64,000 nt of DNA from the NCBI GenBank assembly GCA_963965975.1, contig OZ014412.1:3784501-3848500 (forward strand), read 5' to 3'. Source of the stretch: Xestospongia bergquistia. Its lineage: Eukaryota; Porifera; Demospongiae; Haplosclerida; Petrosiidae. Position numbers and translations under genes: made by a program. This document shows positions 1-64,000 of the stretch, piece by piece (positions within the stretch are counted from its first letter, which is position 1; each line of letters starts with the position of its first letter). A model generated the notes under the pieces. The model searched no databases. It worked only from the letters and a program-made list of their open reading frames with translations, and was not told the origin of the DNA.

Positions 1-51
1 GTAAGTGATCACATGATTTATGGATATGTCACATGACTTACTCTCTTATAG

Positions 52-175
52 TCCACTCAACTCTGTACTCAACCTATTATCAATACAACAGTAATGAGTT
101 GTAATTTAAAGAACTCTTCTGATTGTTATAACAGTGCTCAATGTCTACAGTGGTGTGTGTGTGTGCGTGTGTTCT
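52..175 (+). pseudogene. Receptor exon fragment (Cys-containing)
   Basis: After an AG acceptor at 50-51 the frame reads STQLCTQP, then NTTVMSCNLKNSSDCYN, before running into a (GT)n tract. The same exon recurs at 42972, near 12269, near 17010 and near 28815, always just downstream of Ig/FN3-type receptor fragments. I infer a decayed linker exon of the receptor family. The donor is not evident and the rest of the gene would lie left of the window. Confidence 0.45.
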
Positions 176-1041
176 ATTACATTTGATATACAATTATTCA
201 TCATATTATTGTCAATTTTAATAATATTTTTTGTAATAGCAAAAACTAAGAGTTATCTAAGTAAATGATAAAAAGATTTTTATACATAAATCTTATAATA
301 TAGACTACAATAAATAGATTAAACAAAACGTTTAGAGTACAAACTATCAAGGCGAATATAATATACTACTGAGAATAGATGACATTACTATATTTAGCAT
401 AGAGAGTAATTAGACACTATAATTATACACCTCAATTAAAACCATAATTAGAAATTATGTCATAACAACAACACACCTTATTTCTAATATAGTTACTATT
501 CAAGATAAAATATAAATATGGCATAGTACACATACCATCGTTGAGTGTTTAATAAAGATTAACTCTTTTAAATGAATAGAGAGCATAATATTACAAATCT
601 TCTATAAGACATTTCTTTGTTTCTTTTATAGTAGACAGTTTGTAGACTTTCTTGGTAGCACCTGAATATACCATTGTTACTTTATGACAATAGTCAATCT
701 CTTATTCAGTCATCACACACCCTAAAAGAACAAAGTTACACGTATATTACATGTAATACATATCAAGTTACATGAGGTAGGATCCTCCCCCTGTTTCATT
801 TTAATATCCACATGTAATTCTACTTGTACTGGCAACCAAAGTAAGTACATACATTGGCTGCCATTTGTTATTTTAGCATGTATACAGCCAAAATCTCATG
901 CCAAATAAATACCCAAAAATTTCTAAGAAACATGTTCTAATCTCTTTAAAGTCATATAGGTGTCATAAAAAATTTATATTGTTACTCTCATTTGTACTAG
1001 AACAGACACCAACAAAATACAAGATACAGGTATAGGCTTGA

Positions 1042-1309
1042 TTAATATATCTTAATAATAGGTACTCCATTTAACAAACACTCATTAGTATTAGAACAGA
1101 TACCATCAACAAAATAGTTAACAACACAAGCTCTTCTTGGTCTGTCTGATCTGTAGTAGTTAATACATATTATTATCATTTAGTAAATGTAGTACTTACT
1201 TGTTAGCATATGAACCATGTACCATAAGAGGATGATGAAAACTAACATGTCCTCTCTTTAAACCAGATGGAACAGGTTTGAACTGAGATAACTCATCATC
1301 AGTTAATAC
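1042..1309 (-). pseudogene. Phytanoyl-CoA dioxygenase-like 3' exons (relic)
   Basis: Two minus-strand exons can be spliced with consensus sites: 1309-1200 and 1150-1042. The first ends in phase 2 at a gtaagt donor and the second starts after ctacag. The protein reads [20 protein letters not shown], then [11 protein letters not shown], then SDRPRRACVVNYFVDG, and stops soon after GVPIIKIY. The HHPLMVHGS...N.S..PRRA...NY..DG pattern is what I recognise from the C-terminal half of the PhyH (phytanoyl-CoA dioxygenase) Fe(II)/2-oxoglutarate oxygenase family. The family normally continues past GVPII, so this end is truncated. Candidate upstream exons near 1740-1880 (frame broken; includes LGVQKMTYNQIA) and 1940-1990 are weak. 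The same pair is intact at 43962-44229 and 57064-57331, so it travels with the segmental duplication. Most likely a captured gene fragment. Confidence 0.55.
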
Positions 1310-2779
1310 CTAATATTACATATTATGGTCTATTAATAATGTTGTGCTCTATATAATTATAGTATTATGTTCTATAAAATCATGTCCTATAAGTAGTATT
1401 AAAATACTATATAAATAGTATTGTGTACTATAAAAATAATAATGTATAAATTGTATTATGTACTACAATAGTAATATTCTATAAATAGCATTGTGTACTA
1501 TAAATAGTATGTTCTATAAGTAGCATATTGCATAATAGTATGTTGAAACAGGTTTGAGCTAAGAGCTATAAATAATACTTTGCTCCACTTTTAGTTTTAA
1601 AATTATAAGTATTTAAATATTTATAATTTGATGACTTGTCTATCCCAACCTATCAAACTGCTATCCATGACATAAACATAACTTTAGTTTCCTGTCTAGC
1701 ATAATAGAGATAATTATACTCAGTATTAGTATGTTATATTTCAGTGGCTATTTGATTGTAAGTCATCTTCTGCACTCCTAGATCAATCTCATTAACACTT
1801 GGTTGTAAAGTAGTGTAGGAACCATGGAGGAGGGGACATAAGGTTCATGTGTCTTTCCACCCAAACTCAATGGTATTATGATTTATTAAACTATTATGTC
1901 AAATCTTATACTACTTCTTCAATAATAAAATTATTCTTACATTGTGAGATGTATTCTTGCGGCAATTGAAGGAGAGATTACCTAGGTTTATACAATGTGT
2001 GATTACAGTATTGACTTTTATATTATACATTTATTATAACATTGTCATATCTATGTCAGTTATATTGTTGGAACTACAGTATATACTGAATATTCATTAG
2101 TTGTATTAAAAGCAATGCTTTCATACTGAGAACTTGATAACTACTGATAGTTTCATCAGAAATTATTATTACTATTAATGACTTTTATCTAGTTCAAGTT
2201 AATTGTATGATACATAATGAGACAACTTATTATGTTCAACATTTAATATAATATAATGATAACTGAACTATAGTCTATCATGTTTAATGACTTCATGCAT
2301 ATGTTTTATATGTAAATTTATATGAGCCCTTATGGTGATACTTTCCTTTTATATAATATAGCAGTTACCTTTGAAACCATTGGATATCAGACTTAATGAC
2401 AGGAAGTACTATTGGAATAATTTGGTACCTTATTATTAGAAATTGAACAAGAAAAGACTAAGTTATTATAGAATAAATCAAGATCAATTTTAACATGAAG
2501 AGACTATTTACATTAAATGAGCTATATTTAAACAGCAGTACTCATAGGTTTTCTATAATGGCATTATGTGTAGTTACATGTCATTATAGCTAGTGGTAGC
2601 TAGTGATAGCTATATGTACAAATACAAATTAAATTTCCTTACAAGCAGATCATGATATGAAAAAAGCAATGAATAATTAATTAATAAACAATTAATAAGG
2701 TCAACAATTAAAATTGTAAAATGACATTAAATTTTAGAAATAAAATATTAGTGATACTATTGGTTTGGGTAATAGAAAA

Positions 2780-2948
2780 TTTAGTTTTAGTTTTAATATT
2801 ATTAATGTAGTCATATTAGTTTAGTTAGTATACTAAAACATTATACTCCTTACTAAATTATAGTTTAGTTTTAGTTTTAATATTATTAATGTAGTCATAT
2901 TAGTTTAGTTAATATACTAAAAACATTATACTCCTTACTAAATTATAG
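2780..2948. repeat. 84-base tandem duplication
   Basis: Two adjacent units (2780-2863 and 2864-2948) are nearly identical and begin with repeats of TTTAG. The same pair is present in the second segmental copy near 45697-45865, so the tandem event came before the large duplication. Confidence 0.8.
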
Positions 2949-3829
2949 TTTAGTTTTAGTTTTAGTATACCAAACAACACTAGTGCTGACTATGTTAGTA
3001 TCAAACAATTTTAAATTATCAGTACATAACAAGACCAATTATTTGATGAAAATGATATTAGAAAACGTGTCATAAATTTAGAGGATGTACTCATCATATT
3101 CTAGCTTCATGAGGTTACATTGTATATTGTGTTATGTCTTACACAATGATTGATAACTTTTCAATACTTTATTCTATGCTAATTTCCAATGTCTTCATTC
3201 TCTAATGATAAGTTACTATTATCATTGTCCTTGTTTATTTTCTTTTTATGAGTAAGTAAAACACTTACTAATTTATGTCAAAATGGAATTAAAGAAGAAA
3301 AAATATCCCTAATTAATATTTTATATGGTGATATTTCTGAGGATATATAACATTATTATATAATTCTTCTTGTTCTTTTAGTAGTTAGCATCCATTAGCA
3401 TTTTCTAGACATTACTCAATTTCATACACTCCCATATAAATTTATGTATATATTATTTTATAAGTTAAGTTATTATAAATAATGTACATTAATATTTGCT
3501 AACAATAATAATAATCTATTTGTACATAAGAAATATTATATATTCCAGTAACTATTTCAAGTTCAGTTCTAAAGGTAACGATGATAATTCATTATTTATA
3601 AGTAATAACTTTCATTATAATATAATAATAATTATTATATTATTAATATATTATATGAGTTATTAATACTATCCTTTCACACATGTCCATATATAACTCA
3701 AACATTGCATACTTACTTACATATAGTTTCAAAATATAATATTAAATCTATGTCATTGAATGTTAATACATTGACCGTGTTATCTATATCTGTGTGTATT
3801 ATTAATACTATTAGATATTGCCATATTGA

Positions 3830-3839
3830 TAATAATAAC

Positions 3840-3875
<36 letters not shown>
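3830..3875. repeat. (AAT)n microsatellite
   Basis: A run of AAT/ATA trinucleotides. In the copy at 39176-42000 the same site holds the retroelement fragment. In the 42921 copy it is reduced to a few GAT units. Confidence 0.9.
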
Positions 3876-3877
<2 letters not shown>

Positions 3878-4352
3878 TTAAGAGTGAATTTAGTGATTAC
3901 CAAAGAGGTATATATTAAGCACTAATGGACAATCAACAATAAGCAATAATAACTATATTAGTATATAACAAACATAATTAGAATATGATCATATAGTGGA
4001 CACTGAAGAAATACATAACTGAAGTATACACATTGTGTATACAACATAGAACTTTGAATTACCAGTAATATAATATGTATATTAATTATTAAATGTGAGA
4101 TTACAAAATTATGTAGTACAATATTATCAACTACACACTGTTCAGTTTATTACATTGTACAAACAATTACTGCTTTAATGACAACCAAATGATCCATTGA
4201 AGCAACAATTTTGATTTTAGAAAAAATGTTGGCTATTCCAGTTTCATTATGACCACAATGTACACAGATGCACACATATATATACAGCTGGTATATGACC
4301 AAGAGGACATACCAGCTGGGTAATACACTAAACAATTGTATTAACACACAAG

Positions 4353-4430
4353 ATGATCCTACTCTACTACACATCTGCTATACTGGTTGTTTGTCTCAGT
4401 ATCTATTGTACTATCCCTCTGTTAAGTGGT
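4353..4430 (+). CDS. Candidate signal-peptide exon
   Basis: From the ATG the frame gives MILLYYTSAILVVCLS and then a further short hydrophobic stretch ending near LLSGS, which resembles a secretory signal peptide. It could be a first exon for the downstream receptor relic at 5450-6570. The frame is disrupted in the second segmental copy near 46840, and no strong splice donor is visible, so this is tentative. Confidence 0.25.
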
Positions 4431-5449
4431 TCATGGTATTTAGTTGAGGATATTATTAAACTTAATAATGTTAGCATAATTTATAATGTTGTATATAGAG
4501 GGTTATTAAATGAAAGTAGTTCATTATTATCACTCTATTTGTAATTAAATTGTTATAACTCCAGTCCAAATAAGGTAATAATAATATAAGTACAGTATCT
4601 TTGTATATAATACACAATATAATGTAATGTAATAATAGACACAATACTGATATGATATAATATTGCTGTATATTGATGTAATATAGTATATATAAATTTT
4701 AGGATTGTGTTGTAATAACTTAACTATTTATTACCAATATAGTGTATAATCCCAAAGGGTTCTTTGGGTAAAAAACAACCCCCTTGTGACAATGTTCATC
4801 AACTATTTGTCTGTGTTGATTCCTCAAGTAAGATTTATAAATCATCATTGTTTTATAATATTGGTACTTATTTGAATTAATAAATAATGTCTACATGACC
4901 AAAATATTAATATAACCTGATTTCTTTAATATTCTTTCACAATTCTTATTTAAATTTGACAGTTGTCTGATACTTAAACTACAAAGACATTTGTATTGTT
5001 CAAAAAATAGATATTCACCTTTCTAGGGTGTGATTGCTATTTCCTACTATTATTTGCTATATTATTACATGTCTATTTTATATTGTTTTATATTATGTAT
5101 AATAATGTCATATTGTGTCTCCTGATTTTAAATGGGAATAGTTCAGTTATTGTGTATCACAATGTAATGATTGTTTATTAAAATATGACTACTAGTACTA
5201 GTGTAATTATCCAATTAATAACTATATCATAGATTATAATTACTATCAACTACTTCTGTTACTATTGATATTAATATTAATGTTACTATATATAGTATAA
5301 TATAATATAATATTAATAAATTAGTTGTATTATTGTGCATTACTACTATTACTAATTAATAATGTATCATAATAAGTATGTATATCTTTGTCATACGAAT
5401 TATCTAATATGAAAATGATTTGGTAGACATTGTATATTACTATATACCA

Positions 5450-6570
5450 AATTACAATGAAATTAGTTATATTATTGTTTAGTATTAGTGACTTTACTGA
5501 CCATTTTTCATCAACTAATATTATATCATTATCTCCATCACCTACACTACATACAGATAATAGTAAGTTATTATATTATTATAATTATTACATTAATTTA
5601 TACACACTACAGCAGTGAAACGTGATTCATCAGTAACAATTATTACTAAGTTTATACACACATATATAATATAGTGTTATTATTGTGAATTACCTTTTAT
5701 AGCTTTATCATATATGTGTTGTGCTGTCTCTCGTTATATGTATGTGACAGATTATCCAACAGTTAATATGTATATTAACAATGATGATGAACTACTTATA
5801 AAATATAATTCAAATGTTTTCTATTAATAAAAATCAATTGTGTAATATAAATATTACATGTTTTAACTTCCACTATACATTTAAATATTAACGACCACTC
5901 AGAACAGCTATACAAATAAGACTCCATTATCGAATGGTCCTATCCAACCTTCTATCCAACAATCTGCAGTACCATATAGTACAGTAGTACATGAGACATC
6001 AATAATGGAACAATATAGTTTAGTACAACTGTATTCTAAAAATGACCATCTGATGAAAAATATGCCAAACTTAGTCATAATGTACATGCTAGTACCCGAT
6101 TTTATGACCGTACTCAACATCCTCATTCTCATACTTCAACACCTATTCCACCTATGTATTCTATACTACCTACTAATGGTAACATGACAAGTTATATATC
6201 ATCACCTGACAGTCAGTACTCTACTTTGTCTAATAAAACAAGTGATAAATTAACTATTAAGAAGACAACAGGTCAGTAAACTTTACTATATAATAGATAT
6301 TATATTATATTTATTATATTAGAGTTAACTCATAAAGATCTAGTTACTTATGTTGCTCCACATGTAACTACAAAACTACGAGAGATAGGTACTGCTCTAG
6401 CACTAACTCCACCTGAACTAGATAACATTGAAGAGAACCATCAAGGTATCACTGGTGTGTTCCAACTCTGGTATGAAACTAAGAGACGTCCATATACCTG
6501 GGACACATTGTTAATAATATTGAGGTCACCAGCTGTGAATGAACCTGATCTTGCTAACCAATTAATATAG
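5450..6570 (+). pseudogene. Receptor 3' half: stalk, tail and death domain (D1)
   Basis: The region holds the C-terminal half of a gene H-like receptor. A stalk exon (about 5450-5571) reads SSTNIISLSPSPT...HTDN and ends in phase 1 at gtaagt, as in receptor genes C and D. A tail exon follows an AG at 5968-5969 (5970-6271) and encodes VPYSTVVHE, EQYSLVQ, then, after a 13-base net deletion relative to gene H, the tyrosine-rich tail out of frame. The last exon (6323-6570) is intact and encodes a death domain of 82 codons beginning ELTHKDLVTYVAP, with GVFQLWYETKRRPYTWDTLL in the helix 4-5 region. An AATAAA lies 119 bases after the stop. No Ig or FN3 exons lie immediately upstream. The frame loss in the tail argues for a pseudogene, although the death-domain exon alone is undamaged. 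Confidence 0.6.
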
Positions 6571-8000
6571 TGTCTATTGTGTTCAAACTTTGTGTGTGTT
6601 TTACTGTATATGTTTTTCCACTTCTACACATTTCATTTATTGTATATTTTTTTAAATATATATTTTTTGTCTCTGTTAAAACAACAACAATAAAGGTTAT
6701 GATAGCACATTGTTCACACTGTTGAGATCATCTGACTCACTGGCTTTTAATTAGCATTGCCAATACACACTAAATGTAATTTTATTGTACATGTATGTAA
6801 AGTACTTTGTGTGAATACATGTTAATTGAGATATGTGTGCTTGTATGTAAGACAACAGGTCATCCTCAATTTCATTTTTGTTTCATCCTTGTTGTCATTT
6901 TTGTCTTCATTCTCATATAATGGTATTATAATTTATCAAAAGAAAATTGTTTATAATTTTTATTCTTATACAACTTATATCTATATGTACTATAAGTCAA
7001 TTTTAGTAATAACTGTTGGGAATAAGTAATTATGTTAACAAATACACTATTGTATTGATTACAATGAAGTTAGTGAAAGGAGTACACAAACTTTTGTATA
7101 CTTCTTTGGAGTGGAATTTGAACTTACAAACATATTAGTTATCAAAAAAGGTATCATTAGTTGGACATATGACCTTGTTATGTTCTCTATTGATATAATT
7201 TTGTTAGTCCTAATTGTTTACAACGACTAATGTCTAAATACATGCCTGTTGTTTTCATTTTATCTGATTATCTATAACTTCACTTTTTATTGAAAGAAAT
7301 ATCAAATCATTCATATACTAATATCAACTTTTTATATCAATTACAACATAGTGATATTGTGATCTAAACTTATTAATCTAAGTCTATCGTGTACCTCATT
7401 AATTTTAACTCTTTAGACATTAGTTATTTGTTGATTTTCATTTTGTGAAATTTACTACAGACCAAACAAAAGAGGCAACTAGATTGACATATACATGTAC
7501 ACATACTAACAAAAGTCAATATTGATGTTTTTTTAACTGGATTAACTAAGTAATAATACATATTACTAATACATGCTATTATACTATGTACTATATGCAT
7601 ATATGTTGAGACATATTGATTTGATATAGTACATATGTTGAGATATATTGGTTAACAATAGATAGAGAAGTAAGTAGCAATAATAACTTGTCCACCAAAA
7701 AGCTTTGCAACATTATTATCTCATTAATCATAAAATGAGTTTCTAACTTATAGCAAAAGGCAGATCAATTGCTCTTCTGTGACCACTCCTTAAATTAGTA
7801 TAGTAAGTGAACATGATTAATAACTATCAGAATGGTGATATATTTCAATGCAATATTTTAGTACACAAGATAACTATAATTATATGATATATATATATAT
7901 GCTAGCAAATGATAGATAGTACAGATGAGATGTTAAAATTTAAAAGTATGCTTCACTGTGCAGCTGCTAGGTGGGTTATTGTACAAGTATTGTTCTCATT
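6571..8000. other. Intergenic, no gene seen
   Basis: AT-rich sequence with no convincing exon. About 6700-7260 is repeated downstream of the other death-domain end (about 59080-59640), and 7100-7450 is also repeated near 51690-52150. From 7555 the sequence matches 49670 onward. Confidence 0.6.
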
Positions 8001-8171
8001 ATGAAGTGGTCAGTGACACACATCTGGAGGTTATTGTTGATCATTATTCTACAGAACACCTGTGTCATATCAGTTCCTTTGAATTGGACCAGCCTTAAAG
8101 CAGATGTTCAACTATTAGTTCTTGGAGACACACCCTATACTATTGGCTTACAATTGGAATGCTCTCATTAA
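8001..8171 (+). pseudogene. Signal peptide plus partial Ig strand (module M1)
   Basis: The frame from ATG reads MKWSVTHIWRLLLIIILQ, a good signal peptide, then VPLNWTSLKADVQ and LQLECSH before a stop. The end resembles the first strands of an Ig domain up to its B-strand cysteine. The five main receptor genes have an intron between signal peptide and Ig, which is missing here. Copies lie at 50362-50532 (same length) and 59735-59854 (truncated). No donor or downstream Ig half is visible, so I treat it as a gene fragment. Confidence 0.5.
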
Positions 8172-8739
8172 TCATATATGACCAACCTATCTATGTTTTC
8201 CAATGTAAAAAACTGGCTTAGGCTGGCTATACAGTATTTAATCCAAAAATATTTATTATAATGCTAACTTTTGTTATACTTACATTACATATGGTAAAGA
8301 CTTAAACTTTAAGACTTTTTATTTGTATCAAAGAATCAAATATTCATTAATGATACAAGTAATTACAGCAGAAGTTATTATAATGTTAGTAACAACTACT
8401 GGGAAATAACAATTGGTATATAATTATACAAAGAAGGAGATTTAATTTAAAGTTATCATTTAGCTGTCTTACAGTTTTTAGTAAGATATCTTTTTAGGTA
8501 ATTTATAATATACTTGTCATAGCTTGAGGTAATGCAATTGAACCAATTAGAATAGGTATATTTAATCAACAACTGTATTAGTCAGATAGATAAAAGACAG
8601 AGAGTACATATTATATGATAATATACATTGAACAAAAGACGAAATATAAACGTATTGTTTCAATGAGAATTATGTCATAAAGTTTGAATTAATATTAGTA
8701 GGACATGTTACAAGAGGAGCTATTGTTAAAGGTTGTCTT

Positions 8740-9092
8740 ATTTCATTAACCTCCTCTACTTACAGTACTAACATATCATTGATGTGTTCTCCAGTATGTA
8801 GTAGTACAGTAATTGGATGTACATATGATATACCTAGTGGTATATATAATATGTATGTATATGATATTGAAGAGGAGGGTAGATTATCAGATCAGTGGGC
8901 AATATCATCTACTAATATCACTATTACTGGATTGGAACCAACTTATACATCTCTTGAAGTGACTTGCCCTGTATCACATTATGTTTCCAAGGTAACAGAA
9001 TTTCATATAACATAATAATAATAATATAGAACATGTTACAGCTGATGCTTTACAAGAGGAGCTATTGTTAAAGGTTGTCACATTTCATTAAT
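8740..9092 (+). pseudogene. Cys-domain exon, gene E type (module M1)
   Basis: The frame encodes ISLMCSPVCSSTVIGCTYD, IPSGIYNMYVYDIEEEG and ITITGLEPTYTSLEV, closely matching exon 7 of gene E (27685-28083). The segment carrying the CxxC motif is partly deleted here, and no splice donor follows. From about 9025 the first 65 bases of the exon are repeated once more, so a partial tandem exon duplication sits at the 3' end. Equivalent modules are at 51107-51462 and 60184-60549. Confidence 0.6.
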
Positions 9093-11504
9093 AATGTTAT
9101 AAAAAACCTAGTATAATAAAAGATACCATTTATCCTGATTACATTAATTATTAAAATGTAATAATGTTCTTATCATTGTTTTATCTAGTTTCATACAAAG
9201 AGCCATTGTAAGGTCAAATTCTTCCAATGCTTCAATATATAAGATCAATCAATAAATGGATACAGTAATGAATGAATGATAAATGATGAATAGATAAATA
9301 AATGGACAGACAGTTGAATAAGTACTTATCAAACAAGGCAATTAAGTGTCATGTAATATAATGACTTAATCACTCAATAGATTAGTTGACAAGAAACTCT
9401 TATAAAGAGAAGTAGGAACTTTGCCATGCTGTGTTAATATTGTATGAATTTATAATATAAATATCAAACATTACTAATGTACACTCATATAAACACATAT
9501 TAAAATACCCACTCATTCACTGATTCAAAATCTGTTATCTAAATCTGTCATTGATCTTTCATCATGTGTATACATGTAGAATTGATCACTTTAGTAAGGA
9601 CTGTGACACTTAGTGTATTAAGAAGTAACAGTCTAAGTAAATTTGTTTCGTTTAAGTTAATTATAATTAAAACTGCTTTTAAAAATTGCTTTTAACAATA
9701 TTAATTTTCTTGATATTGTCCTTCATAATGGACAAATGAATGATGATAATTGTAATATCAATTAATAATAACAAATACCACTGGGAGGCAGTGTATTCTA
9801 ATATTATTCAAGAAGAAAAACTATAGAAGTTTTTTGGAATGTAACCTGTTTCATCTTCTGTGGATTATTACTAGAACTGAAACTATGTAAGTATGATAGT
9901 GTTCAATGACATGTGTTTTATGATTATAAACTATTGATTGATGATGTTCTTAAGTGAGTATATAATGTAATGATAATTTCTAATGTTCTTATAGACTTAT
10001 ACTTAGAGGTTGATTATTTAACAGTTTAAAAGTATCAGTCAAAGTAAGTCAGTTTAATCTACACTGCATGTGATTACAAATTTAGGAGAATTAGTCAATT
10101 TTTACATTTAGTTTATGTATTTGTTAACTTAACATTAGTACTGATAAGTTATATGATAACAATATAATTATATTATAACTAGTGTTGTTTTAGTATAATG
10201 AAACATATATAATTTTAATAGCTCATTTGAATTCCTTTATTTTAGTTTTAAGTAAAATAGTATCTTGAGCAAAGTCAAATAAGTAATATTTAAAACATTA
10301 GATCATATTGTACAACATTTCCCAAAAAAGTTCTTCCCAGGATATGAGCCATATTAATTTAAAAAATGAAAATAATCCATTTTGTTATGGATTACATATA
10401 GTTATAGCTGGTGGTAGCTACAAATTAAGTTAAATTTGTTATGTTTTTTGAGTAAAATGCAACGTATAACAAAGTCAACAATATTAAGTTATCAAAATGA
10501 AATAACAAACAAAATTTAGATTTAGTTTTACTTTTTAATATAATTAAAGTAGTCAATTTTGGTTTAGTATTAGTTAGTATGCTAATAGGTTTTATCCTTT
10601 ACTAAATTATATATCAGTATTAGTTTTGGTATAATAAACACAATAATTATAACATTATGATGTCAAATGTTACAGCTGCATGTAGTCCTGGCACTGAGTC
10701 CTTTTCTAGAGATTAATTTACTCTATAATAGATATAACTATCCTTATTTCAAAGCCATTTTTATGAACTGGTCTTTAAATCTAATACAGTGTATACTGTA
10801 TATATAGTTATTTGATGGTGTGGTAGTACATTTTAAATTAGATATTACCATCAAGTGTAATCTCATTAGTAGTATAATAAATGCAATAATAACGTTTAAA
10901 TAATGTCAAACAAACCCTGAACATACTATAATTATTATTATCATATGAATTAATAGTTAATAGTTGGTATTAATTGGAACCACTGTTGTGAATGTTATCT
11001 TCTTAAAATAATCTATTCACCATAAGCTGTTTAATATTAGTACATGACAGTTGTACTAGTAGAAAAACATTACAATTGCTATAATAACAATAGTGGGTTA
11101 GGTTTTCCTTGTGGTGTAGTATTCACTTTCTAAAAGGAAATGTTAACTAGATAAGTTTAAAATGTAAATTCCCATTAAACAATGTTATATCAACCAACTA
11201 TGAAAGTGTTTCCTTTAGGACATAGTATCACATGATTTACATAGAGTTAGTTATGATACATAAAATATTATTGAAAGAATGGAACTACAATGTATTAATA
11301 CTAATGAGAATGTGATTTTGCTTTAACACAACAATTTACTTAATATATTTTATTATAATATTATAATAATGTATATTTTTGTTTACCAATTGTGTATATA
11401 CAGTGTTGGATTTCTTGTTAGTAAAGTATTACAATCTGTTATGATGAGGACTCCTCAGTACAACATCTATTGAATGGTTGTTGTTACTATATAGAGGTGA
11501 TATA
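9093..11504. repeat. Intergenic block repeated at the window's right end
   Basis: No gene is evident. Most of it is repeated: 9120-9715 corresponds to about 60590-61150, and 9715-11120 to about 62580-64000. Parts recur elsewhere, for example 9840-10100 near 32430-32700 and 9940-10130 near 21105-21260. TTTAGTTTTAG-type simple sequence occurs near 10230-10630. Confidence 0.75.
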
Positions 11505-12400
11505 ATGATAGGTCTACTGATCCTACTATTAACCTACAGCTGGTATATTATACCTTGTGTTACCAGTAAGTACAATACAAGTATTATGTTAATACTGACA
11601 TTATTTTATAGGTATCTTCACTATTGTACCAGAGACACAATATGTCTACCTCAATCATAATGTGACATTTGAGTGTGCTACTAACTTAACTGGATACACT
11701 ATCACATTTTCTTATAAAGGATCAGTAGCTGTAACAATAAATAAAATTGATTTTCCTAGTGGTGTTAAAAGGCCACAACAATCATTATACTAACTAGTGG
11801 TAACAATGGTACAGATGTATCATGTATAGCTTGTTTGAATAAAATGTCTAAAGGGATATCAGATATAGTATGTTAACATTACTGAATACCATGTAACATT
11901 TGTGACAAGTTGATCCAAGTTCTCAGATGCAGTCGATATCTCCAAGGATATCAGTTAGATCATTGTTGTATTGTCTCCTCCATTCACATTTACCTAACTA
12001 ATGGAGAATGTACACTTAATATTACTACAATCAATGGAGCAGGGACTGGAATATGGAACAGTAACACTACAATGTTTAAAACTGTCAAAAAACAATTAAA
12101 CTCTATCAGTCAGAAAATATAGTCCTTTCATAGATCCTATTGTTAATGTCTCCTATTTTAGTCACATGACTTATCATCAGAACAATAATTAAGTAGAGAT
12201 ATTACTTTAAAATAGCAGTAAGTGATCACATGATCTACCAATATGTCACATGACTTACTCTCTTACAGTCCACCCAACTCTGTACTCAACCTATTATGAA
12301 TACAACAGTGATGAATTATAATTTAAAGAACTTTTCTGATTGTTATGACAGTGCTCAATGACTTTAGTTGTGTGTGTGTCTGTTCTTTTACATTTGATAT
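11505..12400 (+). pseudogene. Ig/FN3 receptor fragment P1
   Basis: Exon 1 (11505-11565) encodes the signal peptide MIGLLILLLTYSWYIIPCVT and ends in phase 1 at gtaagt. Exon 2 (from 11612) starts IFTIVPETQYVYLNHNVTFE, continues to the Ig B-strand Cys and SYKGSVAV, then loses frame. The continuation TSGNNGTDVSCIA, carrying the F-strand Cys, is one frame away. A decayed FN3 follows (LNITTINGAGTG, near 12010-12070), then remnants of the Cys linker exon near 12269. The locus parallels 42138-43070, which is broken at a different point. I infer a dead short-form receptor. Confidence 0.65.
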
Positions 12401-13430
12401 AGAAACGTTCATCATATTATTGGCTCATGTCAATTTTAATAATATTTTTTAATAGCAAAAAGCTAAAAGTGATCTAAGTAAGTCAAAATGATTTTAATAC
12501 AAACATCTTATAATATAGACTACAATAATATATAATACAGTAGAAGATTATGTAGATAGTATAATTATATATGACAAATACCACAAATCATATTAACAAA
12601 AGGATCTCTAAAAGACAGTGACTTTACATGTAGTAGATCTTCCTGAATTCTAAAGGAAATGATACATATGATATAATGGAATATAGTAATAATCATATTA
12701 ATATGTCACTATCTTAGTATATATCTAATTTAATGACAAACAATTGTTCAAAATTGTTCTCCATTAAAAATACAATTTTACGATCAATTGTTATTAACAT
12801 ATCTAGTTCCCAAACACAACCTGCGTATATGAACAAAAGTTGATTGTTATAACATTACTAGTATCAAGAGGCAAGGGATGTCAGATTCCTGGATTATCAC
12901 TTTGATATATCAATTATTTGTTTACTGTAGTGTAATGATAATGTCTTATATATAATGATCACTAGTAGATTTGGTAGTCGATTATATTATAATAATTGAT
13001 GTCATTAAATCTCCTTAAAACTAATTGTCAATCCAATACCCAAAATTTATCAGACAATCTACTCTTAGATGTAAGTTCAAAAGTCACATAAATACAGCAG
13101 ATATATTGTTTACTTTAACGCATTTATTACATACTAAATCATTTTGAATCAAACACATGTGTCCTTTCATTTTTGTCCATTATAATTATAATAGATGATG
13201 TATATAATATTATCAACTATTGTTATAATTATAATAAATGTTATTAGAAAATTAATGTAATTAATATTTTATTATTATGTTTTTATTACATATTAAAATT
13301 TAATATATAAAGAATATAATAGTTATACATAATACAATTAACAGTGTTATTATAACATTGGATAGAAACAATAGGTGTTAAAATTATAATTAGAAATAAC
13401 ACAAGTAGATTGAGTGAGCAGTATATGAGG
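12401..13430. repeat. Intergenic block, second copy at 61580-62570
   Basis: AT-rich spacer without exons. It matches 61580-62570, including an imperfect inverted stretch around 13183-13230 containing TTATAATTATAATAGATGA and its partner. In the right-hand copy this block lies between segments matching 9.1-9.7 kb and 9.7-11.1 kb, so the order differs between copies. Confidence 0.7.
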
Positions 13431-13434
13431 TGTT

Positions 13435-13890
13435 GAACCTTTATAGCTCAGAGAACTATACAAATATTTACAGTTGAATTATAGAGGTTTGATTCATACT
13501 CTAAGCTCTAAAGCAGCTGGGAAGGCCAAATCTATCTCTTAAAAAAGAGCAATTCTTGTCCATTGAAGCTATATATCACGGAAAAGATGTCTTCGTGTGG
13601 TTTTGTATCCCAACAGCAATAAACAAGTTTGGTGCTCTTTTTGTTTCCACTAAATCTCTGCACAAGACAAACTCTACTAGCCATGCTTAAACTCGTGTAG
13701 TGATTCAAACATCATAAATATAAACCTAGCCCATTTATTTCGTCATTTAATTTAAAATGTTGCAATTATGATGTCATTATATTACAATAAAAGTACATGA
13801 AAGCCTGGGTACGAGGCTAGCAATTTGTCCTGGAGATCCCATGAAGAATAAGAAGTCAACGACATCCAGGCAGGTGAAATAGCATGAGTC
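13435..13890 (+). mobile_element. Possible tRNA-derived SINE
   Basis: A segment with more G+C than its surroundings starts with a possible RNA polymerase III A box (TAGCTCAGAGA, 13444-13454) and, about 40 bases on, a B-box-like GGTTTGATTC (13486-13495). The spacing is near that of tRNA promoters. No clean cloverleaf forms, so it is not a functional tRNA. The body continues through GCCTGGGTACGAGGCTAG near 13804. No target-site duplication was identified and no second full copy is in the window. Confidence 0.35.
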
Positions 13891-13988
13891 ATAAACGATA
13901 AATATTTGGACTTCTCCATAAAAAAGTGGAGTGAGATGGTAACTGTACATAAGTATGGATTACATGTACTTTTTTAGCACTCAAGAAA

Positions 13989-16703
13989 ATGCCTTTCAAA
14001 TTGGTACATATAATCATCATCTTTATGTTGTGCCTCCATATTTCAGGTAATTAATTATAAATCAACAAATCCTATTGTCTATTAAAGAATGTAACAACAG
14101 GTCCAATAAAACATTATTATATGGCTTCACATACTAAAATCATTATTAGTATGTAATACTTTACTGACATGCACTTTTGAGGTGATTATTATTACCACTT
14201 TCATTGCAGTACAACTGTTCAAGCATTATTCAAGTAGAACTAGAACTACATCAAAAAAAATTAATTATCCACATAACACATGTGCATTGCTAGTATAAAT
14301 AGCTAGAAAGTACAAGAAGAAAGTATCTGCACCAACATACATGTATGAAGGCCTGGATAAATAATTATGGAGGAGAGTAATGTTCATTGATTTAACTTTA
14401 TTTTCATTAGCTATTCAGTTCATATTTACTCCATCTCCTAACATTGAAGTCTATCAACTAGCACATTACCAATGTTCAGTGGATCATACTGGTGTAAATA
14501 TTGATTGGCTTGTTAATGGAACAGGATCTACTGACAACAAAATTATCCAACTTGGTATTATTACAAGTGGAGCAGGATCATCTAACTCCAGTCTTATCAT
14601 ACCTGGATATCGTCAATATAACAATACAGTAGTGACATGTATTGCCTCAGGACTTTTAGATGTTACAGATCGTAGTAGTCTCTATTACAACTTAGATAAT
14701 ACTACTTTGAGAATACAAGGTAACACAATCTCTGATATATGTCATTAATCTCCTCTCATTAGGTGAACTAGCTGCTGTGAACAATTTGATATGTCATGTA
14801 CAAAGTCAGTATATAAACTGTTCCTGGTCTCCTCCCTTCTCTCTGGTATCCATACCTGGTTATATCATCAATGTTACTTATGGAGGAGAACTAGTTACAC
14901 AGAACACTACATCTTCTATAACATGGCAGTACAACTATCGTCCCAGTCAATTTGGTATATACATATATATAATTAGTATAGTTGGTAATAACTCAGCTGG
15001 AGAAGGAGAGATAAGTAATACATCAGTTGTAGTACCAGAAGGTAAGTGATATAGTTATATTCAATCTCTCTTCATTTACTATATATAGATGAAATTACTT
15101 CCTATAATGTGACTACTAAAATGTTATCAAATGGTTCTTATTTGATCAGCTGTATTATAGAGGTATGTCATAACCTAAGTTATTTCAGATTCATTCTCTC
15201 TCTTAGACTAAATATTCTATAGAGCCATCATTAATATCTCTCAAACTAACTACCAGTAATGGAACTATATTAACATATACTGGAACAGTTACTGATATTG
15301 TTGATAATAAATTTAAAGGGAATATAAATATTGGTACAAATAGAAGACAAAAGTTGACTGTGTCTTTTAGTCTAATATATGACAATAATAATTTTTTAAA
15401 GAATAAGTTACCAGCTAAAATAGTTTGTAAGTTAATATAATTACTTTATTTTGTTATTTACATTCTTTCATTAGCTACATTTGATGTTCAAAATGGCAGT
15501 TTAACAGTCATCAACTCTACTACTGGAGAAGTTTGTTTTACTTGTTATTTTCATGAGGGTAGTCAATCACAAGGATGTTATATTGAATATAACTCACTTA
15601 TAACAGACTACTACAGTGGTAGTATTACCATAGTGAGAACATCAGTAGATACCAGTACTGCTTGTAAATATGTGACAGGAATATATACCAGTAACTATAA
15701 TGTGACATTTTATGATATGGATTATAACAATGTACCATATACTACTGAGTATGCTGTAAAACTGACTAATCAATTAGTGACTGGACTATCTCTTTCTCTT
15801 ACTCCTACACTAACTACTATATCAAATGTAATAGTTACATTATCATCTCTATCACCAGTATCTACTACTCTATGTAGAGAGTATAATAATAGTATGTTAA
15901 TTATTTATATCATCATATATCAATCATATTAATCAATTAGTTACTGGAGTCTCTCCCTTTCCCTATTCAATGACTAATAACAGTATGTCTTCATCATCAA
16001 CTACATTTTGTACAGTCTATGATAATAGTAAGTTATTATTAATATTTTAACATTTTTAGGTAGAAGTATACTGTAACAATTGAGTTCATATTATTACTAC
16101 TACAGTGAGGAGTGTTCAAAGAGATCTAATAATAGGTAATACTAGTATGATAACTTCTAGTCTAGTTAACTAAATACATCACTACACATTGCAGGTAGTA
16201 TTACTGGTAGTCTAGTGGGTGTATCAGTTCTAATACTGGTATGTACTGTACTAGTACTTATAATGATATATAGGATAAGAAGAACTAAGTCACTAAGACA
16301 AGGTAAAGTTAACTACATTTTATATACACACTCTCTTATATAAATCACTACTAGATACTGTACAACATCAAGTGATGACTGATATACCTCAATATGAGAA
16401 TATTACTAATTACTATCATACTACTGAACTAGAGATGACCACATGTGCTGCATATGGTATGATATAATATTAACCAATAACAGTGTGTGTGTGTGTGTTT
16501 ATATATATAGTATTGAGTAATGATCTCACTTGAGTATAATATATTATTACATTGTAGGTACTGTACCATCTCCTGTTAATCCACTATCAGATACTGTCCC
16601 TCCTCAAGTCATACCTCAATATGAGAATGTTGATATTATCACTAATACACTACCTACTACTGAACTAGAGATGAACACATGTGCTGCATATGGTGTGATA
16701 TAA
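13989..16703 (+). CDS. Receptor A: signal-Ig-FN3-linker-Cys-stalk-TM-Tyr tail
   Basis: Eleven exons join in frame to 609 aa: 13989-14046, 14411-14719, 14763-15041, 15089-15162, 15207-15426, 15475-15891, 15941-16027, 16106-16135, 16195-16302, 16355-16456 and 16558-16703. Residues 1-19 are a signal peptide (MPFKLVHIIIIFMLCLHIS). Residues 20-122 are an Ig domain with Cys in YQCSVDH and VVTCIAS and the core Trp. Residues 123-215 are FN3 with NCSWSPP and GNNSAGEGE. Residues 216-313 form a two-exon linker. Residues 314-452 hold the Cys domain (EVCFTCYF, SQGCYIEY) running into a Ser/Thr stalk. Exon 7 adds an extra stalk segment absent from C and D. The TM helix (VSVLILVCTVLVLIMIY) is at about residues 500-516. 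The tail has QYENI, QYENV and a final AYGVI. A surface receptor or adhesion role is inferred. The start is the ATG that opens the signal peptide. Confidence 0.8.
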
Positions 16704-16793
16704 TATTAAACAATAACAATTTGTTCGTGTGTGTTTATATATATAATATTGAGTAATGATCTGACTTGAGTATAATATGTTATTACAATGTAG

Positions 16794-16882
16794 GTACTGT
16801 ACCATCTCCTGTTAATCCACTATCAGATAAAATATTAAAGAAACTTCTTTTAATCAGAGGACTATTTTCATATTGTAAATGA
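16794..16882 (+). other. Truncated third tail exon of gene A
   Basis: After an AG acceptor (tacaatgtag) the frame repeats the opening of the preceding tail exon (TVPSPVNPLSD) in phase 1, then diverges to KILKKLLLIRGL and stops. The sequence after the divergence matches the 3' flank of gene E (28640 onward), so the exon was cut by a recombination joint. It could serve as an alternative last exon if the donor inside the previous tail exon is used. Confidence 0.5.
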
Positions 16883-17009
16883 CAAAGGAATTTGATTGAT
16901 TAAAATGACCTTTTTACGTCTTGTATATAAACTTTTTTTCAATAATATAACATTCATTAATTATTAAAGTGTCATTGTGAGTGTCTATAAAGATGTAGTT
17001 ATATGATAT

Positions 17010-17250
17010 TGAGTCTGTACTCAACCTATTGTGAATACAACAGTGACAAGTTGTAATTTAAAGAACTCTTCTTATTGTTATAACAGTACTAATGATTGCC
17101 ATGCCTCAGTAATACACTTAGATATATTATATCACATTTACTCTCTATTATACTGTAAAGAACACATTAAGATTACAGGTAATCATAGTAACATAAATGT
17201 GAAAACACAACAAAGCAATAGAGAAAACAAAATGACAACATTCCATTGAA
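17010..17250 (+). pseudogene. Fragment of the divergent receptor branch
   Basis: The frame reads NTTVTSCNLKNSSYCYNSTN and then loses similarity. It matches 28815-28890 and the exon at 52. The whole stretch 16845-17100 repeats the 3' flank of gene E (28640-28900). Only an exon stub survives here. Confidence 0.5.
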
Positions 17251-17479
17251 TACACTTAGAAATTATACTACAATATATCACACTTACCTGCTATTACTTA
17301 TCTATCATATATTTTACTGCAATACAATATCATACAAAGTGTACAGTTGGTAGCTAATACAATACTACACTAAAATCAACCATGTAATAATGTGATTATT
17401 TGATTATTACTATATGAGCTACAGCAATAACCAAAGAGCCATAGGAGTCAGACACCCACACAAATTTGATCAGCTGTAT

Positions 17480-17985
17480 TATAGAGGTATGTCATAAGTT
17501 ATTTCAGATTCATTTTCTCTCTTAGACTACATATTGTATAGAGCCATCATTAATATCTCTCAAACTAACTACAAGTAATGGAACTATATTAACATATACT
17601 GGAACTATTACTGATATTGTTGATAATAAATTTAAAGGGAATATAAATATTGGTACAAATGGCAGACAAAAGTTGACTGTGTTTTTAAGTCTAATATATG
17701 ACAATAACAACTTTTAAAATGATAGCTTACAAGTTAAAATTATTTTTAAGTTAATATAATTACTTTATCTGTTATTTATATTCTTTCTTTAGCTACATTT
17801 TATGTACAAAATGGCAGTTTAATAAAAGAGTCTGGACAAGTTCTTTTTAATTGTTATTTTCTTGAGGGTAGTCAATCACAAGGATGTTATATTGAATATA
17901 ACTCACTTATAACAGACTACTACAATGGTAATATTACCATAGTGAGAACATCAGTAAATACCAGTACTGCTAGTAAATGTGGTAT
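17480..17985 (+). pseudogene. Truncated receptor B (linker and Cys exons only)
   Basis: The segment starts inside a linker exon 4 (LISCIIE, donor gtatgt), continues with a linker exon 5 (17525 onward, CIEPSLISLKLTT...) whose frame ends early at NNNF then a stop, and an exon 6 from about 17793. That exon keeps YFLEGSQSQGCYIEYNSLIT but the first CxxC is altered to LFNCYF, and it breaks off after TASKCG at about 17982. There is no signal peptide, Ig, FN3, TM or tail. It is a dead partial copy between genes A and C, closest to genes A and D in exon 5. Confidence 0.75.
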
Positions 17986-18716
17986 AACTTTAGATTTTAT
18001 CATATCACTTAAATTGTTGGATTTGAGTGACAACAATGTCTTTTATATATTTGTTAGATTATAGAGTGTGGATATATATATATAAATATCATTAATCATG
18101 TTACATATATTCTTACTATAAAATATGAACTCAATATAACCAGACTATTATCATTATAAAAAATTACCTCAAAACAACATGACTACTTTTACTCACTTGT
18201 TTCAATGGTTACTGGCAAAATGTCTGCCTTTTTATCAACATATGATCATTTTTGAACATTAAGTAATTAACTATTTAAAATATATTCAACTCAAACAACA
18301 CTTACTTTATTAATTTTGTTACATATAATAATAACAATTGATAATATTTGTCATATAATTTAGTAATTATAATATATACTACACAAACTATTATGTCAAC
18401 TTTTAATATAATATATACTATATTACTAACTGTTATCAGTATGTTACTATAATATGTAGTGATGTAATAATGATGTAATGATAAACTCAGTCTGGATCTA
18501 GTATTGTGTGTTATATGTGTTTTTAATATGTTAATAAAGTGTTGTTCAATTTGACAATATCTTAAATAGACAAGTTATACAAATATATTTTATTTATAAA
18601 AAACATACTACTGACACTACTGTGAATATTTTGTCAAAATAAACAAAACAGATTTATATAAAATATACGTCATATAGTGTATTATCACTGTATTTGTAGT
18701 GATGTAATGATGTAAT
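17986..18716 (+). promoter_or_regulatory. Upstream region of gene C, shared with gene E
   Basis: No exon is seen. About 18010-18330 matches 25230-25500. The last ~200 bases before the ATG (with TGTTAATAAA, AAATAAACAAAACAGATTTAT and TGATGTAATGATGTAAT) match the region before gene E (about 25980-26180). Conservation up to the start codon suggests that these two paralogs share a promoter as well as a signal-peptide exon. No clear TATA box was picked. Confidence 0.5.
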
Positions 18717-20962
18717 ATGGATCTAGTGAAGACAACATGGCTACTACTGATAGTGTTAGTATCTATTATATTAAAATGTACAGGTATGATTATATTAATA
18801 ACTAATGTACTATTTTATTTAGTTTTATTATATAGCTGTTCAGTTCATATTTACTCCATCTCCTAACATTGAAGTCTATCAACTAGCACATTACCAATGT
18901 TCAGTGGATCATACAAAAGTGAGTATTAGATGGATTGTTAATGGAACGGATTCTGATAATGAAACCATTATCAAACTTGGAATTGCTACAAGTGGAGCAG
19001 GCTCAATTAACTCCAGTCTTAGAATACCTGGATATCCACAATATAACAATACAGTAGTGGTATGTATTGTGTCAGGACTTTTGGATGTTACAGATCCTAA
19101 TAGTCTCTATTACAACTTAGATAATTCTACTCTGAGAATACAAGGTAACACACTCTCTGATATATGTCATTATATTTCCTCTCATTAGGTGAACTAGCTG
19201 CTGTCAACAACTTGATATGTCATGTACTAAGTCAGTATCTAAACTGTTCCTGGTCTTCTCCCTTCTCTCTGGTATCCATACCTGGTTATATCATCAATGT
19301 TACTTATGGAGGAGAACTAGTTACACAGAATACTACATCTTCTACAACATGGCAGTACAACTATTGTCCTAGTCAAGTTGGTAACTATACAATTATTGTA
19401 GCTGGTAATAACTCAGCTGGAAAAGGAGAGATAACTACTACATCAGTTGTAGTACCAGAAGGTAAATGATGTAGAGCGTTTGATTTGTCAACTACTTGAT
19501 ACTAATAGATAAAATTACTAACTATAATGTAACTCCTAAAAGATTATTAAATGACATATATCTGATCAACTATATTGTAAAGGTATGATAACCTGTACAT
19601 AAACATCATATACCTTTTCATATATTTTATTTAGACTATGTATTCACTACAGCCATCATTAGTATTTATCAATATAACTAATAGTACTGGAACTTCATTT
19701 ACTGTTGATGGAAGTGTAGACAATTTTGTTGGAAATAATTTAATTGGAGATATAAGTATTGACATGACTGGTAAACAAAAATGGAGTATTGTTTTGACTT
19801 TAGGATACAACTGTAGATTTCTTAATTCACCAGTTAAACTATTTTGTAAGTTTATTTAATCATATTAATTGTATTATTATTTTATTAGCTACATTTGATG
19901 TACAAAATGGGAGTTTAACAGAGGAGTCTGGCCAAGTTTGTTTTACTTGTTATTTTCTTGAGGGTAGTCAATCACAAGGATGTTATATTGAATATAACTC
20001 ACTTGCAACAGACTACTACAGTGGTAATATTACCATAGTGAGAACATCAGTAGATACTAGTACTGTTAGTAAATGTGTGACAGGAATATATACCAGTAAC
20101 TATAATGTGACATTTTATGATATGGATTATAACAATGTACCATATACTACTGAGTATGCTGTAAAACTGACTAATCTGTCTTTGACTGGACTATCTTCTA
20201 TTCCTACTCTAACTACTACATCAAGTGTAGCAGTTATTATTACATTGTCATTAATACCTAATGTTATATCATCATCTCCATCACCTACTACACTATGTAC
20301 AGACTGTGATAATAGTAAGTTATTATTAATAATTATTATAACAATTGAGTTCATATTATTACTATTACAGTGAGGAGTGTTCAAAGAGATTTCATAATAG
20401 GTAATAGTACTATTATAACTTCTAGTTTAGTTAACTAAATATATCACTACATATTGTAGGTAGTATTATAGGTAGTATAATGGGTGTGTCAGTTCTAATA
20501 CTGGTATGTACTGTACTAGTACTTATAATGATATATAGGATAAGAAGAACTAAGTCACTAAGACAAGGTACAGTTAACTACATTTTAAATGCACACTCTC
20601 TTATATAAGTCACTACTAGATACTATACAACATCAAGTGATGACTGTTATACCTCAATATGAGAATATTACTAATTACCATCATACTACTGAACTAGAGA
20701 TGACCACATGTGCTGCATATGGTATGATATAATATTAACCAATAATAGAGTGTGTGTTTATATATATATTATTGAGTAATGATCTCACTTTAGTATAATA
20801 TATTATTACATTGTAGGTACACTACTATCTCCTATTAATCCACTAACAGATACTGTCCCTCATCAAGTTATACCTCAATATGAGAATGTTAATATGATCA
20901 CTAATACACTACCTACTACTGAACTAGAGATGAACACATGTCCTGCATATGGTGTGATATAA
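18717..20962 (+). CDS. Receptor C: signal-Ig-FN3-linker-Cys-stalk-TM-Tyr tail
   Basis: Ten exons give an uninterrupted 581 aa frame: 18717-18783, 18836-19144, 19189-19461, 19509-19582, 19635-19845, 19889-20314, 20371-20400, 20460-20567, 20620-20721 and 20817-20962. Residues 1-22 are the signal peptide (MDLVKTTWLLLIVLVSIILK), shared with gene E. The Ig domain (23-125) has YQCSVDH, IRWIVNG and VVVCIVS. FN3 spans 126-216. The linker (217-311) is of the second type (SIDMTGKQKWSI), shared with gene G and not with neighbours A and D. The Cys domain and stalk (312-453) carry QVCFTCYF and SQGCYIEY. The TM helix is at about 471-488, followed by the basic stop-transfer RIRRTKS. The two tail exons carry QYENI, QYENV and the terminal AYGVI. 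It looks functional. Many N-glycosylation sequons lie in the ectodomain. Confidence 0.82.
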
Positions 20963-21986
20963 TATTGATAGTACATCATACATCTGACATTATATAATTT
21001 AATATTATAATCATGATAATTTTATAAGTCAAATTGACTATAAAATCAAAATATGAAGGTGACCATAGCAATGTACTGATGATAATGTTATTAAAGATAA
21101 TTTATGAAGATGTTCTTAAGTGAGTATATAGTGTAATGATAATTTGGTAATATCCTTCTAGACTTAAGTTAAGAAGGTGATTATTTAACAGTTTAAATGT
21201 ATAAGTCAAAGTAAGTCAACTCAATCTACATTGTGTTATAATTTATTTTTTAATAATTATATATTAGTATTAGTTTTGGTACACTAAACACACTAATGAT
21301 AACACTATGATATTAAATGTTACAGCTACATGTAGTCCTGTCACTGGATCCTTATTTCAGTGATTAGGTTATACTATAATAGATAAAGAAATATAACTAT
21401 CCTTATTTCAAACCATTTTTATATTATGATAAAATAAAGTATTAGTACATTTTACTTTGGACAAAACAAAGTGATTTTGTTCATAATGAATTTTTGCAAA
21501 TCTAAAGGATTTTCTTAAAATAATAATAGTCCATGACTTTGTTCAGAGACTCTAAAGAAAAAAGAATTTCTAATAAAAATTGAGTTTCCAAGAAAGAATA
21601 TAAATTTAGTATCCACAAAATTTAATTATTTGATTTGAACACTATTATGTGATATTATCATGTATGCAAACAGTAATCTGTAAACATATATAGCAACTTT
21701 TATCCCTGGTCCCCGGTATAAGTAAAGTTAAATTGTATAGTACGCTTGTTTATTACAAGGTAGGATGCCCCTCCTATTTTGTTTTTTATTTTAAATAGAT
21801 GATATGAAGCAGCTATCTGGTATCGCGTTACAAGTTCGTCATTACCGCCTTACCCTTAGAGAGGAAGGTGGGAACGCCAGACTAGAGTGTTGTTTGATAT
21901 AGAAAGTTTCAATCTACTTATGAAAGTTAAATCTTGCTCTAAAGTCAGTTTATTGTGTATACCTTGGATTCCTCCCTAATAAAGAA
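20963..21986. other. Intergenic C-D, with gene D upstream region
   Basis: The first 130 bases repeat the 3' flank of gene D (24531 onward). About 21105-21330 repeats 9940-10670. The final 300 bases (from about 21690) are richer in G+C, with GGTCCCCGG and CGCGTTACAAG, unlike the other spacers, and may be the promoter of gene D. No exon seen. Confidence 0.5.
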
Positions 21987-24530
21987 ATGGTACTCTTAGT
22001 ATTGTCTGCATTCTACATCATTGGTCTGCTTGTCAACGTCTTGGGTATGACAGTTACTATATATTAATATAATAATTATGTTTTGTCTATTAACCTGAGC
22101 CTACATATATTGTATACATTTATACTAATTTGTTAAGAACAATATATCATAAAACATTTCTAATTATATAGCTGTTCAGTTCATATTTATTCCATCTCCT
22201 AACATTGGAGTCTATCAACTAGCACATTACCAATGTTCAGTGGATCATCCTGATGTGTCTATTATTTGGTTTGTTAATGAAACACGTTCTACTAAAAATG
22301 ATAGTATTCAACTTGGTATTGTTACAAATGGAGCAGGATCACCTAACTCCAGTCTTACCATACCTGGATATCCTCAATATAACAATACAGTAGTGAGATG
22401 CCTTGCTTCAGGTTTTGTTGATGGCAATCTTTATACTAACTTTGATAATGCTACTCTAAGAATACAAGGTAATACATTCTCTGATATATGTCATTATATC
22501 TGCTCTCATTAGGTGAACTAGCTGCTGTCAACAACTTGATATGTCATGTACAAAGTCAGTATATAAACTGTTCTTGGTCTCCTCCCTTCTCTCTGGTATC
22601 CATACCTGGTTATATCATCAATGTTACTTATGGAGGAGAACTAGTTACACAGAACACTACATCTTCTACAACATGGCAGTACAGTTACTGTCCCAGTCAA
22701 TTTGGTATATACACATATACAATTACTTTAGCTGGTAATAACTCAGCTGGAGAAGGAGAGATAACTACTACATCAGTTGTAGTACCAGAAAGTAAGTGAT
22801 ATGGTTAGATTTGTGTTTGTTAAATTTTGGGTAGATTCTGAGACCAAGAGAACTATGCAATTTAGACTATTGATATGAAGCCTATGCATCCATGCCTGCA
22901 TGAAGGCTTTGTTATACTCTCGGGCTTGTAGTTTCCATTACAACAAATCTATAACAACTAGTTGTGTCAAAAAATTAAAGAAATTCTGGTATGAAACTAG
23001 GAAATATAGTTACATGTCTGACCAATAAAAAATTGCTTTAATATGCTATGTATGCTTTAACTATAGACCAAATTGCTTCCTATAATGTGACTCCTAAAGT
23101 CTTGTCAAATGGTTCTTATTTGATCAGCTGTATTCTAGAGGTATGTAATAACCTAAGTTATGTCAGATTTATTTTCTTTCTCAGACTAAATACTTTATAG
23201 AGCCATCATTAATATCTCTCAAACTAACTACCAGTAATGGAACTATATTAACATATACTGGAACTGTTACTGATATTGTTGATAATAAATTTAAAGGGAA
23301 TATAAATATTGGTACAAATGGAAGACAAAAGTTGAATGTGTCTTTAAGTTTAATATATAACAATAACAACTCTTTAAAGAATACGTTACCAGCTAAAATA
23401 ATTCGTAAGTTAATATAATTACTTTATTTTGTTATTTACATTCTTTCATTAGCTACATTTGATGTTCAAAATGGCAGCATAATGGTCAACTCAACCACTG
23501 GAGAAGTTTGTTTTACTTGTTATTTTCTTGAGGGTAGTCAATTACAAGGATGTTATATTGAATATAACTCACTTATAACAGACTACTACAGTGGTAATAT
23601 TATCATAGTGATAACATCAGTAGATACCAGTACTGCTAGTAAATGTGTGACAGGAATATATACCAGTAACTATAATGTGACATTTTATGATATGGATTAT
23701 AACAATGTACCATATACTACTGAGTATGCTGTAAAACTGACTAATCTGTCTTTGACTGGACTATCTTCTATTCCTACTCTAACTACTACATCAAGTGTAG
23801 CAGTTATTAATACATTGTCATTAATAACTAATGTTATATCAATATCATCTCCATCACCTACTACATTATGTACAGACTGTAACAATAGTAAGTATTATTA
23901 ATATTATAACAATCAAGTTCATATTATTACTACTACAGTGAGGATTGTTCAGAGAGATCTGATAATAGGTAATACTAATATGATAACTTCTAGTCTAGTT
24001 AACTAAATATATCACTACATATTGTAGGTAGTATTACTGGTAGTCTAGTGGGTGTGTCAGTTCTAATACTGGTATGTATTGTACTAGTACTTATAATAAT
24101 ATATAGGATAAGAAGAACTAAGTCACTAAGACAAGGTACAGTTAACTACACATTATATACAAATTCTCTTATATAAGTCACTTATAGATACTGTACAACA
24201 TCAAGTGATGACTAGTATACCTCAATATGAGAATATTATTAATTATCATCATACTACTGAAGTAGAGATGACCATATGTGTTGCATATGGTATGATATAA
24301 TATTGACCAATAACAGTGTATGTGTTTATATATATATTATTGAGTAATGATCTCACTTTAGTATAATATATTATTACATTGTAGATACTGTACCATCTCT
24401 TGTTAATCCACTATCAGATACTGTCCCTCATCAAGATATATCTCAATATGAAAATGTTGATATGATCACTAATACACTACCTACTACTGAACTAGAGATG
24501 AACACATGTACTGCATATGGTGTGATATAA
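21987..24530 (+). CDS. Receptor D: signal-Ig-FN3-linker-Cys-stalk-TM-Tyr tail
   Basis: Ten exons splice to 582 aa: 21987-22044, 22172-22468, 22513-22791, 23067-23140, 23185-23404, 23453-23887, 23939-23968, 24028-24135, 24188-24289 and 24385-24530. The signal peptide (MVLLVLSAFYIIGLLVNVL) matches no other copy here. The Ig domain (20-118) has YQCSVDH, IIWFVNE and VVRCLAS. FN3 (119-211) is nearly identical to that of gene A. The linker (212-309) is of the first type (NIGTNGRQKL), as in A. The Cys domain and stalk (310-454) match C closely, including the tail of the stalk SPSPTTLCTDC. The TM and two tail exons follow the A/C pattern with QYENI, QYENV and final AYGVI. Intron 3 is 275 bases, enlarged by unrelated, more G+C-rich sequence. 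The frame is intact throughout. Confidence 0.82.
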
Positions 24531-25926
24531 TATTGATAGTACATTATACATCTGACATTATATAATTTAAATTTATGATCATGATAAATTTATAAATCAA
24601 ATTCACTATAAAATCAAAATATGAAGGTAACCATAGCAATGTATTGATGATAATATTATTAAAGAAAATTTATGAACTTTATTTAGTAGAAGTCATTGGA
24701 CATATCCATCAAGTAAATTAACTGGTCCCAGTATAGTATATGGAGATAGCCTTATAGTTACCATAGAAACAGTTATGTACACTAGCAGAATTCTTTATGA
24801 TTTAAATTAGAATTATTTGATTTTGGTGTCAGTTACCAGCTGTAATATGATTTAGTAGAAGTTATATTGAAATTAGCAGCAAACAGTAATTTACAGCTGA
24901 TTTATAAAATATGTTATATTCAAATAATAACATATTGCAGATATTACATATAATACACATATTATATTATAGTAATTCTGCTGATATAATTATCGATGTC
25001 TCTATTAACAGACTTCAATACTTTAAGTTAATTTTCTGTCAATAGTTGACATCTGAAATCATAACAAATTAGATTATTAATATTGACTAAAGACTAACTG
25101 GTGTGTCTCTTACCTGATAAAAGTTTCAAAAGATGAAAGCTATTCCCTGTGTTATGCAAGTCAATGTCAATATAGTGAATGACCAAGACAAATATCTCTT
25201 CCAGTATTTTACTGATCAAACAATATTTATTCTTGTGAGTTTAGTGACAACAATATCTCTAGTATATTTGTCAGATTGCAGAGTGTGAACGTATACAAAT
25301 TATTATTAGTTGTTATTATTGCTATAAAATAATAACTCATTATAATCAAATTACAGTCACTTCAAACAACCTGATTATTCTTACTTACTTGTTTGACTGT
25401 TATTGACAAAATTCTACCTTTGTATCAACATATATTAACATACTGTTTTTTTGAATATTATGTCATTAACTATAATTAATATTTCAATTAAAACAACACT
25501 TAATTTATCAATTATTTTACAAATATTCATAAAACATATCATATAATTTAGTAAGTAAAATATATATTTAAAAATATATTATTTTTGACTACAATTTAAA
25601 CCAGACCCAAAAATAACAATTGATTAAAACTTATTATATAATTTACTAACAAAACAGACTAATAAAACATATATTCCATAAACTAACTATTATAATAACT
25701 TTAAATGTACTATACCATTACTAATGCCATCTGTAACTGTTATATAATGATAATAATTTCACAATGAAATATAAAATATCATTTTAAAATCTTAAACTAA
25801 TAAATATTTAATTGACATATTATTATAGTAACTAAACAGAGACAGGCTATTACTGACATGATAACAATGAAGGAGTGTGATGCATATGGTGTTATTATAA
25901 GACAATAACTAACTAACTAACTACAG

Positions 25927-25961
<35 letters not shown>

Positions 25962-26180
25962 TGTATGTGTGTGTGTCTAATATGTTAATAAAATGTCATT
26001 CAATTTGACAAAGACAAGTTAAACAAATTCATTTTAATTATAAACAACACCACTAATGTTTATGTTAAAATAAACAAAACAGATTTATTCAAAATTATAT
26101 AAGATATACTGATATATGTCATGTAATGTATTATAAGTGTATTTGTATTGATGTAATAATGATGTAATGATAAGCTCAGA
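24531..26180. other. Intergenic D-E, with gene E upstream region
   Basis: No gene seen. The first ~130 bases match the 3' flank of gene C, and 25230-25500 matches 18010-18330. A sequence resembling the short tail-exon end (ACAATGAAGGAGTGTGATGC near 25866) precedes the (CT)n run. The last 200 bases before the ATG are shared with gene C. Confidence 0.5.
25931..25958. repeat. (CT)n microsatellite
   Basis: An uninterrupted CT run of about 28 bases, followed after a short gap by a short (GT)n. It lies about 220 bases upstream of the start codon of gene E and is not present before gene C, whose upstream region is otherwise similar. Confidence 0.95.
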
Positions 26181-28622
26181 ATGGATCTAGTGAAGACAAC
26201 ATGGCTACTACTGATACTGTTAGTATCTACTATATTAAAATGTACAGGTATGATTATATTAATAACTAATGTACTATTTTATTTAGTTTTATTATATAGC
26301 TGTTCAGTTCATATTTACTCCATCTCCTAACATTGGAGTCTATCAACTAGCACATTACCAATGCTTAGTGGATCATACTGGTGTGAGTATTACTTGGTAT
26401 GTTAATGGAACAGGTTCTACTAACAAGGAGATTATTCAACTTGATATCATCACAAGTGGAGCAGCATCTGCTGCTTCTAATCTTACAATACCTGGATATC
26501 CTCAATATAACAATACAATAGTGGGATGTGATGCATATGGATCAGTGATTGGTTATACCAACTTTAGTGAATCTACTCTGAGAATACAAGGTAACATACT
26601 CTCTAATATATGTCATTATATCTCCTCTCATTAGGTCAACTAGCTGGTGTCAACATTGAAGTCTATCAACTAGCATATTACCATTGTTCAGTGGATCATA
26701 CTGGTGTGGGTATTACTTGGCTTGTTAATGGAATGGTTTCTACTAACAATGACACTATCCAACTTGGTATTGTTACATATGGAGCAGGATCATCAAGCTC
26801 CAGTCTTATCATACCTGGAGATCCTCAATATAACAATACAGTAGTGACATGTAATGCTTTTGGATTTGGTATAATTAATGGTAGTAATTATATCAATACT
26901 AGCACAGCTACTTTGAGAATACAAGGTAACACACTCTCTGATATGTCATTATATCTCCTCTCATTAGGTAAACTAGCTGCTGTCAAGAACTTGACATGTC
27001 ATGTACAAAGTCTGTATATAAACTGTTCCTGGTCTCCACCCTTCTCTCTAGTATCCATACCTAGTTATATCATCAATGTTACTTATGGAGGAGAACTAGT
27101 TACACAGAACACTACATCTTCTACAACATGGGAGTATTGTCCCAGTCAATTTAGTAACTATACAATTAGTGTAGCTGGAAATAACTCAGCTGGAGAAGGA
27201 AAGATATGTACTACATCACTACATGTACCACCAGGTATTATCACTATGGTTACTCATGTATAATTTATTACTTTGATTTTAGTTAATATAAGTAATTTAA
27301 CAACTACCTTTATCAGATCAGTTAATAGCTGGATACTAAATATAACAATATATGATTTGGTAAGTTACATTATGATATCTCTAGATACCTCATGTTTGTG
27401 ATATTAGGAACTTCAACAATGTCCACATACAATGGAGTCAGCTCAACTAAATGTTGTTATATACAATGAAGATAATTCTTCTATATTTTTAAACAATCCA
27501 ATAATTCTAACTGATGAAAGAGTTATTGTTGTTACCATCTATATTGTAAATATAACTGATAATAAAATATGGAAGACAAGAGTGAGTTTATCATTACCAA
27601 GTGGAGCTGTTATTGATGTAACAGAATCAACTGTACTAAGTAAGTACATTATAAATGACTTATAAATATTTTCTCATTCATTAGGTACATATGATATTAC
27701 TGAAGCTACCCTATATAATGACCTAAGTAATATTGGTAGAACATGTTACAGCTGTCATTTTATAAGAGGAGCTATTGTTAAAGGTTGTCTTATTTCATTA
27801 ACTTCCTCTACCTACAGTAGTAACATATCATTGATGTGTTCTCCAGTATGTAGTAGTACAGTAATTGGATGTACATATGATCTACCTAGTGGTATATATA
27901 ATATGTATGTATATGATATTGAAGAGGAGGGTAGATTATCAGATGAGTGGGCAATATCATATACTAATATCATTATTACTGGATTGGAACCAACTTATTC
28001 ATTTCTTGAAGTGACTAATTCTATATCCACATGTCCTGTTTCCATAGTTACTATTACTATTGGAACATATGACTGTTTGACCAGTAAGTAATCATTAGTA
28101 CATTTGTTATCATTATTATATCTCTATGTATGTTATATAGATGATACACAAGTTAATAAAGTATTTATAACAGCTGCTAGTATATTAGGAGGTAATAAAT
28201 ATGACAATAATAAAAACACTAGTAGTTATATTATTATAAGTTAGTAAATAGTTAACTCTCAAAATGAAAACTGTTGTCATATAATTATATTATTTTGTAA
28301 ACTGTATAATATATTACTGTAATATATAGGTAGTCTAGTGGGTGTGTCAGTTCTAATACTGGTATGTACTGTAATAATACATATAGTGATATGTTGGATA
28401 AGAAGAACTAAGTCTCTGAGACAAGGTAATACTAACAGTGGAGACAGTTTGTAAATGATATTATCTATTATAGGTACTGTACCATCTCCTGTTAATCCAC
28501 TAACAGATACTGTCCCTCATCAAGTAATATCTCAATATGAGAATGTTGATATGGTCACTAATACACTACCTACTACTAAACTAGAGATGAAGACATGTGC
28601 TGCATATGGTGTGATAAAATAG
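26181..28622 (+). CDS. Receptor E: signal-Ig-Ig-FN3-divergent Cys domain-TM-Tyr tail
   Basis: Ten exons give 639 aa: 26181-26247, 26300-26590, 26635-26925, 26968-27234, 27283-27359, 27408-27639, 27685-28083, 28141-28191, 28330-28425 and 28474-28622. The signal peptide is the gene C type. Two Ig domains (23-119 and 120-216) are encoded by separate symmetric phase-1 exons. The second exon opens with GQLAGVN, the start normally used by the FN3 exon, then switches to IEVYQLAYYHCSVDH. FN3 spans 217-305. The linker (306-408) and Cys domain (409-541; RTCYSCHF, IVKGCLISL, CSPVCSS) are strongly diverged from those of A, C, D and G, but align by exon position and by the C-x2-C ... GC pattern. The TM exon (VSVLILVCTVIIHIVICW) and single tail exon (QYENV, AYGVIK) return to the common type. 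The frame is intact, and this is the most distinct ectodomain of the set. Confidence 0.8.
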
Positions 28623-28639
28623 TAAAGAATCCTCTTCTT

Positions 28640-29660
28640 TAGTCTATTTTAATCAGAGTACTATTTTCATATTGTCAATGACAAAGGAATTTGATAGTTA
28701 AAATAACCTTTTGACCTCATGTGTATAAAGTTATTTTCAATATAATATTTATTAATTATTAATGTATCATTATGTGTGTCTATAAAGATGTAGTTATATG
28801 ATATTGAGTCTGTACTCAATCAATTATGAATACAACAGTGATGAGTTGTAATTTAAAGAACTCTTCTTATTGTTATAATAGTACTAATGTTACTATTATC
28901 AATGACTCTAATAGATATAAGACTATAATATCAGTAATTAATCTTCCTCCTAGAGAGAAGTTCAATACATTTGTATACTTATAATATAATAGTAGACAGA
29001 TATTTCAAACTACTCCAGTAGTTACCAGTAAGTATATTATATGTGTTTGTATATATTATTAATAGTTTGTTTAAAGGTACTCATGATCTATAAGATATCA
29101 CTGTTTGGAATACTTCAGATGATATCCTGTGTCTTCAATTTAAACTTGTTCATGGTAGACAAATAACTAAACTACATCTAGATATGAGAAATGGAGATAA
29201 ACATTATAATCTGATTGTCTCTAACTACACACGTCATTTAATTGATAATGACAATATCTATTGTAACAATCAAGTTATATTTACTAAATGTTTCAGTGAT
29301 ATACCTCCTGGTAATAATTAGACGTTATATGTATGTAATGGAGTCTTAACTAATGTAGCTTGGTGATTTTAGCAATATATTGTAGTGGGATTTGCTACTT
29401 AATATACTTGCTACTAATAATATTCCTTATTAGGTATATATAATTATATTGAGAAAACAGCTAGTGTTGGTATTTGGACAAGATCTAGTTGTATTAGAAC
29501 CTCATGAGAGAACTTCAATGTTCATAGTCTTAGTGGTAAGTTATATTAGTAGTATATGATTAATCATATCATGTTTACTGCAGCTGGGAATCCCGAAACA
29601 GAGAATCCCTTGAAGACTTTTTGCCTGTTCTTAGGACCAGACTTTATAACAGAGTATGTT
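28640..29660 (+). pseudogene. Divergent receptor branch F (remnant)
   Basis: An exon ending at 29027 reads NTTVMSCNLKNSSYCYNSTN, then VINLPPREKFNTFVYL, a stop, and YNSRQIFQTTPVVT up to a gtaagt donor. The next exon (29077-29310) reads DITVWNTSDDILCLQFKLVH and HLDMRNGDKHYNLIV, with one early stop, and ends at a phase-consistent donor. ILCLQFKLVHG aligns with the CFTCYFLEG motif of the main Cys domain. Scattered exon-like pieces continue to about 29660, without a TM or tail. It appears to be a decayed relative whose better-preserved kin lie on the minus strand just downstream. Confidence 0.55.
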
Positions 29661-29712
29661 ATGGTAAGTATTCATGATATCAAGAAATAAGAATTGTTAT
29701 TAGTACCACCAA

Positions 29713-30100
29713 TTAATTAACAAGATCACATAATAATAATAATTGGAAAAAAATGAAATAATAACTCAAGTACATAACAGTTATACAATGATTAAAATAT
29801 AACATATTATGATGAGATATATCATAATGTAATATGGTAGTAGTATCCTCTATATAGAGATGAACTAGACATGTTTCACTTCCAATAATAAAGTTATATT
29901 GAAGACACAAACTGTTATCAGAGATATTGACAATAGACAGATCTAGTAGATCATGAGTACCTATTGTATGTAGTTATAATGAGATTATAAATATAAATAT
30001 TTGACATACTTGTCTTAAATATATCTGATTGAAGCACTTGACCACTGTTATACACTACATACAGTAGTGTAGTGTAGTATTTATATGGATCAAGTCTCAT
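29713..30100 (-). pseudogene. F-branch receptor fragment, minus strand, copy 1
   Basis: On the minus strand an exon entered after acaatag (29960 down to 29713) reads HDLLDLSIVNISDNSLCLQY, then NFIIGSETCLVHLYIEDTTT, and stays open to a stop. Upstream, from an ATG at 30100, comes MRLDPYKYYTTLLYVVYNSG and QVLQSDIFK. These two parts correspond to the two exons of the plus-strand fragment at 28640-29310, without its stops. No signal peptide, TM or tail is visible. A tandem copy lies at 31357-31776. Confidence 0.5.
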
Positions 30101-31356
30101 TGTAGCTATTACATTAATATTGAAGTACAATGTTTGAATGACTCAGTGTACATATATAGTACATGTATGCAAGCTATTTCTAATTGTATGAAATTGTATG
30201 AAGATGATGTATTCAAACATACATATCACAATGTTTCTTTCCAATAGACTCATTCTCTCCTTTGAAACGTGTACAACATTCTATTGTTTTTGTATGTTCA
30301 GTATTGAGTTACTGGGTTCAGGTTCCTGTATTGTGTTAACGCTAAAAGTTGTGTCATTTTCATACAATTTCATACTTCATCTAATTAATATTATTGATTT
30401 ATATGTTATATGATTAAACTTGTTTACAAATATAACACTAATGACCATTTAAAATGACATCAATAGAATGTCAGTTTTATAAAATCATAATCAATTACTT
30501 AAAGTAATTCAAATTTTGCCTTCTTCTCTGTTTGGTATACTCCTTTAACTAAATAGTGAGTGATTTACTATTATGGTTTTAAATTCAATCATTCATATAT
30601 TTTGACAAAGTTATAAGATGAATATAATGAACTGATTTACTACTGTATTAAAGGATTATAGAAGAATATACATTAATATGACCATAAATCAATTTAGAAC
30701 TTTCAAGGTCACAAGGTCATTTTATATACAGTATATGTACAATATAATATTATATATACATTGATCATTGTGCTAGTTTCAGTTTCTTTCAATTTTATCA
30801 TTGTTTATAATATAAATATAACAAGTAGTTTTTTCCTCTGTAAACTATTGGTTCTAGTCATTGACCTTATAAGGATATTTCATTTGTATTAATGTTGAGA
30901 GTGGGTACAGTAATATGTGATTAATGATATTATTGTCATAATCTTTATTGTCTGTTGCAGTTAAGTAACTCTATTTCCTTTCAATGTTTTCCTCAATGAT
31001 TCAAGAGCTTAGGTAAGCCTTCATTCCTTTTTTGTTGTCAGCCTCACCTATACTCTTACTCTTACACCTGTATTATAACTAAATACATGTTTCTAGCTGT
31101 CATTATTTTATGTATGGATGCATATAAGGTTGCAAATTTAGTAAACTTCATATCATAACAGATATCTAATGCAATAGTACACTATTCTAGTGTATAAAGG
31201 ATATACATGGAAATAAGTGAGATTATCATTACCTTTACTGCTAGTATTACTGGTTAGCACTGTAACTAAATATAGTTACACATTTTTCTAATACTGATCA
31301 GTAGAAAGTGAATAACAAGTCACTAATTAATTAACAAGATCACATAATAATAATTA

Positions 31357-31776
31357 TTAGAAAAAAATGAAACAATAAGTCAAGTACATAACAATTATAC
31401 AATGATTAAAATATAACATATTATGATGAGGTATATCATAATGTAATATGGTAGTAGTATCCTCTATATAGCGATGAACTAGACATGTTTGACTTCCAAT
31501 AATAAAGTTATATTGAAGACATAAACTGTTATCAGAGATATTGACAATAGACAGATCTAGTAGATCAAATATACCTATTGTATGTAGTAATATGAGATTA
31601 TAAATATAAATATTTGACATACTTGTCTTACATTGAAGCACTTGACCACTGTTATATACTACATACAGTAGTGTAGTGTAGTATTTATATAGATCAAGTC
31701 TCATTGTAACTATTACAATAATATTGGATAAAGTATAATTGAATGGCTCAGTGTGCATATATGTACATGCATACAA
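31357..31776 (-). pseudogene. F-branch receptor fragment, minus strand, copy 2
   Basis: This duplicates 29713-30100 (the repeated block is about 29705-30190 and 31327-31800). Here the frame is open from 31776 to 31357, giving 139 codons that include MRLDPYKYYTTLLYVVYNSG and SLCLQYNFIIGSQTCLVHRY. The splice acceptor before GIFDLLDL (exon high end 31574) is still present, so the long open frame may simply be unspliced sequence. No secretion or membrane signals are attached. Confidence 0.5.
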
Positions 31777-31799
31777 GCCATTCCTAATTATATGAAGAT

Positions 31800-32855
31800 G
31801 GTATATTTGAGCGTATCCAAGAACTTAGATCTTTCTTTTATTGTTGCCACCTTCACCTAAATACACCTGTATTACAACAAACTAAATGTTTATAGCTGTT
31901 ATTATATTATGTATGAATTCATATAGAGCTATAAGTTTAGTAAACCTCATATCATAACAGATAGTTAATCCAACAACACACTATTCCCTATGTATAAATA
32001 GTACACATAGAAATTGATGCAATTATCATTACCTGTTCTTTTGAGGCTACTATGAGTATATTTCTGATCAATAGTTTATCTTCTATTTCATTAAGAGTGA
32101 ATTGTGTGGAACATTGATAAATTAGTCAGACTACATTACCATGAACCTATCTGACATTAGTATTATAATAGGTCTTCTGTTAAGAGAACTTTTATGACAT
32201 AATAATAATTATTATAAATTGTACTATATATCAATGTAATTATATTGCTATTAGTTCAAAGGCATATAATGAAGCAATGAATTATGATAACTATCATATC
32301 AATTAATTTTAACAAATAGCACTAGAAGACTCTGTATACTAATATTTTTATGACACGTTAGATTTAAGATATAATTCCATTATAGAAGAAAAAAAGCTTT
32401 AGATGTTTATCTGTTCTGGAGTGTAAGCTATTGTATCCTGTTGTGGATTGTACAAGTCAACTCAAGAACTGAAGCCATGGAGGTATGATATCTTCAGTGA
32501 TATATATTATAATTATAAACTATTAATTGATGATCCATAGTAATGTTATTGAACAAGCATACAATGGTAATGATCATTTTCAATATGTCTGTAGATTTAT
32601 ATTGAGAAATTTATTACTTCAAAATTTAAAGTAGAAATAAAATAAGTCAATTCAGTATACATTGTGGTTATAATTTGTAAGAATTAGTCAATTTTTAGAA
32701 GTGTTTGTTTGTGTCTGGTTAAATGAATATTCATTAATTTATAGGAACATTATAAATTCATTATAGATCTATATTATCATATATTGGTATGTATAATCTT
32801 TTATCACATTTAGTTGACATTTTATTTATATACTGAATAATTTTAATGTTATCAG
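31800..32855. other. Intergenic
   Basis: No clear exon. About 32420-32700 repeats a module also seen at 9840-10100 and 62740-63000, centred on GAACTGAAGCCATGGAG followed by a gtatga donor-like site. In the other copies the equivalent reads AACTGAAACTATG then taagta. Confidence 0.45.
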
Positions 32856-32990
32856 TATGTTGTGACAAAACCTGGACATATTGTCAAAGCTGTTCGTTCT
32901 GGATATCTTTGTACCAAACAAACTAAGTGGTGCCCTGAGTCTTCATATCCACACAAACACGTTTGCTGTGACATCATTATCACACCTTAG
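32856..32990 (+). CDS. Candidate small Cys-rich terminal exon
   Basis: After an acceptor-like ttatcag the frame is open for 44 codons to TAG, reading YVVTKPGHIVKAVRSGYLCT, then KQTKWCPES and HVCCDIIITP. Its G+C is higher than its neighbours' and four Cys lie within 25 residues, as in small secreted peptides. A possible first exon is the ATG at about 32476 (ATGGAG then gtatga). The splice phase between them is unproven. I do not recognise a family. Confidence 0.3.
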   Translation, partial: YVVTKPGHIVKAVRSGYLCTKQTKWCPESSYPHKHVCCDIIITP

Positions 32991-33369
32991 ATCATGTACA
33001 AGGTATTTGGTTCTATAATGATATCTACATATACAACTATATACTGTACAAATACATTGAAATCAAATCAGTTGAAAAGATTTCTAAAATACAAATTGTA
33101 TTTGTAATGGAATCTTCTATTTGTCATTGAACAGTGTAGTGATATACATATGAGATTAACAATAATCTAATCTTCTATAGTATATATATTATCCCAGCTT
33201 TACTCTACTATGTTTGTCATGATTTCCACTATAACATCACATACTTGATAAAACATATGAAGGTAGAGAATTGATTTTGTACAGCTAGTTAATGAACTAT
33301 CTAATTGTTATATATAGAGTATAGAAATTGTTCAAAACTAACTATGGTGCATACAAATTAGTGACATCA

Positions 33370-33640
33370 CTATATCAATATACTAACGTAACAATGTAAC
33401 AGTATACCATTGTACTAATGTAATAGTGTGCCAATATACCAATGTATCAGTGTACTAATGTACCAATATAACAGTATATCAATGTGCTAATGTACTGATA
33501 TAACAATATACCAACATATAAATTTGCCAATGTGCTGATATACCAATGTACCAATGTACTATTGTAGCAACCTTATCAATAACAAGTGTACCAATATATC
33601 ATACCAATGTACTAATGTATTGATATACCAATTATACCAA
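33370..33640. repeat. Imperfect ~10-11 base minisatellite
   Basis: Many degenerate units of the type CCAATGTA, CTAATGTA, CCAATATA and ACAGTATA run head to tail for about 270 bases. Unit length and sequence drift, so it looks old. The short open frame running through it is a by-product of the repeat. Confidence 0.8.
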
Positions 33641-34680
33641 TATATGTCTCAAAAATGTTTACAATACTATAATACTAGAAGAAATTTGAATCATTTTCTA
33701 AAATTAGCACTATTGAAACAACTAAACAAGAATTGATCAGGCAAATTGAAAGCTAGTTACAAAGATGTTGATATGAATAGTTAGTGTCATTATTGATCCT
33801 ATCATCTGTTAGGATAATGTTGATAAAGATAATAATCATATATAATCTGTTTATAAAAATATACAATGAATTTGATGTATATTTTATGTTTTGTATTCCA
33901 TATATCGGTATATACGTATAAATAGAAGCGAAGGAAGCTAAAAAGAGACTAGTATATAGAAAGACGGGTGAATCTATTCGAAATTGGATCTTAAATATCA
34001 GCAGTTTACGTTGAAACCCTCCATGAAATTTAAGAAGTATGTACAGCTACCTTATAATATAGCCAGCATTTTATTTTATCTAAATGTCTTTAAAAACTGT
34101 AACCATCTTTGCTTAATTTTACACGCAGCATATTATATAAGTGCATTGTAACAAAACTGATCATGATTGTTTTATTATGGTTATACAGGTTCCATATAAC
34201 AAGATTATGATAGAAAAAGTTAATATCATATCATTTTAATTGCTAATGTATAATAGATTGACTGTTAATTGTAATTATGGTTAATGATATTATTTCTATT
34301 CTTAAGCATGACAGGCCAAGGTTGTTGCTATGGTTTCATAATTTCACTTCAATATATAGTGTGGTAATTTTAAACAATTTACCATATTCCTTGAACAGAG
34401 GCCTAGGCTTCTATTTCTTTTCAAAGATTTTTGACCAGGCCTTTAAACAATGGAAGCCTTTATTTCCAGCAACATATCATTAATCTATAACAAAGATTAC
34501 ACTAAACTTTCCCACAGCAGCTTGCTGGAATATATTTCATTAGACAATCAATAGGTGTAAGTTTGAAAGAAGCAAAAAAAGACATCCATTCAGATATTTT
34601 GAAACAATAAAGAATAGGAACAACACAAGTGCACATAACTAGATGTGGGTTATTATGTCTTAATATGAGATCATGCCTCT

Positions 34681-34740
34681 ATTTACAGCTGCTTGAATTA
34701 CCCAAGCAGCTGTAAATAGCTGTACCATAATGGTACAGCT
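34681..34740. repeat. Two adjacent inverted repeats
   Basis: Left hairpin: 34681-34695 (ATTTACAGCTGCTTG) pairs with 34703-34717. Right hairpin: 34718-34728 (AGCTGTACCAT) pairs with 34730-34740. Both arms share the AGCTGTA/TACAGCT core, and a further AGCTGTACCATTA follows. This could be a foldback element or MITE remnant. It is not a prokaryotic terminator. Confidence 0.75.
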
Positions 34741-34858
34741 GTAAACAGCTGTACCATTATTATTACCCTTAAAAAGTAATCTAAAGTTTATTTAAGACTA
34801 ATATGATGGGAATTTGGATTATTTACAGTTATAATGAATAAATCATGTTTAAAATACA

Positions 34859-34909
34859 TTAAAGTGTATATAATATGAATACATAGTATTCATATTATAT
34901 ACACTTTAA
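34859..34909. repeat. Perfect 24-base palindrome
   Basis: Arms 34859-34882 and 34886-34909 are exact reverse complements (TTAAAGTGTATATAATATGA at the outer end) with a three-base ATA loop. Such a perfect arm length is not expected by chance, even in AT-rich DNA. Function unknown. Confidence 0.9.
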
Positions 34910-35163
34910 CAGTGTTAGCCTTGGCACAGCATCTTATTTTGACTAAAAATTAATAGCTCTAAACACTACTAACATAAATAGTCATTTCAATATCATTAAT
35001 AATCAAAACACTATGATATTTACTTTTGCATCAAATAATTTTAGTTAATTCAAATTGTATATACATCATATTAGTTAAATCAACCAACAATGATGCATGA
35101 TTGAAATGTAATAATTTAGTTATGTGTACTTTTCTTAGATTTTAGCCTGTTAAGCTTAAGAAG

Positions 35164-37539
35164 ATGCCTTTTAAAGTGGCACATATAATCTTCATTGTCC
35201 TTACATTGTGCTTCCAAATTTCAGGTAAATAATTTTCTACTAATAAAAATTAAATTTTGTTGCTGCATTCTAAAATCTATATGTTTTGCATCCAAATTGT
35301 TCAAATAAATATAATTCTTACAGCTTAAAGTACAACTTTATTATAACATAAAATTAATTATATGTGATCTTACACTTGGAGGTAATTCTATTGGAATACA
35401 ACTGTTCAGGCATTTTTCAAGCAGATCTAGACCAGGAGTAGAATTAGAACTATAGTCTTAATATTTATGACTAAATGCATAGTAATAATGATTCAGGAAT
35501 TATCCTCATATATGTCTATACATATGTATATATATAAAAGTATGATGTGCATAATTAACCAGAGAACACTGAGTAAGAAGTAACAAAGAAGCAAATATAT
35601 ACTAACAACTTTAATAGTGCTCTTATAGTAATAAGAGCAAATAATGGATTTGTACACTTATATAAACATGATAAGGAATAATGTTCTCCATTTTTTATAT
35701 TTTAATAGCTGTTCAGTTCATATTTATTCCATCTCCTAACATTGAAGTCTATCAACTAGCACATTACCAATGTTCAGTGGATCATTCTAGTGTCAATATT
35801 GGTTGGAATGTTAATGGCACAGCATACACTCATAATGAGATTATACAACTCGGTATGGTTACAACTGGAGGAAAACAACATTCAAATCTTACAATACATG
35901 GATATCCTCAATATAACAATACAGAAGTGATATGTATTGCCTCAGGACTTTTGAATGCTATGGATCCTAATAGTTTCTATTACAACTTTGATAATGCTAC
36001 TCTGAGAATACAAGGTAACACACTCTTTGATATATGTCATTATATCTCCTCTCATTAGGCGAACTAGCTGCTGTCAACAACTTGATATGTCATGTACAAA
36101 GTCAGTATATAAACTGTTCCTGGACTCCTCCCTTCTCTCTGGTATCCATACCTGGTTATATCATCAATGTTACTTACGGACGAGAACTAGTTACACAGAA
36201 CACTACATCTTCTACAACATGGCAGTACAACTACTGTCCCACTCAATCTGGTAACTATACAATTAGTGTATCTGGTTATAACTCGGCTGGAGAAGGAGAG
36301 ATAAGTACGAACAAAATATCAGCAGGTATGTGATGTTAGACCTTATTGAATTTTCAAACTGGCAGGCTGTCATAGATGTATCCACTTATATCCATGTCAC
36401 TCCTAAAAGATTACCAAATAACACATATTTGGTCAACTATATTGTAGAGGTATGATAAGGTGCCAGCAGTAACATTATACATCCCATCTTCTGTAGAGTG
36501 ATTATTCCTTACAACCATCATCAATATCTCTCAATTTAACTAATAGTAATGGAGTGATACTCATTTTTAACGGAAGTGTAGATGATTTTGTTGGAAATAA
36601 GTTAATTGGAAATATAAGTATTGATATGATTGGCAGACAAAGGTGGAGTATTGCTTCAATTTTAAGATACAACTGTAGATCTCTTAAGTCACCAGTTAAA
36701 ACATTTTGTAAGTTATTTTATTTGTACTTTAATAATTTTATTTTTACATTAGCTACTTTCAATGTACAAAATGGTAGTTTAACAGTCATTAACTCTATTA
36801 CTGGAGAAGTTTGTTTTACTTGTTATTTTCTTGAGGGTAGTCAATCACAAGGATGTTATATTGAATATAACTCACTTATAACAGACTACTACAGTGGTAA
36901 TATTACCATAGTGAGAACATCAGTAGATACCAGTACTGCTAGTAAATGTGTGACAGGAATATATACCAGTAACTATAATGTGACATTTTATGATATGGAT
37001 TATAACAATGTACCATATACTACTGAGTATGCTGTAAAACTGACTAATCAATTAGTGACTGGACTATTTCCTACACCTATTTTTTCTACCTTATCAAGTA
37101 TGTCTTTAATGAGTAGCACTAAATCATCATCATCTCCATCATCTACACTTGGTAAGAGTAAGTTACTTCAATCATTATGTCATACTTGTTGTAGTGTATA
37201 TTACTACAGCAGGGAATGTTCAACGAAGTCCACAAGTAGCAACTATTGGTATGTTTCTTATATGTAGTACTCTTATTTAAGTGTTTTCTAGTTGGTGGAG
37301 TAATTGCTGGATTTGTAATAGTATTGATATTTATTTTTGTATTAATCATTGGAATTATATTAATTTTGAATGGACCACCCAAGGGAAGAAATTGTAAGTT
37401 TGATGCATTAATATTAATTGTCAATGTCACACATATAGGTAAATGGATACTGCCAAAAGAATACCCTAACTTGGAAGATCATACTACTGTCAGCAATATT
37501 ATTAACAACCCAGATGAGGTTAACAAAGACACCTCATGA
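35164..37539 (+). CDS. Receptor G: signal-Ig-FN3-linker-Cys-stalk, distinct TM and tail
   Basis: Nine exons join to 521 aa: 35164-35224, 35709-36014, 36059-36325, 36376-36449, 36497-36707, 36753-37157, 37210-37248, 37292-37393 and 37439-37539. The signal peptide (MPFKVAHIIFIVLTLCFQIS) is the gene A type. The Ig domain (21-122) has YQCSVDH, IGWNVNG and EVICIAS. FN3 spans 123-211. The linker (212-306) is the gene C type (SIDMIGRQRWSI). The Cys domain (307-441) has EVCFTCYFLEGSQSQGCYIE and is almost identical to those of A, C and D. The TM exon differs: GGVIAGFVIVLIFIFVLIIG, and the tail is short, with EYPNLED. A CAGCAG acceptor at 37204-37209 and two possible donors at exon 6 (37151, 37157) leave minor splice ambiguity that keeps the frame. 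An alternative last exon is listed at 37888. Confidence 0.8.
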
Positions 37540-37887
37540 TTAAGTGTTATTCATAATATTAAAAAATGGATTATAATTGCAATCTCAATTTGTATATACA
37601 ACAACATTGTCATATATCATTAAAATTTTTATATAAGGAGTTATTCAAACAGCTCTCAATTCTTGTATTATTGATATCTTACCAGTTTAATCCATTTTAA
37701 ATGTTTTTATTTTATCTGAATATTAATTATCGAAGTAATTATGTGATGTGATTGTTTATTCTTACTTCATGTTTTAATTCCCTCATACATTAGATATTAA
37801 CAACTACTCAACATAACCAGAACAATTATACTGATATAACTCTATCATCTAATGGTCCTGTTGCTCCTCCTGATCTTCATTCTACAG

Positions 37888-37964
37888 TACAATATAGTAC
37901 AGTAGTACACGAGGCACCAACCTGACTTTGCTGACTAATTAAAAGTACAACTCACTTAATGACA
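37888..37964 (+). other. Alternative last exon of G, scar of a lost death domain
   Basis: After tctacag the phase-1 frame, joined to the TM exon of G, reads LQYSTVVHEAPT and stops at 37925. The first part matches the tail exon of gene H (VPYSTAVHE). The bases after it, CTTTGCTGAC through CTCACTTAATGAC, match the extreme 3' end of the death-domain exon of H. The rest of the tail and the death domain are missing, so an internal deletion fused the two ends. Usable as a short alternative tail. Confidence 0.6.
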
Positions 37965-39175
37965 GTATCAACTGTATTGTAACAACAGTTTATGTATTTA
38001 TTATTCTAAGTTTTGACTACATGTTCTTATGTGTGGCAACATATTACTTAGGTGTGACCACATGAATATCCTTTGTTATAATCATTAAGTTGTCATCCGT
38101 GTTGTCAGCTGTGTTGTCAGCCTGAATCATACAAAATCATCATAATTTTATTTAATACTAGATAACACTTAGCAATATTGCTGTAATACAAATCAAACAC
38201 ATAATTACTTTATTAGCAAGTGCATCACTTCATTGCACATAATGTAGTTCAATTATACTTTTGCATTATCATTTGTGATTGAACAAATGATATCTTGTCG
38301 GTCTAGCAATGTCAATTTTAATGGTCTGTATAATGAGATAAATAAGTTAATATTTCTGATTTAACTATAACAAGAAACACACAAGCACAATAGAATAATA
38401 AATATAGTGTACAAATATAAAGAAGTCAATATCTAACCAGATATTACAAAACAAACTTAAAGTATAGTTTAAAAATTAACTAAGTAAACAAAGATTATAA
38501 AGGACTAATTACTGTACTAGTCACTGGTTGTTATGTTACTCAATCATATGGTCAGCACAGCCATATAGAATTAAGTGTAATTTTACAATTGTAAACATGT
38601 TAATGCTTTCATCCTTTATTTATGGTTCTGGTTCTCACATATATTATTCACACAATTTCAAATTGAGTGATATGCAACATTACTTTTCAAACATACATAT
38701 GTAGTAATACTTTATGATTGCATAAGGATATCCTTATCATTATCAACATTACACAATTAGAACTTTGGCATACTATATTGTAAAGGTAGTTGTATACATA
38801 TACAATTACAATACAACATTCACTATGGGAAATCCTATAATCAGTGATGAATTACATGTTTATGCTATGCCTAATACAAGCTCAACTACTTATATACTTT
38901 TGTGAACAATTGCTATCATGAGACACTCACTTTTCTAATTGTCCAATAGGAGGGAACAATGTAAAGGTATTGAATACCTTGTATCTGATATACTCCCTTT
39001 AAACAATATACTGGAGACATAATGTTGATATAAGAAGTACAATGTGATGATGACATGTGTGGCTTCTTAAATAACTGCTACTGTCTTTCAAATATAACTT
39101 TTGAATTCAGTGATCTGTTATTTATGTTGAAGTCATGCATTGTCACTTTTCAGTGTTACTGGGAAAATGTCTATT
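37926..39175. other. Intergenic, repeated at 55486-56377
   Basis: No exon. The stretch matches the spacer downstream of gene H in order (for example AAGTCAATATCTAACCAGA near 38424 and the equivalent near 56001). This supports genes G and H having arisen as tandem copies with their 3' flanks. Confidence 0.6.
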
Positions 39176-40297
39176 AATGAACAAAACATTTAGATTACAT
39201 ACTATCAAGAGGAATATAATATACTACTGAGAATAGATATTATTACTACATTTAGCACTGAGATACTATTATACACTCCAAACTAGGTCATAATAACAAC
39301 ACACCTTATTTCTAATATAGTTACTAGTAATATAAAATGTAAATATGGCATAATATACATAACATTGTTGAATGTTTAATTAAGAATTAATTCTATTAAA
39401 TAAATATAGAGTATAATATTACATATCTTCTATGAGACGTGTCTTTGTTTTTTTGTAACTTGTGTAGACTCTCTTGGTAGTACCTGAATATACCATTGTT
39501 ACTTAATGACAAAAGCCATCACTTATTCAGTCATCACACACCCTAGAAGACAAAAGCACAGACATGTAATACATATTATAGGTAGGATCCTCCACCTGTT
39601 TCATTCTACTATTCAGATACTTGTATTGACAACCAGAATAAGTACATACATTAACTGTCATTCATTATTTTGGCATATATAGCATGTACTATTATATACA
39701 GCCAAAATATCATGCCAAATAAATGCCCAAAACATGTTCTAAGCAAAACTCTTACTAATTGTTATCAAAATGGAATTAGAGAAGGAAGAATGTCCCTAAT
39801 GAATACTTTATATGGTGATATTTCTGAGTATATATAAAATTACATATTAATTCCTCTTGTTCTTTCATTGGTATCCATTAGCATTTCTTAGACAGTATAG
39901 GCAGTAATCTATTTCATACACTCTCATATAAATTAATGTATATAATATTTTAGAAACTTTATTATGAATAATGTACAATAATTATTGCTAACAATAATAA
40001 TAATAATTTATTTGTACATAAGAAATATTATATATTCCAGTAACTATTTCAAGTTCAGTTTCTAAAGGTATATAAAGATGATAATTCATTATTTATAAGT
40101 AATAACTTTTATTATAATATTATTAATATATTATATGAGTTATTATTCAATATTAATACTATCCTTTCACACATGTACATATATAATATTGTATACTTAC
40201 TTACATATAGTTTCAAAATTTAATATTAAATCTATGTCATTAAATGTTAATACATCCACAATGTTATCTATATACATGCATGTATTATTATCAGAAT

Positions 40298-41640
40298 ACC
40301 TACCATCACGGCTATCACCACCTTTGACTCGTCAAGAGCTGCCACAAGGATACTTGTGGATTCAATTACTTGTCATTCAGAATTTTCTCTCATGGATCAC
40401 ATCAAGACAGTCTCAGAAGCTCATCATCAATTCAACCAACTTAAGTACATCACTGACGAACAGACCTGGTCTTCTGTATTCAATCAAGCTGATCCAACCC
40501 ATCAAAGATCTTTACAACGTCACAGATATTCACTGACTAACTGGTTGAACACCCTTCCCATTCAAAAAGATCACTTTGACCTCTCTGCCACAGAATTCAG
40601 GGATGCCCTATGTATACGATATCTAAAACCTCTGTTAAATATCCACCCTCACTGTGACGGCTGCGGGGAACCATTTAGTACCTCACATGCTCTCGACTGT
40701 CGCAAAGGCGGACTGATAGTCCAACGACACAATGAGATACTAGATGTAATTATCGAACTGTCTTCCCAGATCTGGAGTCAGACAATTAAGGAACCCGTTA
40801 TCGATGTCAGCCCCGATTCAGATAGGAATCTTAAAGCAGATATCGGTATCAGAGTTGTCTGGCAATCACAAGCGATGTCATTATACGATGTCCGTGTCCT
40901 GGACTCAGATGCCCCCTCTTATCAAAACATCCCACCTGCTCAAGTCCTTCGCAAAGCAGAACAAGAAAAGAAGTCAAAATATAATCCTATCTGTGAAAGG
41001 CGTCACTCTTCTTTCACCCCATTGTGTGTGATGGTAGATGGACTCATGGGTACTGAAATGTTAATATTTCTTAAACGCCTCTCTGACGCTTTATCTTCGA
41101 AATGGGAGAGACCATACAGCACCACTCTATGCTGGGTGAAAACTAAACTAAGCTTTGCCCTGGTTAGAGCAACCGGTCTCTGTATTCGAGGATCCCGAAC
41201 AAAGTGGAGAGGTCTTAATAACGAAGATGGGCTCGGCATGAATGAATATCACTTTAATGACACCTAAACATTATTGTTGTTGTTGTTGTTGTTGCTGTTG
41301 TTGTTGCTGTTGTTAATATTATTGTTGTTGTTGTTGTTGCTGTTGCTGTTGTTGTCTTTAATAATAATAATAATAATAATAATAAGGCTGGGATCTCCTT
41401 TGTCCCTCTTTTAACAGAGACTTTAGGAGGTTGGAGCTCCACTGCCACTAAGACCATCTCCTTGATTGGTAGACTGCTTGGCCTACGTTCTGGAACCGAG
41501 CCAAGGGAAACTACTTCTCATTTGTTCCAACGGTTATCAGTTACTCTGTGGAGAGGAAATGCCATAATGTGGTCTGCCAGGACACCGGCCACCCCACCTT
41601 CCCTTGATGGTCAACTTTGACTGTCACTGTAAACTATGAT
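40298..41640 (+). mobile_element. Retroelement C-terminal fragments (LINE-like, fossil)
   Basis: A patch of clearly higher G+C begins abruptly at about 40298. The first part (to about 41267) encodes the region C-terminal to the reverse transcriptase of a retroelement: a zinc-knuckle-like CDGCGEPF...HALDC, then RHNEILDVI, KADIGIRVVW, YDVRVLDSD and RGSRTKWRG. The arrangement resembles the C-terminal CCHC plus restriction-like endonuclease part of early-branching LINEs. I recognise this type from cnidarian and sponge genomes, but the class assignment is tentative. A second part (about 41388-41619) encodes FVPLLTETLGGW and LFQRLSVTLWRGNA, a motif known from similar element proteins. The two are separated by GTT and AAT microsatellites. 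It is 5'-truncated, with no reverse transcriptase, and looks broken. Confidence 0.7.
41273..41387. repeat. (GTT)n and (AAT)n microsatellites
   Basis: GTT/GCT trinucleotides run to about 41355 and AAT units follow from about 41362. A further AAT cluster with interruptions lies at 41680-41738. They separate and flank the retroelement pieces. Confidence 0.9.
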
Positions 41641-42137
41641 ATTGGTTATTATTACTGTTGTTATTGTTAGTGTTGCTATAATAATAATAATAATAATAGT
41701 AATAATAATTTATAATGATAATAATAATAATAATAATTAAGAGTGAATTAAGTGATTACCAAAGAGGTACATATTAAGCACTAATGGACAATAATAAATA
41801 AGCAGTTGTAAGTATATTAGTACATGACAAACATATAATTAAATTATAATACAATCATATAGTGTACATAAGAATACACAACTGAAGTATACACATTGTG
41901 TATACAACATAGAACTTTTGATTTTCCAGTAATATGATATGTATATTAATTATTAAATATGAGATTACAAAATTATGAGAGTACATAACTATTAGTCCTA
42001 CAGTATATGCCCTGCACTATTAAGTATTCTCACTAATCACCATTGATCTATATATGTTTTAAAATGTAAAAGTATGCCTATATATTATTTAATGTGAAGA
42101 GATTTATAATGATACTAACTTATATAGAGGTGATATA

Positions 42138-43075
42138 ATGAATGGTCTTTTAATCCTACTATTAACTTACAGCTGGTATATTATACCTTGTGTTACCAGT
42201 AAATACAATATAAGTATTATGTTAATACTGACATTATTTTATAGGTATCTTCACTATTGTACCAGAGACACAATATGTCTACCTCAATCATAATGTGACA
42301 TTTGAGTGTGCTACTAACTTAACTGGATATAGTCTCAGATTTTCTTATGAAGGATCAGTAGCTGTAGCAATAAAACAAAATTGAATTACTTATAGCAATT
42401 AGTGGTAACAATGGTACAGATGTATCATTATTTGAATAAAATATCCAAAGAGACATCAAACATAGTATATTGGCATTACTGAAAACTATTTAACATTATT
42501 GTGACAACTTGATCCAGGTCCTCAGAAGCAGTGGATAAATCCAAGGATATCAATTAGATCATTGTTGTATTATCTTCAACTGGTCTTGTCCATTCACATT
42601 AGGACAGTTATGTGTGTGGTATCAAGTGACATTAAGTATAGGAGAAGTGATGTCATCAGAAGTAATCTATACTACTAACTACACTTATTGTCCTATTGAC
42701 CTAACTAATGGAGAATATAGACTTAATATTACTACACTCAATGGAGCATGGACTGGAATATTAAACACTAATACTACAATGTTGAATACAGTTAATGTAC
42801 AAGTAAATGATATCAGTGAGTAAACATATCCCTTTCACAGATCCTATTGTCAATGTCTCCTACTTTAGTCACATAACTTATTATCAGAACAACAAGTAGA
42901 GCTATTTCTTTAAATTACCAGTAAGTGATCACATGATTTATGGATATGTCACATGACTTACTCTCTTATAGTCCACTCAACTCTGTACTCAACCTATTAT
43001 CAATACAACAGTAATGAGTTGTAATTTAAAGAACTCTTCTGATTGTTATAACAGTGCTCAATGTCTACAGTGGTG
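42138..43075 (+). pseudogene. Ig/FN3 receptor fragment P2
   Basis: Exon 1 (42138-42198) encodes MNGLLILLLTYSWYIIPCVT and ends in phase 1. Exon 2 (from 42245) reads IFTIVPETQYVYLNHNVTFE up to SYEGSVAVAIKQN and then a stop, with the later Ig strands lost or out of frame. An FN3 segment (about 42560-42823) is in good shape: FNWSCPFTLGQLCVWYQVTL, CPIDLTNGEYRLNITTLNGA. A gtgagt donor follows at 42819. Linker-like exons start at 42841 and 42972 (the latter lies inside the segmental duplication). It is the counterpart of 11505-12400, broken differently. No Cys domain, TM or tail exon follows directly. Confidence 0.65.
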
Positions 43076-46000
43076 TGTGTGTGTGCGTGTGTTCTATTAC
43101 ATTTGATATACAATTATTCACCATATTATTGTCAATTTTAATAATATTTTTTGTAATAGCAAAAACTAAGAGTTATCTAAGTAAATGATAAAAAGATTTT
43201 TATACATAAATCTTATAATATAGACTACAATAAATAGATTAAACAAAACGTTTAGAGTACAAACTATCAAGGCGAATATAATATACTACTGAGAATAGAT
43301 GACATTACTATATTTAGCATAGAGAGTAATTAGACACTATAATTATACACCTCAATTAAAACCATAATTAGAAATTATGTCATAACAACAACACACCTTA
43401 TTTCTAATATAGTTACTATTCAAGATAAAATATAAATATGGCATAGTACACATACCATCGTTGAGTGTTTAATAAAGATTAACTCTTTTAAATGAATAGA
43501 GAGCATAATATTACAAATCTTCTATAAGACATTTCTTTGATTCTTTTATAGTAGACAGTTTGTAGACTTTCTTGGTAGCACCTGAATATACCATTGTTAC
43601 TTTATGACAATAGTCAATCTCTTATTCAGTCATCACACACCCTAAAAGAACAAAGTTACACGTATATTACATGTAATACATATCAAGTTACATGAGGTAG
43701 GATCCTCCCCCTGTTTCATTTTAATATCCACATGTAATTCTACTTGTACTGGCAACCAAAGTAAGTACATACATTGGCTGCCATTTGTTATTTTAGCATG
43801 TATACAGCCAAAATCTCATGCCAAATAAATACCCAAAAATTTCTAAGAAACATGTTCTAATCTCTTTAAAGTCATATAGGTGTCATAAAAAATTTATATT
43901 ATTACTCTCATTTGTACTAGAACAGACACCAACAAAATACAAGATACAGGTATAGGCTTGATTAATATATCTTAATAATAGGTAGTCCATTTAACAAACA
44001 CTCATTAGTATTAGAACAGATACCATCAACAAAATAGTTAACAACACAAGCTCTTCTTGGTCTGTCTGATCTGTAGTAGTTAGTACATATTATTATCATT
44101 TAGTAAATGTAGTACTTACTTGTTAGCATATGAACCATGTACCATAAGAGGATGATGAAAACTAACATGTCCTCTCTTTAAACCAGATGGAACAGGTTTG
44201 AACTGAGATAACTCATCATCAGTTAATACCTAATATTACATATTATGGTCTATTAATAATGTTGTGCTCTATATAATTATAGTATTATGTTCTATAAAAT
44301 CATGTCCTATAAGTAGTATTACAATACTATATAAATAGTATTGTGTACTATAAAAATAATAATGTATAAATTGTATTATGTACTAAAATAGTAATATTGT
44401 ATAAATAGCATTGTGTACTATAAATAGTATGTTCTATAAGTAGCATATTGCATAATAGTATGTTGAAACAGGTTTGAGCTAAGAGCTATAAATAATACTT
44501 TGCTCCACTTTTAGTTTTAAAATTATAAGTATTTAAATATTTATAATTTGATGACTTGTCTATCCAAACCTATCAAACTGCTATCCATGACATAAACATA
44601 ACTTTAGTTTCCTGTCTAGCATAATAGAGATAATTATACTCAGTATTAATATGTTATATTTCAGTGGCTATTTGATTGTAAGTCATCTTCTGCACTCCTA
44701 GATCAATCTCATTAACACTTGGTTGTAAAGTAGTGTAGGAACCATGGAGGAGGGGACATAAGGTTCATGTGTCTTTCCACCCAAACTCAATGGTATTATG
44801 ATTTATTAACTATTATATCAAATCTTATACTACTTCTTCAACAATAAAATTATTCTTACATTGTGAGATGTATCCTTGCGGCAATTGAAGGAGAGATTAC
44901 CTAGTTTTATACAAGATGTGATTACAGTATTGACTTTTATATTGTACATTTATTATAACATTGTCATATCTATGTCAGTTATATTGTTGGAACTACAGTA
45001 TATACTGGATATTCATTAGTTGTATTAAAAGCAATGCTTTCATACTGAGAACTTGATAACTACTGATAGTTTCATCAGAAATTATTATTACTATTAATGA
45101 CTTTAATCTAGTTCAAGTTAATTGCATGATACATAATGAGACAACTTATTATGTTCAACATTTAATATAATATAATGATAATTGAACTATAGTCTATCAC
45201 ATTTAATGACTTTATTGTGTTTTAATACACAAATTTATATGAGCCCTTATGGTGATACTTTCCTTTTAGATAATACAGCAACTACCTTTTAAACCATTTG
45301 ACATCAGACTTAATGACAGGAAGTACTATTGGAATAATTTGGTACCTTATTATTAGAAATTGAACAAGAAAAGACAAAGTTATTATAGAATAAATCAAGA
45401 TCAATTTTAACATGAAGAGACTATTTACATTAAATGAGCTATATTTAAACAGCAGTACTCATAGGTTTTCTATAATGGCATTATGTGTAGTTACATGTCA
45501 TTATAGCTAGTGGTAGTTAGTGATAGCTATATGTACAAATACAAATTAAATTTCCTTACAAGCAGATCATGATACGAAAAAAGCAATGAATAATTAATTA
45601 ATAAACAATTAATAAGGTCAACAATTGAAATTGTAAAATGACATTAAATTTTAGAAATAAAATATTAGTGATACTATTGGTTTGGGTAATAGAAAATTTA
45701 GTTTTAGTTTTAATATTATTAATGTAGTCATATTAGTTTAGTTAGTATACTAAAACATTATACTCCTTACTAAATTATAGTTTAGTTTTAGTTTTAATAT
45801 TATTAATGTAGTCATATTAGTTTAGTTAATATACTAAAAACATTATACTCCTTACTAAATTATAGTTTAGTTTTAGTTTTAGTATACCAAACAACACTAG
45901 TGCTGACTATGTTAGTATCAAACAATTTTAAATTATCAGTACATAACAAGACCAATTATTTGATGAAAATGATATTAGAAAACGTGTCATAAATTTAGAG

Positions 46001-47880
46001 GATGTACTCATCATATTCTAGCTTCATGAGGTTACATTGTATATTGTGTTATGTCTTACACAATGATTGATAACTTTTCAATACTTTATTCTATGCTAAT
46101 TTCCAATGTCTTCATTCTCTAATGATAAGTTACTATTATCATTGTCCTTGTTTATTTTCTTTTTATGAGTAAGTAAAACACTTACTAATTTATGTCAAAA
46201 TGGAATTAAAGAAGAAAAAATATCCCTAATTAATATTTTATATGGTGATATTTCTGAGGATATATAACATTATTATATAATTCTTCTTGTTCTTTTAGTA
46301 GTTAGCATCCATTAGCATTTTCTAGACATTACTCAATTTCATACACTTCCATATAAATTTATGTATATAATATTTTATAAGTTAAGTTATTATAAATAAT
46401 GTACATTAATTATTGCTAACAATAAATAACACTTTTTAAAGGTAACGATGATAATTCATTATTTATAAGTAATAACTTTCATTATAATATAATAATAATT
46501 ATTATATTATTAATACATTATATGAGTTATTAATATTATCCTTTCACACATGTATCAGACTAACATTGTATACTTACTTACATATAGTTTCAAAATATAA
46601 TATTAAATCTATGTCATTGAATGTTAATACATTGACAGTGTTATCTATATCTGTGTGTATTATTAATACTATTAGATATTGTCACAATGATGATGATGAT
46701 GATTAAGAGTGAATTTAGTGATTACCAAAGATGTACATATTAAGCACTAATGGACAATCAACAGTAAGCAATTATAAGTATATTAGTATATAACAAACAT
46801 AATTAGAATAATACACTAAACAATTGTATTAACACACAAGATGATCCTACTCTACTTCCACATCTGCTATACTGGTTGTTTGTCCCGGTATCTATTGATA
46901 TTAATAAACTTGATAATGTTAATATAATGTGGTATATACTATAGAGGTTTATGAAATCAAAGTAGTTCATTATTGTCATTCTATTTGGAATTAAATTGTT
47001 CTAACTCCAGTCCAAATAAGGTAATAATAATATAAGTACAGTACCTTTATATATAGTACACAATATAATGTAATGTAATAATAGACTCAATACTGATATG
47101 ATATATTGTTGCTGTATATTGATGTAATAAAGTATATATATATATATTGGGATTTTGTTGGTAATAACCATTTATTACCAATATAGTGTGTAATCCCAAA
47201 GGATTCTTTGGGTAAAAAACAACCCCCTTGTGACAATGTTCATCAATTATTTGTCTGTGTTGATTCCTCAAGTAAGATTTTTAAAATCATCATTGTTTTA
47301 TAACATTGGTACTTATTTGAATTAATAAACAATGTTTACATGACAAAAATATTAATATTACCAGATTTCTTTAATATTCTTTCACAAAGCTTATTTAAAT
47401 TTGATTGTTGTCTGATATTTAAACTACAAAGACATTTGACTATTTGCTATATTGTTATATGTGTAATTTACAATGTTTCATATTATGAATAATTATGTCA
47501 TATTGTGTGTTCTAATTTTAAGTGAGAATAGTTCACTTACTGTGTATCACAATGTGATGTTTGTTATATATTAAGGTGTGACTGCTAGTAACAAGTGTAA
47601 TTATAACTATATCATAGATTATAATTACTATCAACTACTTCTATTAATATTGACATTTATAATAATGTTGCTATATATAGTATAATATAATATTAATAAT
47701 ATCAGTTGTATTATTGTGTAGAATTAGTATTACTAATTAATAATACATTATAATAGTAACTGTGTATGCTTGTGTTAATTAACATGAAAGTTATTTGGTA
47801 GACATTGTCTATTACTACCAAATTACAATTAATTTAGTTATATTATTGTTCAGTATTAGTGATATTACTGACCAATTAGT
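42921..47880. repeat. Segmental duplication copy S2
   Basis: Nearly identical to 1-5429, with an offset of 42920 at the left end. It lacks the stretch matching 3980-4320 and has small indels thereafter. Similarity falls off at about 47880, where S1 continues into the stalk exon of the death-domain relic. It includes a copy of the 84-base tandem pair. Confidence 0.9.
43962..44229 (-). pseudogene. Phytanoyl-CoA dioxygenase-like relic, copy 2
   Basis: Exons 44229-44120 and 44070-43962 are the duplicates of those at 1309-1200 and 1150-1042. The splice sites and stop are preserved and nearly every base is the same, which adds little evidence of selection because the whole duplication is recent. 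Confidence 0.55.
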
Positions 47881-47939
47881 GTATATGTTACTTTATGACA
47901 AGTAGTACATGATATATCAACATAAACAATAACTATATG

Positions 47940-48074
47940 TGTACAATTCTATCACACCATATACTGTACATGTGTTCATCTCTAGTTCATTAGTAGGTAG
48001 TATATTAGTGATCATATCAACATTCTCATATTGAGGTATAACTTGATGAGGGACAGTATCTGTTAGTGGATTAG
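47940..48074 (-). pseudogene. Inverted receptor tail exon
   Basis: On the minus strand the frame reads NPLTDTVPHQVIPQYENVDM and LEMNTCTVYGVIEL, matching the last exon of genes A, C, D and E, which all lie on the plus strand. The usual stop after YGVI is replaced by Glu, so the frame runs on. It is detached from any TM exon. Confidence 0.75.
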
Positions 48075-48394
48075 TAGTACATTTAATACTTTCGTTATTA
48101 TTGTTTTATTTGTTATTACTAAAAAAGCTTATAGAGCAGTAATATGACACTTAATATCAGTTTATTTATAAAGATACATTTGTATAACTAAAATATTAGT
48201 TAATAAAATATGATGAAATTATTATTTTTTAAATATTTGATTATCTCATGTACAACACCATCTTGTTATAAACACATGTATAAAATCTTATATACTATCA
48301 TACACCAACTGTTCTTGTATGTAAACTATATTAATATGTCACATGATGTGCATGTGAAATAACATATAATGATCTACTATAAGTGTCTGTGGTC

Positions 48395-48535
48395 GCATCA
48401 TGATGTCTGAACTATATGACATTATAGAGAACTATCAATATATCACCAGTATGTCCATCTCTGATATGAGACTAAGAGATATCGATATACCTGTGACATA
48501 TTGTTAATGATATCAAGGTGACCAGCCACTATGAT
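48395..48535 (+). pseudogene. Decayed death-domain exon relic
   Basis: Nucleotide similarity to the second half of the death-domain exon can be followed, including GACATTATAGAGAACTATCA and TGTGACATATTGTTAATGAT, but with indels and no usable frame. It occupies the position where the S1-like order predicts a death-domain end between S2 and the 50362 module. Confidence 0.5.
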
Positions 48536-50361
48536 AACAACAATGATGATGACGATGAGTTGAAGCATATTATTGGATGACTAGACTATTAATTTGCTAT
48601 AATTACTTTAAATTGACTATAGATTATAAAGTTATATAAGATTGTTACACTCTTTTCATTCAGGTATAATACTTATATACTATATATGTACTTACTACCA
48701 ATTCAAATAATTCAATTGTACACCCACCATTATTATACCAAGTATGATAACAATTAACACATTAGCAAAATTGAATTCTTAGTTTGTTTACAACACAATA
48801 GAAATTTTTGTTTATATAGAGTGTCACTGTCAGATTTCCAGGATTGTACGTATGTAAAAAAACACAATTGGAGATTCCCTGTAATGTAATCAGCTCAATA
48901 CACTTATTACAAAATATATAACTTCAAATAACTCATATATAAGTTTAAACTTTACTATTATAAGAAATATAATATGAAATATACTTTTATAAACATATTA
49001 ATTTTTCATCCTTTATTGATTAGAGAGTTTTAGTGACAACAAATCAGTTTTATTGTCACAATCAATTCAATTCCAAAACATACAAATGTTTGTATCATAC
49101 AATTAATATTTCATTATTGTATAAGCCGTTATCAATAGTCGGTAATCAAATAAAGACAGGTTATCTGACTATATATCTATAGTACTCAGGGTCATAGTAC
49201 GTGGAGAAATAGATAAACAAGACTATAAATTTAAATAACAATTGTAAAGACCAAATTTACTATAGCAATTCTATGTCAAATTTGTATTCAATATTGAATT
49301 ACATATTTACATGAACTCTCATAACTAGTGTGTTAAGGAGAACTCTTGCCCACAATATACAGCTGAATCATTAACATATGGGGTTTGATTAACAATATGT
49401 CATAAGTGCCTAGTCAAGCAAAAAATAAAGACAATCAGTTCTAATTAGACACTCACTTTCCTTCCTAATTGCAAATACTGTACTGTAGGAAGTGACACAG
49501 TCTCAAGGGAATGTTGATAATACAAGAAGTTCAATGTGCTGATGATATAATTATATATATTACTGTAGTACATACTAGTAGTACATATTAGTACAAGCTA
49601 CTAGTATAGTAGTACATACTGTATATTACTAGGACATACTGGTACATACTAGTAATACATAATAATATAATACATATTACTAATACATGCTATTATACTA
49701 TGTACTATATGCATATATGATGAGACATATTGATTTGATATAGTATATATGTTGAGATATATTGGTTAACAATAGATAGAGAAGTAAGTAGCAATAGTAA
49801 CTTGTCCACCAAAAAGCTGTGCAACACTATTATCTCATTAATCATAAAATGAGTTTCTAGCTTATAGCAAATGGCAGATCAAATTGAGAGTTACCATTTA
49901 TATGTTAATTGACAAACTGCATGGTTGTGATGAGCAAGTCATCTTATATTAGATCTAGATTGATGTATATGTAAGTAACCATAGATATGGGAACCATAGT
50001 GACCATATTTCTCTCCTCTAGCCAAATATTATTGAGTATATGTACAAACTATTACAAAACAATCAACAGATCTGGTGTAACATTGGATGAATTAATGCCG
50101 CAATGGCTCCTTTTATGAAACCTCTTTTAATTGCTTTTCTGTGGCCACTCCTCAAATTAGTATAGCATGATTAATAACTATCAGAATGGTGATATATCTC
50201 AATGCAATATTTTTGTACACAAAAAAACAGTAATTATAAATTATGATATATATATATAATTGTTAGCAAATAATAGATATTACAGATGAGATATTAGAAT
50301 TTAAAAGTATGCTTTACTGTGCAGCTGTTAGGTGGGTTATTGTACAAGTATTGTTCTCATT
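48536..50361. other. Intergenic
   Basis: No exon seen. About 49540-49640 is a short repeat of AGTACATACT-like units. From about 49670 the sequence matches 7555 onward. Confidence 0.55.
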
Positions 50362-50532
50362 ATGAAGTGGTCAGTGACACACATCTGGAGGTCATTGTTG
50401 ATCATTATTCTACAGAACACCTGTGTCATGTCAGTTCCTTCGAATTGGACCAGCCTTAAGCCAGGTGTTCAACTATTAGTTCTTGGAGACATACCCTACA
50501 CTATTGGCTTACAATTTGAATGCTTTCATTAA
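50362..50532 (+). pseudogene. Signal peptide plus partial Ig strand (module M2)
   Basis: A copy of the module at 8001 with a few substitutions (VPSNWTSLKPGVQLLVLGDI, LQFECFH). The B-strand Cys is kept and the reading frame stops at the same place. Because copies M1 and M2 both keep this frame open for 56 codons it may be expressed, but no downstream exon can be joined to it with confidence. Confidence 0.45.
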
Positions 50533-51106
50533 TCATGTATGACCAATCTATCTATGTTTTTCAATGTAAAAACCTGGCTTAGACTGGCTATACAGTACTT
50601 AATCCAAAAATATTTATTATAATGCTAACTTTTGTTATATTTACATTACATATGGTAAAGACTTAAAGTTGAGGACTTTTTATTTGAATCAAAAAATCAA
50701 ATATATTCATTAATAATACCAGTAATTAAAGCAGAAGTTATTATAATGTTAGTGACAATACTGGGAAATAACAATTGGTATATAATTATATAAAGAAGGA
50801 GATTTAATTTAAAGTTATCATTTAGCTGTCTTACAGTTTTTACTAACATATATATTTAGCTAATTTATAAAAAAATGGTAGATTATAATATACTTGTCAT
50901 AGATAGTGGAAATGAATGAACCAATCAAAATAGATATATTTAATCAACAACTGTATTAGTCAGACAGATAAAAGACAGAGAGTACATATTATATGATAAT
51001 ATACATTGAACAAAAGACTAAGTTGATCAAATTAATGTACTAAAGCAACATTGTTTCAATGATAATTATGTTCAGAAAGTTTGATTTAGTATTAGTAGAA
51101 TATGTT

Positions 51107-51462
51107 ACAGCTGTTATTTTATAAGAGGAGCTATCGTTAAAGGTTGTCTTATTTCATTAACTTTCTCTACCTATAGTACTAACATATCATTGATGTGTTC
51201 TCCAGTATGTAGTAGTACAGTAATTGGATGTACATATGATATACCTAGTGGTATATATAATATGTATGTATATGATATTGAAGAGGAGGGTACATTATCA
51301 GATGACTGGGCAATATTATCTACTAATATCACTATTACTGGATTGGAACCAACTTCTACATCTCTTGAATCATGTTCTGTATCATGTTGTGTTTCCATGG
51401 TAACAGTATTTCATATAACATATAATAATAATATAGAACATGTTACAGCTGATGCTTTATAA
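51107..51462 (+). pseudogene. Cys-domain exon, gene E type (module M2)
   Basis: The frame is open from about 51096 and reads RICYSCYFIRGAIVKGCLIS, then CSPVCSSTVIGCTYD, IPSGIYNMYVYDIEEEG and ITGLEPTSTSLESC, ending MVTVFHITYNNN and a stop. It keeps the CxxC and GC motifs of exon 7 of gene E. The last ~60 bases plus those beyond the stop repeat the start of the exon. No donor, TM or tail follows, so it is an isolated domain copy. Confidence 0.55.
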
Positions 51463-52500
51463 GAGGATCTATTGTTAAAGGTTGTCACATTTCATTAATG
51501 ATGTTATAAGAAACCTAGTATAATAAAAGATACCATTTATCCCGATTACATTAATTATTAAAATGTAATAATGTTCTTATCATCGTTTTATTTAGTTTCA
51601 TACAAAGAGCCATTGTAATGTTTAATTCTTCCAATGCTTCAATAGATAAGATCCATCAATTGATCAAATAATTTACTAAGAGGAAATTGTTTATAATTTT
51701 TATTTTTATACAACTTATATCTATATGCACTATAAATCCTTTTAGTAATGAGTGTTGTGATACATTATGTTAACAAATACACTATTGCATTAATTACAAT
51801 GAAGTTAGTAAAAGTGCACAAACTTTTGTGTACTTCTTTGTAATGGAATTTGAACTTACAAACACATTAGTTATCTAAAAGGTATCATTAATTGGACATA
51901 TGACCTTGTTATGTTCTCTATTGATATAATTTTATTAGTCCTATTGTTTACAACAACTAATGTCTAAATAAATGATTGTTGTTTTCATTTTATCTGATTA
52001 TCTATAACTTCTGTTTTTATTAGAAGATATATCAGACCACTCATATACTAATATTAACAACTTTTAATGTCAATTACAACATAGTGATATTGTGATCTAA
52101 AATTATTAATCTAACAAAAGTCCATCATGTAACCTAATAATTTTAACTCTCTAAATATTATTTAGTTATTTGTCAAATTCCATTTTGCCAAATTTCATGA
52201 CATAGTAAACAAAAAATGTATCTTTATTGACATATACATGTACATGTTTAACTAAATAAACACAGAGTGTAAAGGTCATGATAACACCATTTACCAATAG
52301 ATATTGTACTTCAATGTAATTTAATACAAATGAACTGTTATTATAATAAATGTACAATATAAAAGTCAATATATACTGTAATCAGACCTTGTATAAAACT
52401 AGGTATTCTCTCCTAGAGTAAAAATGTAAATTTTTTATGACCTATATGACTTTAGAGAGATTAGTAATACTACATTATTATTATTATTATAATTACAATA
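51463..52500. other. Intergenic
   Basis: AT-rich, no exon seen. About 51690-52150 repeats 6930-7450, and part of it recurs near 59310-59640. Confidence 0.55.
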
Positions 52501-52699
52501 TTATTGTATAAAAGGGCGAACATTGAATCGTTATGAATATCAATAAATATTGTCTCCTACACAAACAAATTAGGACTAACTATATACAACACTCTTATAC
52601 CCTCCCAGTATATTACGTATGTATGTGACGTAGCAGTTATGGATGCATAAAAGGCCGAACATTGAATCGTTAGTAAATATTTTCTGCTACACAAACAAA
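52501..52699 (+). promoter_or_regulatory. Duplicated core promoter of gene H
   Basis: A block of about 55 bases occurs twice. It has TATAAAAG (52507-52514), then GGCGAACATTGAATCGTTA and CTACACAAACAAA. The second copy starts with CATAAAAG (52646-52653), continues GCCGAACATTGAATCGTTAG and ends directly at the start codon. A CRE-like TGACGTA sits at 52626-52632, between them. Two TATA-type start regions are inferred. Confidence 0.55.
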
Positions 52700-55485
52700 A
52701 TGACATTTGAACTACTATTTGTTATCGTACTTATACTAACGTTTTGTGTCTCTCCTCTTAGAGAAAACAGTAAGTGTATTGTAATTGTGTTTAATATAAT
52801 GTCTTTTTAATCCATAATTGTTTTTACTTCCATTCCATATTTTTTTTTACAAATGTAGTCTTGTCTTTTATTAGCTAAAGTCAATATTCAAAAAAGAGAC
52901 TTAACAGTCACAAATTCAATTACTGGAGAAGTTTGTTTTATTTGTTATTTTATCATTCTTTTAATAGCTACATTTGATGTACAAAATGGCAGTTTAACAG
53001 AGGTGTCTGGTCAAGTTTGTTTTACTTGTTATTTTCTTGAGGGTAGTCAATCACAAGGATGTTATATTGAATATAACTCATTTATAACAGACTGCTACAG
53101 TGGTAATATTACCATAGAAAGAAGACCTGAAGATGCCAGTACTGCTAGTAAATGTGTCTCACTATCCAACAGTAAATACACTGTAACATTTAATGATCTG
53201 GGCCATGATACATCAGAGTATGCTGTTAAAGTGACTAACCAATTAGTGTCTGGTATATTTACTATTACTACTAAATCTGTCACATCAAGTATCTGTTCAG
53301 TAATCAATGTTAATTCAACATCTTCATCACCTATACTTCATAATAGTGAGTTGTCATAATGTTATCATACTAATTTGTTATATATACTAACTATTACAGA
53401 GGGCCAGAGCAATGCTCAAGGAGGTCTAACAAACCATTACTTTGTTAAGTTTTATTTATATTTTGTTATTATTGCATATTCTCTTTAATTAATAGTTCTT
53501 TCAAAAATGTATCTTTTTATTGGCTACTGTCATTATTGCTCTAATTGTCTTTGTTGGTATAATTGTTAACAGAAAATGTAAGTTTGATATTATAATGATC
53601 ATAATATGTTATATAACTTAACTTTATAATAGATATTACATTATGACTGTCAAAGGCAAACAAAGGCAATGATTACAGATGTATTAACTTGACTTACTCA
53701 ATTTCAATGACAATATCAACTATCAACATAGTACTTGTCAGTATTATATCAAGATGTGTTTCATTGTATATAGTCTATTTGAACATTATTATTGGACTTA
53801 TCCTTGTTTGTAGTAAAATTGTTTACTTATGATTAATTATTAATTATGTGATGAAGTTATGTCACCCATATGTCTTCTGTTATGATAGCTAATCAAGTCA
53901 CATGTACATGTAATACATACCAAATCTTGGTTTACAAAATACATACAATGACTGTCATTAGTTAGATACTAGTATTTTGATAACTACAACATGTACTAGT
54001 ATATATATATATCAGTACCAACTATGTATGATCTTATAAGTGTACTCCTGTCACCTGACTGAAGTGTTAACATTATTATGTATGTACCAACATTATATAT
54101 ATATTATATTATGTACATAATACTCTTATTATTAATGTTGTGCTAACATATGATTATGTAAGAGGACATTAATGATTATGAATATTTCTAGTTTAGGAGG
54201 ATTAATACACTAACATCACTAACATTAATTCTACCTGAACTCCTGAACTCTTAATGTACTCATTCAGACAAAGTTAGTATACCTAAACCAGAATCATTTA
54301 AAGGAGGATAGTCTTTCTCATCATCCTCATTATTATTGTGACAATTATAATTATAGTGCTATACAGAGCCAACAATAGTAAATTCAATATACTATTTTAA
54401 TAAACACATTTTATTATAACATACATATGTAAAGGCATACCAGAACAAGACAATGGGAGTAATTCAGAACCTTATACTGAGGTCATTAATACTGATAAAA
54501 TTTCAGAAGAGATTATTAAAAAAGACAGTTAATTATTATAATATTACTCCATTATAATATGGAAGCTGTCTCAAGTTTTATATTATATGACAACAGTACT
54601 ATGATGTATCTTATTATTATATGTATATGACAAAATTTATCCAAACAGTCACTATTGATGATGATCTACTTATTGAAATGTTTTAATATTGTAATTATTA
54701 AAGTAATCGTGTGATATCATTAGTAATTAAATAAAATAAATACTGATAATTTCTACTACACATATAGATATTAATTAACAACCACTCAATCTAACCAGAA
54801 CAACTATACTGATGTCACTCCATTATCTAATGGTCCTATTGCTCTCTATTCTACAGTACCATATAGTACAGCAGTACACGAGACATCAACAATGGAACAA
54901 TATAGTTTAGTACAACAATATCAGTCTTCATATTTAGTAAATGGACCATCTGATGAGGAATATGCCAGACTTAATCATAATTTACATTCTAGTACCCAAC
55001 TTTATGATCATATTCAACATCCTCATTCTCATACTTCAACACCTATTCCACCTATGTATTCTACACTACCTACTAATGATGATATGACAAGTTATATATC
55101 ATCACCTGACAGTCAGTACTCTACTTTATCTAATAAAACAAGTGATAAATTAACTATTAAAAAGACAACAGGTCAGTAAACTTTACTATATAGTAAATAT
55201 TATATTATATTTATTATATTAGAGTTAACTCATAAAGATCTAGTTACTTATGTTGCTCCACATGTAACTACAAAACTACGAGAGATAGGTACTGCACTAG
55301 TACTAACTCCACTTGAACTAGATGACATTGAAGAAAACCATCAAGGTATCACTGGTGTATTCCAACTCTGGTATGAGACTAAGAGACGTCCATATACCTG
55401 GGACATATTGTTAACAATATTGAGGTCATCAGCTGTAAATGAACCTAAACTAGCTGACCAATTAGAAGTAAAGCTAACTCAGTGA
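52700..55485 (+). CDS. Receptor H: signal-Cys domain-TM-ITAM-like tail-death domain
   Basis: Six exons join in frame to 383 aa: 52700-52769, 52968-53345, 53400-53443, 53496-53577, 54857-55171 and 55223-55485. Residues 1-23 are a signal peptide (MTFELLFVIVLILTFCVSPL). The Cys domain and short stalk (24-149) have QVCFTCYFLEGSQSQGCYIE but a shorter, diverged second half. TM is at about 170-188 (LLATVIIALIVFVGIIV). The tail exon (192-296) contains YSLV, YARL, YDHI and two YSTL. YARL and YDHI are separated by ten residues, fitting the ITAM spacing YxxL/I-x6-12-YxxL/I. The last exon is a death domain (ELTHKDLVTYVAP, REIGTALVLTPLELDDIEE, YTWDILLTIL). The donor at 53444 (gttaag) is weak. An alternative terminal exon 53633-53646 gives a 195 aa form with almost no tail. 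Signalling to apoptosis or inflammation is inferred from the family. Confidence 0.65.
52875..52967 (+). other. In-frame extra half Cys exon in gene H
   Basis: An upstream acceptor (cttttattag) allows exon 2 to start here, reading TKVNIQKRDLTVTNSITGEV and CFICYF, then continuing in frame through the polypyrimidine tract and acceptor of the main exon as IILLIATFDVQNG. It is a partial tandem duplication of the Cys exon whose use would add 31 residues containing a second CxxC. Confidence 0.5.
54190..54532 (+). other. Alternative TM2 and tail exons inside gene H
   Basis: A second TM-type exon (about 54312-54377) reads VFLIILIIIVTIIIVLYRAN and ends in phase 1. Its upstream part (NKVSIPKPESFKGG, from about 54268) is one frame off, consistent with a one-base loss. 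A terminal exon (54435-54532) reads SIPEQDNGSNSEPYTEVINT... and stops at TAA. Both are phase-compatible with the first TM exon of H. They probably derive from an inserted or duplicated paralog 3' end and offer another tail choice. Confidence 0.5.
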
Positions 55486-56377
55486 CTATATAAACTGTAT
55501 TGCAACATTACTTTGTGTATTTTATTATGCTTACTTTTGACTACAGATTGCCTAAGGTGTGTACATGTATATCCTATATTATTGTTGTTGTCACAGCCTG
55601 TCTTTTCTGTTTCACATCCTTTTCAAAATCATCATAATTTTTATTTTTAATACTAGATAACTCTATTAGCATTATTGTCATAATACAAATCAAACACCTA
55701 TATATAGCTGGCTATATAGAGACTTATATACACATTGCAATGTCTCTATAATTGTAAAATTATTAATCAATACATAATTATATTGTGTTAACAAAGACAT
55801 CATTCTATAGCACATAATGCAGTTCATTATATCCTTCTGATTGAGCATATGTTATTATTTATGTTATCATATCAATATAGCAATGTCAATTCTAATTGTG
55901 TGTATCAGAGTCAAATGAGCTTATCTTTTATTATAACATGGTACATGCAAGCACAATAGAATAATAATCATATTGACATATACATACACATGTACAGAGA
56001 AGTCAACATCTAACCACATGTTACAAACAAACTTAAAGTATATTCACAGACTATAAAGAACTAATTACTGTACTAGTCACTGGCTGTTCTGGTACTTAAT
56101 CATATTGTAGGTACATTTTACTATTACATTTATTACATTTATCTCATTAATTTTTTATCCTTAGATGGTTCTCATATATATACACAGTTTCAAATTCAGT
56201 AATATACAACATGAGTTTCCAAGCATACACATGTAGCAATACTTTATAATTGCATAAGGATATCGTTATCATTGTCAATAGCCAGTCTAGACATGTGACT
56301 ACTAGAACATTGGCATACTACTAGTATTGTGAAGATAGTTGTATAGATATACAAACACTGGGAAAGTGTCTATTAAT
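55486..56377. other. Intergenic downstream of gene H
   Basis: No exon seen. It repeats 37926-39175 downstream of gene G in the same order, with indels. Confidence 0.6.
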
Positions 56378-58423
56378 TGAACAAAACAACTAGAGTACAG
56401 ACTATCAAGAGGAATATAATATACTACTGAGAATAGATAATATTACTATATTTAGCATTGAAACACTATTATATACCCCAAACCAGGTCATAATAACAAC
56501 ACACCTTATTTCTAATATAGTTACTAGTCATACTAGTCAAGATAAAATGTAAACATAATATACATAACATTGTTGAATGTTAAATAAAAAATTAATTCCT
56601 TTAAGTGAATAAAGACATATCTTTCATGAGACATGTCTTTGTTTCTTTTGTAACTTGTGTAGACTGTCTTGTGAGTACCTGAATATACCATTGTTACTTC
56701 ATGACAATAGTGAATCCCTTATTAAGTCATCACACACCCTAAAAGACAAAGCCACATGTATATAACAAGTAATACGTATTATAGTTACATTAGGTAGGAT
56801 CCTCCCCCTGTTTCATTTTAATATCCACATGTAATTCTACTTGTATTGGCAGAAGATACATTAGCTGTCATTTGTTATTTTGGTAAATATAGCATGTACT
56901 AGTATATACAGCCAAAATCTCATGCCAAATAAATACCCAAAAAATTTCTAAGAAACATGTTCTAATCTCTCTAAAGTCATATCGGTCATAAAAAATTATA
57001 TTGTTACTCTCATTTGTACTAGAACAGACACCAACAAAATACAAGATACAGGTATAGGCTTGATTAATATATCTTAATAATAGGTACTCCATTTAACAAA
57101 CACTCATTAGTATTAGAACACACACCATCAGCAAAATAGTTAACAACACAAGCTCTTCTTGGTCTATCTGATCTGTAGTAGTTAATACATATTATTATCA
57201 TTTAGTAAATGTAGTACTTACTTGTTAGCGTATGAATCATGTACCATAAGAGTATGATGAAAACTAACATGTCCTCTTTTTAAACCAGATGGAACAGGTT
57301 TGAACTGAGATAACTCATCATCAGTTAATACCTAATATTACATATTATGGTCTATTAATAATGTTGTGCTCTATATAATTATAATATCATGTTCTATAAA
57401 ATCATGTCCTGTTAGTAGTATTACAATACTCTATAAATAGTATTGTGTACTATAAAAATAATAATGTATAAATTATATTATGTACTAAAATAGTAATATT
57501 CTATAAATAGCATTGTGTACTATAAATAGTATATTCTATAAGTAGCATATTGCATATAGTATGTTGAAAAAGGTTTGAGCTAAGAGCTATAAATAATACT
57601 CTGCTCCACTTTTAGTTTTAAAATTATAAGTATTTAAATATTTATAATTTGATGACTTGTCTATCCAAACCTATCAAACTGCTATCCATGACATAAACAT
57701 AACTTTAGTTTCTAGTCTAGCACAATAGAGATAATTATACTCAGTATTAATATGTTATAGTTAAATGGCTATTTGATTGTAAGTCATCTTCTGCACTCCT
57801 AGATCAATCTCATTAACACTTGGTTGTAAAGTAGCGTTGGAACCATGGAGGAGGGGAACATAAGGTGCATGTGTCTTTCCACCCAAACTCAATAGTATTA
57901 TGATTTATTAAACTATTATATCAAATCTTATACTACTTCTTCAACAATAAAATTATTCTTACATTGTGAGATGTATCCTTGCGGCAATTGAAGGAGAGAT
58001 TACCTAGGTTTATACAATATGTGATTACAGTATTGACTTTTATATTGTACATTTATTATAACATTGTCATATCTATGTCAGCTATATTGTGGAACTACAG
58101 TATATACTGAATATTCATTAGTTATATTAAAAGCAATGCTTTCATACTGAGAACTTGATAACTACTGATAGTTTCATCAGAAATTATTATTACTATTAAT
58201 GACTTTAATCTAGTTCAAGTTAATTGTATGATACATAATGAGACAACTTGCTATGTTCAACATTTAATATAATAATAATGATAATTGAACTATAGTCTAT
58301 CATGTTTAATGACTTCATGTTTTATATGTAAATTTATATGAGCCCTTATGGTGATACTTTCCTTTTATATAATATAGCAGCTACCCTTGAAACCATTGGA
58401 TATCAGACTTAATGACAGGAAAT
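56378..58423. repeat. Segmental duplication copy S3
   Basis: Matches about 318-2424 of S1, with more differences than S2 shows. Its right edge is fused directly to tail-exon sequence at about 58424, so everything matching 2424-6056 of S1 has been deleted. Confidence 0.85.
57064..57331 (-). pseudogene. Phytanoyl-CoA dioxygenase-like relic, copy 3
   Basis: Exons 57331-57222 and 57172-57064 retain the frame, splice sites and stop of the copies at 1042 and 43962 ([18 protein letters not shown]-type reading with a few changes, then SDRPRRACVVNYFADG). This copy is older than the S1/S2 pair. Two substitutions hit residues that are constant in the other copies. Confidence 0.5.
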
Positions 58424-58952
58424 ACTATTGGAAAATGAAAAATATGCCAAACTTAGTCATAATGTACATGCTAGTACCTGATTTTATGACCGTACTCAAC
58501 ATCCTCATTCTCATACTTCAACACCTATTCCACCTATGTATTCTACACTACCTACTAATGGTAACATGACAAGTTATATATCATCACCTGACAGTCAGTA
58601 CTCTACTTTGTCTAATCAAACAAGTGATAAATTAACTATTAAGAAGACAACAGGTCAGTAAACTTTACTATATAGTAGATATTATGTTATATTTATTATA
58701 TTAGAGTTAACTCATAAAGATCTAGTTACTTATGTTGCTCCACATGTAACTACAAAACTACAAGAGATAGGTACTGCCCTAGCACTACCTCCACCTGAAC
58801 TAGATGACATTGAAGAGAACCATCAAGGTATTACTGGTGTGTTCCAACTCTGGTATGAGACTGAGAGACGTCCATATACCTGGGACACATTGTTAATGAT
58901 ATTGAAGTCACCAGCTGTAAATGAACCAGACCTTGTTAACCAACTAATATAG
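58424..58952 (+). pseudogene. Receptor tail and death domain (D3), 5'-truncated
   Basis: The frame picks up inside the tail exon (KYAKLSHNVHAST, then PPMYSTLPTN, SQYSTLSNQTSDKLTI), which ends at 58653 in phase 1. The death-domain exon (58705-58952) is intact: ELTHKDLVTYVAPHVTTKLQ, LELDDIEE-like helix 3 and GVFQLWYETERRPYTWDTLL. It has no TM, Cys domain or signal peptide upstream, because the junction with S3 removed them. The equivalent of YDHI is changed to YDRT, so the ITAM-like pair is lost, as in D1. Confidence 0.65.
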
Positions 58953-59734
58953 TGTCTATTGTGTTTAAACTTTGTGTATGTGTTTTACTATAAATGTTTT
59001 TCCATTTCTACATGTTTCATTTATTGTATATCTTTTTTTTAAATATATATTTTTGTCTCTGTTAAAACAACAACAGTAAATAACACATTGTTGATACTGT
59101 TGAGATCATATGACTCACTAGCTTTTAATTAGTATTGCCAATACACACTAAAATGTAAATTTATTGTACATGTGTGTAAAGTACTTTGTGTGAATACATG
59201 TTAATTGAGATATGTGTGTATATGTAAGACAACAGGTCATCCTTAATTTCATTCTTGTTTCATTCTTGTTGTTGTTGTTGTTTATTCTTGAAAATCATAT
59301 ATTTGTATTATAATTTATCAAGAGGAAATTGTTTATAATTTTTATTTTAAAGCAATTTTTATCTATATCCACTATAAGTCTTTTTAGTAATGACTGTTGG
59401 ACACATAATTATGTTAACAAATACAACATCGCATTAATTACAATGTAGTTAGTGAAAGAAGTACACAAACTCTTGTTTACCTCTTTGTAGCAGAATTTGA
59501 ACTTCTAAACATAATAACTATCTAAAAGGTATCATTAGTTGGACATATGACCTTGTTATGTTCTCTATTGATATAATTTTGTTAGTCCTAATTGTTTACA
59601 ACAACTAATGTCTAAATACATGCCTGTTGTTTGTGCTAGCAAATGATAGATAGTACAGATGAGATGTTAAAATTTAAAAGTATGCTTCACTGTGCAGCTG
59701 CTAGGTGGGTTATTGTACAAGTATTGTTCTCATT
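58953..59734. other. Intergenic
   Basis: Matches 6571-7260 after D1. It is then joined directly to sequence matching 7905, about 100 bases before the signal-peptide module, skipping roughly 650 bases. No gene seen. Confidence 0.6.
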
Positions 59735-59854
59735 ATGAAGTGGTCAATGACACACATCTGGAGGTTATTGTTGATCATTATTCTACAGAACACCTGTGTC
59801 ATATCAGTTCCTTTGAATTGGACCAGCCTTAAACCAGGTGTACAACTATTGGGA
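59735..59854 (+). pseudogene. Signal-peptide module M3, truncated
   Basis: The frame reads MKWSMTHIWRLLLIIILQNT, then VPLNWTSLKPGVQLLGNN and a stop. A deletion has fused the middle of the module to intergenic sequence that in M1 lies about 270 bases further on, removing the Ig B-strand. Confidence 0.5.
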
Positions 59855-60183
59855 AATAATTGATATTTAATTATACAAAAAGCAGATTTAATTTAAAGTT
59901 ATCATTTAGCTGTCTTACAGTTTTTACTAACATATATATTTAGCTAATTTATAAAAAAATGGTAGATTATAATATACTTGTCATAGATAGTGGAAATGAA
60001 TGAACCAATCAAAATAGATATATTTAATCAAGAACTGTATTAGTCAGACAGATAAAAGACAGAGAGTACATATTATATGATAATATACATTGAACAAAAG
60101 ACTAAGTTGATCAAATTAATGTACTATAACAATATTGTTTCAATGATAATTATGTTCAGAAAGTTTGAATTAATATTAGTAGA

Positions 60184-60549
60184 ATATGTTACAGCTGTTG
60201 TTTTATAAGAGGAGCTATTGTTAAAGGTTGTCTTATTTCATTAACTTCCTCTACCTACAGTACTAACATATCATTGATGTGTTCTCCAGTATGTAGTAGT
60301 ACAGTAATTGGATGTACATATGATCTACCTAGTGGTATATATAATATGTATGTATATGATATTAAAGAGGAGGATAGATTATCAGATGACTGGTCAATAT
60401 CATCTACTAATATCACTATTACTGGATTAGAACCAACTTATACATCTCTTGAAGTGACTTGTCCTGTATCACGTTATGTTTCCATGGTAACAGTATTTCA
60501 TATAACATATAATAATAATATAGAACACATTACAGCTGATGTTTTATAA
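60184..60549 (+). pseudogene. Cys-domain exon, gene E type (module M3)
   Basis: The frame reads RICYSCCFIRGAIVKGCLIS, CSPVCSSTVIGCTYD, LPSGIYNMYVYDIKEED and ITGLEPTYTSLEV, to MVTVFHITYNNN and a stop. It is the best preserved of the three isolated copies and closest to gene E. As in M1 and M2 the start of the exon is repeated after the stop, and no TM or tail follows. Confidence 0.55.
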
Positions 60550-63500
60550 GAGGAGCTATTGTTAAAGGTTGTCACATTTCATTAATAATGTTATAAGAAA
60601 CCTAGTATAATAAAAGATACCATTTATCACGATTACATTAATTATTAAAATGTAATAATGTTCTTATCATTGTTTTATCTAGTTTCATACAAAGAGCCAT
60701 TGTAATGTTTAATTCTTCCAATGCTTCAATAGATAAGATCCATCAATTGATGGATACAGTAATGAATGGATGATAAATGATGAATAGATAAATGAATGGA
60801 CAGATAGTTGAATAAGTACTTATCAAACAAGGCAATTAAGTATTGTGTAATATAATGAGTTAATCACTCAATAGATTAGTTGACAACAAACTCTTATAAA
60901 AAGAAGTAGGAATTTTGCCATGTTGTATTAATATTGTATAACTTTATAGTATACATGTCAAACAATACTAATGTACGTTCATATTAAACACATGCTAACA
61001 TACTCACTCATTCACTGATTCAAAATTTATTATCTAAATCTGTCATTGATCATTCATTATATGTAGATATGTAGAAATGATCACTTCAGTAAGGACTGTG
61101 ACACTTAGTGTATTAAGAAGTTACAGTCCGAGTAAATTTGTTTTGTTTTAGTTAATTATAATTAAAACTAAAACACTTTTAGTTTAGTCTATATTTAAGT
61201 TAAATAACTATAATTAACTGAAACTATTGTAACAAATAGCAAAAACAATAAATTAGCTAAAATTATTGTGAAACTAAAAACTAATTATAACTAACTATAA
61301 CTGACTTATAACTAACTATAACAAAAGATAATTAACTAAATGTCTAATTGATACATTTGAAGTATAACCCATAATATAATTGATAGAAATGAGTAACTAG
61401 TCTTTCAATATACAATTAATAGAACCTTGTATTTTGCAACATCTGTTAGCTAACTACATTTAGTTGTAATTTTAAAAAACTCTTCTAATTGTTATAACAG
61501 TACTATTGTAATTCACTAACTCAGCAACTATAGTAGTGTTGTGTGTGTTCTATTACATTTAATATAGAAATATTCAGCATATTATTGATTCATGTCAATT
61601 TTAATATTTTTGTGATAGCAAAAAATGAAAAATGATCCGAGCATATCATTTTAAAAATTTAATACAAACATCTTATAATATAGACTGCAATAGTATATGA
61701 TATACTGGAATTTGGGAATAATCATATTAATATGTCATTATAACATTATATATCTAATTTCATGACAAACAATCATTCAATATTGTTCCCCATTACAAAT
61801 ACAATTTTTAGTGATATCTAATCAATTATTATTGACATATCTAGTTCCCAAAACATGTACTAGTTGTATATGAACAAACGTTGATTGTTATAGAATTACT
61901 AGTATCAAGAAGTAAAGGATACACCAAATTTCTAGAAACTTATAGTTTAGTACTAATTATATATAATAATATTAATTAGTTATAGTTAATGAACACTAGT
62001 CAATAACAAGATACAACTTTAATATCACTTTAATATATCAGTTATTTGTTTACTGTAGTGTAATGATAATGTCTTATATATAATGATCACTAATAGATTT
62101 AGGAGTTCATTATATTATGATAGTTTGTATCATTATATCTCCTTAAAACTAACTGTCAATGCAATATCTAATATATCTTGCATAGATTACCCTCAGATAT
62201 AAGTTCAAAGGTTACATAATACAAAACATATATTGTTTATTTAAATGTATTTCTTACATACTAAATTATCTTGAATCAAACAGATGTGTCTTTCCATTTT
62301 GTTCATTATAATTATAATAGATCATATATATAATATTATCAACTATTGTTATAATTATAATAAGTGTTATTAGAAAATTATTGTAACTAATTTGTTATTA
62401 TTATGTATATATTACATATTAAAATTTAATAGAATATAATATTCATATATAATACAATTAACAAAGTGTTATTATAACATTGTACAGAAACAGTAGGTGT
62501 TAAAATTATAATTATAAATACCACAGTGAACATATGGTAAAGGTACTTGTCATATATATAACATGATAACGTTTTCATATTACATAATGATATCGAACAA
62601 ATGAATGATTATAATTGTAATATCAGTCAATATTAACAAACACCACTGAGGGATAGTGTAATTTAATATTATTCAAGACATGCTAGATTTGAAATATAAT
62701 TTAGTACTATTTCTATATGGATGAAGTAAAAACTATAGAAGTTTTCTAGAATGTAACCTGTTTCATCTGCTGCAGATTACTATAAGAACTGAAGTGATGT
62801 AAGTATGATAGTTTTCAGTGACATGTGTTGTGATTATAAACTATTAATTGATGATGTTCTTAAGTGAGCATATAGTGTAATGATCATTTATTAATATCCT
62901 TGTACACTAAAGTTAAAAGGGTGATTATTTAATAGTTTAAAAGTATCAGTCAAAGTAAATCAATTCAATCTATATTGTGATTATAATATGAAAGAATTAG
63001 TTGATTATTAGATTTAGTGTATTTCTTTGTTAACTAAACATTAGTACCAATATGTTATATGATAACAATATAATTATATTATAACTAGTGTTGTTTTAGT
63101 ATAATGAAACATATATAGTTTTTATAGCTCATTTGAATTCCTTTTATTTTAGTTTTATTAAGTAAAATAGCATCTTCAGCAAGTCAAATAAGTAATATTT
63201 AAAACATTATATAATATTGTATATTATTTTCAAAAGTGTTCTTTCCATGATATGATACATGTTTAAAGAAGGAAAATAATCCAGTTTTTATATGATTGTA
63301 ACACATGTAGTTATAGGTGGTTGTAACTACAAATTTAATTAAACTTTGTTATGTTTTGTAAGTAAAATGCAATGTACAACAAGGTCAACAATATCAAGTT
63401 ATCAAAATGAAATGAAATTTACAAACAAAGTTTTTAGTTTTTACTATAATTTAAAGTATTTAATTTTGGTTTAGTCTTAGTTAGTATGCTAATATGTTTT

Positions 63501-64000
63501 ATTCTTTACTAAATTATATATTAGTATTAGTTTTGGTATACTAAACACACTAATTATGACATTATGATGTCAAATGTTACAGCTACATATAGTCCTGATT
63601 CTATTTCAAGATTAATTTACACTGCAATAAATATATATAATATATAACTGCCCATATTTCAAACCATCTTCATGAACTGGTCTTTATGTATCTAATACAG
63701 TGTATACTGTATATATAGTTATTTGATGGTGTGGTAGTACATTTTAAATTAGATATTACCATCAAGTGTAATGTTATTAGTAGTATAAATTATGCAATAA
63801 AGTTTTATTAATGTACAAACAAACCCTGAAGCTATTATGAGTATTATTATCATGGTTAAAAGTTGGTATTAATTGGAACCACTGTTATGAATGGATCATT
63901 ATATTAAGCTGTTTAATATTAGTACATGACAGTTGTACTAGTAGAGAAACATTACAATTGCTATAAAAACAATAGTGGGTTAGGTTTTTCCCTGTAGTGT
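60550..64000. repeat. Right-end spacer, mosaic repeat of 9.1-13.4 kb
   Basis: 60590-61150 matches 9120-9715, 61430-62570 matches about 12290-13430, and 62580-64000 matches 9715-11120. About 61140-61340 is an ACTAA/TTAGT-rich simple-sequence stretch. No exon is seen. The window ends inside the repeat, so a further receptor copy equivalent to 11505 may lie just beyond it. Confidence 0.75.

Follow-up and report, generated by a model that had tools for sequence, protein, structure and literature searches.

The Alr receptors of Hydractinia form a gene complex for which genetic control of fusion and rejection, polymorphism and homophilic binding are known. The aggregation factors, which are candidate recognition molecules of sponges, carry Calx-beta and Wreath domains. 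Vertebrate paired Ig receptors (KIR, LILR, PILR and FcR-like) are described as combining very similar ectodomains with alternative tails, one of them ITIM-bearing (PMC3533184). Among invertebrates, Alr is described as comprising Ig-like receptors with tyrosine motifs, and the FcoR of Botryllus as Ig receptors (V-Ig, sushi and C2-Ig) in a locus, with tails bearing an ITIM or a hemITAM and a reported swap between the two by splicing (PMC12065747). Sponge Ig-TIR receptors are described with an extracellular Ig domain (PMC6208332).

The window (the whole 64,000-nucleotide stretch analysed here) sits inside a 1.5 Mb receptor cluster on one contig, C2, of a 146 Mb genome, whose cox1 sequence marks it as that of a demosponge near Xestospongia. 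C2 contains 127 open Ig exons (open over at least 80 aa) spanning 2.74–4.26 Mb, and accounts for 144 of the 150 Ig-exon rows scored genome-wide from 169 candidates, with five more on C9 and one on C14. This tandem type-I receptor complex of about 1.5 Mb in a demosponge is probably a diversified paired recognition-receptor system. It resembles the vertebrate paired receptors in its similar ectodomains with alternative tails and in the presence of SHP-type phosphatases in the same genome, but its partner tail consists of QYEN[VI] repeats rather than a charged transmembrane (TM) residue with an ITAM adaptor, and a V-like tip stands on an FN3-like stalk; the likeness observed is one of organization. 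Compared by description with Alr, the sponge cluster, described here from its genome sequence, stands apart in its size (more than 100 open Ig exons), in the shuffling of its loop segments and in having alternative tails. No Pfam match to sushi, Calx-beta/Wreath or TIR domains was found in the proteins of genes A, E and G (E taken without its second Ig), which sets them apart from FcoR, the aggregation factors and the Ig-TIR receptors, respectively; unlike those of FcoR, the sponge tails alternate between genes. A search of the open-licence literature at abstract level found no earlier account of such a cluster. As a candidate for self/non-self recognition in sponges, the cluster offers one mapped locus whose loops, tails and possible effector phosphatases are named, and genotyping, grafting and binding assays could put recognition in an early-branching animal directly to the test.

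Gene models and predicted domains

Five receptors with intact frames in one orientation had been predicted, and all five, lying within 13989..37925 of the + strand, reconstruct as open exon chains with 9–10 exons and GT-AG introns. The donor of the Ser/Thr stalk was chosen among two or three candidates, and the second-last donor of G (GTTAAC) is weak. For A, C, D and E the 3' end is approximate, extension of the last tail exon leading to a stop within a few codons.

13989..16692, + strand: gene A (g31), spliced open frame of 571 aa
A, + strand: signal peptide 13989-14046; Ig 14411-14719; FN3-like 14763-15041
A, + strand: linker 15089-15162 and 15207-15426 (P1 cassette); MP domain/stalk 15475-15873, donor uncertain
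A, + strand: stalk 16106-16135; TM 16195-16302; tail 16355-16456 and 16558-16692 (QYENI, QYENV)
14497..14595, + strand: variable segment V1 (C to D strands) of A's Ig exon, from family alignment and recombination analysis
14641..14706, + strand: variable segment V2 (after the F-strand Cys; F-G loop, CDR3-like) of A's Ig exon, from family alignment and recombination analysis
18717..20951, + strand: gene C (g32), spliced open frame of 572 aa
C, + strand: signal peptide 18717-18783; Ig 18836-19144; FN3-like 19189-19461
C, + strand: linker 19509-19582 and 19635-19845 (P2); MP 19889-20296, donor uncertain
C, + strand: stalk 20371-20400; TM 20460-20567; tail 20620-20721 and 20817-20951
21987..24519, + strand: gene D (g33), spliced from the Ig exon onward, 554 aa
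D, + strand: signal peptide 21987-22044; Ig 22172-22468; FN3-like 22513-22791
D, + strand: linker 23067-23140 and 23185-23404 (P1); MP 23453-23869, donor uncertain
D, + strand: stalk 23939-23968; TM 24028-24135; tail 24188-24289 and 24385-24519
26181..28608, + strand: gene E (g34, with second Ig g35), spliced open frame of 618 aa
E, + strand: signal peptide 26181-26247; Ig1 26300-26590; Ig2 26635-26925; FN3-like 26968-27234
E, + strand: linker 27283-27359 and 27408-27639, and MPE 27685-28083 (P3 cassette)
E, + strand: TM 28330-28425; tail 28474-28608 (QYENV)
35164..37925, + strand: gene G (g36), spliced open frame of 556 aa and stop
G, + strand: signal peptide 35164-35224; Ig 35709-36014; FN3-like 36059-36325
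G, + strand: linker 36376-36449 and 36497-36707 (P2b); MP 36753-37151; stalk 37210-37248
G, + strand: TMG 37292-37393; tail 37439-37518 and 37794-37925 (YPNL, YTDI, ITIM VQYSTV, stop)
35795..35890, + strand: V1 of G's Ig exon, from family alignment and recombination analysis
35936..36001, + strand: V2 (F-G loop) of G's Ig exon, from family alignment and recombination analysis
37794..37925, + strand: G's ITIM-bearing tail exon (TG type, VQYSTV)

The original prediction paired the modules of these genes differently from module to module, and the pairings were recovered. Signal peptides of the MPFK type are found in A and G, and MDLVKTTWLLL in C (18717) and E (26181); an alternative candidate for C, MSTFNIIYTILLTVI, was dropped in favour of the latter, which is nearer the Ig exon and common to E and other P3 genes. 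That of D, MVLLVLSAFYIIGLLVNVL (21987-22044), is unique among the five as claimed, but recurs upstream of g18 (C2:3686412), 120 kb away. The linkers of A and D best match L2 and those of C and G L2G, with a third type in E, whilst A, C, D and E share a TM and QYEN tail against the different TM and tail of G. The exons had been described as symmetric and of phase 1; most are indeed 1-1, the linker halves (1-0 and 0-1) and the last tail exons of G being exceptions.

The names Ig and FN3 are tentative and weakly evidenced. The B-strand and F-strand Cys are present in 35/35 aligned exons and the C-strand Trp in 34/35 (g17 lacks it), and Pfam scores fall below the curated cut-offs, both for Ig (Ig_3, 17.4 bits against 30; PF00047, 13.1 against 21.8) and for the FN exon (fn3, 17.5 bits against 25). 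The predicted Ig model (AF2) has a mean pLDDT of 66 and five strands, and V2 of A contains the loop between the last two of the strands; most of the 50 Foldseek matches listed for this model were antibodies, Fabs or nanobodies, with TM (query) of 0.42–0.58, and none of these 50 reached E ≤ 0.001. Five predicted models of the MP domain had pLDDT values of 86, 82, 51, 39 and 36, and many of its best structural matches were FN3 domains or monobodies, one of them at E ≤ 0.001. We regard the sub-cut-off Pfam matches to Ral, Syndecan, Ig_J and BatD as chance hits or weak resemblances between beta-sandwiches. On this anatomy, each receptor would display a V-like Ig tip (two in E) on FN3-like stalk domains.

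Homologues were sought by a method that depends on shared words, so that a lack of matches does not show absence from other sponges: with protein A alone, no match at E ≤ 0.001 emerged from 7994 scored candidates, and an E+C+G profile gave two matches at E ≤ 1 among 7992 candidates, P0121 (Ig+FN) and P0122 (linker+MPE), both on one 643 kb ENA contig. A sequence search of the PDB returned a single row, a lipocalin (E 0.66), and Rfam and tRNA searches of the window gave no match.

Alternative tails and candidate ligands

The TG-type tail exon has 41 matches genome-wide, all on C2. An ITIM ([IVLS]xYxx[ILV]) was present in 17 of the 19 TG tails read from these (the exon of g27 has none), and YEN[VI] in 55 of 61 other tail exons, a tail type that repeats QYEN[VI], which we take to be a motif of the SH2-adaptor type (pYxN). 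The ITIM tyrosines are nearly invariant among TG tails, and stronger constraint on the ITIM columns than on the rest of the tail was not found (0.88 against 0.81, in an alignment of 18 rows, 17 distinct, from which one of the 19 was excluded for being shorter than 105 bases or containing a stop). The TM cores of the QYEN receptors contain no K, R, D or E, and their tails are longer than those of the activating paired-receptor type.

In the 258 kb of C2 analysed in detail, four TG-tailed genes possess an Ig exon (g27, g30, g36 and g37), and each of them has a QYEN-tailed partner (g12, g19, g19 and g11, respectively) at least 93 % identical in both Ig segments, although g30 and g36 are near-copies, so that these count as three cases; among the other 30 Ig exons, 10 have any partner at this level. 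Sharing across tail types covers the whole ectodomain in g12/g27 and g19/g30, and in g11/g37 is limited to the Ig exon plus the greater part of the FN exon. The pair g28/g37 was rejected as a near-identical ectodomain pair (V1 66 %, V2 85 %), the cassette alone being in common. Both g12/g27 and g07, g19/g30 are 92–99 % alike from 3 kb upstream to the stalk part of the MP exon, where homology ends. The same-tail pairs g12/g16 and g30/g36 show no such break; in same-tail g07/g19, the intron that follows the MP exon contains a gap as well, though the tail exons match. Downstream regions of the TG genes are unlike between groups (g27/g30, g30/g37).

The genome encodes a tandem array of SH2-SH2-phosphatase (SHP-type) genes. 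Near-identical Ig exons carry either the QYEN[VI]-repeat tail, which is presumably activating, or the ITIM tail, which would be inhibitory through SHP-type phosphatases, and a balance between them would let a cell separate matching from non-matching or microbial ligands. Allorecognition and microbial recognition fit the receptor anatomy equally well, and each is a narrower form of the paired-recognition reading. Receptors for microbes or symbionts, in which pathogens and symbionts diversify the loops, the tails are paired in the way proposed for the vertebrate receptors and allorecognition plays no part, would be compatible with that reading and are a serious possibility, falling a little short of likely. 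Vertebrate paired receptors are described as often binding microbial ligands (PMC3533184), and distinct microbial consortia are reported to live in sponges (PMC4772301), but Ig-like and FN3 genes are cited as more abundant in low-microbial-abundance sponges (PMC6208332), a pattern from which a large Ig/FN3 set near Xestospongia is not predicted; the cluster domains would escape such abundance counts because they lie below Pfam cut-offs. It is less likely, though conceivable, that the cluster is a histocompatibility complex, with homophilic or receptor–ligand recognition of self alleles, as its very large size at a single site, its loop diversity and its ITIM-type tails, as described for Botryllus and Hydractinia allorecognition receptors (PMC12065747), would suggest. 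The same source calls it a mystery how allorecognition works in invertebrates, including sponges, and cites aggregation factors as another sponge candidate; the passages searched in a transcriptome paper on Amphimedon grafting make no mention of immunoglobulin, fibronectin or receptor (PMC5450542). As a paired recognition system, the cluster is a strong candidate for a role in self/non-self recognition.

Reassortment between copies and selection

Modules of differing history (mosaic Ig/FN3 receptors) had been proposed, and V1–V2 recombination, Ig-exon transfer and incongruent trees all bear this out. In the 258 kb, 12 types of V1 and 11 types of V2 occurred in 22 combinations (minimum 12, shuffled mean 28.9), and the PHI test on the Ig exons gave 0/1000. 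The identity correlation between V1 and V2 was 0.18 over 595 pairs, some pairs being 100 % identical in V2 and 64 % in V1. Ig exons also change ectodomain cassette: congruent trees for all exons would speak against mosaicism, and congruence was rejected in all five comparisons (29 genes in the IG/FN test after removal of identical-Ig duplicates; 34, 22, 22 and 17 in the others). From the Ig alignment g06 and g24 were left out, having no open conserved end, and g35 was left out of the PHI, dN/dS and tree analyses and included in the 595 pairs. A single 600 bp patch of 97.2 % identity, spanning the Ig exon and the larger part of the FN exon, links g11 (P3) to g37 (P2), with no second block of at least 60 bp within the 9 kb compared. 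Cassette still partly predicts Ig type (20/33 nearest neighbours, a value reached by 11/2000 shuffles). A single tree as family history was dropped, because recombination makes one family tree meaningless. On these sequence comparisons, signal peptide, Ig exon, cassette, tail and the two Ig segments have evidently been reassorted between copies. The tandem copies have probably exchanged sequence by gene conversion or ectopic recombination, for which conserved stretches, among them the membrane-proximal exon and the A-B and E strands, may have served as anchors. The Ig C-to-D region and the F-G (CDR3-like) loop are probably kept as a pool of old variants.

Values of dS were 0.32 for V1 and 0.46 for V2, which could be inflated by alignment of length-variable loops, against 0.12 in the A-B strands, 0.22 in E, 0.15 in G and 0.03–0.19 in other exons. 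No dN/dS above 1 was found in the loop segments (V1 0.94, V2 0.80); elsewhere it was 0.16–0.53 in the strands, 0.52–0.99 in other exons, and 1.47 and 1.25 in the T1 and T2 tails. With no loop value above 1 and high values outside the loops too, positive selection is unsupported and relaxed constraint is possible. Such constraint would suit a birth-and-death family of adhesion or matrix receptors, where tandem repetition would yield gene conversion and duplication as neutral by-products: recombination among tandem copies occurs in any case, the dN/dS values (0.5–1 for the majority of exons, above 1 for the QYEN tails, at low divergence) agree with it, and broken copies exist (2/37 Ig exons; 4/35 FN exons without an open frame, in the 258 kb). 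We nevertheless regard this as unlikely, given the constrained scaffold strands, the retention of the Cys pair and Trp, the confinement of the highest dS to two loop segments between flanking exons that are alike, and the recurrence of alternative tails on near-identical Ig exons.

The recognition-receptor complex of the original prediction is supported by the scale, clustering, old diversity in two loop segments and alternative tails, and its role is a matter of interpretation. Loop-segment shuffling in a germline Ig exon, in a lineage far removed from the vertebrates, parallels their placement of variability in the CDRs. If sponges have paired tails, this would point to ITIM-balanced recognition being either ancient or repeatedly evolved. 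A bolder and doubtful version is a combined sponge histocompatibility and immune complex, in which more than 100 germline Ig copies have CDR2-like and CDR3-like cassettes reassorted by gene conversion, ITIM and QYEN tails are alternated by recombination in the conserved membrane-proximal exon, and an expanded SHP-type set reads the ITIMs; if true, both paired ITIM logic and the shuffling of loop segments would trace to near the base of the animals.

Assembly context and other family pieces

Haplotypic duplication or misjoined copies mimicking a tandem array and mosaics are a very improbable explanation, for although the 258 kb contains 26 self-alignments of at least 2.5 kb at 92 % identity or more, and the pairs g30/g36 and g01/g20 are about 99 % alike, 22 of the 26 are at 92–98 %, blocks of at least 98 % identity cover only 36 of the 258 kb, and the mosaic switches fall inside single exons and among many partners, with frames and splice signals mostly kept. 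Because of these 36 kb, a few copies may be uncollapsed alleles.

The 127-Ig-exon cluster on C2, mosaicism inside the Ig exon and the two kinds of tyrosine-motif tail go beyond the original prediction. Further pieces of the family lie in the window outside the five genes:

5885..5998, + strand: TG-type (ITIM) tail exon, no Ig exon detected upstream
8698..8952, + strand: MPE-type membrane-proximal domain
17526..18046, + strand: fragment 'B', linker L2 and MP remnant without Ig/FN3, stop inside L2
47956..48081, - strand: lone QYEN tail exon
51091..51360, + strand: MPE-type domain, partial
52967..53257, + strand: divergent MP domain, upstream of a TG tail
54775..54885, + strand: TG-type tail exon without strict ITIM
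60172..60447, + strand: MPE-type domain, partial

Fragments like B also adjoin g12 and g16.

Extent and structure of the receptor cluster

When the genome (146.5 Mb in 21 contigs) was queried with the Ig exon, 144 of the best 150 of 169 candidates fell on contig C2, five on C9 and one on C14. Among the matches listed, 127 of the 144 on C2 were open for at least 80 aa (83 on the forward and 44 on the reverse strand) and spanned 2.736–4.261 Mb. The stretch analysed in detail was the dense part of this cluster (C2 3.600–3.858 Mb, 258 kb), which contained 37 Ig exons (numbered g01 to g37), all on the forward strand, as were the 38 Ig rows of a profile search. The conserved end was open in 35 of the 37 Ig exons, and 31 of the 35 FN exons had an open frame.

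Five intact receptors had been predicted in the window, which occupies C2:3784501–3848500, and all five, A (g31), C (g32), D (g33), E (g34 and g35) and G (g36), were open once spliced at GT-AG sites, with the stalk donor and the extreme 3′ ends of A, C, D and E being provisional. The way in which their signal peptides, linkers and tails had been said to pair was likewise confirmed. The module order was signal peptide, V-like Ig exon (two in E), FN3-like exon, a linker domain split between a phase 1-0 and a phase 0-1 exon, a membrane-proximal (MP) domain that carries a Ser/Thr stalk, transmembrane (TM) segment and tail. Pfam matches to Ig and fn3 were found only below the curated cut-offs. The best MP model (pLDDT 86; three of the five models ≤51) had seven strands, and many of its top structural matches were FN3 domains or monobodies. 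The Ig model was weaker (pLDDT 66) and its listed matches were mostly antibodies or nanobodies; all 35 aligned exons had both Ig cysteines, and all but one had the tryptophan.

The outside homologues found with a profile of E, C and G among 7992 candidates were P0121 (Ig plus FN, at most 73 % identical to the Ig exons here) and P0122 (linker plus MPE, a second membrane-proximal type), both on one ENA contig of 643,386 bp; they seem to be proteins read through introns. Exons for MP/MPE and the second, ITIM-type tail (TG) also occurred at window 5885–9090 and 51088–60534 with no detectable Ig exon, and are divergent or decayed receptor relatives. The CxxC...GC membrane-proximal domain had additional matches outside the cluster, at C2:440242–768057, 1.89 and 2.32 Mb, which share 35–39 % identity with MPE and for the most part lie on the reverse strand. 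The mitochondrial cox1 gene was on C21 (18,997 bp), read in code 4; its protein had no difference from the representative sequence of a cluster named for a Xestospongia muta entry (Demospongiae), and the organism is taken for a demosponge near Xestospongia (Haplosclerida). COX1 matches in a nuclear contig (C6:3154917–3200446), some with TAA/TAG stops, are probably inserted mitochondrial DNA.

Exchange within and between ectodomain exons

Strands A-B, E and G of the Ig exon were conserved and two segments were variable: V1 (C to D strand) and V2, which starts directly 3′ of the F-strand cysteine, varies in length too and contains the loop predicted to join the last two strands of the Ig model. 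Identities in V1 and V2 were hardly correlated (0.18, 595 pairs), as exemplified by g09/g22 (V2 identical, V1 64 %) and g14/g34 (V1 97 %, V2 45 %), and the PHI statistic lay under every one of 1000 permutations. At a 15 % threshold, 34 exons comprised 12 V1 and 11 V2 types in 22 combinations, more than full linkage would give (12) and fewer than expected under free shuffling (mean 28.9). dS was highest in the loops (V1 0.32, V2 0.46), compared with 0.12 (A-B), 0.22 (E), 0.15 (G) and 0.03–0.19 (other exons). dN/dS was 0.94, 0.80, 0.53, 0.36 and 0.16 for V1, V2, A-B, E and G, but also 0.52–0.99 in other exons and 1.25–1.47 in exons of the QYEN tail. The loops thus appear to retain old variation, the remainder being younger or homogenised, and the values gave no support for positive selection. 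Over the 19 partly overlapping Ig-exon pairs with ≥90 % identity, the ratio of nonsynonymous to synonymous changes was 130 : 57 in V1 plus V2 and 60 : 56 elsewhere.

The claimed difference in module histories was borne out by exon trees: in AU tests the two trees of each comparison, Ig/FN, Ig 5′/3′ halves, Ig/MP, FN/MP and MP/T2 (a QYEN tail exon), rejected one another. For 30 of 31 FN exons the closest relative was followed by a cassette of the same type, and for Ig exons this held in 20 of 33 (shuffled mean 11; 11 of 2000 shuffles as high); Ig exons are thus partly uncoupled from the cassette, and FN exons travel with it. A clean transfer was seen between g11 (cassette type P3) and g37 (P2), whose single common patch (600 bp, 97.2 %) comprised the Ig exon together with the larger part of the FN exon.

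Two tails on shared ectodomains

Most genes in the dense stretch ended in exons bearing QYEN[VI] repeats (motif in 55 of 61 tail exons), the others in the TG tail. Genome-wide, the next tail after the 127 open Ig exons was QYEN in at least 78, TG in 23 and neither in 26, the last an upper bound given that QYEN matches were the best 150 of 205 candidates. On C2, 35 of 41 TG tails were on the plus strand; QYEN tails, among the matches listed, were 59 plus and 84 minus in the same cluster.

Four TG genes in the dense stretch have an Ig exon, and every one of them had a QYEN partner:

TG and QYEN partners on C2, 3.600–3.858 Mb, plus strand (V1 and V2 identity both ≥93 %)
g27 (TG) with g12 (QYEN)
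g30 (TG) with g19 (QYEN)
g36 (TG) with g19 (QYEN)
g37 (TG) with g11 (QYEN)

As g30 and g36 are near-copies, these represent three cases. Any such partner was found for 10 of the remaining 30 Ig exons. In g12/g27, g07/g30 and g19/g30, the sequences were 92–99 % alike from 3 kb upstream and homology ended where the MP exon encodes the stalk, 9–44 bases past the MP domain match; in g28/g37 (87 %) it was lost 113–158 bases past it. Same-tail pairs g12/g16 and g30/g36 had no break, and g07/g19 had a gap in the next intron, yet their tail exons matched. Past the break, TG genes of different groups (g27/g30, g30/g37) were unlike over the 650 bases compared (g27/g37 partly), so a single recent copying event does not account for their tails. 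Apart from roughly its first 60 bases, the MP exon was 94–100 % alike even with an upstream identity of only 48–72 % (g27/g30, g27/g37), so this exon could serve as a hinge for tail exchange.

At least one strict ITIM was present in 17 of the 19 TG tails read, and both [IL]xYxxV and VxYxxV in 10 of 19, with the tyrosines ~22 residues apart; in the alignment the second tyrosine was kept in 18 of 18 and the first in 17 of 18. Two results count against the reading favoured here: no stronger constraint was found on the ITIM columns (dN/dS 0.88 versus 0.81 in the rest of the TG tail), and the g27 tail exon had no strict ITIM.

Interpretation, related systems and candidate effectors

We favour reading the cluster as a paired system for recognition; its signalling sign, its ligand and its role are putative, and for the role microbial recognition and allorecognition would fit equally. 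The loop pool and tails would be shuffled by ectopic recombination among tandem copies. A neutral origin of the pattern, as a by-product, is less likely, given that two loops hold the oldest diversity and that either tail is found repeatedly on Ig exons that are nearly identical. The array is unlikely to stem from an assembly error: g01/g20 and g30/g36 could be alleles, but blocks of ≥98 % identity cover only 36 of the 258 kb.

By its working, the nearest systems to such a paired cluster would be the vertebrate paired Ig receptors and the allorecognition receptors of Botryllus and Hydractinia, which are described as bearing ITIMs (PMC12065747). The cluster is assigned to none of the three: the QYEN receptors lack the charged TM residue of the vertebrate activating partner, no match to the sushi domain of Botryllus receptors was found in A, E or G, and Hydractinia Alr is defined by its genetics, the likeness here lying in ITIM-bearing receptors. 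Genes that join SRCR to Ig and FN3 domains are described in earlier sponge work, as are Ig-TIR receptors (PMC4772301, PMC6208332); no comparable cluster was found in the available text of these papers, nor any report of one in abstracts of the open-licence literature.

The genome contained 81 SH2 matches. Five open frames of 532–567 aa at C3:1265457–1283528, with a broken copy among them, each had two SH2 and one tyrosine phosphatase (PTP) domain, as did frames at C3:0.916 Mb (521 aa) and C7:8.318 Mb (629 aa); that the domains share a frame was deduced from position and frame length, and one of these genes, when read, was SH2-SH2-PTP with HCSAGIGRTG. SHP-1/SHP-2 have this make-up, and mammals have two such genes. 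The C3 array genes were in tandem and apparently intronless. Vertebrate ITIMs are described as recruiting SHP-1/SHP-2 (PMC3533184), and the C3/C7 expansion may possibly represent co-expansion with ITIM receptors. A run of open frames of 398–500 aa with one SH2 each (C6:1622265–1697212) possibly encodes SH2 kinases. Large runs of matches to tyrosine phosphatase domains were also present, among the matches listed, at C5:0.44–0.78, C9:1.99–2.15, C10:0.97–1.25 and C2:6.83–6.93 Mb.
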